Shown here: positions 1 through 64,000 of the stretch, one piece after another | How the letters are laid out: the number at the start of each line of letters is the position of its first letter | Position numbering within the stretch: the first letter of the stretch is position 1 | Source of the DNA: Zingiber officinale | Lineage: Eukaryota > Streptophyta > Magnoliopsida > Zingiberales > Zingiberaceae | Length of the DNA: 64,000 bases | Assembly: GCF_018446385.1 (NCBI RefSeq) | Contig: NC_056000.1 | Coordinates: 49,880,722 to 49,944,721, forward strand | Direction of reading: 5' to 3' | Notes under the pieces: generated by a model | Databases searched by the model: none | What the model was told of the DNA's origin: nothing | The model's input: the letters and a program-made list of their open reading frames with translations, nothing else | Position numbers and translations under genes: made by a program

Positions 1-44
1 TGTTTTTGCCAAAAAAAAGTCCAAAGTCTCCTAAACCAACATGC

Positions 45-320
45 GGTCAACCATGACCTGTTGGTACATCATGCCTAGCATCCAGTCACCCTTGACCTGA
101 TAGAACTCCCTCACCAAGTGTCCGGTCAATCCCTTTGACCCACTTGGACGTTTCTCCTCGTGCCAAGTGTCCAGTCATCCTTGACCCACTTGGACTTATC
201 TCCACAGGTGTCCAATCAACCTTGATCCACCTGGATTTCCCGTGCCAAGTATCTGGTCAATCCCTTTGACCTACTTAGGCTTCCCAACACCAGATGTCTG
301 ATCAAACTTGATCCATCTGG
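45..320. repeat. Degenerate tandem repeat, about 60-bp unit
   Basis: Successive units contain variants of 'ccaagtgtccggtcaa' followed by 'tttgacccacttgg'. The two ends of each unit (ccaagtg and cacttgg) can pair. The array lies inside an LTR fragment. Confidence 0.6.
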
Positions 321-324
321 ATTT

Positions 325-530
325 CCTGTGTCTGGCTTCACTCACCAGCACTTTCCTTCTGCCTAGCTTCACTCACTAGGACTTCTCATTTGCCTGGCTT
401 CACTCACCAGGACTTTCCATACTGCCTAGCTTCACTCACTAGGTTTTTCACCTCGCTTCACTCATCAAGATTTTCCAGCTGCCCGGCTTCACTCACCGGG
501 ACTTACACCTAGCTTCACTCACTAGGATTT
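325..530. repeat. Tandem repeat, about 25-37-bp unit with small palindromes
   Basis: Seven or so units of the form 'cctggcttcactcaccagg' plus a short pyrimidine-rich spacer. Compensating changes are seen inside units: cctggc/accagg, cctagc/actagg, cccggc/accggg. Each unit therefore keeps its self-complementary ends although the bases differ. Confidence 0.7.
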
Positions 531-729
531 TCCAGTCAAGTATTCAGTCAACCTTGACCTACTTGACTCTCCTTCACAATCTAACCACATGAACAATTGC
601 ACCTGCAATCTCCATGTCTTGTCTCCATGTATTGTCAAACATCGAAACCTAAACATCAAGACTCGAGCTTGACCCAATTCGAGCTCAGTCAACGAGGTCA
701 ACCTTAACCTAGGGAATATTGCACCAACA

Positions 730-1170
730 AGTAGAACCTTCCTCTGGTCTATAATAGAAGGCCACATGTCCTCCACCACTCGACAAGTCCTGACATCCGA
801 CACCCTCTGATAGGGACCCGTCTCTAGAAGGTACACACTGTCATATAAAAAGGGGTGTCCTCTCCCTTACGTAGGTACGCTCACTCGCACACTTGTCTAC
901 TTTTCTTCTTCCTTCATACACTGTTCTTCTGGGGAAAAAGTACCTGACTTGAGCGTCGGAGAGCTTGCTCCAGGGACTTTTTCCCTAGTTCTTGGTCTCT
1001 AACGTTCTGTGTGCTTGTCTGAGTATGTGCAGAGTTCTAGTACCGCCGGCTCAAGTCCAGTATTCCTTCAGGGTCACGTGGAGGTCTATTCGCCGAAGCT
1101 CGCACGACAACAGCATCATAGTCTCTCCTCCATCAACACCAGCAACATCTCATTCGGCCTTCATCTGACT
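730..1170 (+). mobile_element. LTR promoter/R-region fragment, probably Ty3/gypsy Tat type
   Basis: A TATA box (tataaaaagg, about 844) is followed about 90 bp later by 'cttgagcgtcggagagc'. That closely resembles the TATA box plus 'cttaagcgtcagagtg' of the Tat-type LTR at 22.8-22.9 kb. No coding sequence. Boundaries are approximate; the class rests on this one similarity. Confidence 0.4.
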
Positions 1171-1620
1171 CAGATTTTGGACAAGATCAATATATTTCAT
1201 ATACTCCGAGGGATCATACCTCACAACGATCAGAAAAGAGACAAAGCATCATTTATTTTGGAGGTTATTGAATATATATGTTTTTCTACAAGAGAAGGTG
1301 CAAAAATATGAGTCATCGATTCAAGAATACAGTCAAAATGATGTGAAGTTAATGCCTTGGAAACTTTATTTATAGAAGAACAACAGCCAGGATTTAATTC
1401 TTGGTTATTAAATTCTTATTTTTGAAAAAAAAATATGGAGGATAACAGTTATCTCTTCTTACTTCTTCTTAAACCCCCCCCCTTTTTTGTCAGTCCATAG
1501 GATAATCTCTATCTTGCTTGATGTCATTTAGATTTTAGGATATAAGATTAAAATTTGAAATTTATATTAAAGAAATTAAAAAAAATAATGCTCACAAGGT
1601 GTACACCATGAGGTGTGTAA
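1171..1620. other. Intergenic DNA with no feature recognised
   Basis: AT-rich sequence with short homopolymer runs. No gene, repeat or element boundary could be supported. Confidence 0.5.
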
Positions 1621-1621
1621 A

Positions 1622-2116
1622 CAGTAAATATAATCAAATCAAAGTTTTATATTGAAAATATACATAAAAAAGATCATGGGTTTTTGAGAAAGAAGATATC
1701 TCTATGGTATAAGACATTTTAGGAAGAGGCTAAAAATAAATCCATGAAGATTTAGGTCTAAAATGGATAATATCATACCATTTATGAAAATACGTGAATT
1801 CTTTTGGTCCTAATAAGTGGCATCAGAGTCATGGTCCAGATTAAGCCATGTGGGTGGAATAACCTTGAACGAAGGAGGTGGGGACTCTCAAGTCTTAGAG
1901 GAGAAGAGTGACCTCAGGATTCTTGAGAGGAGGCCTGAACCATGAGAATAATAGTGATCTTTCGTTTGATGGGAGGAGGTTTATGAGATGGAAGATATTT
2001 ACATTGGTATGAGATCTTTTGGATAGAGTCAAAAATAAATTCATAAGGGCTTAGATCCAAAGTAGATAATATCATACCATTATAGATATATGTAAATTTT
2101 ATTGGTCTTAACAATT
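1622..2116 (+). mobile_element. TRIM-like small LTR retroelement, copy 1
   Basis: Two degenerate direct repeats (about 1622-1813 and 1940-2116) of one LTR family flank a short non-coding interior. The sequence just after the first LTR reads 'tggcatcagagtc', one change from the initiator-Met tRNA primer-binding consensus (TGGTATCAGAG). LTR length near 190 bp and the absence of any coding region match terminal-repeat retrotransposons in miniature. The same family occurs in the opposite orientation at 4781-6643. No target-site duplication was recognised. Confidence 0.7.
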
Positions 2117-2290
2117 ATGATTTATTAAATCTTTTTAATAGATCAACTCTTGGAACAACAAAATTCATCCATCAAAAAAGGGGGAAAATGGAAGGATTTG
2201 AGAGCGAATTTAGTGAATTAGTTGGCTTGGCTTGAGTTACTGAGTTATAGCTTGGTCAATGGGTTAATCGTTATGCCTTATGGTCTTGGC

Positions 2291-2755
2291 TTAATTGGAT
2301 TAGTGAGCTGACGCAACGGATAACTATTGGTTCCGTTGATTCATGCATGAACACCAAAAGTGACTATCAAATTAGTTAATTCACGCATAAATACTGGAAG
2401 CGACCTTCTATAATCTATTGATACGATGGGGAATATCAAGAAATAGGAAAAACACCACGCTCCAAAGAAGAGACGATGGTTAAAAATAACATTAATCAAA
2501 ACTGTCATCAAAACATAAAACATGACACTTATATAGACATCATACCCTAAGACTCGAAGAAATGAAAGAAATCCTTATATATGGACCTCAATACCTATCT
2601 TTAACAGAAAGAAAAGAAATATTGCTGGAAAAGGAAATTTCTTAATGGTAACAAATATATATCTTTGAATTTTGCTTGCGTGGCCACCGACAGAGTTTGA
2701 TCTCGAGTCTCGAGTCAAAAGTTATGGCTTCCGGAAGATTACGCGGTCGAACTCG
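2291..2755 (-). repeat. 3' LTR of the chromovirus-like element
   Basis: Aligns by eye along its length with 9001-9456. Shared words include 'ggataactat', 'ggaaaaacac', 'attaatcaaaact', 'aaaacataaaacat' and 'aaaagttatg'. The two copies have many substitutions and small indels, so the insertion is old. Confidence 0.75.
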
Positions 2756-3592
2756 TGTTATTCTTCCTAGAGTGGAGAGAATTTACCCTTGAATTGCCAG
2801 CCACCTCATTATCAAAAGAATCACCATGGAAGGGAATAAAATGCTTTACATTAAAAACATCGAACGAATATGACTAGGTAGCTTCAAGCGATACACATTA
2901 GGGTTTATCTTCTCAATAATCTAGATTGGACCAATATTCTTGGCTGATAATTTGTTGTAATCTCCAACGGTAAAATGATCCTTAGTTAAAACTGCCCACA
3001 CAAAATCTCCAATCTGAACTCCAAGTACTGGCGCTTCTAGTCTAGATTGCATTTGTACTTTGAATTTGAGTTAAATAGATGCTCATGAACAACTTTATGG
3101 ACTCCCTACAAGTATTCACAAAATTTGAAGCATTATAGTGGATCATCATCTTGCTGGGCAACGACATCAAATCTAATGGACCTCAAGGCTGAATTGAATA
3201 AACCACTCGGAATGGGCTAAAACTAGTATTGTGATTCACTGCATGGTTGTGAGAAAATTTTGCTTGACATAACTTTTGATCCCAACTCTTCACATGATCT
3301 TCCACTAAGCAATGCAATAAATTCCCAAGTGATTGATTCACAACCTCTGTTTAAGGATGATAAGCACTACTGAAATTAAAATATGTATTAACCATCTTCT
3401 ACAAGCTATGCCAAAATGACTAAGGAAATGAGTATCCCAATCTGACACAATAGTTGTTGGAAGGCCATAAAGATAGTAGACATCTCGAAAGAACAATTAT
3501 GCCACGTTAACATTTTCATTAGTTTTCTTGCAAGGGATAAAGTAAATTATATTAGAAAATATATCAATAACAACAAAGATAGAATCACTACA

Positions 3593-3790
3593 TCACTGGG
3601 TACGTGGCAAACCTAGCACAAAATCCATGTTGATATCAACCCAAGGTCGAGAAGGGACTGACAAAGACATATACAGTCCTATATTAGCGGTCGCTTCCTT
3701 AGATACTTGACAAATTTTGCACCGTTGTACATGCTTCTTGACTTTTTGCCATAGTGAAGGCCAAAAATAGGAAGTCTGAATTAACTGCAA
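3593..3790 (-). pseudogene. Integrase zinc-binding fragment, Ty3/gypsy
   Basis: A 65-residue remnant shows an integrase N-terminal zinc-binding region (VQRCKICQVSK) followed by PWVDINMDFVLGLPRTQ, the start of the catalytic core in plant chromovirus integrases, including its first conserved Asp. The rest of the DDE core (below 3593) is degenerate. The fragment lies downstream of RT in element orientation, as expected. Confidence 0.8.
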
Positions 3791-4614
3791 TGTTTAGTCT
3801 CGACCCACATTCTCCTCACTATGCAACACCTTAATTATTTGCATGTGGAGACTACAATATAGAATATATAATTAATTACCTTTAAGCAAAAACCCCTCAT
3901 GCAGTAAAAAATCTACTTTCTTCCCAACTTGTACATCTTACATTATCATAGAAAAGTAAGAATCATTAGCAAGAAACTCATGAAAAGAGTCAAAACCTAG
4001 CACCTCAACACACATAATAACCAGTAAGTTGTTCATGCTACTCAAGGCATCTTCCACCTGATTAGAAATCTCTACTTTATGTCTCACCACATGGGTAAAT
4101 TGCTCCAAATAAGAAACTCATCTCATATGTCGGAGTGATACTTTGTTTTGCTGGTGTAGGTTTCTTAATGAATCATGGTCCGTGTATAAGATAAATTCCC
4201 TATAGAATAGATAGTGACCCTAATGTCTCACTACTTGCATGACTACATAAAATTCAATGTCATAAGTACTATAGTTTAGTTTTGCTCCAGATAACTTTTC
4301 ATTGAAAAATATTACAGGTCGGGTGTTTTGACTGAGTACTACACTAATACAATTTTAGAGGCATCTATATATAACTCGAAGGTTTGAGAAAAATCTAGGA
4401 GCACTAAGATTGTTGTTGTTGTAAGTCATTCTTTAATCAACTGGAAAGTTGATTCTGCCTCTGTAATCCACTCAAACCGGCCACCCTTCATGCAGTTTGT
4501 TATAGAAGTCATGATGGTGATGAAAGAAGTAATAAATCATCTATAAAATGAGGCCAAACCATAAAACCTCTTTGCTTCTATTAAGGCCATTGGTGTAGGC
4601 CAATCTTGTACTGC

Positions 4615-4780
4615 TTAAACCTTAGACCCGTCAACTTCCAAACTTGCTCCTGAGATCACATAACCCAAAAATAATACATGGGAGGGGGGCATAAACACAC
4701 ACTTCTTCATTGCAATGTAAAACTTCTCCCTATGCAACACACTAAAGACCTCCCTCACATGCTGAAGATGTTGTTCATGT
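4615..4780 (-). pseudogene. Reverse transcriptase, C-terminal palm part (downstream of insertion)
   Basis: The translated remnant reads EQHLQHVREVFSVLHREKFY, then KKCVF and FLGYVIS, the usual segment after the YxDD box in Ty3/gypsy RT. It continues the RT at 6644-6981 after removal of the nested TRIM. RNase H and the linker toward integrase (3791-4614) are only recognisable in scraps. Confidence 0.8.
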
Positions 4781-5150
4781 TGTGTCCAAAATAATTCATA
4801 TATCTCCACAATGATATAATATTGTCCACTTTGGACCTAAGTACTCATGATTTTATTTTTAGGCTTTACCCAAAAAGTCTCATACAAATAGAGATATCTT
4901 TATCCTTTTTTAAACTCATGACCTTTTTCATATCTTTTTAATATGGAACTTTGATTGTATTCTCAACAATCCCCCCCCCCCTCAAATGAAGGACCGATAT
5001 TACTCTCATAGTCCGAACCTCTCCGTAAGTATTTGATCATTCTTGACTTGTTCTGGGTCTCCCTGCAAGTATTCGATCACTCTTGATTTGCTTTGGGTCT
5101 CTCTTCAACTTCATTCAAGGTCACCCCACATGACATCCGGTCTGGACCAT

Positions 5151-5163
5151 GACTCTGATACCA
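5151..5163 (-). promoter_or_regulatory. Primer-binding site of TRIM copy 2 (initiator-Met tRNA type)
   Basis: The minus strand reads TGGTATCAGAGTC nine or so bases after the LTR edge, matching the 3' end complement of initiator methionine tRNA except at the last bases. Confidence 0.8.
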
Positions 5164-5699
5164 TTTATCATGTCTAAAAGAATTCACATATCTCTATAAT
5201 GGTATGATATTATTCACTTTGAATCTAAACTCTCATGGTTTTATTTTTTCACTCTACATAGAAAACTTCATGTTGGATCAAGATCGCGCTAGAGGGGGGG
5301 AGTGAATAGCGCTCGTGGCTTTCATGCATTTCGGATTTGCAAAACAATGAGTAATACAGCGGAAAAATAAATGCAATATAGAAAGACACAAGTAGTTACT
5401 TGGTTCGAAGCCTAGGGTGACTCCTACTCCAAGGTCCGCGATCGTTGATTGCTTTTGGTGGGCAACAATTATAATATCACAAATTTGATACAATAAAGGA
5501 TTACAATTAACAGTAATAAAATATACTGACGACAAAAAGATTGATGAAATCGAAGTGTCGGGTCGTCGGGAACTTGCTGTAGCTTTGTCAGAACTTTCTC
5601 GTTAGCAGTTGGATGCAGAAAGGTTGCTTGTAAATAGATAAAAAAAAAACTACTGCTCGAACCCTCCTTAAATAGCATGCTTGAGGCACCTCAAAGCCC

Positions 5700-5925
5700 T
5701 TCCAAGGCGCCTAAAACCTGCCAAGTCAGCTGCGTGGATGAATGCTGAATTCTTCGTCTCTGATCCACTTGAAGGCGCCTCCATGGACAGTCCAAGGCGC
5801 CTCTAAGCAGTCTGAGGTGCCTCCATATCATTTGAGGCACCTCCAACTCTGTTGTGCGCAGACTTCAACTCCTTTGCACCCGAGGCGCCTCCAAGCTCCA
5901 TGGAGGCGCCTCAGACACTGTTCAT
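5700..5925. repeat. GGCGCC palindrome cluster in LTR
   Basis: At least four exact GGCGCC cores (near 5704, 5772, 5794, 5882 and 5903) plus diverged GGTGCC/GGCACC forms, each within longer gaggcgcctc-like palindromes. The cluster lies directly upstream of the minus-strand TATA-like sequence of the solo LTR. Confidence 0.8.
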
Positions 5926-6184
5926 CCGAGGGAAAACCTTGTTCTCTCATACTTGCAAGACATGTTAGTCCAAAAAACACAAACATATTATGTAAAACAA
6001 AGTTAGCACATATAATTACGATAAACAAAATACTTTGACAGTCTCTGGACTGTCCGGTTATGATTTCGGATTTTTGACCGGAAACCCTAGGTCGAACCGA
6101 CACCAAGAGTTCCCTCCGCGGGGAACGCGCCCTCACCTACTCCACTCAGGAGAGCATACCTGATGCCAGAACGATCCTCCAGAC

Positions 6185-6425
6185 CGACTGTACTTTTCGC
6201 CTAGGGTTACCACCCCTTATGACCTAGGGTTACCACCCCCTAAGGGTTTTCTCCACCTAGGGTTACCTCCTCCTAGGACCTAAGGTTACCCCCCCTTAGG
6301 ATTTCTCCTCCACCTAAGGTTACCACCCCCTAGGACCTCGGGTTACCACCCCTTAGAATTTTTCCTCCACCTAGGGTTACCTCCCCCTAGGACCTAAGGT
6401 TACCGCCCTTAGGATTTTCCACCTG
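6185..6425. repeat. Minisatellite of about 25-50-bp units, 'cctagggttaccaccccct'
   Basis: About nine degenerate units of cctagggttacc plus cccctagg with 'tttctcctcca' spacers, inside the 5271-6553 solo LTR. Units begin and end with CCTAGG/CCTAAGG-type palindromes. Confidence 0.75.
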
Positions 6426-6643
6426 CCTAACCGTAGTTAGGACTTTCCTACAAACTCATTCAAGCACATTAAATAATAATTAAACTTAATTTTGAATCCC
6501 TTTTTCCATTATCAAAACTAAGGTTTGATCATCGGATGCTTCCCGCACCAACACTTCATACCAATGGAGATATCTTCATTCTTTTTAAATCCATAATCTT
6601 TTTCATGTGTTTCTAATGTGGGATTTTGATTATATTCCCAACA

Positions 6644-6981
6644 TTTAGGAGACACGCTATAAATCAGAATATTATCAAAGTACACCACAACAGGCCTACC
6701 AATAAATGGCTGCAACAACTGATTCATCACTAGTATGAAAGTCTTAGGGACATTAGACAATTCAAAAGGCATCCCAAGCCATCATACAATCCTTCCCTAG
6801 TCTTAAAGGTTGTCTTCCACTCACTTCCATGCCTGATATGAATTTGATAGTACCCACTCTTCAAATTCAATTTAGTATACACAGTAGATCCACTAATCTG
6901 GTCAAACAAATCATCTAATCGAGGAATGGGAAAATGGTACCTGATAGTGATTTTATTGATGACTCTGCTATCCGTATACAT
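6644..6981 (-). pseudogene. Reverse transcriptase, fingers and palm through YxDD
   Basis: The N-terminal piece reads [18 protein letters not shown], then [14 protein letters not shown] and WKTTFKT. After a frameshift comes [12 protein letters not shown], followed by [12 protein letters not shown]. These are RT motifs A to C of Ty3/gypsy. The usual second Asp of YFDD is Asn here and the frame is broken, so the enzyme is dead. The coding continuity stops at 6644 where the TRIM begins and resumes at 4780. Confidence 0.85.
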
Positions 6982-7195
6982 ATGCCAAGAGTCATCCTTC
7001 TTTGATATTAAAGGGTAGGTACAATACTAGGGCTTATGCTCTCTCTTATATGATCCTTAACTTATAATTCTTCAACCTATCACCGTAGCTCCTCATGCTC
7101 GCGTGGGCTCATCTTGTAATGTGCTCTATTCGGCAATGTTGCTCTAGGCTCCAAATCAATATGATATTGAATATCACGCAAAGGAGACACTTCGC

Positions 7196-7483
7196 TTAGT
7201 AGCTCTTTGGGAAAAGCTCACTAAATTCATCAATGAGCGAAGCCATAGATTCTGGAATAGTGCTGAATTCGAACACTTCCTTTCCCATCAACATATACCC
7301 CTTTTTTGCTTGCAGCAACTCCTCATCGAATTGAGCCCGAGACAATAAAGTCGTAGCTTCTCCTGTAGGTTTCAAACCTTCCATCGACTGTCTACAAGGT
7401 AGGAGCACAATTTTAATTCCTTCAAACACAAAACTGTGAGTATTGGCATGCCCATCATGATGCACACCTCTATCATACTGCAC
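7196..7483 (-). pseudogene. Protease-RT linker of the chromovirus-like polyprotein
   Basis: A 95-residue open stretch reads QYDRGVHHDGHANTHSF, IKIVLLP and [10 protein letters not shown]. It matches the usual text between protease and RT in plant chromoviruses (QYDR..HDG..NTY and LLDEF.DVFP). Position between gag (7.8-8.6 kb) and RT fits. Confidence 0.7.
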
Positions 7484-7814
7484 AGTCTACTTAATAGCAA
7501 ATGACAAGCATTCATCGTTATAACATCACACCAAATAACATCCTTATATTTTAGACCAATAGAAAATGGAACAAGTTCCCTCTGAGATATAGCTACTTCA
7601 CCCCCTTCTTAAGCTACGCCAATTTATAGCGTTTAGGGTGGCTCTCAATCTAGATATTTTGTTTCAGCACAGATTTAGCGGACACAATATTTTGACAGCT
7701 TCCTACATCGATTACAAAGTGACATACCTTACCCAAGATGGTACAAGTCGACTGAAAAATATTACTTCATAGCCAATCTTTGTCTGCTACCACCTTCGGT
7801 GTTAAACAGGAGCA

Positions 7815-8597
7815 TTATACCACTAAAACCATCTCGACATCTCCCTCCATTAGTATTTCATTTTTGGCTTCTTCGTCAAACATTGGATCTCCCATGATCT
7901 TTGCTTCTTCCTCTTCATAATCTTCATTGTCAATAAACAATGCTTTCTTTCTTGACTCCTTTTTACACTTTGACTGTGTGTGTCTAATCTCTCCACAATT
8001 GAAACACTTTAAGCCACCAATTTTACCACTACCTCTATTAAATTGTGCACTATCTTTATTGTCTCCCACATCACTACCACTTCTAATAGTCCTTGTCCTC
8101 AGACCCCCCCCCCCCCACTAGCAACGTTTGTAAGAAAAATTTCACTATTTCGGCATGCATATTTTTCTACAATCAACATCCTCTGGTGTACCATAGATAT
8201 AGAAATAGGATTAAACATATTAACAATGTCTTGGATCTGGTATTTCAAACCCCCAATATACAACGACACCAATTGTTCTTTCATCTTATGTATTTTGTTC
8301 CTTACAATGAGATACAAAAAAATTAGAGGTGTATTCTTCCACTGATCGGGTACCTTACTTTAGATTCTACAACCTTTGATACATCAATCGCTGAAAACCA
8401 TATGGAGAAAATATCTCTAGCATGAGTTTCTTCATCTTCTTCCAGTTGATAATTTTGGCCTTACCCAATTTGCTTTGGGTCAATTTTAGTTGTTGAGGCC
8501 ACACCATCGCTCTTCCGTGCAATCTGGTTGCGTCTAAGGGTACACATTTATCTTCAAGCACATCTTTGAAATCCAGGATTTCCTCCACAGAGGCCAA
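7815..8597 (-). pseudogene. Gag remnants with one CCHC zinc knuckle
   Basis: The part at 8367-8597 carries a retrotransposon gag-like stretch (KIINWKKMKKLMLEIFSPYGF, split by decay). The part at 7815-8069 holds the knuckle CFNCGEIRHTQSKC followed by an acidic tail. Between them the frame is broken by a frameshift and a C-rich run at 8105-8117. Upstream sequence to the 5' LTR (8598-9000) is gag leader without an open frame. Confidence 0.7.
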
Positions 8598-9000
8598 TCA
8601 ATCCAAGAACTCCTCAGATTGTAAACTACCATGAAACTCAAGGATTTCATCAGTTCTCATCCTTATCTCCCAGCGCTTGCGATCCTCCTTGACTATCGCT
8701 TTGCATTGCCTGTGGGGGACCTCCTCTTCATAAGTTTCCTTCTCCTCTCTATCATCTATTTTCAAATCCAAGTTGGTCCAATGATGGTGTCAGACTAGAT
8801 TTCTTTTATTGTGGTTTTCAAATATCATTGTCATCCTTTCCACAACCAATTCCATCTATTCACCAAAAGCTTCATCCGTTCGCCAATAACTCAAACCTGG
8901 TGCTCTATATTTCATTTGTACACGTTGTTGATGTTGTTAATGCATTGATGTCTTCTTGACGGCATGACTCCACAAAATTGACTTGACTTTGATATCAAAA

Positions 9001-9456
9001 TAACACAGTGGATAACTATGGATTCTCTTGATTCGTGCACGAATACCGAAAGTTACTATCGAATCTATTGATTTATGCACAAATACCAAAGTGACTTTTT
9101 ATAACCTATTGATTTGAAGGGGAATACTAGGAGATAGGAAAAACACTAATTTCCAAATAGGAGATGACAACTAAAAATAATATTAATCAAAACTATCCTC
9201 AAAACATAAAACATTATATTTATATAGACCCTATATCATAAGACTCAAAGAAAGGAAAGAAATACTCATACATGGAACTTAATTAATTTATATATTTTAC
9301 AAAAAAGAAAAGAAATGTTACCAAAAATTTTTTTCTTAACAATAACAAATATAGATCTTTGAATTCTGCACGTGTGGTCACTCACATAACCTGATTCTGA
9401 GTCTCGAATTAAAAGTTATGATTTTCGAAAGATTGCGATGTCGAATCCACATCATG
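9001..9456 (-). repeat. 5' LTR of the chromovirus-like element
   Basis: Partner of 2291-2755. On the minus strand it is followed by TGATATCAAAG (8999-8986), a degenerate initiator-Met-type primer-binding site. This sets the element orientation. Confidence 0.7.
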
Positions 9457-9765
9457 TGCCCAACCCAATGGGTTGTTTTAATTTACCTAATAATAGACAA
9501 CTAAAAGTTATTAAAACAACTAAAAAATAATTATATAATAATTTTGGTAAAACAAATAAAAAAGACACACCTCTAAAAGATAATTTAGTTGTTTTAATTA
9601 TAGTTCCAAAATAGTTAAACAACTAAAAAATAATTATATAATAATTTTGGTAAAAAGGGTTAAATAATTATTTTTAACTCAATTTTAAATATATAAATTC
9701 ATTTAATAGTTTTAGTCTACGATTAAATGCCCTACCTTTAAATGTAAATGTAATACTCTTGGTTA
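9457..9765. repeat. AT-rich spacer with a 36-bp direct repeat
   Basis: A word starting caactaaaaaataattata occurs at 9517-9552 and again at 9620-9655, essentially identical over about 36 bp. No gene or element end was identified. Confidence 0.6.
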
Positions 9766-11355
9766 TGTTTAGGCCCGTACGAACTAGAGTGGGGTGAATA
9801 GTTTCAATCTCTTCTCAGTTTTACTTTGTGCTCATCGTTTGAATGTATAGTAGAAACCTTGATTCAAACTTGACTATACTTGGATTGTACTTGGTATCCA
9901 CCTCCTTGAGGTGACTAATCGAAGGGTCAACACTAGCTATCACGTCCACTATGAACACTCTCCTTCTCAAAAATTTTCAAGAGGTGGAGAAGTCTCGTAC
10001 AAGCTTGTTCTTATAAGAACACAATAAGAAATGCAAACAAGATTGCAAAAGAAATCAAAAATGACTTTATAATGAAGAACCATGCTTTACTTGCTCTTTT
10101 CTTTCGTTGAATTTCCTCTTGGTAGTAGTAAATGCAATAACACTTTTACCCCCGAACCCTCAAGAATCGGCAATTTTAAATCTTCATGAGATCTCTTTTT
10201 TCTAGGGTTGCTTTTGGGTTAATGTATGCTTCTCAATTGATTGACCTTATCCCTAATTGATTGTCACGTCATTTCTGACTATTCAAACCAGTATAACAAC
10301 ATATTTCACCTGGCCAATCGATTGGTGACTCATACCAATTGATTACCAGCTTCTAATCGATTAAGTAAATCGATTCTGAAGCCTTCTGTCCTCTTGAGAA
10401 AGCATTGTCAATCAATTAGTCCAATCAATTGTCAAGGCTGAATCGATTGGACCAATCTATTTGGCAGACTTCTGTTTCCTTGAGAAACTTCTGCCAATCG
10501 ATTGCTTCAATAGATTTTGGACTCTACTGTGCTCCTGAGATAACACAACCAATCGATAGACTCAATCGATTGCTATAAGCTAATCGATCACCATGATCGA
10601 TTTAGAAAGCTTTTATGCTTTCCAGAATAGGCTCCCAATCGATTGAACCAATCGATTACTTTGGGCCAATTGATTACACTAATCAATTGATCAACCATTA
10701 ACTCTAAATTCAAGTTTAGGGTTCTTTTGCCCAATATCTAATCAACTTGACCTATTGAGATTTCCTTGTTGCCTAGCATCCAGTCAACCTTGACTTTTTT
10801 AAGCTTTTTCACAAAGTGTCTAGTCCTTCTTGACCCACTTAGATTTTTTCTCTTGACAACCTTCCCATTAGACTTTCGATCACTATGTATTTGATCCTCC
10901 TTGATCCATTTGGACTTTTTCCCTTGTTAACTTTCCATTAAACTTCTTATTACCAAGTGTCTAGTCCTTTTTCACCCACTTAGATTTTTCCCTTGCCAAC
11001 CTTCCTATTGGACTTCTGATAACTAAGTATCTGATCCTTCTTGACCCAATTATACTTTTCCCTTGCCAACCTTCCTATTGGACTTCTGATAACTAAGTAT
11101 ATGATCCTTCTTGACCCAATTAGACTTTTCCCTTGCCAACCTTTCCGGTGGACTTTAGATCACCAAGTGTCTAGTCCTCCATAGCCCACTTGAATTTTCC
11201 TCTTGTAACTTTCCGTTGGACTTCCGATCACTATCAAGTATCTGGTCATATTTTATTTCTCTCTCACATATTGTCAAACATCGAAACACAAACTCGAACC
11301 AACCCGAGTTTGGTCAATTTGGTCAACCTTGACCCGATGTTGATTGCACTAACAA
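9766..11355 (-). repeat. 3' LTR with AATCGATT palindrome cluster
   Basis: TG...CA ends. The middle (about 10300-10690) holds at least eight AATCGATT or CAATCGATTG palindromes plus diverged CAATTGATTG forms. The right third (10740-11250) is a degenerate array of 'ccaagtgtctagtcc' and 'cttgacccacttagac' units like those at 1-320. Confidence 0.7.
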
Positions 11356-11372
11356 TCTCCCCTTTTTTAATA
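11356..11372 (-). promoter_or_regulatory. Polypurine tract next to the 3' LTR
   Basis: The plus strand reads atctcccctttttt, giving AAAAAAGGGGAGAT on the minus strand directly before the LTR start TGTTAGTGC. The same layout is at 56031-56045. Confidence 0.65.
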
Positions 11373-12515
11373 TTTGACAATATATTAAATTAAGCTAACT
11401 CATTAGCCTAACTTCTTTCTCCTCATACCAAACAATGAATGAGATTTTCCTAACTTAAAAATTTATATTCTCCCCCTTTGACATGCATAAAAAATCTTCT
11501 CCAAAGATTCATTCCTTTTATCCTTTAAACATTACAATGGAGGTTCCTTACCTTTCATTGCCTCCCATGCTCAACTTTGAGCATACATCCATCATCCTTC
11601 TTTCAAATCCAAACCATGCCTTTAAGGTGAGCCTCCCCCTCAAAGCATGCCCTATCTTCATTATTATACTAACAATGATTTAAAGTTCTAAAACCTTTAG
11701 AAAATCCCAAAGTTCAAATCATGAGATTAAAAATTCAACCTTGAATTTAAACCTTCTCTTCAATTCCATATTAGTTCCCTTTAACCATCCATTTTTGTTT
11801 TTTATAAAAAAAATTATCCTTAAATACTTTCCAAGTATTTTAGAGGGTTAGAGATAGTTAAGTTACTTAAACGCCACTTAACCGACTGAAATAAAACCAT
11901 TTCAGCCAAACACAGCAGCTACCAATTGATTGGTATCAGTTACCAATCGATTCCAACTTGTGTTAATCAATTGGTGTTAGCTGCCAATATATTACCTCAC
12001 AATGGTTTGTCTGATTTTCATATTCAATTTCAAATCAAAATTTAGAAATATATAAATAATTCTAAGATTTTTAAAAAATCATGAAATTTCATATAGATAT
12101 TATTTATATCAAATACTATCACGAAAAATAGTTTTATATGAAAATACATCTTATTTTAAAGAATGACATAGAATTAAAAATCATTGAAAACTTCAATGTT
12201 TTACTTTAACTTTGTATTTTACTAATCAATGGTAATTCTTATCAACAAATAGATTTCACCAAAATTTTCTAAAGTATTTTTAAAATCATTTTTAAAACTA
12301 ATTTCCAACCATGATATATGAACTAAATGCACATAATTTGCACATTAGCTTTCGCCATGATTGGCCTTCACAAAATCTATGTATTTTGATGAAATAAAAC
12401 TCAAATAAATCTTGAGTTTTGCTTATCCTCCTAACACCTTACTTGTATCTAATGTGTCTCAATACAAATACAAGTTAACTCTATAGTTCTTGTAAGATGT
12501 ATAAATTGATTTTTC

Positions 12516-13002
12516 CCAAACTAAAGGATCATGTGCCCCCTATATATATTAGTTGATGTGCCTGTGAGTATGAAGATTAGTAGTTTGTTGGGTATCAATG
12601 TAGTACTGTTACCTAAGGCGGAGCATATTAGAGATGAGAGAGCACAGTTTGAGGATATCTTGCATATCTTGAATACACTAGATGCTATATATGGGCTGAC
12701 TATGTATGTATAATATCTATATACTACAGAGGCCAATACATCGACCAACATTATGCATATTGGTATAGGAGGTGGTCTAGGAGCATGGATAGATGGTTAC
12801 TTGTTGTTGTCTGATAGATTAGCTACCGGTGCCAAATGATATTTCAGAGGATACGTAGACTGCCACCTACATGTGGTGGGCTCGATTGATTAGTTAATTG
12901 ATTGTTTGTTTGTGATTTGTATGATCGACAGTGATTTGTATGTTTGTATGCTCAATCATTTTGTTATGAGATTAATATCCATGAGAGTATGTATGTATAA
13001 TT
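12516..13002. other. Unassigned stretch between two LTR elements
   Basis: Contains an open run of 61 codons (12531-12713, +) that matches no family I recognise and lacks any supporting signal. It may be a remnant of a coding sequence. Nothing else is supported. Confidence 0.4.
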
Positions 13003-15190
13003 TGTTGGTGCAAGATTCACCAGAATCAAACTTATATTTTGATATTATCAAAGGTTCAAGTTAAGTCTTGTTATTATATGATGAATTGAACAAACGTGCA
13101 TGATGCTCAACTTGGAAAGTACTAGTTGAGGCTAGGCAAGAGAAAGTTCTAGTTGCAGCTAGGCGAGGAAAATCTTAGTAGATCAGGGAAACTATGAAGG
13201 AAGTCCAGATGGGTCATGTGGACCTAACATCTAGCAAGTGAATTCGATGGCTCTAGAGGATCCGATATCGAATTAAGAGGAATCCCTAACAAACTGATCT
13301 GATGCTAAGTGATTAAAGTCTAAACAAGTCTGGAAGACTCGATGTTTGATAGGTGAGTGAAGTAAGCTCTTGGAGGGAGTGCAGTTAGGTCTTGTCCTAA
13401 TAGGAACAAACCTTAGGTGCTGATCCAACTGAAGAAACCAGGAGGTTTCTAAGTCGAGATCAAGACAGTCCTAACTATCATACTACTCATGCATATTCAT
13501 ATCGATCTAACTTTGTTTTACAGGACTACTATTACTACTACTGTGCTAACTTTGTTTTACAGATAAACAAAGTTCTGGGTTGATCGAGAGTTTGGTCGAC
13601 TAAACGTATGGTTAAGTCGACTAATCCGGCCAACGTGGCACAAATCAAATTGAAGTCCAAACCAATTTGGTATAATACAGTGCTATCAGGCGACGAATAA
13701 AAATTATCGGTTGATTGATACTTAAAAGGAAATGACAAAAGATCATATCACAACAAAGCAAATTTGGTGTACAATTGGATCCTTCAACTGATCAATGAGA
13801 TTCGTCGACCAATCCACATTTGTTAAGCGATTCTGGATCAGATTGGATCACATAGAAAAGGTATACTCAGGTTCCGTCGATGGATCAAGTTTATAAGTTG
13901 ACCGAACACAGGAAATCATGGGATTGGATAGATCAAATCAGAGCAAACAAGGAAAGATACGATGTTCAGTCGAAGTATAGAAGGTTCTGTTGATTGAAAG
14001 GTTCGAACAACGGAATGGTAGTTTAGTCAACAAACTTATATTTTGATATTGTCAAAGGTTTAAGTCAAGTCTTGTTATTATCTGATAAATTGAACAAGCG
14101 TGCATGATAGTCAACTTGGAAAGTACTAGTCGAGGCTAGGCAAGGGAAAGTTCTAGTTGCGGCTGGGCAAGAAAAATCTTAGCAGATCAAGAAAACTAGG
14201 AAGGAAGTCCAGATGGCTCATGTGAACCTAACATCTAGCAAGTGAATTCGGTAGGTATAAAGGATCCGATATCGAATTAAGAGGAATCCCTAACAGACCG
14301 ATCCGATGCTAAGTGATTAAAGTCTAAACAAGTCTGAAAGACCCGATATTTGATAGGTGAGTGAGGTAAGCTCCTGGAGGGAGTGCAATTAGGTCTTGTC
14401 CTAATAGGAACAAACCTTAGGCGCTAATTCAACTAAAGAAACCAAAAGGTTTCTAAGTTGAGATCAAGACAATCCTAACTATTATACTACTCATGCATAT
14501 TCATATTGATCTAACTTTGTTTTACAGGAATACTATTACTACTACTGTGCTAACTTTGTTTTACAGATAAACAAAGTTTCGGGTTGATCGAGAGTTTGGT
14601 CGACTGAACGTGTGGTTGAGTCGACTAATCCGGCCAACGTGGTACAAATCATATTGAAGTCCAAACCAATATGTATAATACAATGCTATTGGGCGATGAA
14701 TAAAAATTATCGGTCGACTGATACTTAAAAGGGAATGACAAAAGATCATATCACAATAAAGCAAATTTGGTGTACAGTTGGATCTGTCGACTGATCAGTG
14801 AGATCCGTCGACCAATCCACATTTGTTAAGCGATTCTGGATCGGATTGGATCACACAGAAAAGGTATACTCAAGTTCTGTCGATGGATCAAGTTTATAAG
14901 TTGGTCGAACACAAGAAATCATGGGATTGGACGGATTGAATCAAAGCAAACAAGGAAAGACACGATGTTCAGTCGAAGGATAGAAGGTTCTGTTGACTGA
15001 AAGGTTCGAACAACGGAATGGTGAATCAGTCAACAAAACAATGTCTATAAAAAAAGACCTCGATCAGGGTTCGAGCCGAGTACTCAATTCATTTTCATTC
15101 AATCTCTTACTGCACTCACTCACTACTTATGCAAGATCTTCCATCATTATTGTCGATATATTTACATTATTGCTTGCATTCATTCTATAA
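13003..15190 (+). mobile_element. Copia-like LTR with an internal 1-kb tandem duplication
   Basis: Begins tgttggtgcaag, and its first 90 bases match the solo LTR at 30325 (caccagaatcaaac, then 'gtcaaaggttcaagtt', then 'aagtcttgttat'). The body is present twice in tandem (13028-14031 and 14032 to about 15035, offset 1004 bp). Only the second copy is followed by a TATA box (tctataaaaaa, about 15045) and the downstream LTR part. The 3' end is not sharp. It carries GTCGAC-type palindromes. No coding sequence. Confidence 0.75.
13028..15035. repeat. Tandem duplication, two copies of 1004 bp
   Basis: Landmarks recur at a constant offset of about 1004 bp: aaacttatattttgatat at 13028 and 14032, and caagcgtgcatgat, aggaatccctaacag and cgattctggatc in both. 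The copies differ by scattered substitutions, mostly C/T or G/A, so the duplication is not recent. Confidence 0.9.
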
Positions 15191-16223
15191 GGAGATTTGT
15201 ATTATTATTATTATTATTATTCTCCTCATTCAAATATTTAGTAAATTGACTAACGAAAATGATCAAAATAGTGAGATTTAGAGTAATAGTCATGAAGCAA
15301 GTAAAAAAAAATATACATTCTTGTTTTTATTTTTTTATTTTCACTATATTTAAAAATAAAAAATAAAACCAACAAGATTGATCCCTCTCTATTCACATAT
15401 ATATATATATAACTAGTATATATGAAAAATTCAGATTCTCTGAAAAATGTCTCCTTTTTTAATTTTATTTTCTTTTACCCTCACCCACGGAATAGTGTAC
15501 TGACTTGCGCAGCCAAGTAACTGCCAGCCTTGTTATCTTCTCCGCCCTCTCACAAAGCACATTCTGATGCATCACGGAGACCAAGAACCGACGCGTTAGC
15601 GAGCGCCTCGATCCTCAACACGCGGCTCGTTGGTGACCCTCCAAGCTGTAAGAGACCATCGATCGAGCCACGATTAATTTCTGGCGTCAAAATCCAGCGC
15701 TTACGACGAGGTAATTATTGCCGTCAGAGCGAGAAAGAGAGAAGGAGAGAGAGAGAAGTGTTGGGATTGGGGAAAGTGGGGGAAGGAAGCAAAAGCTGAG
15801 AATGGAAAGAGAAGGCCAGCCAGAGAATTAAGCGCAGTGAATGAATGGGAAACCGAGGCCGCAGCAGCCGCAGCAGCACCGCCATCCCCTTGGCGGCGTC
15901 GCAGTAGATGCTGCAGCTGCCTCCTTTTCTTATCTCCTTAAACGACAACTACTGTTCCTCTTCGTCTTGGAATCGAAGCGTGATAAAAGTTGCAGATCAG
16001 AGAGAGGCGAAGCCGGCGCGTCGACTGCCTGACTGCTGCCTGCCTCTCTCCCTCCCTCGGAGTCCCTCGCTGGTAGCCGGGGTAAAAACGACGACAGCAG
16101 AGAGTGGCTTTCACGCTTTACCACTCCGAGGGAATTAGGTAAAACAAAGCCACGGATTGAATTCGTAATTAAGCAAGCGGAGGGGCCGGGGAAGAACACA
16201 GCTAGCGCTTTAATTTATTAAGC
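15191..16223. other. Upstream region and 5' UTR of the SRS gene
   Basis: Holds an (ATT)n microsatellite at 15201-15221 and an (AT)n run near 15400. From about 15480 it becomes GC-richer. A GA-rich tract (gagaaggagagagagagaag, about 15737-15756) resembles GAGA/BPC-type plant promoter or leader elements. No mobile element was recognised here. A transcription start could not be fixed. Short upstream ATGs exist (15530, 15841, 15908), so the leader may hold upstream reading frames if transcribed. Confidence 0.5.
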
Positions 16224-17263
16224 ATGGCGTCCGGATTCCCTTTTGGCGGCGGCAGAGGAGACGGCGGCGGGATCCCTCCGGCGGAGTCCTTCTTCCTTTA
16301 TGGCGGCCGCGGCGGAGGAAGCCGGAGAGACCCTGAAATCGGCGGTAGTGGTTACACCCGCGGATTCGAGCTGACGTGGCAGCAGCAGCAGATCGGGCAG
16401 CAGCAGCAGCACTACTCGGCGGCGGTGGGGTTCCCCGGCGACCTCCCTCTCGTCGCGGGCCTCCGCTCTGAGGCTGGCAGAGGCAGCGTCGGAGGAGGGC
16501 ATAGCTGCCAGGATTGCGGCAACCAGGCCAAGAAGGACTGCTCCCACCTCCGTTGCCGCACCTGCTGCAAGAGCCGCGGCTTCCAGTGCGCCACCCACGT
16601 GAAGAGCACGTGGGTCCCCGCCTCCAAGCGCCGAGAGCGTCAGCTGCAGCTCGCCGCCGCCTCCGCCGGAGAGTCCTCCAAGCGCTCCAGGGACATCGTC
16701 GTCGCCGCTACTACCACTACCACGTATGGTACTGCAGCTTCTCTCACTCCGAATCCAAAAACGAAATAGCCATGAAAATTGAAAAAAATAAAATAAAATA
16801 AAATAAAAACAAATCGTGCTAACTTCAATAACTACTCTACTAATAAAATTAAATGGCAGGAGGAGGAAGTCAAAATCACGATCTGTTTCCGGCGGAGGTG
16901 AACGCGGAGGCGATGTTCCGGTGCGTGCGCGTGAGTCCTGTGGACGAGGCGGAGGAGGAGTTCGCGTACCAGACCACGGTCAGCATCGCCGGCCACGTGT
17001 TCAAGGGCGTGCTCTACGACCACGGCGCCGCAGGCCCCGGCGATCTCCCCTCCTCCTCCTCCTCCCGCTACCAATTACTCACCCACGGCGAGGACTCGTC
17101 CTCTCCTACCGCCACCGGCGCCGCCCCCACCGCCAACGCCAGCGCCAACGACGCCGCAAACACCGCCGCCACCGCAGAGCTGCTGGAGCCGTATCCGACG
17201 CCGCTGAGCGCCTTCGTCGCCGGCACACCATTCTTCCCGCACCAGCGATACAGGCCTAGCTAA
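16224..17263 (+). CDS. SHI-related sequence (SRS/STYLISH-type) zinc-finger transcription factor
   Basis: Two exons, 16224-16728 and 16860-17263, give 302 aa. The donor tatg|gtactg and acceptor ggcag|gagg keep frame; the nearer GT at 16724 would not. The SRS RING-like zinc finger (residues 95-131) is complete: [25 protein letters not shown], then THVKSTWVP and a basic KRRER stretch. The N terminus has the family's Gly-rich start, [10 protein letters not shown] and a poly-Gln run after FELTW. Exon 2 holds the family-specific IGGH domain ([24 protein letters not shown], then VFKGVLYD), but the name-giving motif is IAGH (211-214). The tail is Ser/Ala/Thr-rich. SRS proteins are nuclear activators of auxin-biosynthesis genes and of style, stamen and lateral-root development; that role is inferred from the family. 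The coding sequence is strongly GC-rich, unlike the AT-rich flanks, as is common for monocot genes. Confidence 0.92.
16729..16859 (+). other. Intron of the SRS gene, 131 bp
   Basis: GT-AG intron with an AT-rich body including an (aataa)n run near 16790. The conserved SRS intron position between zinc finger and IGGH domain is kept. Confidence 0.85.
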
Positions 17264-18054
17264 TCGATCAACTCCCGTAGTCCATGAATTAATGCGTGTA
17301 ATCGAGAACATGCTATCTTGAATAACTCCATGACCGAAATCTACTTACTGCTCTCCTATCATTTCCCAGCTGCCTAAATTCTTGAATATCAATTGGTGTC
17401 AGTTAAACTCGGTTCATGGGGGGCGATCTTCTTCTCCATTTCTTGTTCGTACACAGACTTTTAATAAGTTCAATTAAATCGTTGGAATGAATGCAGAGTA
17501 TCTGTGTAGCTTTGGATGGTAGTGGAGGGCGATCATACGATATAGAGGGCAAGGATGAATGCTTCCATCTCTGAAAGGCTGAAATGGGTTCCAAAACGGA
17601 GGAGAGAGAGAAGGAAGCCTACATACGAGCATGTGGCTCGAGTAAGTAGATTGGTATTTAATTAACAATGTGCTTTTGCTACCTATGCATGCTTCCCTTT
17701 CCTTTCCTTTCCTTTCCTCATTATTTTTTTAAGTTTTTTCTTCATTATATAGGAGCTATATATTCGATAGAAGCAGCATATAACCTAGTCGTTTTCTTTA
17801 ATTTTCTAGGGTTATGGTGTACGTAGTTTGTTAAATATGGTCTGCTTAATTCAAGGAGACCGTGTTCTTTTGCTTTAAATCACGTCAATATATCATGTTT
17901 GACATCGCTTTTCTTTTTGTTTATTTTTCTCTCCTCATTTAAATTACTACTCAAACTTTTAGCTGATATTAACTAGTGTTCATTAATCAACCAAACACTT
18001 TGATTTCATCTTTGTTGTGTTTGTGGAACTGAATATTGCAAAGAAACATATTGA
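17264..18054 (+). other. 3' flank of the SRS gene
   Basis: AT-rich DNA with a (ttccttttcc)-like microsatellite at 17691-17717. A poly(A) site cannot be placed with confidence. No other gene seen. Confidence 0.45.

Positions 18055-18149
<95 letters not shown>
18055..18149. repeat. (AT)n microsatellite, about 95 bp
   Basis: Uninterrupted alternating A and T from the end of 'ttgaag' to 'acatgc'. It is perfect over its whole length, so it is likely polymorphic and liable to length error in assembly. Confidence 0.95.
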
Positions 18150-18152
<3 letters not shown>

Positions 18153-20143
18153 GCTTAATATTTATTTCAATATATATGTGATGCTTGAAAAATGTTTTTT
18201 TTACATATCCCTATGGTGCAAAAAGTATTCATTAATTATTCTGAACTTTTTTGGCTTCTCTCATGACAAAAACGGTGAAAAAGAACATGAAAAAAATTGT
18301 TTGGACCCTCTTTGTATAATAATGAAATGGCCGAACTGATATAACCTCCTCATGAGTTCATATCATTGGTAGGTTTTACTATGCATGTATATATAATTAT
18401 ATATATAGTTGCATTTTATCATGAATCTCTATATGCTTTTTCTTACCGTTCTTTTCTTGTGTAAATTAATCTAATAATAACGCTATAGAATATATATAGA
18501 AGGGTTATGTGGATACATGCAACTGAACAATTAAAAATAAAACAATGCCTCAAATTGTGCATATAATTAATCTCCATTCAGCATGAAGTAAAATATTGTA
18601 TTTGTATCAGATCAGTATACTGAGAGGGTATGCAGTTATATGGTATGAGTTATGATGGAGAGACATGCATTCAAACTCAGTGATTTTCTCTCGTTTAATG
18701 TGATTTATAATGGATTTAAGGAAGGATTACAACAATAACATGTAACTTTTGCCTCTCTCAGTCAGTCAGTCTCAGCAATTTTATAGACATGCATGCAGTT
18801 AATTAGCGTATGGAAGCTACTTGGAATTAATAATAAGGCTACGGATTTAGAGCATGTTTGAAAGTGAAAGAAAGAGAACTTACTTTTGCTCCAAATTAAT
18901 GAAAATAGTCTCAGGTATGAAAACAACTATAGAGCAATTTATTCACATAATCTCAAAATATTTATCAGTTATTCATCAGTTAGTATTTGTCACCAATAAT
19001 CAGGAGTTGACTTCTAGTGTAAATAGTGACTTTCAAGAACTACTGAGACAATATATAGGGCATCAGCCATGGCATACACTTGGTAGAAAAAATTAAGAGA
19101 GATTGATGTCATTATTTACAATTAATTGTATTATCTTCTCAAGAATCATAGATTTTTTTTTAAGTCCGTACCATTCTTGATTCTTGACATATTTAAATGT
19201 TAAATTGATACATTTTTCATAGATGAATATATAAAAAAAAAATTGTTTATTAAGGGAGAGGCAGGTTAAACTTTAGGTAATTATATATCTCACTAGTTAA
19301 TTAGTGTCTGGACAACAAAAAATAGAAGCCTTTGTAGTGTTAGATTTTCTATCGGCATTAATTAAATAACTTACCATTTTAGATAATTTTTTACTTAACG
19401 GCAACAATGTTAGCTTTAGACCGTGATCAATAGAGGCAGATGAGGTGAAATACAAGGATAAAAAATTAGGGAGTGAGTCAAACATGGTGGCAAAAAGGTG
19501 AATACGTTCATCCTCAGCACCCTCGTTAATCCGTCTCAGGGCCAACACAGAGGAGGTAAATCACGGACGGCTACTAGCCTTTAGAATAGTGACTAACACA
19601 TAAGGAGGAGTGAGTCAAACACGATACGATGGATGCTACACAATCAACGGAGCCTAAAGGAGAGGAAATAATTTTTTTTTTAACCGGATAGTTCAATTGC
19701 CATTGGTGTGAGTTGAGGAGGTAAGAGGGGAAAGATTGTGTAGAAGGAAGAGAGGGTCTCTAATAGAACTAGTTAGAGATGATAAAATGAGTCAATTGGA
19801 TAGTGCCTGACCTAATTACGTTTTCCTAATAAAATAAGAAAAAAATAAGAAAATTAAATAATAGAAAATATTTAAAGAAGCATAGATGTGTTTTTTTGCA
19901 CATTTTGTTCCGGTGCTTAGCATATTCCTTCCATACCTAAAGTCCAATTCACCTCTAATTCTTGGATCCGTCTTTGCTCATGACCTTCTCTCGCGCCCAT
20001 CAACCACTGCTTGTGAGTGGCCGCAAGTTCACGCCTAATATTGAATCCATCAAAAAAAAATTCTAGTAACAAGACGTAATTTTTTTTTTTTCATTTTTAG
20101 CTCATCAAGATTGAGGTAAATTAAGGAGGGATATCACTAGAAA
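18150..20143. other. AT-rich intergenic DNA, nothing recognised
   Basis: Short open runs (for example 18151-18339 and 18854-19096) lack family similarity, splice context or codon bias. No element boundary is supported. Confidence 0.5.
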
Positions 20144-20291
20144 AATGATTTGCACAGGGAAAGAATCTCAAAGAAATATTCAAGGATAGACACATAAAAT
20201 GATGGGACACACAAAAAGTGAAATGGTGGACCATAAATTTATGTGTCTATTTATGAGTATTTCTTTGAAATTTTTCCCTATGTAAATCATT
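20144..20291. mobile_element. Foldback MITE-like element, about 148 bp
   Basis: The left end aatgatttgcacagggaaag and the right end (reverse complement aatgatttacatagggaaaa) form imperfect terminal inverted repeats that extend inward to tcaaagaaata on both arms, over about 38 bp each. The loop holds 'gatgggacacacaaaaagtg'. A target duplication was not recognised. No coding capacity. Confidence 0.7.
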
Positions 20292-22291
20292 GCTCATCAC
20301 GGTACATATCTTTCTGTTTGCATAGTAAATTCTTATCTATTGACATTATCCATCCCTCTATTATTCGTCTTATGTAGTAATTAAGGTGGCATTAGCGGGC
20401 TCCCAATAATAAACTGAGAATTAGGTTCTAAAACTACCATGGGTCTTCCTATAAGCTAAGCTACTTGGGATTCCAACCTAGAATTAGAATTAGGGAACCA
20501 AAAAAGCAATACTCATTTCAATCATCACGAAGATGGGGGATCAAGTTTCGCCTCGGAAAATAAGTCTCTCAATTCGATGTTAGTAATTAACCCTAAGAGT
20601 CAATCAAGAGATGATTGGACCTTTTGGGTTACTCATTGAGTTAGACTCAAATGAACTCACTCATTGGATTGAGTCCAATGCGAATTAGACACATTGGATT
20701 AATGGATTAGACTCAATGGGTTAAATTTATTGGGTTATTAGATTAATGGTTAATTCAATATAATAATACAACCCATTAAGAGAAATACAAAGAGACAAAA
20801 ACCCTTGGTATTCATGGGATGAATATAAATATATTCTTTAGAATGAATTTTTCATTAGTTGAAAAAGAGATGAAAAGTGTGACTCTTAATCTTCCCTCTT
20901 CTTCCTCCTTCTTCCTCCTTGGACAATTTTTGCTCTTAGCCGAACCTCCATGAGTGGCTAGCACAATGAAGGTGGTTCTTCTCAAAATGCTTCGTTCGTG
21001 TGACAAACGAAGGATGTGTTCGTGTGGATACCGTAGAGGCGCAGACGCTTGATCGCGCTGAGATCTGCATCCAAAGAAAAAGTTGCTGTCGGGATTGCGA
21101 ATGACACGCAACAAAGGTATACCTCTCATGTAAAACTTAGTATATGATTGTTTTCTCCTTCGCATGGATCTTCTGGAGATGATCTAGTTAATTTTTCGCT
21201 GCGCTTAAACGTGTTTAGCGCGCTAAATCCCTACATTCGATCGGGTAGAATCACATTCATTAACTGTGTCATGAATATAGTTTCCGATATCAAGTGGCAT
21301 GGATCAAAATCTACCATTGTGCCCATCAACCAGCACACAATGCTTGATGAAACAATAAATACAGAGAGGCAGAAAAGAGAAATTGTGGTAGAGAGGAGGA
21401 GAGGAGAGGAGACGAGCAATATTATTGAAAAGGGACGAAAAGAAAAAAAAAATAGAAAATAAAAAGGATGATTCTTAGTAAGGACTCTATTATTAGCTTA
21501 ATATAATTAAAGGCCCATTTTTTCCTTTCAAATAAACGAACTTTAAGATAAAATTATTTCACCCATGATGTTCGCTCACCATTATTGACCATTTGCATTC
21601 CAAAATATATAACCTTTGATTTAAAATTAAAATTTTTAAAAAATAACTTGAGAGTGTTTAAAGAGGCAATATAAAAAAATTTAAAAAAAAGCATTAATAA
21701 AGGATTGAAAAGCACTTTCCTTTCGTGATTAAAAAACGTTAATTTTTATTTGTTTTAAAAATTGATTTACAATGATTTACTTAAATAACTCATTTATATT
21801 TGTATTGAAATTAATTTCCAACCCATTTGACTCATTTTGGTGTTCGAGTAGCTTCCTGAGTTTTCAGTGAATGGGTAGAAAACACAAAATTATCGCCTCG
21901 CTCATTGGATAACAAGGCATCGACTTGACTAATGATTAGACACAAAATTGATAATTTATCTTTTTTTAGAAAAACAAGAATCGATTAAAGTAGACCTTAT
22001 AATTTTCGCAATCAACATATATTTCCCTGGTTGATTGATCAAACGGTAAAATTTTAGCTTTCTTGAGAGGATGTTGAAGGAGCAAATTCACATGAAATTA
22101 ACTTAAGACATTTTTTCATTATTTTTTTCCAGCAATATCAACGTTGAAGGGGAGCAAAAAATCATTAATCACATATTGACTTTTGGTCTAAATAGAATCC
22201 ATTTAAATATATCATGCTAATATCATTTTTCATAATTTAAAAGAGTTAAGATCATATTTCTACACTTCTTACCCCTTGATCTCCGTTAGCC
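20292..22291. other. Intergenic DNA, possibly with an old LTR at about 20500-21260
   Basis: The middle part ('aatacaaagagacaaaaaccc', 'cgcttgatcgcgctgagatc') has the style of a Copia LTR, but no second LTR, primer-binding site or TG/CA boundary was found. The rest is AT-rich and unassigned. Confidence 0.3.
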
Positions 22292-22458
22292 TCTCTTTTG
22301 TCACTAATCCGGAAGATAATAAGAGAGTGTCACATGGATAAAAGAGATTAGTAGTCTTATTCAAGTAGCGGTTTAATTCTCTTTTGTCACTAATCCGGAA
22401 GATAATAAGAGAGTGCTACATGGATAAGAGAGATTAGTAGTCTTATCAAAATAGTGGT
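22292..22458. repeat. 86-bp tandem duplication
   Basis: The word tctcttttgtcactaatccg starts at 22292 and again at 22378. The two units stay alike through 'gataataagagagtg' and 'gagattagtagtcttat'. It lies at the left side of the Tat-type LTR. Confidence 0.85.
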
Positions 22459-22791
22459 TCAAGCCCAGGGAAAGTCACGGAGCTTCGAATTCGTGGCGCC
22501 TCGACTCCCAGGTGTCTTCACTTTGTGGCACCCCGATGCTTAGGCGTCCTCACGCTCTCAATCCCTGCCCCCACACGATTCTGTGATGTCCTCGTCTCCT
22601 TTGCGACTCGGTTCGAGATTTAGGACTATTTCGGGAAGGAAATAATGCTCGTGCATATTTTAGAATTCAGGACTATTTCAGGAAGGAACTAACACTTGTG
22701 TGGATTTCGAGATTCAGAAATATTTTAGGAAGCAAATAACAAGCTCACAAGAAGAGAGGGCAAATGAAGAACGTAGGGATTAGCTATTCCC

Positions 22792-22798
22792 TATAAAA
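22792..22798 (+). promoter_or_regulatory. TATA box of the Tat-type LTR
   Basis: ctataaaaggc in the LTR, about 290 bp before the primer-binding site; followed by cttaagcgtcagagtg as in the fragment at 730-1170. Confidence 0.55.
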
Positions 22799-23088
22799 GG
22801 CAGTTCTCTCTGACGGTTACAGGCACACGTAAAAAACATATAAAAAAACCTAAAAACTATTATTCATTTCTACTTTCTCCACCATTGTCAAAAACTAACT
22901 TAAGCGTCAGAGTGACTACGCAGAGAAACCCCTGACTATTATTCTACCCCCTCTCTTTGGTCTTCTTCTATCTAGGTTGTAGCGGATCTCCTCATTGATT
23001 CACGTTGTCACTAGGCGATTGGCGATAAGTTAACATCCATGTCAACTCATCAGTGGTTCATTTGTCAGTGTTATCAGGTAAGATCAAA

Positions 23089-23108
23089 TTGACATCGTCT
23101 GTGGGAAC
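23089..23108 (+). promoter_or_regulatory. Primer-binding region of the Tat-type element
   Basis: ttgacatcgtctgtgggaac is a two-base variant of ttggcgccgtctgtgggaac, the usual sequence directly after the 5' LTR in plant Tat/Ogre-like Ty3 elements. Confidence 0.7.
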
Positions 23109-23639
23109 AATGAGTTAAGATCTAAATTGGAACGTTAAGATTGATGACACCGGAAAACCCAATGTCATCACCATAGCAATAGAAGATTTCGAGAAATTGG
23201 TAGCTACAATGGTGTAGGTAGTATTGTAGGGGCAGCCTCAACAGTCCTTTTCGTTAGGAACCAATCCACCAGTCGAGCCACCACCTCAGTTAGTTGAAGC
23301 GACGCCAACGCCTCACCAGAAGGCACCTCGACCCGTGGAAACATCATGAATATTTTCCCTGTGCTAATTGGTATATCGATTATGAGGAAGTCTTTTGTAG
23401 AATCCATGGGAGAAAGCCCCCTCTGAGAGCCTCTGAAAGGGAAAGCCCCCATATCTAGAGGGACAAAAGCACCCCGGGGCTCTCCGATCTCAAGGAGCAT
23501 CCTCCCAGACAAGTTACCAAAATACTTTCTACTATTATAAATCAGAGAATAGAATGGTACAACCGATCCTGAAAATCATATATGTAAATTTGAAAATGTC
23601 TCCCTGTTATATTAGTATACAAATGACGTCAAGTGTCGG

Positions 23640-24240
23640 GTCTTTTTAATGACCCTCTCAAGCTCGACACGGAGGTGGTTTAGCCGTCTTCACGCCTCTT
23701 CTATTTGAACTTTTGAGTAGAACAATATTTATACAACACTTTGCCACCAGTTAAAGATATCAAAAAACCCCATATGATTTATTTGCTCTCAAGCAAAAGC
23801 TCAAAGAACCCTTGAAGGAGTATCAACAACGATTCAATCAAGTAGTCATGGATGCTCCCTAGTTTCCTTCAAAGTGCAGGTCAGTGCTTTCTCACAGGAT
23901 TTAATCGATAGAGATTTCTTCAGATCCTTGGTGAAAAAGCCCCTGGCCGACTTCAACAGGTTGCAAGCCTGGACACTTAAGTATGTTCAAGTCAAGGAAG
24001 CCCAGTCAACAAAAAGACTAGAAACTCTAACTCTGGTCCTGTCTCCACTCATTCAAATCGTAGAGCCCCTCCTCTTCCCTTGCGAATTAAGAGTTCACAA
24101 ATTGGAGGGGAAAAAGGTGGTACAGGTAGTGAAAGTAGCCCCTACCCCTGCTCCTAATCTGATCGAGAGTCCTCAGAGATGACTCAATATTATGTCTACC
24201 ATGGATCAAACACTCACTCCATTCGGGATTGTCAACAATA
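23640..24240 (+). pseudogene. Gag remnant, Tat-type Ty3/gypsy
   Basis: Broken frames translate to a recognisable plant Ty3 gag: RRWFSRL, then LKEPLKEYQQRFNQVV, then AFSQDLIDRDFFRSLVKKP and VKEAQ. The longest open part is 23874-24182. Stops and frameshifts occur every 50-100 codons. Confidence 0.7.
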
Positions 24241-24679
24241 TGAGAAGAAATTGAAACAAGTAGTTGATTAGCGGAATGCCAATCAAAGTTGACTCAGCAA
24301 ACAAAAAATCTCTTGAGCCTTACAAGCGTTGTCGCCATTCTGATCATGATATCAATACTGATCAACCCTTAAGTCGATGATCTTATTCTCCCTCAACGGA
24401 GCCTCGAGGTTCCTCCCAATCTCATCGAGAGACAGATGAGAAAGGAAAAAAGCACAAGCAAGAACAAGATCGATGCTTGAGGGACTGTGAATATGATCTT
24501 AGGTGGTCTCACAAATGAGGACTCCACTCGAACCTGAAAGGCTCATAGAAGAAGGTTGGAGAGTTACATCGTCTGCACCAGTCAGGGAAGAGTAAAGGGT
24601 CATTCCATAAACTTTGGACTTAAAGATTTGGCAAGATTTGATCCCCCCACATGATGATGCTTTAGTGATCGAGGTTTTC

Positions 24680-25315
24680 ATCTCCAATTATCGGGTACAA
24701 AGAGTGTTTATCGATACCGACAGTTCCGTCAACATCATTTTTAAAATAAATTTCGATCAGATATAGCTAGATGGAGAGAAACTTCATCCTATATATATCC
24801 TTGTACAATTTGCAAGGCGCAAAGTATAACCGATTGGCGAAATTAACCTCTCCCTTTCCATGGAGGACGAACCATTTATGTGGACTCGACAAACATCCTT
24901 CCTTTATTATAGTAAACACTACCTCTATCTATAATGTCATATTAGGAAAATCAACATTTAGTACCTTCCAAGCAATAGTTCCCATTTTTCATCAGAAAAT
25001 CAAGTTTCTAGTAGGAAGTTGTTTGGGGAGGTAAAAGGTGATCAATTGGCGACGAGAAAATACTATGTTGATATAATCCAAACCGACTCGCACAAGACCC
25101 GTCAAACTTAAAAAACTACTATCCAAGAGGAACTAATATCTCGACTGGAGAAGAATCATAAAAGTGTACAAGTTCATCCCGATCATCCAGATGGAGTCAC
25201 TCGAGTAGCTACCAACCTCCCTTTAGGGTTTAAACAAGAATTAACTGCATGTGTCTCATGCAACCATGATGTCTTCATCTGGTTATCAAAAGATGTTACA
25301 GGTATTTCCCCAATT
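24680..25315 (+). pseudogene. Aspartic protease and protease-RT linker remnant
   Basis: VFIDTDSSVNIIF is the retropepsin motif (usually D-T/S-G-S-S) with the Gly replaced by Asp, so it is inactive. Downstream FKQELTACVSCNHDVFIWLSKDVTGI matches the linker before RT in Tat elements (FAW..DM.GI). It ends exactly at the 25321 solo LTR. Confidence 0.7.
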
Positions 25316-25320
25316 GTAAT

Positions 25321-26602
25321 TGTAGGATCGAAGACACGTGGGGGTTGGATCACGTATATTTTTAAAACTATTTTTTTATCAAATTTTTAAAAATAAAGTG
25401 CGTAATGGAATTTAAAACAATAAAGCAAGAAAACATAAATGAAAAATTGAAAACAACGACTCAGTCGGTTTACTTGGTTCAAATCCTTTGACGACTCCTA
25501 CACTAAGATCCAAGCCCCTTGAATCTATCGATGAGCAATCCATTAAAATTCTCTATCAATAAATTCTTAGTAGAGTAATCGAGTGCAAAGAATAATAATA
25601 GGAAAATATAACACCCTACACTTCCTTTTAATACTAATGTAAATGACTTGAAATTAAAACGTTACCCAACACGATGATATTGACATGGTTTCACTCATGT
25701 GTTGATATCGGTCTGTCGACAGTAGTTGGATATAATTGAGTAGTAGCACGGTAGCAGCGCAAGGACATAGTTGTAGAATAATCGCTAGAGTTTGTGAAGA
25801 AGTTGTCTTTGCTACTGCCGAACACCCTCTTTTATACCCCATTGGAGGTGCCTCCAATGGTTTATGGCGCCTCCAATGGCGTGTATCCGATCTGAGGTGT
25901 TCGGTTTCTATTCACGTGAGAGTGTCTCCAATGGCTCCAAGATGCTTTCAATGTGCTCTGAGGCACCTCCAATGTGATTTAGGGCACCTTCACTCAGGGA
26001 ACTTCTATCCCTGAAGTTTATCCGTGCGAAGACGCCTCCTCCATGTCCAAGGCGCCTCCACTGAGCTCCGAGACACCTTCCTGTAGCTCTGAGGAGTCTC
26101 GAGTACTACTCATCTAAGGCTGGGTTATGGATTAATTAGATTCTGTCTTACCAAGACCAAGATCTAATCATGGTCTCAGCTTAGACTTCTAAAATTGATC
26201 TAAGATGGACTAGCACCTACAGTCCCATTAGGACTCATCCTCACTGGATCACTCTCCTTCAGTGCTTACCTCACTTACCATTGTAGATTTACTTGACCTT
26301 GATCTCTTAATCCACTGGGTTTTCTTGCCATATGCCTCATCTGTACTTTAGCTAATTGTCTAGTCCTCCCTGGCCCGACTGGACTTCCTACTAACTGTCT
26401 AGTTCTCTGTGACTCAGCTGGACTTTCTGCCAATCATCTGGTCCTCCCTCACCTGACCGAACTTCAGCCTAGAGTTTGGTCCCTATCAAGTCTTTCAATT
26501 CTTCACACTTGGTAAAAGAATTAAAATACATAACATCTAACTTTAAATCATTTGTCATTCATCAAAACCTAAGTTTGACTATTGGTGCTGACTTCACCAA
26601 CA
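25321..26602 (-). mobile_element. Solo LTR, 1282 bp, with perfect 5-bp target duplication
   Basis: tgtaggatcg...cttcaccaaca (TG...CA) flanked by gtaat at 25316-25320 and 26603-26607. Minus orientation is shown by the TATA box (TATAAAAG, 25836-25829) and the conserved LTR motif ggttcaaatcc...gactcctacact (25477-25505). A GGCGCC/GGTGCC palindrome cluster (25843-26100) is directly upstream of the TATA box. The flanking Tat coding sequence rejoins cleanly (DVTGI...LNMLPEVW) once it is removed. Confidence 0.92.
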
Positions 26603-26607
26603 GTAAT

Positions 26608-26959
26608 GATTTACCGATTAAATATGCTGCCAGAAGTTTGGTCCGTTCAACAAAAGAAGTGAAATTTCTCGCTAGAATAGGACTAGGTGATTTAGGCAAA
26701 AATCATTAAGTTAATGGAAAGCTGAACATATATGGGAGGTTCAATTCCTGACTTGGACTTTTGGACCTCAACAAAGCCTGTCTGAAAGATTGCTATCTTC
26801 TACCTGCATCGATTAACTGGTAGATTATACTTTTGGCTACATACTCATATGCATATTGGATGCTTATCAGGGTTATCATTAGATTCCCTTAACTTCTAAA
26901 GATTAAGAAAAGGTCAGTTTCATTACCACTAATGGAACATTTTAATTTGCTATATTATC
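26608..26959 (+). pseudogene. Reverse transcriptase N-terminal piece, Tat type
   Basis: Remnant text resembles HRLNVLPEVRPVQQKKRNFS at the start of Tat RT (here with several stops) and ends at FITTNGTF, just before the MPFGLKN motif. The next coding piece resumes at 27953 after the solo LTR. Confidence 0.65.
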
Positions 26960-27947
26960 TGTAGGTCCTTTACGACCGACAATAGAGGGTGAATTGCCCT
27001 GCAAAATATAAAAATGACACAACCTTTCTCAAACAATCGGGCTTTACCAATTACACACTTTAAACAAAATATAATGAAATAAAACAAGTACGAGACAAAC
27101 GAATTTTTCTTTGGTTGACAATCAGAGGATTGCTACTCTAAGGAAGATAAGCTCACTATCAAGATCTCTTTCTCAAACAAAATGTCGGAGGCGAAGAAGC
27201 CTCATACACAAAAATAATGCTCGAAAATGAAAGACAGAAAAGATTTCAAAGTACAGAGTGTATTATTCGAAAAGGAGAAGACTAGAGCTCTATTTATAGC
27301 CCACTGGTTAAAAACGACCGTTTGCTGAAGTGGCACGGTCCAAGTGTTAGGACCCTCTGCGGGTGCCCCGGCATGGTAAATCTTATCGTGACACAAATGG
27401 CTATGCAACGGACGCGAGATAAAATTTTATCCCGGTCCAAGCGTCCGGAGCAGGTCTGGGAGCTCGAACACCCTTCCTCGAAGAGGCGGGGCGTTGAGGT
27501 GCCCCTGGGCTAACGCAGGGGGTCTACGTGCCCAGAGCATCCGGGTGCCTGGACTTGGTCTAGGCGCCCGGATAGTTAACATTTTGTTGATTGTCCGTTT
27601 TTGCTCTAATCCGACTCTGCTCACTTGGATAATTTCGACCATACGAAATAAGGCTCACCCGAACCCATTTTTCAGTCTTCTCAATCAGTCTTCTGCTCTA
27701 GCTTCTCGACCCTCAGAAACGTCATGTGTTTCCTTCTTGTCCACTAGCGTACTCTTCCATAGCACCTCGTCTCTCGGACGCACTGAGCCCGTCGACTCTC
27801 CCCTATGCCGTCTTTCTCGCTAATTGCATCTTTGGCTTAACTTCCTATACTCCTAAGTTCCTGCACACTTAGACACAAGATATCAAAAAAAAACATGACC
27901 TAACTTGACTTAATTGATCATATCAAAACTACAACGGGGTACTTACA
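26960..27947 (-). mobile_element. Solo LTR, same family as 61035-61894 and 63435-64000
   Basis: Plus-strand ends tgtaggtcct and acttaca. Flanks are ttatc (26955-26959) and ctatc (27948-27952), a 5-bp target duplication with one mismatch. Removing it restores the RT reading through CYIIMSFGLKN. The minus strand shares GTAGTTTTGATATGATCAA, the 'gtgtctaagtgtgcaggaac' text and the 'gggctcagtgcgtccg' text with the LTRs at 61-64 kb. The minus-strand TATA box TATAAATAG is at 27299-27291. A GGCGCC/GCGCCCGG cluster lies at 27450-27580. Confidence 0.85.
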
Positions 27948-28345
27948 CTATCATGTCATTCGGTTTAAAGAATGTAGGAGTAACTTATCAATGACTCATG
28001 AATCATGTCCTTAAGCATCAAATCAGGAGAAATATCGAGGTGTATGTTGACGACATTTTAATCAAGTTTGCCCAGTCTAGGACCTTAATCTTAGACATTG
28101 AAGAAATATGTCGTATGCTCAGACAATATGAGCTTAAACTTAACCCTAATATATGCTTATTCGGGGTCAAAAGTAGGAAATTTCTCGGGTATATAGTGAT
28201 TGAGTGAAGAATCGAGGCAACATGACCTAACTTGATTTGGTTGATCATATCAAAACTACCATGGGGTACTTACACTATCATACTATTCGGTTTAAAGAAT
28301 GTAGGAGCAACTTATTAATGACTCATGGATCATGTCTTTAAGCAT
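27893..28345. repeat. Tandem duplication of a solo-LTR edge plus RT, 327-bp unit
   Basis: acatgacctaacttga starts at 27893 and again at 28220. Both copies carry the last 55 bp of the 26960-27947 solo LTR joined to the RT text ttcggtttaaagaatgtagg. The second copy is interrupted at 28346, continues at 29836, and is cut off at 29978. Confidence 0.88.
27953..28206 (+). pseudogene. Reverse transcriptase palm with YVDD, Tat type (copy A)
   Basis: Reads MSFGLKNVGVTYQ, stop, LMNHVLKHQI, VYVDDILIKF, then LKLNPNICLFGV and KFLGYIV. The catalytic YVDD is intact, but in-frame stops before it show the copy is dead. The downstream RT is absent. Confidence 0.85.
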
Positions 28346-29835
28346 TGATGTTGCCCTTTTTGCATGTCACATGACACTTCAAAATTAATAAAGATTGAAA
28401 CTCATTGAAACTAAAGATAAGAGTTGTAGTAAGGAGTCCCAAGTCGTATTTTTTTCCAAGGATAACTAGTACTTGTGTGTGGATTCTAGATTCAATTTAT
28501 TCTTTTTGGTTTCCTAAATGAACTGGTGTATCAATAGCTCAGTCAAATAACATAAACTTCAATCAGAAAGTCGAGGTTTAAATGGCAATTGCAGATACAC
28601 AAACTTCAATCAAAACTCAAATAACAATGGATCAATTGCTTAGAACATGGGGGTTTGTTGAATTCAATATTGAAACTAAGCAAATTTGCAGTAAACTAAA
28701 TGGAAAATTCAAAACAACAATGACATTGTAAACTAAGATAATTAGTAATTAGATCATCAAATCTGAGCAAAGATAATGTGAATCAAAGTACAATAAAAAC
28801 TAACACGATCCACATCCCAAACCTTTGATCCAGTCCACTCACTCTGCCTTGACACAGAGATGCTCCTGGGTACCTCCCTTCAAGCATCCGATGATGAATG
28901 ACCAACCTCCCAGCTATTATCAGAAAATGCTCACGGCTCCTGGGTACCTCCCTTCAAGCTCCAATCAGCTGGTAATCACATCGCCCGAAGAAAAGAGGTT
29001 GAACTCTAGGAATTGCTTAACTCGATTGATTGATTGGATTGATCCAAGTATTGCTGCGGAATGAAGGTCAGAATGGAATCAGAAACTCTTGGGTACCTCC
29101 CTTCAAACTCCGTTGATTGGCAAAGATCGCAAATCGGGAACCTCCCTCGATCTAGAATGCGGCAGTGATCAGAATCCAAACTCATGGACTGGGGTACCTC
29201 TCTCTACCGCTCTCTAACCTCGGATGATGAACGCCAACAGCTCAGAGATCACCGCTGGTGAAGAAGACTATCTCTCCGATCTAGAATGTGGACGGGAGTA
29301 ATGGGGAAGAAGGTTAAATAGTAGAAAAATCACGAGAGAAGAGAAAACGCCCGAGCTCCGAGATCACTGTAGCTTCTCATGCCATTTAAATAACTCCCAA
29401 TCTGATCAGACGGTCTAGAATTCTTCCATCTTGATCAACGGTCCAAACATCTCATATTTGGATCAAAAGCTCTGGATCTTCATCAATGGATGCGATCTAC
29501 TTCCACTTGGCTTGGATGGAGTAGATCTTCAATGTATAGCTCATATCTTCCTTGATCTTGGATGGACGGTCTAAATTGCTCCAAGGTTTTATCGTCTTGT
29601 TTAAACTCTGATTCGAGCACAAATTTGATTCGAATTAATCCGAGTCCAGATCCTTTGATGCCTACAAAGTAACAATCAAATATTAGCATCAAATAATGCA
29701 ATAATAAAATAATTTGTAATTAAGACCAAGAATAAATGCAATGCATGAAATGTGATGTAAATATGAGTTTCAACTATGAATAAGACATCAAATCATGCAT
29801 GTATGAATCAAAATAGTGTAACAAAATCATAATTA
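28346..29835. mobile_element. Unclassified 1.49-kb insertion flanked by ttaagcat
   Basis: The duplicated RT copy is split here: ttaagcat occurs at 28338-28345 and 29836-29843, while the uninterrupted copy has a single cttaagcatc. This looks like an 8-bp target duplication. The ends (tgatgttgccc and tcataatta) show no terminal inverted repeat and not TG/CA. Inside, gggtacctcccttcaa recurs at 28868, 28939 and 29088, with weaker copies near 29134 and 29192. No gene or transposase was recognised; hAT-like or other non-autonomous origin is possible. Confidence 0.6.
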
Positions 29836-29978
29836 TTAAGCATCAAATCAGGAGAAATATCGAGGTATATGTTAACGACATTTTAATCAAGTTTGCCCAG
29901 TCTAGGACCTTGATCTTAGACATTGAAGAAATATGTCGTATGCTCAGACAATATGAGCTTAAACTTAACCCTAATATA
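29836..29978 (+). pseudogene. Reverse transcriptase fragment (copy B, second part)
   Basis: Nearly identical to 28011-28154: VYVNDILIKF (the YVDD first Asp is Asn), then LKLNPN. It stops at the LTR that starts at 29979. Confidence 0.85.
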
Positions 29979-30324
29979 TGTTGGTGCGGTTTGGACTAAT
30001 GGTCTAACTCGGATTTTGATGAATGACAAGTAAGTTAAGTTAGACTTTGTTGTGATCTAACCATTTGATTAAGTGTGTAGGAAATCCAGCTAGGTCGATG
30101 AGCCGACTGAATACTTGGTACAAAATCCATCTAGGTCGACGGGCCGACCGGATAGCTAGGACAAAATCTAGCTAAGTTGACGGGCAGAACGGATAGTTGG
30201 TAAGAAATCTAGCTAGGTCGATGGGTCGACCGGATAGCTGGTACGAAATCCAACTAGGTCAACAGACCGATCGGATAGTTAGTACGAAGTCCAGCTAGGT
30301 TGACATGTCGACCGGATAGCTGGC

Positions 30325-31643
30325 TATTGGTGCAAGGTGCACCAGAATCAAACCTGAGTTTTGATGTTGTCAAAGGTTCAAGTTAAGTCTTGTTATGATC
30401 TGATATTTGGCTAAGTGTGCAGGCTATTTACTCAATCAAGAAAGTCCTAGTCATGGCCAGATAGTAAAGTCCAAACAGGTCTGGAGGACCTAACGTTTGG
30501 CAGGTAGGTTGAGGTAAATAACTGGAGGAGCGACAGTGAGGTCGGGTTCCTGAAGGGAACAACCTAAGGTCGCTGATCCAACTGAAGAAATCGGGAAGGT
30601 TTTCAAGTTGAGATCAAGACAGTCCTAACTGTTATACTCATGCATATTACTATTATAACTGTGCTAACTTTGTTTTGCAGGAATATTCTTGTTATATCGA
30701 ACTAACTTTGTGTTGCAGAATCATATGACCCCTTGGACTTCAAATGGTCATAACTTTTGACTCATAACTCAGAATCAGGCTCTGTCAACGGCCATGCGAC
30801 CAGCACTCAGAAACCTTCAATTTACTAAGGGTTCAGTCGACTGATCAAGGCATTTTATCAATCAACCGAAAAAAGGTTCGGTCGACCGAACAGGCAAATT
30901 TGGCAAAATAGTTCAGGCTCACAAACATGGTATCACAGCATGATCGGTCGACCGAAAATGAGGTTCGGTCGACCGAACCAATAAAAATATTAATGGAGCA
31001 TTAAGTGTGAATCTCGGCGAGAAGGGAAATTCACTGTTCGGTCGACCGAACAAGGTTATCGGTCGACCAAACCATTAAAGATCAGTTAATGCTCGAAGAT
31101 CAGATCTCAACAAATCTCAGCACAAAAGGAGGGGAGCGGGTTTGGTCGACCGAACCCATGGATCGGTCGATTGAACGTCGATAGTTCTTATAAAAGGGAG
31201 CTTGAGGTCCAGAGCTCAGGTACACGGTTCTGCTTCAAAGGTCATCTCTGTGCAAGCTTCTGCTACTGCTCTACGACTTTCAAGCTGCTCCATTCAGAAG
31301 TGCCGACCTAGCTTCGTCTTCAAATCCTTGTCAGTATACTTTATTTTGTAATAAGCTTGCATTGTACTTAAATTGTTACAAGATAGTAGGGTGTTACTAT
31401 CTTGCATATTGTACGCACTGCTTCTTTCCGAAGATTTCAAAAAGAAGGGTTATAGTGTTTGCCCATCGGCACGGTCAAGGACCACGGGCCTTCGAGTAGG
31501 AGTCGAGCTAGGCTCCGAACGAAGTAAACAACTTTGTCCCCTTTCTTATTTTCCGCTGCACGACTTTGATTTTAAAAGGTTAAAGAAAAGTTTTTAAACG
31601 CACGATATTCACCCCCCCTTCTATCGCTCCAAACGATCTATCA
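30325..31643 (+). mobile_element. Solo LTR, 1319 bp, with perfect 5-bp target duplication
   Basis: tattggtgcaag...gatctatca flanked by ctggc at 30320-30324 and 31644-31648. The host LTR repeat text rejoins (ggatagctgg + cacgaagtccag). The first base pair is TA instead of TG. Inside are six exact GGTCGACC palindromes (30880-31150), a TATA box ttataaaagg (31188), and the conserved motif cgagtaggagtcg...ggctccgaac (31493-31521), then a pyrimidine-rich end. Same family as 13003-15190. Confidence 0.92.
30880..31170. repeat. GGTCGACC palindrome cluster
   Basis: ttcggtcgaccgaac-like palindromes recur six times, plus imperfect forms (gtcgactgatc, gatcggtcgattg). The last one lies about 20 bp upstream of the TATA box. 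Confidence 0.9.
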
Positions 31644-31949
31644 CTGGCACGAAGTCCAGATAGGTTGACAGGCTTGTCAGATGTCTAGCAAACTGGTAAG
31701 TTAAGGTAAGTCACTGGAGGAGAGTGACCAAGTGAGGACGCATCCCGGTTGGAGGGACAATAGGCATCGGTCCAGTTTAGGTCCATTTAGGATCCCTAAA
31801 CTAAGACCTTGACTAGTTCCTGATTTTGGAATGGCAGAAACTAATTATTACTCTATATTATTATTAAATTATCCTAATACTTATTTTACAGGGTATTTCT
31901 GGACTAACATTGTTTTACAGGGAAGAAAACTGCCTTCGGATGAACAGTG

Positions 31950-32135
31950 TCCAAAGGTGCCTTCAAGCAGTGAAGGCGCCTTCGTACTGTTCATAGAAAG
32001 TGTCTTCCATGGCTATGGAAGGCGCCTTCCATAGGATAAACTTTTGATGTTGCAGTAGATAAGTGTCGGGATGTTTAGGATCAAACTTGTCTCATTGGAG
32101 GCGCCTTCCATGGCTACGGAAGACGCCTTTCATAC
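31950..32135. repeat. GGCGCC palindrome cluster in the Copia-like LTR
   Basis: gaaggcgccttc-type palindromes near 31969, 32021 and 32097, and diverged copies aaggtgccttc (31956) and gaagacgccttt (32118). The TATA-like ttataaac starts at 32139, a few bases downstream. Confidence 0.85.
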
Positions 32136-32666
32136 CTTTTATAAACCCGTCTCGAGAAGGCATTGCACAACAACTACTATACGAGCTACTACGTGTTCTT
32201 TTGAGGTTTCGATTGCTTCGTGCTCCTGATACGACTCTACTGCAAAGCTGCTACGCCCGACGACTGCTCCAAGGACTTCTGATCGCAGTTGACAGATCGA
32301 TATCAACACGAGCACTCCCACTTCGATTTTTAAAGTATCGGTATATTTTTTTAATTAATTGCTGCAAAAGGACAAGTGCAATATGTTACACTTATTCAAT
32401 TTTCTTTGTACCCGATTTCCTCTTCCGAAGGTACTGGAAGAGGCCTTTAGTGGATTATCCTTCGATAGGTCCATGGGACCTGGGTCTTAGAGTAGGAGTC
32501 GTCAAAGGCTCTGAACCAAGTAAACCGTTCGTGTCTTCTTGTATTCTCGTTCTTTTTTATTGTTTCGCTGCGTTCACATACTTTAATTTTAAAACGACAA
32601 AAAGAGAATTTTTGAAAACCACGTAATCCACCCTCCCTCCCTCTCACGTGCGTAATCAATCCAATA

Positions 32667-32680
32667 AGTGGTATCAGAGC
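32667..32680 (+). promoter_or_regulatory. Primer-binding site, initiator-Met tRNA type
   Basis: agtggtatcagagc directly follows the LTR end ccaata. Identical sites are at 59280-59267 (minus) and 61895-61908. Confidence 0.85.
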
Positions 32681-32912
32681 AGGTTTTGCTCTGATTTGGT
32701 GCAACCACCAATCAAGCCGGGGGAATTGTATTTTTTTTGTTCTATCTGAATTGGTAAAACTTTACCTATTCAGATAATTATTTTCATTCGGTTTTAATTT
32801 GAGATTGGTACAACACCTCTCAAATTGTTCTACATTTTTTATATCTCAAACGCTGCTAATCCAAGACCAAATATTGGTACCTCATTTTAGCTTTTCTTTC
32901 TACAGTTGTGAA

Positions 32913-33206
32913 ATGACACAACTTGAAGGATACAACACCATTCATCCTCCCCTATTCAACGGTGACAACTTCCCTTACTGGAAGAAGCAGATGGAGGTGT
33001 ACCTAAAGACCGACTTCGATCAATGGGCTATTGTTGCGCTTGCGAATGGCCAAGTTTTCCTCTCGGATCAACTCGCTGACTTGTCATTGAGACTACAGGG
33101 TCATTTGCTCGGTAATCAACTGCTGCCTGCTACTGCTCCACCATCTTTACCACTCAATTTTGTATCAACAACTCCAGGTCCTCTTGTGTTAACATCACGG
33201 TGGTGA
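32913..33206 (+). pseudogene. Truncated Copia gag
   Basis: Starts MTQLEGYNTIHPPLFNG then DNFPYWKKQMEVYLKTDF and QWAIV, the N-terminal UBN2/DUF4219-type gag of plant Copia elements. Similarity ends near codon 48 (about 33055). The remaining open codons to 33206 have no gag features, so a deletion junction lies there. The coding frame stays open across it by chance. Confidence 0.7.
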
Positions 33207-34134
33207 GTCGTCCAGTATCTTTCATCTTTTCATTTCGGATGCAAGTGAATTTTCCACAGACGACATTAAATATATTTCTGTTCGAAAGTGGAGAAGATAG
33301 TAAGCTGGGGATGTAGCTGGAAAGTTGACAAGGCGGAGACTTTACGTAGTCCTACAACACAGAAGTGTTAGTGCCGGGTCGGGAAGAGGTTCCTGACGTT
33401 GTCCCTCCGACACTCAAGTCAGTTTCTGGTGATTTAGAGAATAGTGAAAAATTATAGCTAAAGCATGTAGAATAACAAGGTTGCGCATACCTTTACCTAT
33501 AGATGAGAACCCCCTTTTATAGTACCACTGTAGTGCCTATGTATGCATCTCAAAGTGTGTGTATGTTTTTCCAAGTATCCTATGAAAAAGGTAAATCAAA
33601 AAGTATCTCTGAAACCTTTCCTTAAGCGAGTATGCATATCTCATATGCGACAAGTTGCAAGCTTCCGTAGTACGATTTACTTGTGGAACATGCTCTGTTG
33701 TCAGTGGTACAAACCTCTAAAAGAATACGAGGAGATACGCGGGTGGGTCACGTTGTAGGTCGGTCGACGTTCGCTCGGTCGGGACACATCCACTCGGTCG
33801 CGCTGAACAACACAATCTTCCTTTACTTAGCTTTTTCGTTGTCGGAGAGCTACCTCTCATCCGGACGGACACGCCTCCCGCTCGGCAGGGACAGCGGTCG
33901 AGGGATGTACTAGTTGTTTGTCTCTTATCCTCGAGTTATCCGTTTAGCCTTACTCATCCGCTCGGACATGCAGTCCGCTCGGCCGACTTTGACTCTTTCC
34001 TTGACTTTGACTTCCATGTCAGTCAGTCTTTCTTGGTTTGGCCCATCTTTGGTGGGGCCCCTCTTCATCATCACATCAACACTTAAACTATTACACTTTG
34101 TACTTGTACTTATTCGAAATTATTAATGGATTGC
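33207..34134. other. Filler between the gag stub and the partial 3' LTR, probably another LTR fragment
   Basis: From about 33368 (tgttagtgccgggtcggg) to about 34082 the sequence looks like a separate LTR, with a 'cgctcggtcggg' and 'gctcggccgac' cluster at 33755-33990 and an end atcaaca. No matching target duplication was found. No gene seen. Confidence 0.4.
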
Positions 34135-34360
34135 CCAACGAAAGTTATCAACAATCGCGGGCCTTAGAGTAGGAGTTGTCATAAGCTCCGAACCAAGTAA
34201 AAAAATAACGTGTTAATATTGTCTTCTTTGTTCTTCGCTTACCTCTTTCTTTCCGCTGCGATTCCTCAATAGCTTAACCGAAAAGTGAAAAAGCGACGAG
34301 TGTTTTTTATTCACCCTCACCCTCCTCCCCCCACCCCCGCTAGCGTATTTTGATCCTATA

Positions 34361-34960
34361 GTTTGATGTTGGACATTTTGTGTAGGCAGTTTTAACTAAA
34401 GATCATTTTGTTGCTGGAAATTACAATAAATTATCAGCCAAGAAGATTGTTCCAATTGAAATTATTTAGAAGATAAATCCTAATGTGTATCGTTTGAAGT
34501 TGCCTACTGTCGATGTTTTTAATGTGAAACATTTGATTTCCTTCCTTGGTGATTATGCTGATGATGATGTGGTCAACAATTCGAGGGTGAATTTTCTCCA
34601 TAAGGAGAATAATGTGGATTCATAAGAACAAACTTTCGAAAGCCAAAACTTTTACCTTGGGTATCAGAACTAGATGCTCTTTTGTTAGAAGCGAAGATCG
34701 TTCAGAAACTTAGATTTGTTATCGGTTGGAACTCACAATCAGCCAACTTATATTTTTAGAAATTTTTAATTTTTTTTGTATTTAGAATATTTTTGGTATT
34801 TTTGTCTTATAATTAGTGATTTGGATCTATATAAACATCCAAACAATTGTTTTGATACAATTTTAATTATTATTATTTTTAACCGTCATCTCCTTCTTGA
34901 GAATGTCAAATTATAGAAGATTATTTTGAATATTTATACCTGAATCAACAAAGTCAATAG
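34361..34960 (+). pseudogene. Chromovirus integrase C-terminal end and partial 3' LTR
   Basis: Translated remnant reads VLTKDHFVAGNYNKLSAKKI, then INPNVYRLKLP and DVFNVKHLISFLGDYADD, the GPY/F-like C-terminal region of chromovirus integrases (GP altered to VP). Downstream 34800-34920 shares text with the LTR at 2291-2755 (for example 'tatataaacatc' and 'ttaaccgtcatctcc' against 'ttaaccatcgtctc' on its minus strand). It is a second, oppositely oriented member of that family, cut at its left by the Copia-like element. Confidence 0.7.
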
Positions 34961-36243
34961 TTAGTTGTGTACTATGTCAAAGTAAAAGTCAATTTCAAAT
35001 ATTTTATGCCATCATGGAAAACACGATTAGCAAAGAATTTGCCTAGCCTATCTGGTGCAACAAAATGACAAGCGATTCAGAAGCGTGCTTGAATAGGCCA
35101 TGGAGCTTCTCAGGGAGGACAATAGCAAGACTTATTCATTTTGTAATTCCTTTTTAGTATAATCAAATGCTACAACTGGAACAATCTGTTGTTGAAATGT
35201 TCTATGTAAGATCAATCCAATAATTTTAGATTCAGTTGGTCAGTACATCAATAAGTTGATGGTATAAATTAGTACGATAGAATTATACTTAATATGCACC
35301 TTCAATTGCGGAGACGCCATTTAGATAGATTACTCACTCTTTAAGATTGATGATTACAATTTTATCCATCATCAAGATAAATTGAAAAGTAATCATAGTA
35401 GACAGACTATCAACCCAACCTAATTTTTTTTTATCAACCACTCATTAAAAGAAATTTATCGGTTAATTTATCAAAATTAAGATTCTATCCTAGATGTCTA
35501 ATAAATTAAGAAAGCATCCTGCCACTGCGTACCATATTAATAAAACTCATCATACCAATAGCAAGGGCGAGGATGATCATTACCAACGACTTTACTATTA
35601 GTTGTTGAAATGTCCTTTGACTATGGAAGATGTACCTTTTTCAGTATATCATTGTCATCATCTTAATATTAATATAGTCAGCCCTCGAGTCTTCTTTGTA
35701 AATATTGATTTTTCCCAAGTGAGTTTTAGATAGAAGTATGGATTAAAACTCTTTACTTTCGTTAAGATGAAATTGTTTCGCACACTTGGGGGATTGCATC
35801 TCAATTTCCTTTCAAGATGCTTGACAATTATAATAGAATGAACAAAAAAGATTATAATATAAAGATAATGTATATCTTCAGGGAAAGCCGCACACGCATC
35901 ACAACCATTACATTATATTCTGAGTTGTAACTAATCAAATGCCGTGCCATATGTGTGGAAGGCATTGCAAGTCGTTCGAGAGACGAAGTCGTCGTCAAAT
36001 TGAGCTTCCTGGAATTTATGACCGGGAGAAATTTCCACAATGATAAAGACAAAACGTGTGGAAAATTAAGTCCAAATTAATTATGAGACAGCAACTTCCT
36101 CCGGCCCTTGGCACAAGTCGTTGTGAACCTTGTCTTCCTCCACGGACGATAAATGAGGGATTCGCACCAGTTGCGTGAACTGATCATGCTTCCTCTGTAA
36201 TCCCCAACTTCAGCTGGAAGCCAGCTTCCCTCAATTTTTCTCC
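34961..36243. other. Upstream region of the LRK10L-type kinase gene
   Basis: AT-rich DNA. No element boundary or gene was recognised. The promoter must lie here, but no TATA box at a convincing distance from 36244 stands out. Confidence 0.45.
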
Positions 36244-38440
36244 ATGCGTCGTCTACTCCACCCATACGCACTCTGCCTTCTCCTGCTGCTTCTCCATGCT
36301 TCCAAAGCGAAGACTCGGGCTGAGGATCTCGATGGGGAGGAGAAAGAGGAGTTTATCAAGGATTGCCAGACTAATTCCGCCTGCGGGGGAATAGACGTCA
36401 GATATCCCTTCCGCCTGAACTCGAGTACGACTCCTGAGTACTGCGGCGCTCGGGGCTTGGATGTCTCGTGTTCCGCTGCCGGTGACGCCATCATCACGCT
36501 TCCTCGTTTAGGGCTCTGCAAGATCGTCAACTTGGACACTCCTTTTAGAATTGAGTTATTAGGGGACGAATGGGCTCAGTGTCCACTGCGAAAGCTCAGC
36601 TCCACCAATCTCACAGGCTCGATTTACAAAGACGACGACTACTCCTACATCAGCTATATGCTGGTGAACTGCTCGAGTGAAATAGAAACAGATCCGGATT
36701 GGATTACGGGACCCATTCCGTGCCTTAGCGATGGGGGTGAAGGGCAGTGGGTTTATGCAGCGAATGCTTGGTCTTCCATGGACCTGCTCCCGTCAGGATG
36801 CATGGGCACTGGAATCGGTGGTTGGATCGGATATTCAGACGGACGGACGTTTCGAGATCGGGTTCAGCGATTCATTCGAACGCGACAGATGGATTTAAAT
36901 CTTAATATTTCGGAATGGGAGAACTGCGAATTCTGCTATAGCGAAGGAAAAGAATGTGCATTTAGCCGCAGAATAAACCAAACTGTCTGCTTAACGAGGG
37001 CGAACCACCATGGTAATCTTCATTCCATCATTCTCACGTTCCTTCATATTCTCTTGTCCAATAACATGATAAAATATTAAGAAAATTTTGCTATTTTTTT
37101 TTTTAAACTACATATAATCAACCTTTTCAACAAATATAATTGATTGAATGCTTTCTTTCTACTAGATATGCTAGTTTTTTTTTCCTGCTAGATAATATAA
37201 ATCATTACTAATTGCTTGCTTGCTTTTTGTTTACAGGAAAAAACATCGGGCTCATAGTTGGTGAGTTTTCTTACCGTTTTAATATTGTATTCTCGATCTA
37301 GTTTGTTAGAATGGAATATAAATTTTATAATATTATTAGTTCAATCTCTTTGTTAATTCTTTCTGTGCAGGAGGAAGCATAGGTGGCTCTGTAATTGTGT
37401 TAGCATCTCTTATTATAGTATACATTATAAGGAAGTCCGAGAAGGATCAAGAAATTCGTTTCAAAGTAGAACAGTTTCTAGCGACATATGGTGATGCAAA
37501 ACCGACTCGATACTCTTTTGCCGATATTAAAAAGATCACAATGAGGTTCAAGAATAAGTTGGGGCAAGGTGGCTATGGAAGTGTGTACAAAGGGGAGCTA
37601 TCGAACGGTATTCCTGTTGCAGTTAAGATGCTCGAGAGTTCAAAAGGGGAAGGCCAAGAATTCATAAATGAAGTGGCAACCATCGGAAGGATTCATCATA
37701 TTAACATTACTCGCTTGTTGGGATTTTGCTCGGAACGATCAACTCGTGCTCTCATCTACGAGTTCATGCCAAATGAGTCATTGGAGAAGTATATTTTCTC
37801 AAGGCAAGACAAAGGAAGCAACAAACAGCTGAGCATGGATAAATTGTTGAACATTGCCATAGGCATTGCTCGAGGCATCGAGTACTTACATCAGGGATGT
37901 GAACAACGGATTTTGCATTTTGATATTAAGCCGCATAACATTCTATTGGATCACGATTTAAATCCAAAGATTTCAGACTTTGGACTAGCAAAACTTTGCT
38001 CAAGGGAGATTAGTATTGTCACTATGACTGCTGCAAGAGGTACAATGGGATATATTGCTCCTGAAATGTATTGTAGGAATTTCGGGACTGTGTCGTATAA
38101 ATCTGATGTCTATAGTTTTGGCATGTTGCTGTTGGAGATGATAGGAGGCCGAAAAAATCATGATCCTGAAATAGGAAGGGAGAGTGAGATTTATTATCCA
38201 GAATGGGTGTATGATCGACTAGTTGAAAGACAAGACTTGGAATTGACGATGGAGATGGAACAAAAAGATGGAGAAATATTAAAGAAACTCTCTAAGGTGG
38301 CTTTATGGTGTATTCAATGGAGTCCAACTGAAAGACCTACCATGACTAGAGTTCTTCATATGCTTATAGGGAGTTCAGAGGAAGTGCCGATGCCTCCTAA
38401 GCCATTTGTCTCCAACGCTCATCCAGATTATCCTAATTAA
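36244..38440 (+). CDS. LRK10L-type receptor-like protein kinase (GUB_WAK_bind ectodomain)
   Basis: Three exons, 36244-37012, 37237-37260 (only 24 bp) and 37371-38440, give 620 aa; all junctions are GT-AG and in frame. Residues 1-22 form a signal peptide. The cysteine-rich ectodomain starts at C41 (DCQTNSACGGIDVRYPFRL, the GUB_WAK_bind start) and ends in a WAK-associated cysteine segment (CEFCYSEGKECAF). Residues 260-284, partly coded by the mini-exon, form the membrane segment (IGLIVGGSIGGSVIVLASLI). The kinase domain has GQGGYGSVYKG, the VAVK lysine (350), HFDIKPHN (catalytic D449) and DFG (467-469). HFD instead of HRD marks a non-RD kinase, as usual in the LRK10L2/PR5K-like family. It sits in the plasma membrane; members act in defence (wheat Lr10 region) or abscisic-acid and drought signalling, so the ligand and role here are unknown. 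The gene ends 1.2 kb from the convergent protease gene. Confidence 0.93.
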
Positions 38441-39659
38441 TAAATATGTCAAATATGCAAGTTCTCTCATTTTTATCTAAGTTGTAAGTGACTTATAGTA
38501 AACCCATGGAATTTGATTATGTCAAATATATTATATGTTGAAGTAGAGGAAAGAATTGGACAAGAAGCCAATTCTTTATTTGCCTTTTCTATCCTTGTAC
38601 ATAAAGCATAATAATATGGCTTATTTAAACTACTCTCTGCTAAGCAACTTTCTTTCTTATAAATTCTAAAATGTTCATAACTACTACCCTCTTATTGTCT
38701 TACAACATCTAAAATCCTTGACTCCTTGTTTCTTACAAACTCTAGAATGTTTTGGAGTTCTCCACAAAGCTTGTAAGTTGTCTAATTTGTCATTCTTGAA
38801 TAATTAAGTTCGTGTTTACAAGAATTATTTTTTTCATAGTGAATTATTTTCCACTGGGTATGTCTTAACTTAATGCTACATGCATCTTTACCACACTTGC
38901 TCCTAAGTGGATTCCTCTAGTTCTGTTATTCCCATAATCACAGGTTGAGAATGTGGAGGTTTTTAAAGCTAACAGATCTTATTCATTGTCTTGTTGAACC
39001 TGTTTGTGCTTTAGCTTTTTTCATTGAGATTCATATGTTACGCGGCAATTCTTTGGGATGTTTGTCTAAATACATAAATCATAATTGTCTGTAGCAAGTG
39101 TTGTCGATTTTCTACATGCGGCAAGGTTATGCCATTCCTTTCATTGCTCACCAAGTTGTGCCCTCTTTCTCATGTTATGAGTTACGGCATGACATTCAGG
39201 TTCCCATGTTGAAAGATGGTTAAGTTGTGACTTGCAACTAATTATGACATTACAAGAATGAGGTAGAGAACAGTCAAGTTCCTCTCTACTCAGTAAAAGA
39301 AAATTTTGAGTGAAAGATATCAATTTGACACTTCTTTCCCTACTTCTGATGCATTCACCCGAGTAGGAATGATGTCCGATAACTTCCCTAAACCCTAAAC
39401 TACACAGGTTAAAATGTTAAAGGAGTAAACATGATGATGTTAGATAAGCTGATTCAAGTGACGCAATGACCTCTTCAAAATTTGGATAGAATGAGCCTTT
39501 CCCTTTTTTTTTTCATGTTGTTCTACATTGCACATAAAATAAGCTTTTCCTTCCTTTTTTTTCCGCTTCTACTCCACAATCATTTCTGTCGTCTTTGCAA
39601 TACTACTGTTCTGAAAGAAACTAACAGGAGAAGATAAAGTCTGAAGAATAACAACTCAG
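38441..39659. other. Intergenic region between two convergent genes
   Basis: Contains the 3' flanks of the kinase (+) and protease (-) genes. AT-rich, no repeat or third gene recognised. Poly(A) sites cannot be fixed by eye. Confidence 0.5.
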
Positions 39660-42600
39660 CTATGTGTAGATACTGAAAACGTCAATGATAGGGCGAACGG
39701 CTAAAGGAATTCTAACCCAATGGACACCATCTTCCCATGTCAGACTTCCAAACAAGTATCCACTATGCACCTTTAGCTGCGACCGGAACTTCACCTTGAA
39801 GTTTAACTTACTGATAGTAGAATTGAACATTAGGATCGAGGGTTTGACACGAACACTCACCCCAGGAGGAGCTTCAACATGAGCAGTGTACGTGGATGCA
39901 ACTGGACCAATATTTGTAACTGTTCTTGAGACTGTTAATTTGCCTTTTAATTCAGGTATGGCTATAGATGGAAGATTAAGATCCTTCTGTGATTTATATG
40001 CGTCGTGGCAGACAGTGGGTTGTCGCACAATGGAACTCACAGCAGTATTGTTATGGCCCATAGAGCACAGGAAATGCACATAATCAGACGGCACCATGTC
40101 GTATAGCAAACCGGGATGTATGGCTCGATTTGGATTCACATGTCCACCTCCATAGTCGAATGAGTTTGCTTTCTTGTTAGGAGCTCCTTCGGCTGCTATA
40201 TTAAGGGCATTTTCATCGTCGATAGTAGCTGTTGGTAGCACAATACAATTTAGGTCACAATTGTATTGCTTGACAAATACAATTCAAGCAAAGTGAATGC
40301 AACTTGCCTGTTGTGATTAGCGCAGATTTTATTGCAGCTGGGCTCCAATCTGGATATGTTGCTTTGAGAAGAGCAACAATTGCAGTAACATGAGGACAGG
40401 ACATGGAGGTGCCTGACTCGATTTTAAAATCAAGTGAAGGTTTACTGTTCTGTGGAGAAGCAGGTGACCAAGATGCTAAGATATTTACACCAGGGGCAGC
40501 AAGATCAGGCTGAAACAGATGAGCAGATAAAGAATGTCAGCTTATTGATATTTAGAACTGAAACTGATTTCACAAAGTGAAGACGTAACGATTGAAGTGC
40601 AGTTGCACCTTTAGCACATATGGTGAAAGTGAACTAGGACCTCGAGATGAGAAGTATGCTACTTCAGGAGCTGTAACAGTCCCCAAAGCTGTTTTTGTGG
40701 GGCTAAATTTAATCACTGGATTCCTGTGACACGATCGCATTGAAAACTTTTAAAATTGGAAGTATATGTTCAAAAGAAATCTGCTTTAGGGCACACCTTG
40801 TATTGCCAATGTACATGAGTATATTTGTTCCAGTTTCAAGGTCAACTTGGATGCAAGGAAAATCAAATGCAAAGGAAATGTCCTCCGTCAAGAACTGTGA
40901 AAAGATGACCGCAACCCCATGGGCTCTTCTTACAGTATCCGAAGCAACCAGCGGGGATCTTTGTTCCCGAGTCTGAAAGCAGATAACAACTTTTCCTCTT
41001 GCTAAAGTCGAATTTAGCGAAGCTGCACTACAGCCTCTAGAAAAGGCAGCATAGTTAGAGAGTATATTTGCCTTTTAAATGGATGTAGAAAATTTTGGAC
41101 AATGAAAAGGGCCTACCGGGCATCAGAAGCATCTGCTTTATCTGAAGCAATATCTTCAGCATAAACAATCCCATAAAACTTATCTGCATGCTCTCCAAGG
41201 AACAAAGCTTGACCCTGAATGTTCATGATCAAAGATCAGATCAAGGCATTCTTTGTTTTCATAAAATTGATAATCAGATAATGGAATACGGACAATGACT
41301 TGTTAATCCTAGTATTTTTCAGATAATTAATATACAATCAGTCAAAAAAAAGGAGATATTGAGTTTAGTGAGCAAAGCAGTCTCACATTTTGTTTGCACA
41401 ATTAATTAAATAGTCATAGTTAGAAATTGAATGTTTGAATTTGAAATCAAAATGGAATGTATATTTTATCTCAATCAATTTTTTAGAATCAAGAACCCAT
41501 GAAGAAAGGAATCAGTCACAAACTAACGGAGCATTTGGTTTACAGAAAGGAATTGAAAAGGAATAGGATGACTATTCCAAGAGAATAGAATTAACAAAGC
41601 ACAGAATAGGAATATTTATCATGGAATGAAATAGATGTTTTCCTGTGAATTTTTATGTTTGGATTATAGTAATCTTATAAGTATTAGACAAAGAATAATG
41701 CTCATAATGATAAAGTATTCCTACATAGAAAAAAAAATTTTAAAAAAATGTCCAGTTCATACAACTTATCAGGCTCAACCTAATCCAAACAACCTATCCC
41801 GCCCACCTAGCCAGACTACCAACGGACCTACTTTGCAATTCATAATATATACATTTACTCTTTGGAAGATTAAATAGAGTAAATTAGGCACCTTTGAAGA
41901 AAGGATAAATAAAAAATAGTTATTCCTAAAACAAAGCATTGAATAGCTATTCTTTATAATTAGGAAATCATAATTCAATGGAAACTCGTACTCCGAATTC
42001 ACTTTTATAATCAAACATAGAAATACTTATTCCATGAGAATTCATAAGTCATGGAATAGTCACTCCTATGAACCAAGTGCACTATAATTAATAGCCATTG
42101 GTATGGAGAAAAGGTACTCAGAAGAATATGAAAAACCAAAAAAGAAACATTCAACCCAATGAGTTAGTTTCCTTATCTACCAGTTACCATTACATTGAGA
42201 TGTCTACTAAGCTGATAAGAGAGATATTCACTGATACTAGGAATGAACTAGCATTTAGTAATCATTATTATAAAGTGGCTAATGCTACAATAAGTTATCC
42301 TTTGTATTCATAAATTCAAATTCTCGCATATCATCTACTTTAGGAGCATTCCTACTCAATTAAATTATTGAAAATTTGATTATAATATTTGTTTATTTAA
42401 CTTATAAACTTATCTGAATAAAAGTCCAATTTTTAAATTTAAAAAAAAAAAATACTAATTTGCTACAATTCGAGTTTACACCCTTTGTATGTTGATTTTG
42501 TCATAATCATCCTCAATACTACCACTTTCATACCCCATGATTGGTATAAAGGCGTGAACATCATCCTTGCTTGATGATATGCTAAGATTTTCTAGTTTAT

Positions 42601-45600
42601 TGGAAAGAACAATCAAACAGAAAAGGAAACAAAGTCAGAGTCAAAAAACAAACAATAAAGTGAACTATTTTTTCACTCATTGGAGCCAAGATAACAAGAT
42701 GATGAAGATATTCAGGCAAAAAGCTACAATTTGCGCACAATGGCAATGGTCATAATCCCACCATCTAATGTAACAGCCCAAAAAAGAGAGTTTTAGCACA
42801 ATTTAAAAGATAAATTAGTTTTAGATTGAAACACACGAAAATTAGCTTAGAACAAACAATCAAAGAGATGAAGCTTGTGGTAGCACAGCAAGAGAAATTG
42901 AATGGACATAGAAAAGTAAAGAACACAAGGTACTTGTCAATCTAGCAAACTTGTGATCTTTTAACTGTTATGGGTTCAGAATTTGCCACTATGCATGCCC
43001 AAAGTTACAATAGAAACAAAAGTAGATCTCATGAGTTACAAAACAATTATATAAAAAACAAGACAGCCCGGTGCACGAAGCTCCCGCCAAGCAGGGTCCC
43101 GAGGAAAGATCCATTGTACGCAACCTTACTCTACTTTTTGCAAGATGTTGTTTTCAGGATTCGAACCCGTGACCTTTTGGTCACATGACAACAACTTTAC
43201 CGTTGCGCCGAGGCTCCCCTTCTTACAAAACAATTATAACGAAATTAATTATCTTCTAGAGGTAGTAAATAGATCAGATTCTTAAGTCAATCACAATCAA
43301 CACCTACATATGAAAGCATGAAACTTACTGCTTGAATTAGGTTATTCCCAAGGGTGATCTTTGTCACAAAAATCCGATCTATTGTGCTTGCTGCAACAGT
43401 TAAAATCCAAGGAGCAGTGTTTATCACAGTTTGTGAAAAAGGTCCAGAATTTCCAGCAGAACATACAACAGAAATTCCTCTCGCTACAGCATGAAAAGAA
43501 CCAATGGCCAGAACATCCTCAACATATGCAGGAAGTGGTGGTGATTGGCCTAAAGACACTGAAAGAACATCTACCCCATCATTGATTGAATCATCAAATG
43601 CAGCAAGAATGTCTGCAGAGCTGCAACCACCAGAAGCCCAGCAGACCTTGTAAATAGCCAACCTGGCCTTCAAAGCACCTCCTCTTGCTAATCCGCGAGC
43701 AATTCCCATAAAGCTTGCATTGCTAACAAATGCACCAGCAGCAGTAGATGATGTGTGGGTGCCATGCCCAACGGCGTCTCGAGCAGAACGATACTCAACA
43801 ACATCACTTGTATTTAACATCCCATATTCAGCTTCATATCCTCGAATGTACCATCGTGCACCAATTATTTTCCTGCAAAAGGCACAAGGACAATTTTACT
43901 CAAGATTCATCTCAAATACTAGTCTGGTACTTGTTTCAACACATGGTCAAACTGGTATAGCCATAATGTCAGTATGATAAAAAAAAATTACAATATTATT
44001 AACTCCTACTTGACCAAGTGACCAAACACATTGTCGTTGATAAGGAGCCCCCATATGAATCCAATTGTTCCATTAATATTATATTGATATACAGGATTTT
44101 TATGGGGGTACATTTGATTTATAGGTACATTTGAAATACAGGATTTAACACAATGTATTGGTGGTTTCAAATATTGGAATGATCCATGTACTTGTATTGT
44201 CTGAAATGTACAATTGAAAACAAATATTGAACATCTTATTAGCAAAACCTGAGATCAACAAGAGAAGTGTTTTCAAAACTGAACATGCAATCATCATCTT
44301 AGCCTGAGAAACAAAACAGGCCTGCGACATGCATTCCAATCAATCATCTCTTTTAGAATCAAGCTAAAATATCCAACTATGCATAAAGGAAATATGACAA
44401 TATAAATGAGGTCTCAGTTCCTTCTGAACTAGGCTTCTAATTTTCAACAAAAATCTGAGAATTATGCTTAACTAAACAAAAGACCAAAAGATAAAGAATA
44501 TCAGATTGGAATATCCTACATGCGCTTTATCGTGCATGCAATACAGCTTATATTGAACTTTCCCATGGATTTCTACAACCAAATATTGGATTTGCTGCAT
44601 CCAAGACTTCAACAAGATTTATTTGGCATTATCTGACAGTTGTTTTCATTGCATTCATACCCCAAGTTTATCATTGGCAAGAACCTATTTCAGTTGTTTA
44701 CCAAAAGGGATTCAATCAACTACTTGTAATCCAGTATCGAAAGAACTTGTCAAACTTCAATATCCATGTGTTTATTAACTAAATGACAATCAGCACATAC
44801 AATTCATCAAGCTACTTCTGGCAAGTTTTCATAACTTTGCTATACAAAAATGCAATTGATGCCTGAGTTATTATATATATCTATCAAGGAATCTCTCCCT
44901 TTCCCGGAGAAAAGGATTTTTTTTTTTGCATGTCAACAAGCATTCATCATGGAGTTTCTACATAAATTAATATAGTGACAAGTATACTTCCCTTTAAAGA
45001 GTCTATCACTGTACCAAGGCAATCCTATTTGAATGTAGATGAAAAACATGGACAGATAGAATTATAAAAATATAGTTTAAATGCTTCCTTTATGCTTACA
45101 CATAAAGAAAGATCCTGTACTGTCCCAATCCACCAAGAACACACCACAATTTAAATTCCAAGGTTATCTATAGTGAAAGACCTAATAATACTAATATCAA
45201 TGATGTTAGATTCAATGCATATCGACTAAACTAAATATTTACTAGGATGGAGCGGAATACATAAATGGGTCACGCAATATATATTAGCTATCATGCACTG
45301 CTTAAATAAGAGAATTGACCAATTTAACTTATCACACCCAACCACTATCCCAAAATGCTTAAAACCAAGTTAATAAGCTACCACATCTAACTTATAAAGT
45401 GCTTCTATTAGCCCACAACTCAACATTAGGGGAGCATATTGAGGTGTTACATTAGCTGTGCTGCATCTTAAACTCAAAATCATTTGAATTATGATTTTTA
45501 AGGGGATACTCCAAAATACAACTAGGTTATAACTAGTACTTTCATAAAAATATACATTTACATACAATGTGAAATTAATTGGCAATCAAGCTAGGGTATC

Positions 45601-47773
45601 ATTAGAGTTGTCAACGGTTGCGCTTGAGCTAGGCTGAATCCAACCCATGATGACCCATGAGAAGTTGTGTCAAGCCAAGCATGCCCAAATTGGATGAAGT
45701 CCTTGCTTAGCACGAGCACAAGCCCAAATGGAATAGTCGGGTTAGAGTTCAACCCATAATGTCCCATGCGAAGTTGTGTTGAGCCAAGCATGCTAGAATT
45801 GGCCAAAGTTCTTGCCTAGCACGAGCCCAAACCCAAACAGAGCTAAGCAAGGCCTGGTTCAGCTTGCTCTTGTCAAGCCTAGTCTTTTTAAATATTTATT
45901 TTTTATTACTAAAAATTAATTCAAAATTCAAAATCAGATTTAATATTATTAAAATTGATAGTTTTATTAAATATTATTAAAAATTTTGATATTTATTATT
46001 AGTATTAATGTCGGGCTCTACATTTAGACCCACATGGTGTCAAAATCTGCATGGGTCCAACCCATTTGTATTTGGACCGGATCAGACATGATTTAAACCA
46101 TGTCGGGCTAGGCCAAGCCACAGGCAACCCACCCTAATTGACACGTTTAGGAATCACAAGTAAGTTGACTATCAAGTACCCTATTAGATGCCCAAGTAAC
46201 CTAGAAAAGGTAAAAAATGAATAAACTCATCTAACAATATGAGAATAACCAAATTTTTAAATTGAAAATCAACACAACAAAACCTCGAGAACAGATCTCA
46301 AGCTAGATGATTGAAGATTGGCATTTCATCCTCATTGTTGAAGGAGTGAGGATACTGAAATGCCAATGCTAATCCAAGATCAATTGTTTCGTATAATAGC
46401 TCACAATTTGAATCCCTCTTCCTAGTATTGATCATTGTACACTAAACCACTCACTTATCAATATCGGTGCTGAAACCAATATTTGTAGTTCAACAGTATT
46501 GTTCATCTTATAGTAGTATATGCAATATTTAGACACATGCTAAATTATATAAATATCTTCTAATAATCTGAGTTTGATGTAGAATGTGAATAGTATCAAA
46601 GCATTATATTTTACTAATAGTAGAAAGACAGAGTTATGGTATGGACTACCACAAAACACAGACATGGTACATTGGTACTCCTTCCTAAGGAACACTTTAA
46701 TACGTGCAATATTGTCAGAAATGAAATTTAAAATGAATAGAAATACAAAATGACATTGCAAGTTTGGATTTAATCATATATCTAGTGGTATGATTTAATC
46801 TGAAATGAAAAAAAAAAGAAGTAATTCACACCAGAAATTTAACTGAATTTTATGAAATAAAAAAAAAATAAAAACCTATTGCAGTTAGAAGCATCAAACT
46901 TCTCCCCTTGTTGGCATGTTCCTCTCCATCGTGATGGAATTTTGCCAATATCATGATCATTGAAGCTCTCAGATTCAGGCCATATCCCTTCAATCAGGAA
47001 TAGAATTTTTTTTTCAAGCATAAATTAGCATAACATTGTTACCATTCCAAACTGTACACAACTGAGTCAAAATTACCAGTATCTACAACACCAATGATCG
47101 ATCCATTGCCTGACCTACTCTTCGGGATAATCCCATCTGGAAAGTTTGCCTCTAAATGCATAAAATCCCAACTCCTAGTCGTGTGCAAATCAAGAATCCG
47201 ATTTGGTACAACATGAACAACTCCCGGGTAATCTGCACTCCACACCTAAAAGCTTAATAATTCTATGAAGGCATGTTATGTACAGAAAAATGACAACCAA
47301 AATTACAAGCTTACTAGCAATGTGAGCCGCCTGAGACTTGGTCAAGACGGCAGCAAATCCCGAAAACCCATGCTTGTAGTTGTACAAAATCGAGGAAGTG
47401 GCAGCTTCTTTGCTGAAAAAAGAATCAAATTTTACAACTGAATCTGACTTCTACGAGCAACTACAATGGGGATGAAAAGGTCCATGGCATACCACCCGAG
47501 CACGGTGGAAAGCATTTCGTGATGCAGCTCCACCATTGCCTCTGTTTCGTCCTGATTCTTCTCTCCCATATAAACAATGTAGACCTAGTACAGCAGCAGC
47601 ACCATCAAAAAGCCATTGTTTCAGATTTTTTAATTTTTTTTTTTTTAAAAAAAGTGATAAAGGATGCATCAAATAGGAGGATAACTCACATTGCTCGCAA
47701 AAAGAAGATCCGGGATCAGAAGGTACTGCAGAAGGAGCAAAGGAAGTATCAAGTGGGAAGAGGAAGAAGTCAT
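39660..47773 (-). CDS. Subtilisin-like serine protease (SBT3-like), secreted
   Basis: Eleven exons on the minus strand: 47773-47690, 47584-47496, 47412-47315, 47232-47077, 46987-46876, 43872-43329, 41214-41117, 41036-40797, 40723-40609, 40509-40308, 40228-39660. They join in frame to 768 aa. Residues 1-26 are a signal peptide; VYIVYMGEK to the [18 protein letters not shown] segment is the I9 propeptide inhibitor. The catalytic triad is Asp141 (GVVDTG), His216 (GHGTH) and Ser547 (GTSMSCPH), with oxyanion Asn321 (SAGNSGP). Exons 7-9 cover the PA-domain region, and exon 11 is the Fn3-like tail (TVTNIG, then [10 protein letters not shown]). The wording [19 protein letters not shown] is typical of the SBT3 group. 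Such enzymes act in the cell wall or apoplast; the substrate is unknown. All introns are GT-AG except intron 10, which is GC-AG. Introns 5 (3.0 kb) and 6 (2.1 kb) hold repeats. Confidence 0.93.
40306..40307 (-). other. GC splice donor of intron 10 in the protease gene
   Basis: Exon 10 ends ACAG and the intron starts GCAAGTTG, a perfect match to the plant GC-AG donor consensus (AG|GCAAGT). The acceptor at 40230-40229 (CCAACAG) gives the expected [10 protein letters not shown]... continuation in frame. No in-frame GT donor is seen that keeps both SALITT and the following residues. Confidence 0.8.
41529..42082. mobile_element. hAT-like MITE or decayed element in intron 6 of the protease gene
   Basis: Terminal inverted repeats gcatttggtttac and (reverse complement of the right end) gcacttggttcat bound about 550 bp. 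Inner parts repeat 'ggaatag' and 'tattcc' words that can fold. Similar terminal text is found in the MITE at 50614-50836. No clear target duplication. Confidence 0.55.
43052..43222 (-). mobile_element. Au-type tRNA-derived SINE with 16-bp target duplication
   Basis: On the minus strand it runs from GGGGAGCCTCGGCGCAACGG through the polymerase III B box GGTTCGAATCC (about 43168-43158) to GGGAGCTTCGTGCACCGGGC and a T-rich tail, the order of the plant Au SINE. The direct repeat ttacaaaacaattata flanks it perfectly at 43036-43051 and 43223-43238. It lies in intron 6 of the protease gene, in the same orientation as the gene. No coding capacity. Confidence 0.95.
45641..45840. repeat. 109-bp imperfect tandem repeat in intron 5 of the protease gene
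   Basis: caacccatgatgacccatg (45641) recurs as caacccataatgtcccatg (45750). Each is followed by gaagttgtgt, gagccaagcatgc or its variant, and tagcacgagc. Two copies, the second partial. Confidence 0.75.
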
Positions 47774-48230
47774 GATTGAAATCGCGACAGCTGCAAAAAA
47801 AAAAAAACACAGAAAAGAAGTCACAGCTGATATATAAGCCACTGTACTTAACTCGATGCAGCGAATCATGGGCTCACCTTCTTCCTTTCTCGTCCCTTCT
47901 CTTACTCAGAGAGGGAAGGAGCCAAGGAGGAGCCCACGGAAAGGATCGCTCTTTTTTCCGCTGTATCCTTCGATTGCTCCAGAGAGCTTTCCCTGAACAA
48001 ACTAACCGCGCTTCGCGTCCACCCCAAAACGCCGCGGGGGAGGGAAGTTTAGCGCAGAGCCCAAAATGGCGGCAATACCCTTTGTATCCGGGCGATTTCG
48101 CAATTCTCCTCGGCGATGGAGATCGAGAGCGATCTCAGAGGAGTCCGACTGTGCGAGCTCCGGTGACGCCGCTAGTCAAACCTGGAAAGCTGGAGCCAGT
48201 AAAGGGTGATGTATTATATTAATTTTAGGA
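47774..48230 (-). promoter_or_regulatory. Promoter and 5' flank of the protease gene
   Basis: On the minus strand a TATA-like TTATATATC lies at about 47836-47828, some 55-65 bp before the start codon. The more distal part (47870-48225) is GC-richer with a CT/GA-rich tract (47879-47930). Open reading runs there have no family features. Confidence 0.45.
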
Positions 48231-48625
48231 ATTAAAAAAAACGTAATTTAAAATAATCAATAATTATTTTTAAAAAATATATAAATATACAATCCTTCTG
48301 TTATTTATTATGATTATTTTAAAAATATATATATAATAAATTTCTCACAAATAATTTTTAAACTGCCGCACTTGGATAAAATAAATTGCTGCGATTGACA
48401 GTTTATTTTATCTTTTGTGCCATATTTGAAAGTGAAGCACTTTGTGCGTGCCCTTTTTAGCGAGGCGCCACACATAACGCGTATCGAGCATTCAAATCTG
48501 TTTATGTTTACATAAAAAGTAGGTCTTTAAACTCATTTAATGCTTCTTTTTCAACTCCAACATTCTCCAATTTTGTTATGTCAACATTCTTCGTGATTGG
48601 TGACAAACGAGAGTGGCTCGAGTGT

Positions 48626-48665
<40 letters not shown>

Positions 48666-48760
48666 ATGCGGCGTGACGGAAGTTAGGATTTCATTAGAAA
48701 TCGAGGAGAAGAAGAAGAGGCGGTACAGAGTGTGGATGGAAGAAAGTGGGTTGGGGAAGA
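48231..48760. other. AT-rich DNA followed by a GC-rich hexanucleotide repeat
   Basis: 48231-48400 is very AT-rich. A (GGCGAC)n run occupies 48625-48666. The 60-codon open run over it (48613-48795) is only the repeat read in frame and is not supported as a gene. Confidence 0.55.
48625..48666. repeat. (GGCGAC)n microsatellite, seven units
   Basis: Perfect hexanucleotide repeat between gtgtcgac and atgcggcg. Confidence 0.9.
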
Positions 48761-49170
48761 TGCCGTTCGGATCCTCTTGGTTTGTAATTCGGTAATTCCT
48801 AATTTCTTTCTAGTCAATTCTCTCATTTACCCGAAAGTCATTTTATTTATACTTAAGCTTTTACCCGAATGCCGTTTTATTTATACTTAAGCTTATCTGA
48901 AAGGCTACCTAATTTATTAATGACACACTTAGATAGTTTGTAATTAAAGTTTGTCCATTTGGATCTTTTTAAAGTGAATTTTTTATTTTTTATGCAAGTG
49001 AGAATATTTTAGTTAAATTTTATCAATTTGAGCGTTGATAAACGAATTTTATTCTAAGTGTATTACTAATGAGTTAGGTAGATTTTCAGACAAGTTTGAA
49101 CGTAAATGAAAAAACATCCGAAGTGTAAAAAGAGAAGGAACCAAGAATTATGAATCAAAAAGATCCGAAC
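48761..49170. mobile_element. Foldback (long inverted repeat) element, about 410 bp
   Basis: The left end gttcggatcc and right end gatccgaac are inverted repeats, and complementarity continues inward: ctacctaatttattaatgac (left arm, about 48904) against the complement of attactaatgagttaggtag (right arm, ending about 49082), and cacttag in both. ggggaaga occurs at 48753-48760 and 49171-49178, an apparent 8-bp target duplication. Inside the left arm a 'acccgaaagtcattttattt' unit is repeated. Non-coding; hAT-like or Mutator-like MITE origin is inferred from the structure only. Confidence 0.75.
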
Positions 49171-49178
49171 GGGGAAGA

Positions 49179-50613
49179 AGAGGGTTTGCCGAGGAGAAAG
49201 CTTTTAGTTGCACTTTTGCAAAAATATCTAAAGAATTTTAAAATTTACAATTAAGTCCTTAATTTTTTTAATAAATTTTTTGTCATCTCATAATTTAACA
49301 ATAATCTTATTATATTTAAGTTTTATTCTATTGAATTTAGAAATATTATTTTTTATGTTGTCAAAACACATAACGAAGGGGTTGATTGAGTTGATATAAT
49401 TAGTGTAAAAAGAGTACCTCAATTTTAAGCTCATATTAGGGGTAGTTTTTAGAAATTATAATCATCAATTTGAGTTAATCCAAGCAGATTGACTTGTGCG
49501 GATTGTGAGTCTAGGCGAGCTAGCCTATTATGGGTCTATGTTGATCAGCGGGTTAAGATTTTTTTTTTCAAAATTTAAAATTAAATTATATATTTCAACA
49601 GGCTCGACTCATCTAATTTACAATTCAAACTTACAATTTTTAATTTTTTAATATTTTTTTGACAGGTTCATGAGCCCGCAATCCATTTTGTATTGTGTTT
49701 AGTTGAGGATTTCTCATCCCGACTAAACCTAACCTCGGACCGGACCTACAACTGAGTCAACTAGTTGGTTATTTGTTGATTTATATTATGATCCTAAATC
49801 ATAATTGACCTAGGGTACCGAACCAATTAAAAAGGAATTTATTTATGCTTAGATTCGAACCCGGGTCTCCGATTGAGCACCAAACAAACTAATTAAACGA
49901 CAATCATTAATATTTTTATGTGTTAATTAATTATTTAATAATCAACTTTTCTTTTGTTATATTATTTTTTTTAAATAATTAAAATTAAAAAATAAGAGAG
50001 ATGGTTATTTATTTGTTAATTAATTTATAACCATTGACAAGTAATTTTACATGTTAGTTAATTATTTGCTAATTAATTAATAATTTTATTTGTTAAGAAT
50101 TATGAATTTATAATTTTAAATTTTTTAATATAATAATTTTGAATTACGAATCATAAAGTCGTCAAACCGGTCATTTCAAATTAAATTAATTTCCTAAATG
50201 ATGAATCATAATAATTTTGGATGGTTAAAAATTATCAGAAACCGCCAATTCTGAACTATCTATCGATTGCGAATTAAATCGGATCTAATTCCGACTGTCA
50301 AAATCGCAGGTTGATAGGCACGGCGTCATGATACGATGAATTTATAAGCTCTTACGGATTGACTGGTTTGACACCTCTGCTTAGGAGGATCATAGACTCA
50401 GATGGTACCAAGTGGACGGAGCACTTTCGAGAGGCCAGTTCCATCAACTCACACGAATGAAAAGCAAATCCAAATCGGACTTCGCCAACGATCCCTCTCT
50501 TGCTCTGATCTCCATTAGTAGTGGAAGACACTGTTCTAGTGTTCTTCTCTCTCCCGCCCCGCCGTCCTTTTGCTTAAATTCTTAAAGCCAAATCCTCCTA
50601 GTACTTAATTTAG
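49179..50613. other. AT-rich intergenic DNA
   Basis: No gene recognised. The text gattcgaacccgggtctccg at 49853-49872 contains a polymerase III B-box-like core (minus strand GGGTTCGAATC) that could come from a tRNA or SINE remnant, but no cloverleaf or A box could be completed. Confidence 0.45.
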
Positions 50614-50836
50614 AGGGTATTTGATTGATGGATTTAGGAATGAGGAAATTGAATAATAATAAAAAATAGTGTTTGGATTATAGATTTAGGAATGATATTT
50701 TGGGAATGATTACTAGATTTATGGGAATCAACCAAACTCATATAATTTGATAGATTTCATTTCCATTCCTATTCTCATTCCACCCTACTATCAAACTCAT
50801 ACCCATAGTCATTCTCATCATTTAACCAAATGCCCT
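50614..50836. mobile_element. MITE, 223 bp, with terminal inverted repeats
   Basis: Left end agggtatttgattg and right end (reverse complement) agggcatttggtta are inverted repeats. tttag flanks both sides (50609-50613 and 50837-50841). The interior is rich in 'ggaatgag' and 'cattcc' words that can pair. This terminal word is common in plant hAT-type MITEs. Confidence 0.8.
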
Positions 50837-50841
50837 TTTAG

Positions 50842-52929
50842 TTGGTTATCAATAGATAATTAAAGACTCGAGTCGACGGTAAGCCTTCTAATTAAAGATC
50901 GCTCTTCATTTATCTTTCTTTATCTTATCTAGGGCCAACGCGTTTTGCATTACTTCTTACAGCTAAATGCATCGCCCATCGCCATAAAAGCAAATGAATG
51001 AATAAAAATTAGCACCACCTCTAGCTCTGATCGGCCAAGCCACTGACGCTATCTGGTCAAATTAGATCCTCTCTTAAGATTTTTGTGTTCTCGTGACCTC
51101 TCATAGATACGGTTATGATATTCTTGTGATGTGTATTGTATTCTTGAGATATGATCTAGTTCATTCGATCTGTGAGGGGCACAGGAACACGACAATATTA
51201 GGACGTTTGGTCCACCGGAAAAGCTACTTGACATTGTCAGAGCACCAAGCCTGAAGGGTAAGGCTGCCTCTACAGGGAGGAGATTTGTAAGACGGCAGAG
51301 AGATCAGTGGTCAGCGGCAGATGCGGAAAGAAAAAGGAGAAAAAAAATGAGAGACTGAGGGTGTAGAATTGGTAGGAGTTATTAATTTTTTATTTAATAA
51401 ATATTTTTATATTTGAATGTAAAATTGTTTTGTAAAACAAATATAATGTTTTATTTAAACTCGTCTAGCTTAGAGTTGGACAATTAGCCATGTTCATTGG
51501 CTTAATCGGCCTGTCTAATATGATTCCCACAGTCTAATAAACTTGTTGAACTCACTTGACTTGAACTCACTCAGCAATTAGTCAACCTAACGATCTAAGC
51601 AGAGTGATTCGCTCTAAATTCATGGTTTTTTTAATCCATCAGATCCGACCAGCCCATGAGTTTACCAATTGAGGCATAGCTAGCTGACTCGATTGAAAGT
51701 CTCTTAATAGTCCAACCCGATCAAAAATTATCACATGATATTTGACTAGTTGCTTGACATATCTTATCGGACTGATTCCATCATATTTTCTTTCCAGAAC
51801 AGGAATGGAATATAAAAGAAATTAGGAGTAAAGAACAATTGTTTCTTAGAAATGAAATTTCACAAATTATTTTAGAAATTGATAAGAAAATATTAAAGCA
51901 AAGAGATTATTCTTAATCCCCTAACTTGATTCATGCTCAATCTTATAAAATGTGAATAGAAATTCTATGCAATTTAGTCTTCAATCCAATTAGCTTGTGT
52001 AGTTTAACAACCCATTCACTTAACCTATCTAACTAATTTATTTGACTACTAGATCATTTAAGCATAACCTAAATAAAACTATTAACATATGTATTAATAA
52101 ATATATAAATCAAAATACAAACATAAACATATATACCTTCTAAACAACCTGTGTTTGGGGATGACTCAAACTATTCCGGTTGTAGCGAAATAACTCCTCG
52201 TCATTGTCACGAGCTCGTACTTTCTTCATCTAATCCGGTCCACGATTGGAGTCCTCTTTTCAACATTTGATCGCACTAGAGGTCAAGTGTTATTTTTCAT
52301 CGAGACGATCAAAATGACTTCCTCAAAGATGAGGAAGGGGTTGCTCGATTATCCCTTTACAAGGGATTGTCTAATAGTCCTCAACAAAGGACTACGTCTT
52401 TCAAAATTCTGTTAGAAGATGGGTGACTACGATACTTCTTGAAGAGGAGAAGTAACAACAAAAAGATGAGACCTTTTCGATGAAAGAAAGGAAGAAGATC
52501 TCTATCTTTTTTTCAGGAAGCTGCCGAAACTCTAAAGAAAGGATGATGAAATGCTGTCCGAATTCTGCTGGCTCCAAAATTTGGCAGCCGTAACTCCAAA
52601 AAAGGTAAAAAAAAACAAAACAAAAAAATCTGTCCGAATTTTTTAAACAAGAACAAAAAGCTCTTGATGAAAACGCAGTTGCAACTCTTCCAAAATGGAT
52701 GAAGTGGGGTTAATGGCTTTCAACTTCTCCAAAAATGAAAAACGTGGTGGAGATGGTGGGAAATGGAAAATTATATATATATATATATATTCCATTTTTT
52801 TATTTTATAAATTTTCATCTGATGATACAATATAATTATAATCATATTTTCTCTTAGATTTGAAATTTCAAAGTCCATCATCTCTTCCATCTTTACCTAT
52901 TGGATTTTTAGAGCTTTTCTAAAACCTAA
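50842..52929. other. Intergenic DNA, nothing firmly recognised
   Basis: Short open runs only. 52140-52750 has LTR-like pyrimidine and purine blocks but no boundary. A (TA)n run sits near 52775-52790. Confidence 0.45.
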
Positions 52930-54141
52930 TAATATAAATCCATTATAATCATATCAACGATCCAATATCGTTGATACGACAAATGCATTTGCTCGCTATT
53001 ACAATAATATAAATCTAATTTATAGACTTTGTATGGAACTCTTCCACTCTTCTTGTTTCCATTGATTGAAAATCAATCTAACATTTGATCATATCAAACT
53101 TTATTTGTCAATGCACTATTTGATCACATCAAACTTTATTCGCCAAATTCAACTCCTTGAATTTGACTTTCTCAACGAGAAATAGGGAAACCAATACTTA
53201 TCTGGTCCTCAATGGTTCAGGGATACAGCTAGTCGTATGTTCATGACTCTTTGTGATTCAGGACTATATTTGTCTTTTATTCGGGCATATCCTTAATAGT
53301 CTCATCCTATGATTAACTCCTTAATTATAGGACGTCAGAACTAATTCTGATTAATACCCAACGAATCATGATAAGAGCATCTAGCAGCATCACCTCATGA
53401 TCCCCTAGGTATCACTGAATAGTGCCTACAAGAACCAGTCGATCATGGTTAACGTATAGTCTGGTCCCTTCATCTCATATATCCTGGTCCAATCTACAAT
53501 CATTGGTACATTGAGGATTGTATATTGATTCGATAATCATGTGATATATCTTATAGTGATATCGCATGTGTAATTAGGAAACTCTTTTCCTAATGTACAT
53601 CTTACAGCTCTGATCAGAGACTTCATTCACTATAAAACAATATATTACATAGGATATCCATACCTGTAGGTGTGCGGTGAATCCCCAACTACAATACACT
53701 AACTCCTATATGTTTCGTTACTACACCCAATCTCATCACCTGATGACCCTAATAGAGTCGGTAAATGAGTCTAAGTGCAACCCCAACATATAGAGTTTTA
53801 GTGTTGTCCCTAGTCATAAGGACTACTAGTGTACAACCACAACCAAAGATTTATCCACTCAATAAATGATAACCACTTGAGAACTCTTTGTGAGGGATGT
53901 TCGATGAACTCATCATATGATCACCCATTTGTATGTTTGAACATCTCTATGTCTTTACCAATGAAACATGGTACACTACATCACAGATGCTAGTCTTTAG
54001 CTCAAGCAGCCTTTTATCCTTATTTATTCGGCGACCCAATTGACTAGGAACAAATTTAAAATATACAGTGAATATTGATATATTTCATAATGACCATCAT
54101 ATGTACCACCACATCTCACTATAGTATATTCAAGGACTTTA
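52930..54141. mobile_element. Probable fragment of a plant Copia LTR
   Basis: The text from 'cctgtaggtgtgcggtgaatc' through 'ctcatcacctgatgaccct', 'ataaatgataaccacttgag' and 'cactacatcacagatgctag' to 'gactaggaacaaattt' is one I recognise from memory as an abundant plant LTR sequence. No second LTR, primer-binding site or boundary is visible here; it ends where the 54142 element begins. Confidence 0.45.
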
Positions 54142-54789
54142 TGTTGGACCCCGTGGTAGTTTTTGTTAGGACCTTCGGATGGTTAGAGAGGGGGGGTGTG
54201 AATAGCCGACCCCAAATTTTCGTTTCTTCCTACAATTTAGGTTAGCGCAGCAGAAATAAACGTAGAAACGAAAATGGAAAAGGGCAAATCTCAAACGCAA
54301 CGATACAACGAGGTTTGGAGATGATACTCCTACTCCTCGGCGTGTCCGTAAGGTGGACGAATCCTATCAATCCGTCGGTGGATGAGACCCCGGAAAACCG
54401 GCTAATAAGAACTCCTTCTGGGTGGAGAAACGTCGCCACAATCTCTTTTGCAACAGCAATAAAGGAGTACAAGAAATAAAGCAAGAAACAATGGATAATA
54501 TGAATGTAAATACACTCTACCAAGTTTGCTTGCCTTCTTCTCGTTGACTGGAGTCCATTGATGAAGCAGCAACTTCACGGATGATGCCAACAGCAGCTGA
54601 TCAACCAGTCAAGGGAAGCTCACACGAAGTTTCAGCAAAGAGGAGCTCAGCAAAGCTCAAATCGCAGTAAGGAGGAAGAGCAAGAACTGTTCCTGTAGAG
54701 GCCCTCGACCTCGATATATATCCTGCACCTGCTGCACCTGTGAAGAAGACAAAGAACAACACAGAAATCTAGCCGTTGTGTCGCAACGG

Positions 54790-55100
54790 CTAGGCCTGGA
54801 CCGATCAGGCTCCACCCTGATCGGTCTGGGAGCCATCTGATCGGTCTGTGGACCGATCAGGCCCTAGGCTAATCGGTCCCCAGACCGGTTAGCCATCTCT
54901 GTGAGGGTTGGCTTTAAAGCCTGATCGGTCTGTGGACCGATCAGGCAACGATCAGTAGCTTCCTGATCGTTTTCTAATCGGTCTGTGGACTAATCAGATA
55001 ACCTACAGCGAACCACTGTTTGGTTACTGATCGGTCACCAGACCGATCAGATAAACCTGAGTATCACTGGATCGGTAACCAGACCGATCCAATGCCTTAG
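54790..55100. repeat. GATCGGTC / GACCGATC palindrome cluster
   Basis: More than a dozen half-sites tgatcggtc or gaccgatca, mostly paired as ctgatcggtctgtggaccga-type units. Some pairs carry matching changes (ctaatcggtc with gactaatcag). Confidence 0.88.
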
Positions 55101-55138
55101 AGCTTCCCAGCCCTAAATCCTAAAGCATTCCCGGTCTA

Positions 55139-55735
55139 GAGAACGAGCTACTGAGCCCTCTCTGACCTAGTAGGGAGAAACGAGCTACCGAGCCCTCTCC
55201 GACTTCCATATCCGGTCCAGAGAATGAGCTACCGAGCCATCTCTGACCTAGTCCGGAGAACGAGCTACCGAGCCCTCTCCGACTTCCACGTCCGGTCCAG
55301 AGAACGAGCTCACGCTCTGACCTAGTCCGGAGAACGAGCTACCGAGCCCTCTCCAACTTCATCCGGTCCAGAGAACGAGCTACCGAGCCCTCTCTGACCT
55401 AGTCCGGAGAACGAGCTACCGAGCCCTCTCCAACTTCATCCGGTCCGGAGAACGAGCTACCGAGCCCTCTCTGACCTAGTCCGGAGAACGAGCTACCGAG
55501 CCCTCTCCAACTTCATCCGGTCCGGAGAACGAGCTACCGAGCCCTCTCTGACCTAGTCCGGAGAACGAGCTACCGAGCCCTCTCCAACTCTGTCTGGTCC
55601 AGAGAACGAGCTCCCGAGCCCTCTCTGACCTAGTTTGGAGAACGAGCTGTCGAGCCCTCTCCAACTTCGTCTGGTCCAGAGAACGAGCTCCCGAGCCCTC
55701 TCTGACCTAGTCCGGAGAACGAGCTGCCGAGCCCT
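55139..55735. repeat. Minisatellite, about 16 units of roughly 38 bp
   Basis: Units contain gagaacgagctaccgagccc followed by tctctgacctagtccg or tctccaacttcatccg, alternating. Open reading frames across the array (for example 55476-55812, minus) are products of the repeat and are not genes. Confidence 0.93.
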
Positions 55736-56030
55736 CTCCGACTTCCCATGCCAAGCTTCCATACTTGGACTTCTCCCGTGCCAAGCTCCCTGCTTGGACT
55801 TTTCCGTGCCAAGTCTCCATACTTGGACTTTTCCGAATCAAGTCAACTCAAGTCGGGGTCAACCAGGTCAACCTTGACCGAAGGTTGCACCCATAATCTC
55901 CCAAGTTTGTATTCTTGTCAAACATCAAGATACAACTTTTCTATTCTCGTCAAACATCAAAATACAACTCGAGTCATGTCAACTCGAGTCGGGTCAACCA
56001 GGTCAATCTTGACCTAAGGTTGCACCAACA

Positions 56031-56045
56031 ATCTTCTCCTTTTTG
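56031..56045 (-). promoter_or_regulatory. Polypurine tract of the nested element
   Basis: The minus strand reads CAAAAAGGAGAAGAT directly before the 3' LTR start TGTTGGTGC. Confidence 0.8.
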
Positions 56046-57742
56046 ATGTTTGACAAAAACCATAATCAAGTTAGGTTAACCCGATAACCTAACTTAGGTT
56101 TTCCAATAGTTCTCCAATCAATGTTCTTCCTTGAACATTCTCCCCAAACTCCAATGTTCTTCCTTGAACATTCTCTAGACATTTCTCCCCCTTTTTGACA
56201 CAATCAAAAAGAGTGAATCAAGGTTAAGAGTTTCTTCCTAATGAAAGTCTCATACCTTTCATTGAAACCCTTAATTTCCCCCTTGATACTAAAGACAATA
56301 ATCAACTTAGTGATAATCTCATATCACTCATCCTCAGAAATTGAGTAAAAACTCCCTCTAAAAGTCAACTCCCCTTTGACCAATAGGTAAAGCTCCCCCT
56401 AAAGGTCAACTCCCCCTTGACCATTCACCAACAATGTCTTGGAGAGTTTCAACCCTTTAGAAATCAAAAACACCAACTTCCAAAGCTGAAATTTCAGACA
56501 ACAATCGAAAATCAGCATTTTGGCACGCTCTGATCGGTCACCAGACCGATCCACACTTCTCTGGATCGGTCCAGTGACCGATCCAGACTTCCCTGGACCG
56601 ATCAGGATCCCCTCTGATCGGTCCACAAATCTCTGATAGGGATTTCTGATTTTTCTCCCGAAATTCAGAAACCCCTAAAAAATCACAGAAAATTCCAAAA
56701 ATTATAAAATTTTGAGGATACATTCCTCATAACATATATTATCATGGAAAAATAGTTTTCTATGAAAATAACTTCCATTTTAAATCTTGATACAAAGTTT
56801 GAAAGACTTTGAAATAGCTCAAGGTAAATCCATCTTTGTGTCAACTTGCTCAATGATGAATGCTATCATTAGAAAAGCTTCATCAAGGCTTTTCAAATCA
56901 ATTTTGAAATGATTTTAAACCATTTAATTTAGGACCACAATCTTAGGGCTAAGTGTACATGACTTGTACGCAAGCTTTCCCTATGATCCTCAATTTCGAA
57001 TTAGGCTCATCTAGGTACAAGAACTATGCACCTTGATCCTAACTCATAATCCTAATATCTCACACACATCTAAGGTGTATCAAACACATCCAAGTCAATT
57101 TTGATGTGAGATATGGGTTTAGGTTATCTTAAGCTAAGTTCTCATGCATTTTCTAAACAACAATTTGATCTCCATATCAAATTGTGTTTTTATCCTTAAA
57201 TCAATTTAATTGATCATACATGCAAGAGATGATGACATGGCATAAAATAATATCATAAGTGGAAACATGTGCCAATGTCATGATGTCATGGCATAAAGTA
57301 TGAAACTTAAATAAGGCATGACATATAACTAACCTAAGCATTATCATGATATTTCAAATGATAGTAAATTAGATATGATGTCATGACATGGCATATGGCA
57401 AACAATATATGGCAAATAACATATAAAGGTATAGAAAATACCTAATTCTAGCTTTAGTTGCCATTTTTGATAATTTTGATCATTTTGCCATAAATTCTAT
57501 ATTCCTAAGTGTAATAGATCTAAAATCATATACTAAAGATTTTTAGATCACTATGTGCCAATTAGATTGACCCTAGAAAATTACTCAAGTGTGGTTGGCA
57601 CATCCTAATCACCTTAGGAATGAGTAAAATTTTAAATTTCATTTTCAAGGCTTGATTACACCTTGAAAATTCCTAAAATGCCACCTTTTGCCATGATTAG
57701 GTTAACTACCTATCCAATTAAGGTTGGCACACCCTAACCCAT
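56046..57742. other. Non-coding interior of the nested element between gag and 3' LTR
   Basis: No protease, integrase or RT remnant was found. 56528-56630 repeats the LTR's own ctgatcggtc / gaccgatcc palindromes. Pyrimidine-rich words ctcccccttgacc recur near 56190-56420. Confidence 0.75.
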
Positions 57743-59218
57743 CTAACGTGATGGAATCACGCTCCTAGGAACCCAAAACCTATTTGAGCTCATTGGGTTC
57801 ACTAAATATTCACTAGGGATAACTTCCCTAGCAACCCTCCTAATGACCCTCTTAGGCTTTAAAGCCTTGGTCATTTGGGACTCATCAAGATCAACTCTAG
57901 GGGTGACTCCCCTTGTGACCTTGGTGATGGTCTTCCTAGCCCTAGGTCTTGTTCCATAATCGAATGGAACATTATGATAAGTGGGCTTGACCACTTGAGA
58001 CTTAGGTTTGTGACTCAAACCTCTCATGTCCTTGGGCTTTTGTTTTTGACCCTTAGACCCTAGAGTTGACTTCTCCAAATTCTTAAGGGCCTTTTCTAAA
58101 GTGTCAAGTCTTGACCTTAAGACTTGATTTTCCTTCTCTAATACCTCAAGTTTTAATTTGTCATTTTTCTTTGAGGTATTCCTAGGCATATGTCTAGTTG
58201 TTTTGGGATTCCTATCTAGGTTTTCCTTAACCTTAGATGAGTTAATTCTAGGGTTGGTACTTCTAGTATTGTCCTTATCTAGACTAACATGTTTGGCACT
58301 TAAGCACATGTATCGGTTTCTATAGTTATCATGCTTATCATTATTGACAAATGCAATAAAGCTACTAGCATGTGTCTTATTAGAATTGCAAGGATATGCC
58401 TTAAAGGGTACCTTAGGGTTTGCCTTAGCTCCCCCCATAGATGTGCTTGGTCTCTTGTCCTTGTGAGGTTGCCTCCCCCTCGGACATTGGCTCCTATAAT
58501 GTCCCCTTTGCTTGCATTGGAAGCACACTACGTGCTCCTTACCCTTGCGTATCGGGACTCCGGCTTCCTTGACCTTTGGCGCCGGTGAAGTATTCCTAAT
58601 CCTCTTTGGACATTTACTCTTGTAATGCCCATATTCCCTACACTCAAAGCACATTATATGTAATTTACTTGAAATTAAGTTGCTTGAGTTACCTAGGGTT
58701 GAGGATGGATATAAGCTCTCTTCTTCTTCCCTTCCGGAGGTAGAGACTTCTTCTTTTTGCTCCAATCTTGAAGAAGAACTCTTCTCCTCTTCTTCCTTAG
58801 ATGTTGAGTAGTCCACAACTTCTAATTCCATACCTCCATGATGTGAGCTACTTGGCTCACTTGACTCCTCTTCATGACTTGAATTGGACCTCTCCTCATG
58901 GAACTTAGCCAAGTTGTTCCACAACTCCTTGGCATCGTTGTATCCACCTATCTTACGCAAGACATCATTAGGTAATGAAAATTCAAAGATTTTCGTTACC
59001 TCGTCGTTGATCATGGATCGATGGATTTGTTCCTTCGTCCACTTCTTCTTCTCAAGAGGTTCTCCTTCTTTATCCACCGGAGGAATAAAACCTACTTGTA
59101 CACAATTCCAATTTACTAGGTTAGTCATAAGAAAATACTTCATTCTTACCTTCCAATACGCGAAGTCATCGCGATCGTAGAAGGGTGGAATCGTGATGTC
59201 TTCTCCAAGTCGATCCAT
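57743..59218 (-). CDS. Gag protein of the nested element, intact, 491 aa
   Basis: An uninterrupted frame starts MDRLGEDITIPPFYDRDDFA then YWKVRMKYFLMTN (the DUF4219/UBN2 start of plant Copia gag) and has the AKELWNNLAKFHEE segment near residue 100. After a Ser/Glu-rich linker come two CCHC zinc knuckles, CFECREYGHYKSKC and CFQCKQRGHYRSQC, separated by about 30 residues, that should bind the packaged RNA. A heptad-like stretch (KLEVLEKENQVLRSRLDTLE) predicts a coiled coil. The C-terminal part is basic. The frame ends without any protease domain. This is a capsid/nucleocapsid polyprotein of a mobile element, not a host gene. Its uninterrupted length contrasts with every other retroelement frame in the window. 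Confidence 0.92.
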   Translation of the reverse strand: MDRLGEDITIPPFYDRDDFAYWKVRMKYFLMTNLVNWNCVQVGFIPPVDKEGEPLEKKKWTKEQIHRSMINDEVTKIFEFSLPNDVLRKIGGYNDAKELWNNLAKFHEERSNSSHEEESSEPSSSHHGGMELEVVDYSTSKEEEEKSSSSRLEQKEEVSTSGREEEESLYPSSTLGNSSNLISSKLHIMCFECREYGHYKSKCPKRIRNTSPAPKVKEAGVPIRKGKEHVVCFQCKQRGHYRSQCPRGRQPHKDKRPSTSMGGAKANPKVPFKAYPCNSNKTHASSFIAFVNNDKHDNYRNRYMCLSAKHVSLDKDNTRSTNPRINSSKVKENLDRNPKTTRHMPRNTSKKNDKLKLEVLEKENQVLRSRLDTLEKALKNLEKSTLGSKGQKQKPKDMRGLSHKPKSQVVKPTYHNVPFDYGTRPRARKTITKVTRGVTPRVDLDESQMTKALKPKRVIRRVAREVIPSEYLVNPMSSNRFWVPRSVIPSR

Positions 59219-59266
59219 TCTCTAGCTGGTGCTCCCCCGGGTGTTAATCCGTCGAAGAGCAACCTT

Positions 59267-59280
59267 GCTCTGATACCACT
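59267..59280 (-). promoter_or_regulatory. Primer-binding site of the nested element
   Basis: AGTGGTATCAGAGC on the minus strand abuts the LTR edge at 59281; initiator-Met tRNA type. Confidence 0.9.
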
Positions 59281-61029
59281 TGTTAGGACCTTCGGATGGC
59301 TAGAGAGGGGGGGTGTGAATAGCCGACCCCAAATTTTCGTTTCTTCCTACAATTTAGGTTAGCGCAGCAGAAATAAACGTAGAAACGAAAATGGAAAAGG
59401 GCAAACCTCAAACGCAACGATATAACGAGGTTCGGAGATGATACTCCTACTCCTCGGCGTGTCCGTAAGGTGGACGAATCCTATCAATCCGTCGGTGGAT
59501 GAGACCCCGGAAAACCGGCTAATAAGAACTCCTTCTGGGTGGAGAAACCTCGCCACAATCTCTTTTGCAACAGCAATAAAGGAGTACAAGAAATAAAGCA
59601 AGAAACAATGGATAATATGAATGTAAATACACTCTACCAAGTTTGCTTGCCTTCTTCTCGTCGACTGGAGTCTGTTGATGAAGCAGCAACTTCACGGATG
59701 ATGCCAACAGCAGCTGATCAACCAGTCGAGGGAAGCTCACACGAAGCTTCAGCAAAGAGGAGCTCAGCAAAGCTCAAATCGCAGTAAGGAGGAAGAGCAA
59801 GAACTGTTCCTGTAGAGGCCCTCGACCTCGATATATATCATGCCACTTGTGAAGAAGACAAAGAACAACGAAATCTGGCGTTGTGTGCATGGCGGCTGAG
59901 CTGAACCGATCAGCTCCACCACGATCGATGCAGGGCTCATCGATCGATGCGTGGACCGATCCCTAAGCTAATCGGTCCCCGGCCGGTTAGCCATCTCTGA
60001 GTTGGCTTTAAAGCCCGATCGGTCGTGGACCGATCGGGACGATGCCTGATCGTTCTAATCGATACATGGACTAATCGGATAACCTACGGTGAACCCTTTG
60101 TTTGGTTCTTGATCGGTCACCGAACCGATCGATCGAGTATCCTTTGGATCGGTAACGGACCGATCCAATGCCTTAAACTTCGACCCTAAATCCTAAAGCA
60201 TTCCGGTCTAGAGAACGAGCTCCGAGCCCTCTCGACCTAGTAGGGAGAACGAGCCACCGAGCCCTCTCCGACTTCCATATCCGGTCCGGAGAATGAGCTA
60301 CAGCCATCTCGACCTAGTCCGGAGAACGAGCTACCGAGCCCTCTCCGACTTCACGTGCCAAGGAGCCGTACTCGGTCTAGTCTGGAGAACGAGCTACCGA
60401 GCCCTCTCTGACCTAGTCCGGAGAACGAGCTACCGAGCCCTCTCCTACTTCATCCGGTCCAGAGAACGAGCTACCGAGCCCTCTCTGACCTAGTCCGGAG
60501 AACGAGCTACTGAGCCCTCTCCGACTTCATCCGGTCCGGAGAATGAGCTACCGAGCCCTCTCTAACTCTGTCTGGTCCATAGAACGAGCTCCCGAGCCCT
60601 CTCTGACCTAGTCCGGAGAACGAGCTGCCGAGCCCTCTCCGACTTCGTCTGGTCCAGAGAACGAGCTGCCGAGCCCTCTCCGACTTCCCATGCCAAGCTT
60701 CCATACTTGGACTTCTCCCATGCCAAGCTCCCTGCTTGGACTTTTCCGTGCCAAGTCTCCATACTTGGACTTTTCCCGTGCCAAGCTCCCTGCTTGGACT
60801 TTTCCGTGCCAAGTCTCCATACTTGGACTTTTCCGAATCAAGTCAACTCAAGTCGGGTCAACCAGGTCAACCTTGACTGAAGGTTGCACCCACAATCTCC
60901 CAAGTTTGTATTCTTGTCAAACATCAAGATACAACTTTTCTATTCTCGTCAAACATCAAAATACAACTAGAGTCAGGTCAACTCGAGTCGGGTCAACCAG
61001 GTCAACCTTGACCTAAGGTTGCACCAACA
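59281..61029 (-). repeat. 5' LTR of the nested element, 1749 bp
   Basis: Partner of 54164-56030. The first 600 bp differ only by scattered, mostly C/T changes. 59870-60340 has many one- to ten-base deletions relative to its partner, after which similarity recovers. The minisatellite has about 12 units here against about 16. Confidence 0.92.
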
Positions 61030-61426
61030 GTTTTGATGTGATCAACCAAGTTAGTTAGGTCCTGCTGTGTTTGATCCCTATGTCTGAGTGTGCAGGAGCT
61101 TAGGAACACAGGAAGTCGAGCGGAAGACGCAGCTAGCGAGAAGGACGGCACGGGAAGGGAGCCGACGGGCTCGGTGCGTCCGAAGGACGAGAGAGCTGCG
61201 GAAGAGTACTCCGGTGGGTGTGAAGAGCGTGCGCGGCATTCGAGGGACGTTAAGCCGAGACGGAAGGCTGCTCGAGGAAGGCCGAAAATTGGGTTCGGGT
61301 GAGCCCTATTTCGGTTGGCCGAAATCACCCAAACAAATGGAGCTTCGGAAGATAAAGTGAAGAAGAAAATGAGTCAAAAGAGGCAGGAAGTTACTGTAGC
61401 AGAAATTATTGTAGCAGGAACCTTGA

Positions 61427-61550
61427 AGGCGCCTTGAATGGATTGTTTAAGGCGCCTTGAGCAGGCCAGTTTGACCGTTTGCGCTGCGGATAAAGTTTTA
61501 TTCACAGATCGAGTTGGAGGCGCCTTGAACCCTGTTGGAGGCGCCTTGGA
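61427..61550. repeat. GGCGCC palindrome cluster in the 5' LTR
   Basis: aaggcgcctt at about 61428 and 61450, and ggaggcgcctt at about 61516 and 61537. The 3' LTR copy has extra units at 63861-63912. Confidence 0.9.
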
Positions 61551-61575
61551 CTCTCGGGATAAGATTTCCAGGGCC

Positions 61576-61583
61576 TATATAAA
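61576..61583 (+). promoter_or_regulatory. TATA box of the outer element
   Basis: cctatataaaggcccctgg in the LTR, downstream of the palindrome cluster; a standard plant LTR promoter layout. Confidence 0.75.
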
Positions 61584-61894
61584 GGCCCCTGGAACTAGGA
61601 ATTCAATAACAACTCAAGCATTCAATCTGTAGTGTTTCCTAGCAATAGTTCTGAGCTTTTGAAAGTGTAAAAGACTTCTCCGCCTTCAGCAAAGGAGAGT
61701 TTCTTTTAGTGCGCTTCTACTGCCCTGGATTAACAACCTCCTTGGTTGTAACCAGATTAATTCCTGAGTCTCTTTTTATTGATTTATTATTTTGTTAACT
61801 ATTGCACTAACTGAGTTGAAAGTACGAGGAGGGTATAGTTACTTTTTGTTTACAGCAATTCACCCCCCTCTTGCCGGCCTCCGCTGCACCAACA

Positions 61895-61908
61895 AGTGGT
61901 ATCAGAGC
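61895..61908 (+). promoter_or_regulatory. Primer-binding site of the outer element
   Basis: agtggtatcagagc directly after the LTR end; initiator-Met tRNA type. Confidence 0.9.
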
Positions 61909-61959
61909 TGGAACGCCTCAGAAGGACTAACCGCCGACTGAAGCACGAAGATCTAGACG

Positions 61960-62452
61960 ATGGCTGGAGCCAGTGACTACCCACCTGCATTCGAGGGGAA
62001 GTTTGCTTCATGGAAGCAAAAAATGGAGGTATACCTTAAGTCTGATTTTGGTATTTATTTAATAATGAAATCTGGTTATGAAGCACCAAAGAAAGTAAAC
62101 GGAGAAGTGCTCGAGAAATACCTCTGGAATGCGACGTGATGAGTCGATGGCAAATGCGCGGGCTGAATTTCATCTTCTAACCACAATACCAAATGAAGAT
62201 CTCGACAAAGTCGGAGAGTACAATAGCGCAAAAGAACTTTGGGAAAAGTTCTTAAAGATCTATGAAGAGTCCGAATCCAAGGTAAATGCCGCAACATCCC
62301 CAACAACCGAATTCCATCCTGAAGCCACAGAAAGCTCATCCCAGATGAGCATCGATGAAGGGGAAGAGACTTCGGAAGAAAGCAACTCGACAGGGGGAGA
62401 ATCAACAACTGACAAGGTAAGTCAGGTATGGTCTCACCTTCTGAACAATTAA
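61960..62452 (+). pseudogene. Short, frameshifted gag of the outer element
   Basis: Starts MAGASDYPPAFEGKFASW then KQKMEVYLKSDFG, the N-terminal part of Copia gag, and hits TGA at 62137. The protein continues in another frame (about 62129-62452) with NARAEFHLLTTIPNEDLDKV and SAKELWEKFLKIYEE, so one frameshift lies near 62130. No zinc knuckle follows; the reading after 62452 is low-complexity. Gag is therefore truncated as well as shifted. Confidence 0.8.
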
Positions 62453-63420
62453 TTACATTAATCGAGAAGGTACCTGAAAATTTTTGCGAATTAAAAATTA
62501 AATCTTCGAAAGAATTTTCTGGATTAGAAAAAATTTTGTCGAACGAATCTTTCCAATTAAAAACACCGTCGAAATATTTTTTACCAACTATTTTGTTGAA
62601 AAAATTTCTGAAACTAAAAACATTGCCAAAAGATTCTTGTGAGTTACAAAATAATTTGTCGAACGAATTATCAAAAGATCTTTTATCAATTATTTTTTCA
62701 AAATAATTTTTCGCATACTTAATATTGTTTTCCTTAAATCTAAAAAATTATGATAAACTAAAGTGGAAATTTAGATATCATAATAAGGTTAGAGAAATGG
62801 CAATAACTTGAGAATGAATTTTGTTTTAATAATAAAAAAAAATTATTATTTTCGCCTAAGTTAAAAGCCTTTTCTATAATTCTAAAAAGTAATTTAACTT
62901 AGAATTTTTTTAAATATTCTTCTGAAAAATTCAAAAATTCATTTTACTAAAATTTTTTAACTTGAAATTTTTTTTGGTGGAAACTTTTTGACCTGCAAAA
63001 TTTTACCTAGAAAATTTTTCAAAATTTCATTCTTACTTGGAATATTTTTTGAACCATTTATTTTACCTAACATATTGTTGGATAATTCTCTCTATTTTTA
63101 TTAACCCCGTTTTTGCTGTGATCAAAGGGGGAGAGAAAAGTACAAGTTTAGGGGGAGTTAGAAAAATTTAAAATTTAAATTTCTTTTTCTATTTTTTGTT
63201 GCAATTTTACTAATTGCAAAAATTATACTTAACTTATCTAGAAAAATACAAGTTTAGGGGGAGTTAGAAAAAATTTAAAATTTAAATTTCTTTTTCTATT
63301 TTTTGTTGCAATTTTACTAATTGCAAAAATTATACTTAACTTGTTAGTTTACTAATTTTTCTTTAAAATTACTTTTTATGTCTATTTTAACCCTAACTTG
63401 AACTTGAGTTGATGCACATC
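62453..63420. other. Non-coding interior of the outer element
   Basis: AT-rich sequence without pol remnants. A 106-bp direct tandem repeat lies at 63141-63344. 'gatcaaagggggagag' near 63120 resembles the purine-rich text often found before the 3' LTR in plant Copia elements. Confidence 0.7.
63141..63344. repeat. 106-bp tandem duplication
   Basis: tacaagtttagggggagtta starts at 63141 and 63247. The copies are almost identical through 'gcaattttactaattgcaaa'. Confidence 0.93.
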
Positions 63421-63434
63421 AAAAAGAGGGAGAT
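63421..63434 (+). promoter_or_regulatory. Polypurine tract of the outer element
   Basis: aaaaagagggagat directly before the 3' LTR start tgttggacc. Confidence 0.8.
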
Positions 63435-64000
63435 TGTTGGACCCCGTGGTAGTTTTGATGTGATCAACCAAGTTAGTTAGGTCCTGCTGTGTTTGATCCC
63501 TGTGTCTGAGTGTGCAGGAGCTTAGGAACACAGGAAGTCGAGCGGAAGATGCAGCTAGCGAGAAGGATGGCACGGGAAGAGAGCCGACGGGCTCGGTGCG
63601 TCCGAAGGACAAGAGAGCTGCGGAAGAGTACTCCGGTGGGCGTGAAGAGCGTGCACGACGTTCGAGGGACGTTAAGCCGGGACGGAAGGCTGCTCGAGGA
63701 AGGCCGGAAATTGGGTTCGGGTGAGCCCTATTTCGGTTGGCCGAAATCACCCAAACAAACAGAGCTTCGGAAGACAAAGTGAAGAAGAAAGGGAGTCAAA
63801 AGAGGCCGAAAGTTACTGTAGCAGAAATTACTGTAGCAGAAATTACTGTGGCAGGAACCTTGAAGGCGCCTTAAACACATTGAAGGCGCCTTAAACACAT
63901 TAAAGGCGCCTTGAATGGATTGTTTAAGGCTCCTTGAGCAGGCTAGTTTGACCGTTTGCGCTGCGGATAAAGTTTTATTCGCATATCGAGTTGGAGGCGC
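63435..64000 (+). repeat. 3' LTR of the outer element, cut by the window edge
   Basis: Starts tgttggaccccgtggtag and follows the 5' LTR closely. It has two extra 'gaaggcgccttaaacacatt' units (63861-63905) and an extra 'gcagaaattactgta' unit. The window ends before its TATA box. Confidence 0.92.

Follow-up and report, generated by a model that had tools for sequence, protein, structure and literature searches.

Elements and LTRs of the window

The window, a stretch of 64,000 nucleotides from the 3.09 Gb genome of Zingiber officinale, contains at least seven long terminal repeats (LTRs) with a family-specific cluster of palindromes, here called boxes, in U3 (Table 1). Exact-word positions in LTRs A, B, D, E, F, G and H confirm the clusters of the original prediction.

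Table 1. Positions of LTRs and element parts within the window
Feature	Positions	Strand	Boxes	TATA-like word	Remarks
LTR A	5271..6430	-	GGCGCC, about 5685-5911	TATTTAA ~5668-5674	upper limit approximate
LTR B (U3 part)	10300..11353	-	AATCGATT, 10316-10657		LTR start ~11353
LTR C	13003..15300	+	decayed GTCGAC	TATAAA ~15046	right limit approximate
LTR D	25300..26590	-	GGCGCC, ~25843-26060	TATAAAA ~25829-25835	limits approximate
LTR E	30325..31643	+	TTCGGTCGACCGAA-type, 30878-31172	TATAAA 31189	inserted in LTR F
LTR F (3' of insertion E)	31649..32668	+	AAGGCGCCTT, 31954-32128	TATAAA 32140	primer site 32669; end approximate
Element G 3' LTR	54164..56030	-	bipartite CTGATCGGTC-N4-GACCGATCAG-type, 54790-55090	TATATA ~54712-54720	
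Element G linker (internal part)	56520..56645	-	extra boxes with the LTR core of G		
Element G gag-like ORF	57743..59218	-			CCHC zinc knuckle
Element G 5' LTR	59281..61029	-	~59905-60170		
Element H 5' LTR	61035..61894	+	AGGCGCCT, 61428-61546	TATAAA 61578	primer site 61897
Element H 3' LTR	63435..64000	+	three AGGCGCCT, 63865-63910, spaced exactly 20 bp		truncated by window end

LTR A has exact GGCGCC on the minus strand at 5706, 5774, 5796, 5884 and 5905, and with up to two mismatches in ten its boxes lie at -233, -212, -164, -144, -124, -102, -34 and -13 from TATTTAA. LTR B holds eight exact copies of AATCGATT (10316-10650) and, as had been stated, no clear TATA box. The GGCGCC cluster assigned to LTR D is present, but exact copies occur there only at 25866 and 26051 and the remaining boxes are degenerate variants. 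Exact GGTCGACC is found in LTR E at 30880, 30946, 30967, 31040, 31061 and 31144, and exact GGCGCC in LTR F at 31975, 32021 and 32100; because CTGGC flanks both ends of LTR E, it is probably a solo LTR inside LTR F. We note that LTR C was missing from the earlier list of LTRs; its boxes sit in a tandem duplication of ~1 kb and form 20-21 bp doublets, one per ~94 bp (up to four mismatches in 12).

Exact GATCGGTC/GACCGATC words fall within 54799-55082 of the 3' LTR of element G, and further GATCGGTC dyads lie beyond the LTRs in its internal part. The inter-LTR span of G is only 3.2 kb, with no room for pol besides gag, and H is also too short for pol. A gag with a CCHC knuckle was found in G only (491-aa ORF; PF00098, E = 2.9e-6). 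The 5' LTR of H has exact GGCGCC at 61428, 61451, 61519 and 61540; its first 22 bp stand at 54142-54163, before G, with a 5 bp target duplication, GTTTT.

The primer sites of G and H read CA/AGTGG/TATCAGAGC, matching the Sirevirus arrangement of LTR end CA, A(T or G)TGG and tRNA-Met site. That of LTR F is slightly divergent, CCAATAAGTGG preceding TATCAGAGC, and for LTRs A-E no TATCAGAGC primer site was found within the window. The polyC signal, which in Sireviruses lies about 21 bp inside the LTR, is present near the 3' end at 31610 (E), 54191 and 59308 (G) and 61861 (H), LTR F having only interrupted C (CCCTCCCTCCC). Polypurine tracts of AGGGGGAG precede the 3' LTRs of H (63126, 63150, 63256) and G (56185, 56393, 56410); both elements have the AT/TG junction, the terminal tract being altered by one base in H and by two in G. 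We sampled 70 loci with a tRNA-Met primer site, following list order; 42 of them have a run of at least five C. A significant dyad cluster was present in 29 of these 42 polyC loci, one of them (L051) through a tandem-repeat dyad and not its boxes, and in two of the 28 others (Fisher p = 1.5e-7, the rows not being independent). We identify the clusters as the RM boxes of Sireviruses (Ty1/copia), an already published kind of cis-regulatory array belonging to the U3 promoter. The earlier description of the LTRs as sharing little sequence requires amendment, as R/U5 is homologous at ~65-86% over 80-240 bp among E, F, A and sampled families.

Position, composition and spacing of the boxes

Palindromes had been expected to be denser upstream of the TATA box than in the rest of the LTR, and the 42 polyC loci bear this out, with an excess over shuffles in U3 and none in R/U5. 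Relative to the primer site, perfect palindromes of at least 10 bp numbered 138 between -900 and -350 (26.5 in shuffles, a 5.2-fold excess), 6 between -350 and -30 (10.4 in shuffles) and 21 between -1400 and -900 (15.4 in shuffles); CG is exactly central in 113 of the 138. A dyad occurs three or more times in 12 of the window's 128 non-overlapping 500 bp pieces, some of the dyads listed stemming from tandem repeats and not from boxes, and five dinucleotide shuffles gave 1, 0, 0, 0 and 0. The mean maximum in polyC loci was 4.9 for palindromes, 2.3 for mirror dyads and 1.9 for complement dyads. A chance origin is ruled out by the window shuffles, the polyC-locus counts and the U3 excess, and simple tandem repeats as the sole cause by box flanks that are hardly alike and by the much rarer mirror and complement dyads. 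In a first control over 70 loci, direct repeats (h-N-h) almost matched palindromes in frequency (mean maximum 3.9 versus 4.1), in part because GATC is both.

For TATA position, CpG, flanks and folding we used the 42 LTRs with at least three boxes out of a set of 73 (70 sampled and three from the window). Most cluster LTRs do have the TATA-like box said to adjoin the clusters, but LTR A carries TATTTAA and not TATA. A TATA word (TATAWW or TATAAG) lies at most 110 bp downstream of 24 of the 42 clusters (2.7 in shuffles); 33 are reached when looser TTTAA-like words are included (6.1 expected), and for nine no TATA-like word was found within 200 bp. The last doublet stands 13-41 bp before the TATA-like box in 10 of 20 LTRs examined, with four different cores; the distance was omitted for wH and L052, which have one degenerate box past TATA. 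The CGG-CCG signature is held by the GGTCGACC and GGTC-N4-GACC families, has its words in reverse order in CCGGGCGCCCGG and is absent from AAGGCGCCTT, GGATCGATCC, CAGTCGACTG and CAATCGATTG. Median CpG observed/expected was 1.02 in the cluster span versus 0.88 downstream and was higher in 24 of 42 LTRs, which is no clear CpG excess.

Boxes are often arranged as doublets, whose centres stand 19-23 bp apart in most contiguous cores and 32 or 40-42 bp apart in the bipartite core. Across 20 LTRs, hand-chosen together with their mismatch limits (1-4) and including near relatives, 57 adjacent spacings of 19-23 bp were counted against 15.7 expected, with at least one in 19 of the 20. In the genome, 17310 pairs of GGTCGACC compare with 85 of the reversed control, and among the first 50 places 39 are at exactly 21 bp. 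GGCGCC has 169746 pairs and its control 2308; among the first 100, 76 are at 19-23 bp. For CGGTC-N4-GACCG the figures are 47988 and 0, and the first 53 include 31 at 32 bp and 15 at 40-42 bp. Related copies inflate these and all other counts given here. GATCGATC, with 14 LTRs the largest family sampled, pairs its boxes at 12 bp, and L035 and LTR B have additional pairs at 13 bp; these distances count against phasing, because they are not a whole number of helical turns. The pooled phase vector peaks broadly at 10-12 bp, with no sharp 10.5 bp period found, and that of GGCGCC is close to zero (0.02) when each distinct spacing is counted once. We tentatively entertain a core-independent grammar, in which CG-centred dyad pairs would be separated by two or three helical turns, with the final pair directly beside TATA, and families would plug in different cores. 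No earlier description of this spacing grammar, of GGCGCC-, GATCGATC- and AGTCGACT-centred cores, of the loss of predicted folding on box masking or of the greater divergence of the box span between the LTRs of an element was found in open-licence papers; for the spacing, one may exist elsewhere.

Constraint and alternative explanations

Within a family a single dyad, mostly CG-centred, is repeated, and at least six cores occur (TCGGTCGACCGA, AAGGCGCCTT, CCGGGCGCCCGG, GGATCGATCC, CAGTCGACTG and bipartite). The claim that the core differs by family while the position is kept is supported. Core labels largely follow gag clades, with 10 changes on a 46-row gag tree that is itself poor (46 of 73 rows, fragments of at least 110 residues only, 17 of 43 inner branches open); labels were given at two or more boxes, those of L010, L060 and eight bipartite-family rows, ten in all, being set by hand before row selection. 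L038 and L013/L053 are neighbours on this tree (SH-aLRT 88) and align by blastn only downstream of TATA; the gag tree and blastn gave no proof of core replacement in place.

The dyads are likely to be under constraint, as the original prediction of selection had it: box columns are less variable than their neighbours in six of six family alignments, the signal being weak in single families (circular-shift fractions 0.02-0.15), and most cores keep a regular distance within doublets. The clusters do recur among copies of one family. Of 140 GGCGCC sites in 28 F-family LTRs, 52 are intact, and C>T/G>A changes account for all differences in 75 of the remaining 88, retention being favoured because the copy-finding query spans the boxes.

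Between the two LTRs of one element the box span diverges more than R/U5. The arrays could be mostly mutational, grown, shrunk and homogenised by slippage or template switching, with cores and ~20 bp spacing reflecting a duplicated unit of little function. The 3' LTR of H carries a 20 bp tandem triplet of the box that its 5' LTR lacks, and such duplication could produce regular doublet spacing without selection. Box windows of the G LTR pair are 71-91% identical, R/U5 97-99%. In five LTR pairs, all from one family and matched by position and similarity, gap columns per site are higher in the box span than in the 3' part in all five, and substitutions in four; box flanks are also slightly similar (mean identity 0.28-0.40 by core versus ~0.26 at random). 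We nevertheless regard this account as unlikely, as it leaves unexplained the position before TATA, the central CG, deamination notwithstanding, the varied spacers at an exact 21 bp distance and the like layout with different cores.

Less likely still is selection for hairpins that U3 itself would form as RNA (or single-strand DNA), for example in packaging, 3' processing or regulation, with the dyads as stems. Predicted folding is very strong in three window arrays (z of -7.0, -14.7 and -10.3), and the bipartite core with its 4-base loop makes a good hairpin. However, most cores are contiguous loopless palindromes and poor single hairpins, the boxes within an LTR have a common sequence although pairing by itself would not need this, and U3 lies upstream of the LTR transcript start and is present in RNA only at the 3' end. 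Over 47 segments (42 LTRs and five window arrays) the median folding excess of z = -7.0 dropped on box masking to -0.8, the level of 42 R/U5 control segments (-0.9), and reached +0.2 when four flanking bases were also masked; the power of this test is limited because masking removes much sequence. Some excess was left after box masking in F (-5.4), L060 (-3.4), L015 (-3.1), L052 (-2.9) and L029 (-2.5), and with four more bases masked in L035 (-4.0), L029 (-2.7), F (-2.4), B (-2.4) and D (-2.0). Since most of the strong folding vanishes with the boxes, the hairpin function originally suggested beside dimeric host factors is weakened, and a separate hairpin element is rejected as a general explanation.

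VANC is an anti-silencing factor for VANDAL DNA transposons, and sites of an element-encoded or co-evolving anti-silencing factor would change core with the family, as the cores do largely in step with gag clades, and could share one core in U3 and linker, as in G; we consider this very improbable, since host factors account equally for these facts and in G, with no pol besides gag, the factor would act in trans.

Known systems and proposed function

Tobacco Tnt1 belongs to another copia lineage, has few box copies and is compared here by description only. Its repeated activator boxes, of which box I is named symmetrical, resemble the ginger boxes in being dyadic and are regarded as transcription activators (PMC2829016). 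Sirevirus RM boxes (Bousios et al. 2010, PMC2829016) are repeats of a CpG-rich palindromic motif that gather in the upper LTR half, with at least eight copies and one core per element, a TATA ~37 bp downstream and further copies in the linker; the ginger clusters share the U3 location, downstream TATA, linker copies and single core. Cores given there include CGGTCGACCG (Vitis), CGGTCTGACCG (Osr10), CGGTCAGACCG (Osr8) and ACAATCGATTGT (Tnd-1), Tnd-1 also being without the CGG-CCG signature. In contrast, seven of 10 ginger LTR clusters with a significant locus carry GGCGCC-, GATCGATC- or AGTCGACT-type cores, none of which is listed in Table 3 of PMC2829016. The same paper ties linker boxes to ENV elements, whereas here they are not so restricted, occurring in the gag-only element G (56528-56640), which has no room for ENV besides gag; G may descend from an ENV-bearing parent. 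The 2010 description of the boxes gives no bound factor, and the main text of PMC2829016 uses none of the words spacing, helical, apart or regular for them. The maize Sireviruses Ji, Opie and Giepum likewise have clustered palindromes in the LTR regulatory region, with high variability and strong predicted structure, and their consensus CACCGGACNNNGTCCGGTG differs from the ginger cores (PMC5311732, PMC10760457). Pairing of box RNA is associated with small-RNA hotspots in the maize literature.

Within the RM-box explanation, the reading we favour and think probable is that dimeric factors act on phased dyad pairs. We infer that each dyad would be occupied by a dimeric DNA-binding factor, presumably of the host, and that two dimers on the same helix face would jointly activate transcription. 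Core identity would decide which factor binds, the arrays would be homogenised and renewed through duplication and loss of box units, and RNA pairing of the boxes would be a by-product. With 169746 GGCGCC and 47988 bipartite pair matches, any factor reading them would have a very large genome-wide store of sites. The near-fixed pair spacing and the six or more cores make the question of the factor simply testable by binding and reporter assays. If true, the spacing grammar would give cooperating dimers of a class of plant transcription factors a modular platform on which to land, with cores exchanged and the layout kept.

Palindrome clusters and the elements that carry them

Every palindrome cluster named in the original prediction, which had placed family-specific short palindromes just upstream of a TATA-like box in most large LTRs, was found in the window (C15:49880722–49944721 of a 3.09 Gb genome), with counts above those of shuffled sequence. 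Among the elements (lettered A–H) occur the primer site, the polyC signal and repeated AGGGGGAG tracts, which are Sirevirus marks according to the excerpted text of PMC2829016, and we are confident that the clusters are Sirevirus RM boxes. Element G interrupts the 5' LTR of H (54142–54163 and 61030–61894), where a 5 bp target duplication, GTTTT, flanks it. Its gag-like ORF encodes a CCHC knuckle and its LTRs are just 3.2 kb apart, so it is taken as non-autonomous. E is probably a solo LTR; it lies within LTR F, with CTGGC at both flanks.

Features of the window; those marked 'added' extend the original prediction
Feature	Position	Remark
LTR with decayed GTCGAC boxes	about 13003–15300	Added; internal tandem duplication of about 1 kb (about 91% identity, pieces compared) doubles the U3 box region
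Second LTR of G	59281–61029	Added
3' LTR of H	63435 onwards	Added
Boxes in internal part of G	56520–56645	Added
Tandem repeats (36–77 bp), LTRs of G	55131–55745; 60202–60687	Upstream of boxes
Tandem arrays of other LTRs	6198–6430; 10809–11233; 30077–30323	Similar place
Tandem duplication (107 bp, 98% matches)	63134–63342	Before 3' LTR of H; contains polypurine tracts
DUF702 protein piece	16224–16769	Host gene, presumably SHI/SRS type
Protein kinase piece	37397–38440	Host gene, presumably receptor-like; preceded by ORF 36244–37080
fn3_6 domain piece	39660–40241	Host gene; domain presumably as in subtilases

Cores and position in the LTR

The contiguous cores are GATCGATC, RGGCGCCY or CCGGGCGCCCGG, GGTCGACC, CAGTCGACTG and AATCGATT, and a bipartite core, CGGTC-N4-GACCG, occurs with a CCGATCGG companion. 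Genome counts were 105818 for GGATCGATCC versus 13265 for the word read backwards, and 53276 for CGGTCGACCG versus 508 for its control.

Loci were sampled with the tRNA-Met primer-site pattern TGGTATCAGAGCNNG (44810 + 44589 genome matches) as the first 70 among the 100 matches listed, all on C1, without regard to palindromes. Dyads with 4-base arms and a spacer of 0–5 were counted in the 1.1 kb upstream, and a locus was called significant when it had at least three and this count was reached by at most one in 200 dinucleotide shuffles. Significant clusters were present at 29 of the 42 loci with a run of at least five C at -50 to -20 and at 2 of the 28 without (L025 and L045), a comparison whose p value overstates independence because 14 of the 31 significant loci are one family; the 31 together fall in 10 of 26 LTR clusters. 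L025 (C1:1479579) has five GGTC-N4-GACC dyads despite having no polyC signal. With no core named, perfect palindromes of at least 10 bp were 5.2-fold enriched at -900 to -350 of the polyC loci (0.6-fold at -350 to -30 and 1.4-fold further upstream); the corresponding values for the non-polyC loci were 1.4-, 2.0- and 2.0-fold. CG was exactly central in 113 of the 138 palindromes of the enriched zone, elsewhere in 15 and absent from 10.

Among 42 clusters of at least three boxes, TATAWW or TATAAG lay within 110 bp downstream of 24 (2.7 expected from shuffles of the same stretch), rising to 33 (6.1 expected) with TATTTA, TTTAAA and ATTTAA allowed. The nine clusters gained all belong to the GATCGATC family, in which a canonical TATA box is missing; for a further nine, neither the canonical nor the looser words were found nearby.

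Spacing of the boxes

Using a tolerant core search in 20 LTRs, we observed 57 neighbour spacings of 19–23 bp, compared with 15.7 expected for random placement of the same box number over the same span; 19 of the LTRs have at least one, L022 being the exception. The last two boxes fall within -41 to -13 of TATA in ten LTRs (E and L038, -41 and -20; F and L044, -37 and -15; A, -34 and -13; L045 and L015, -33 and -14; L030, -33 and -13; D and L053, -32 and -13). They lie farther away in L031 (-63, -43), L035 (-52, -32) and L020 (-88, -67), and for the remaining seven the last boxes are farther from TATA or no distance is given. Five 21 bp doublets recur roughly every 100 bp in L038. In 21 bp GGTCGACC pairs the spacer length is constant and its middle variable, with the ends AAC and AT mostly conserved.

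Genome-wide pair searches (spacer 4–34, or 2–32 for the bipartite core) gave 17310 GGTCGACC pairs versus 85 for the control, 169746 GGCGCC pairs versus 2308 and 47988 bipartite pairs versus 0. Among the matches listed, 45 of 50, 83 of 100 and 47 of 53, respectively, had spacings that differ from a multiple of 10.5 by no more than 2 bp, and 4, 10 and 5 were equally close to a half-multiple; a uniform spread over 10–46 bp would give 46 and 35%. Against helical phasing, the GATCGATC family has spacings of 12, 39–40 and 51–52 bp besides 19–20 and 29–32, a 13 bp spacing is also used in L035 and LTR B, and the best period is not sharp. The phase is absent (0.02) for GGCGCC when each distinct spacing is counted once.

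Folding, constraint and turnover

Full box arrays fold far more stably than shuffles (median z -7.0, 47 segments). Masking the boxes (two mismatches at most) moved the median to -0.8, and masking four more bases per side moved it to +0.2, although the masked share ranges from roughly one sixth of a segment to more than four fifths, which would hide small effects. As masked arrays fold near the level of R/U5 controls (-0.9, 42 segments), the predicted structure is mostly a by-effect of the repeated palindromes; an excess persists in F (-5.4) and in L060, L015, L052 and L029 (-3.4 to -2.5).

Box columns were less diverse than neighbouring columns in all six families under plain and purine/pyrimidine coding alike (circular-shift fractions 0.411, 0.003, 0.028, 0.193, 0.128 and 0.029, and 0.064, 0.016, 0.023, 0.144, 0.152 and 0.081, respectively), in a test biased toward low box diversity by a reference row picked for intact boxes. 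Of 140 boxes in 28 copies of F, 52 are intact, 75 are changed solely by C>T/G>A and 13 otherwise, as would be expected, following insertion, of CG sites that are methylated.

The two LTRs of G are 97–99% identical in R/U5 and 71–91% in the box windows (54785–55090 versus 59890–60170, 100-column windows), with many one-base gaps; identity also drops, to 76%, in a single window of the tandem repeats upstream. Candidate causes of these differences are hypermutation, recombination and assembly error. Five GATCGATC-family LTR pairs all had more gap columns per site in the box span than in the 3' part, and four had more substitutions there (L032 is reversed); the 5' part of the L009 pair is variable as well. 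The 3' LTR of H has its box as a 20 bp tandem triplet. On the evidence of G, these pairs and the triplet, box arrays change fast as units are duplicated or lost, perhaps in the course of reverse transcription; assembly error may have contributed to the differences.

RM boxes and maize Sirevirus palindromes are in print, and the original prediction therefore describes a known kind of feature. The excerpted Table 3 of PMC2829016 lists the cores CGGTCGACCG and ACAATCGATTGT, which are close to those of LTRs E and B. In our view the boxes are likely to be dyad sites for dimeric factors, a putative role. That Sirevirus promoters follow a core-independent spacing grammar of CG-centred dyad pairs abutting TATA is a tentative reading which we doubt more than we favour, its odds being lowered by the GGCGCC phase result; the main reasons for caution on spacing and cores are related copies, the 12 bp GATCGATC family and the alternative that duplicated box units mostly generated the arrays and their spacing of about 20 bp. 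The excerpts of PMC5311732 and PMC10760457 describe the palindromes of maize Sireviruses as hotspots of small RNAs and discuss a tug of war in which the need for regulation opposes silencing. The present work adds the pair spacing and a wider palette of cores.
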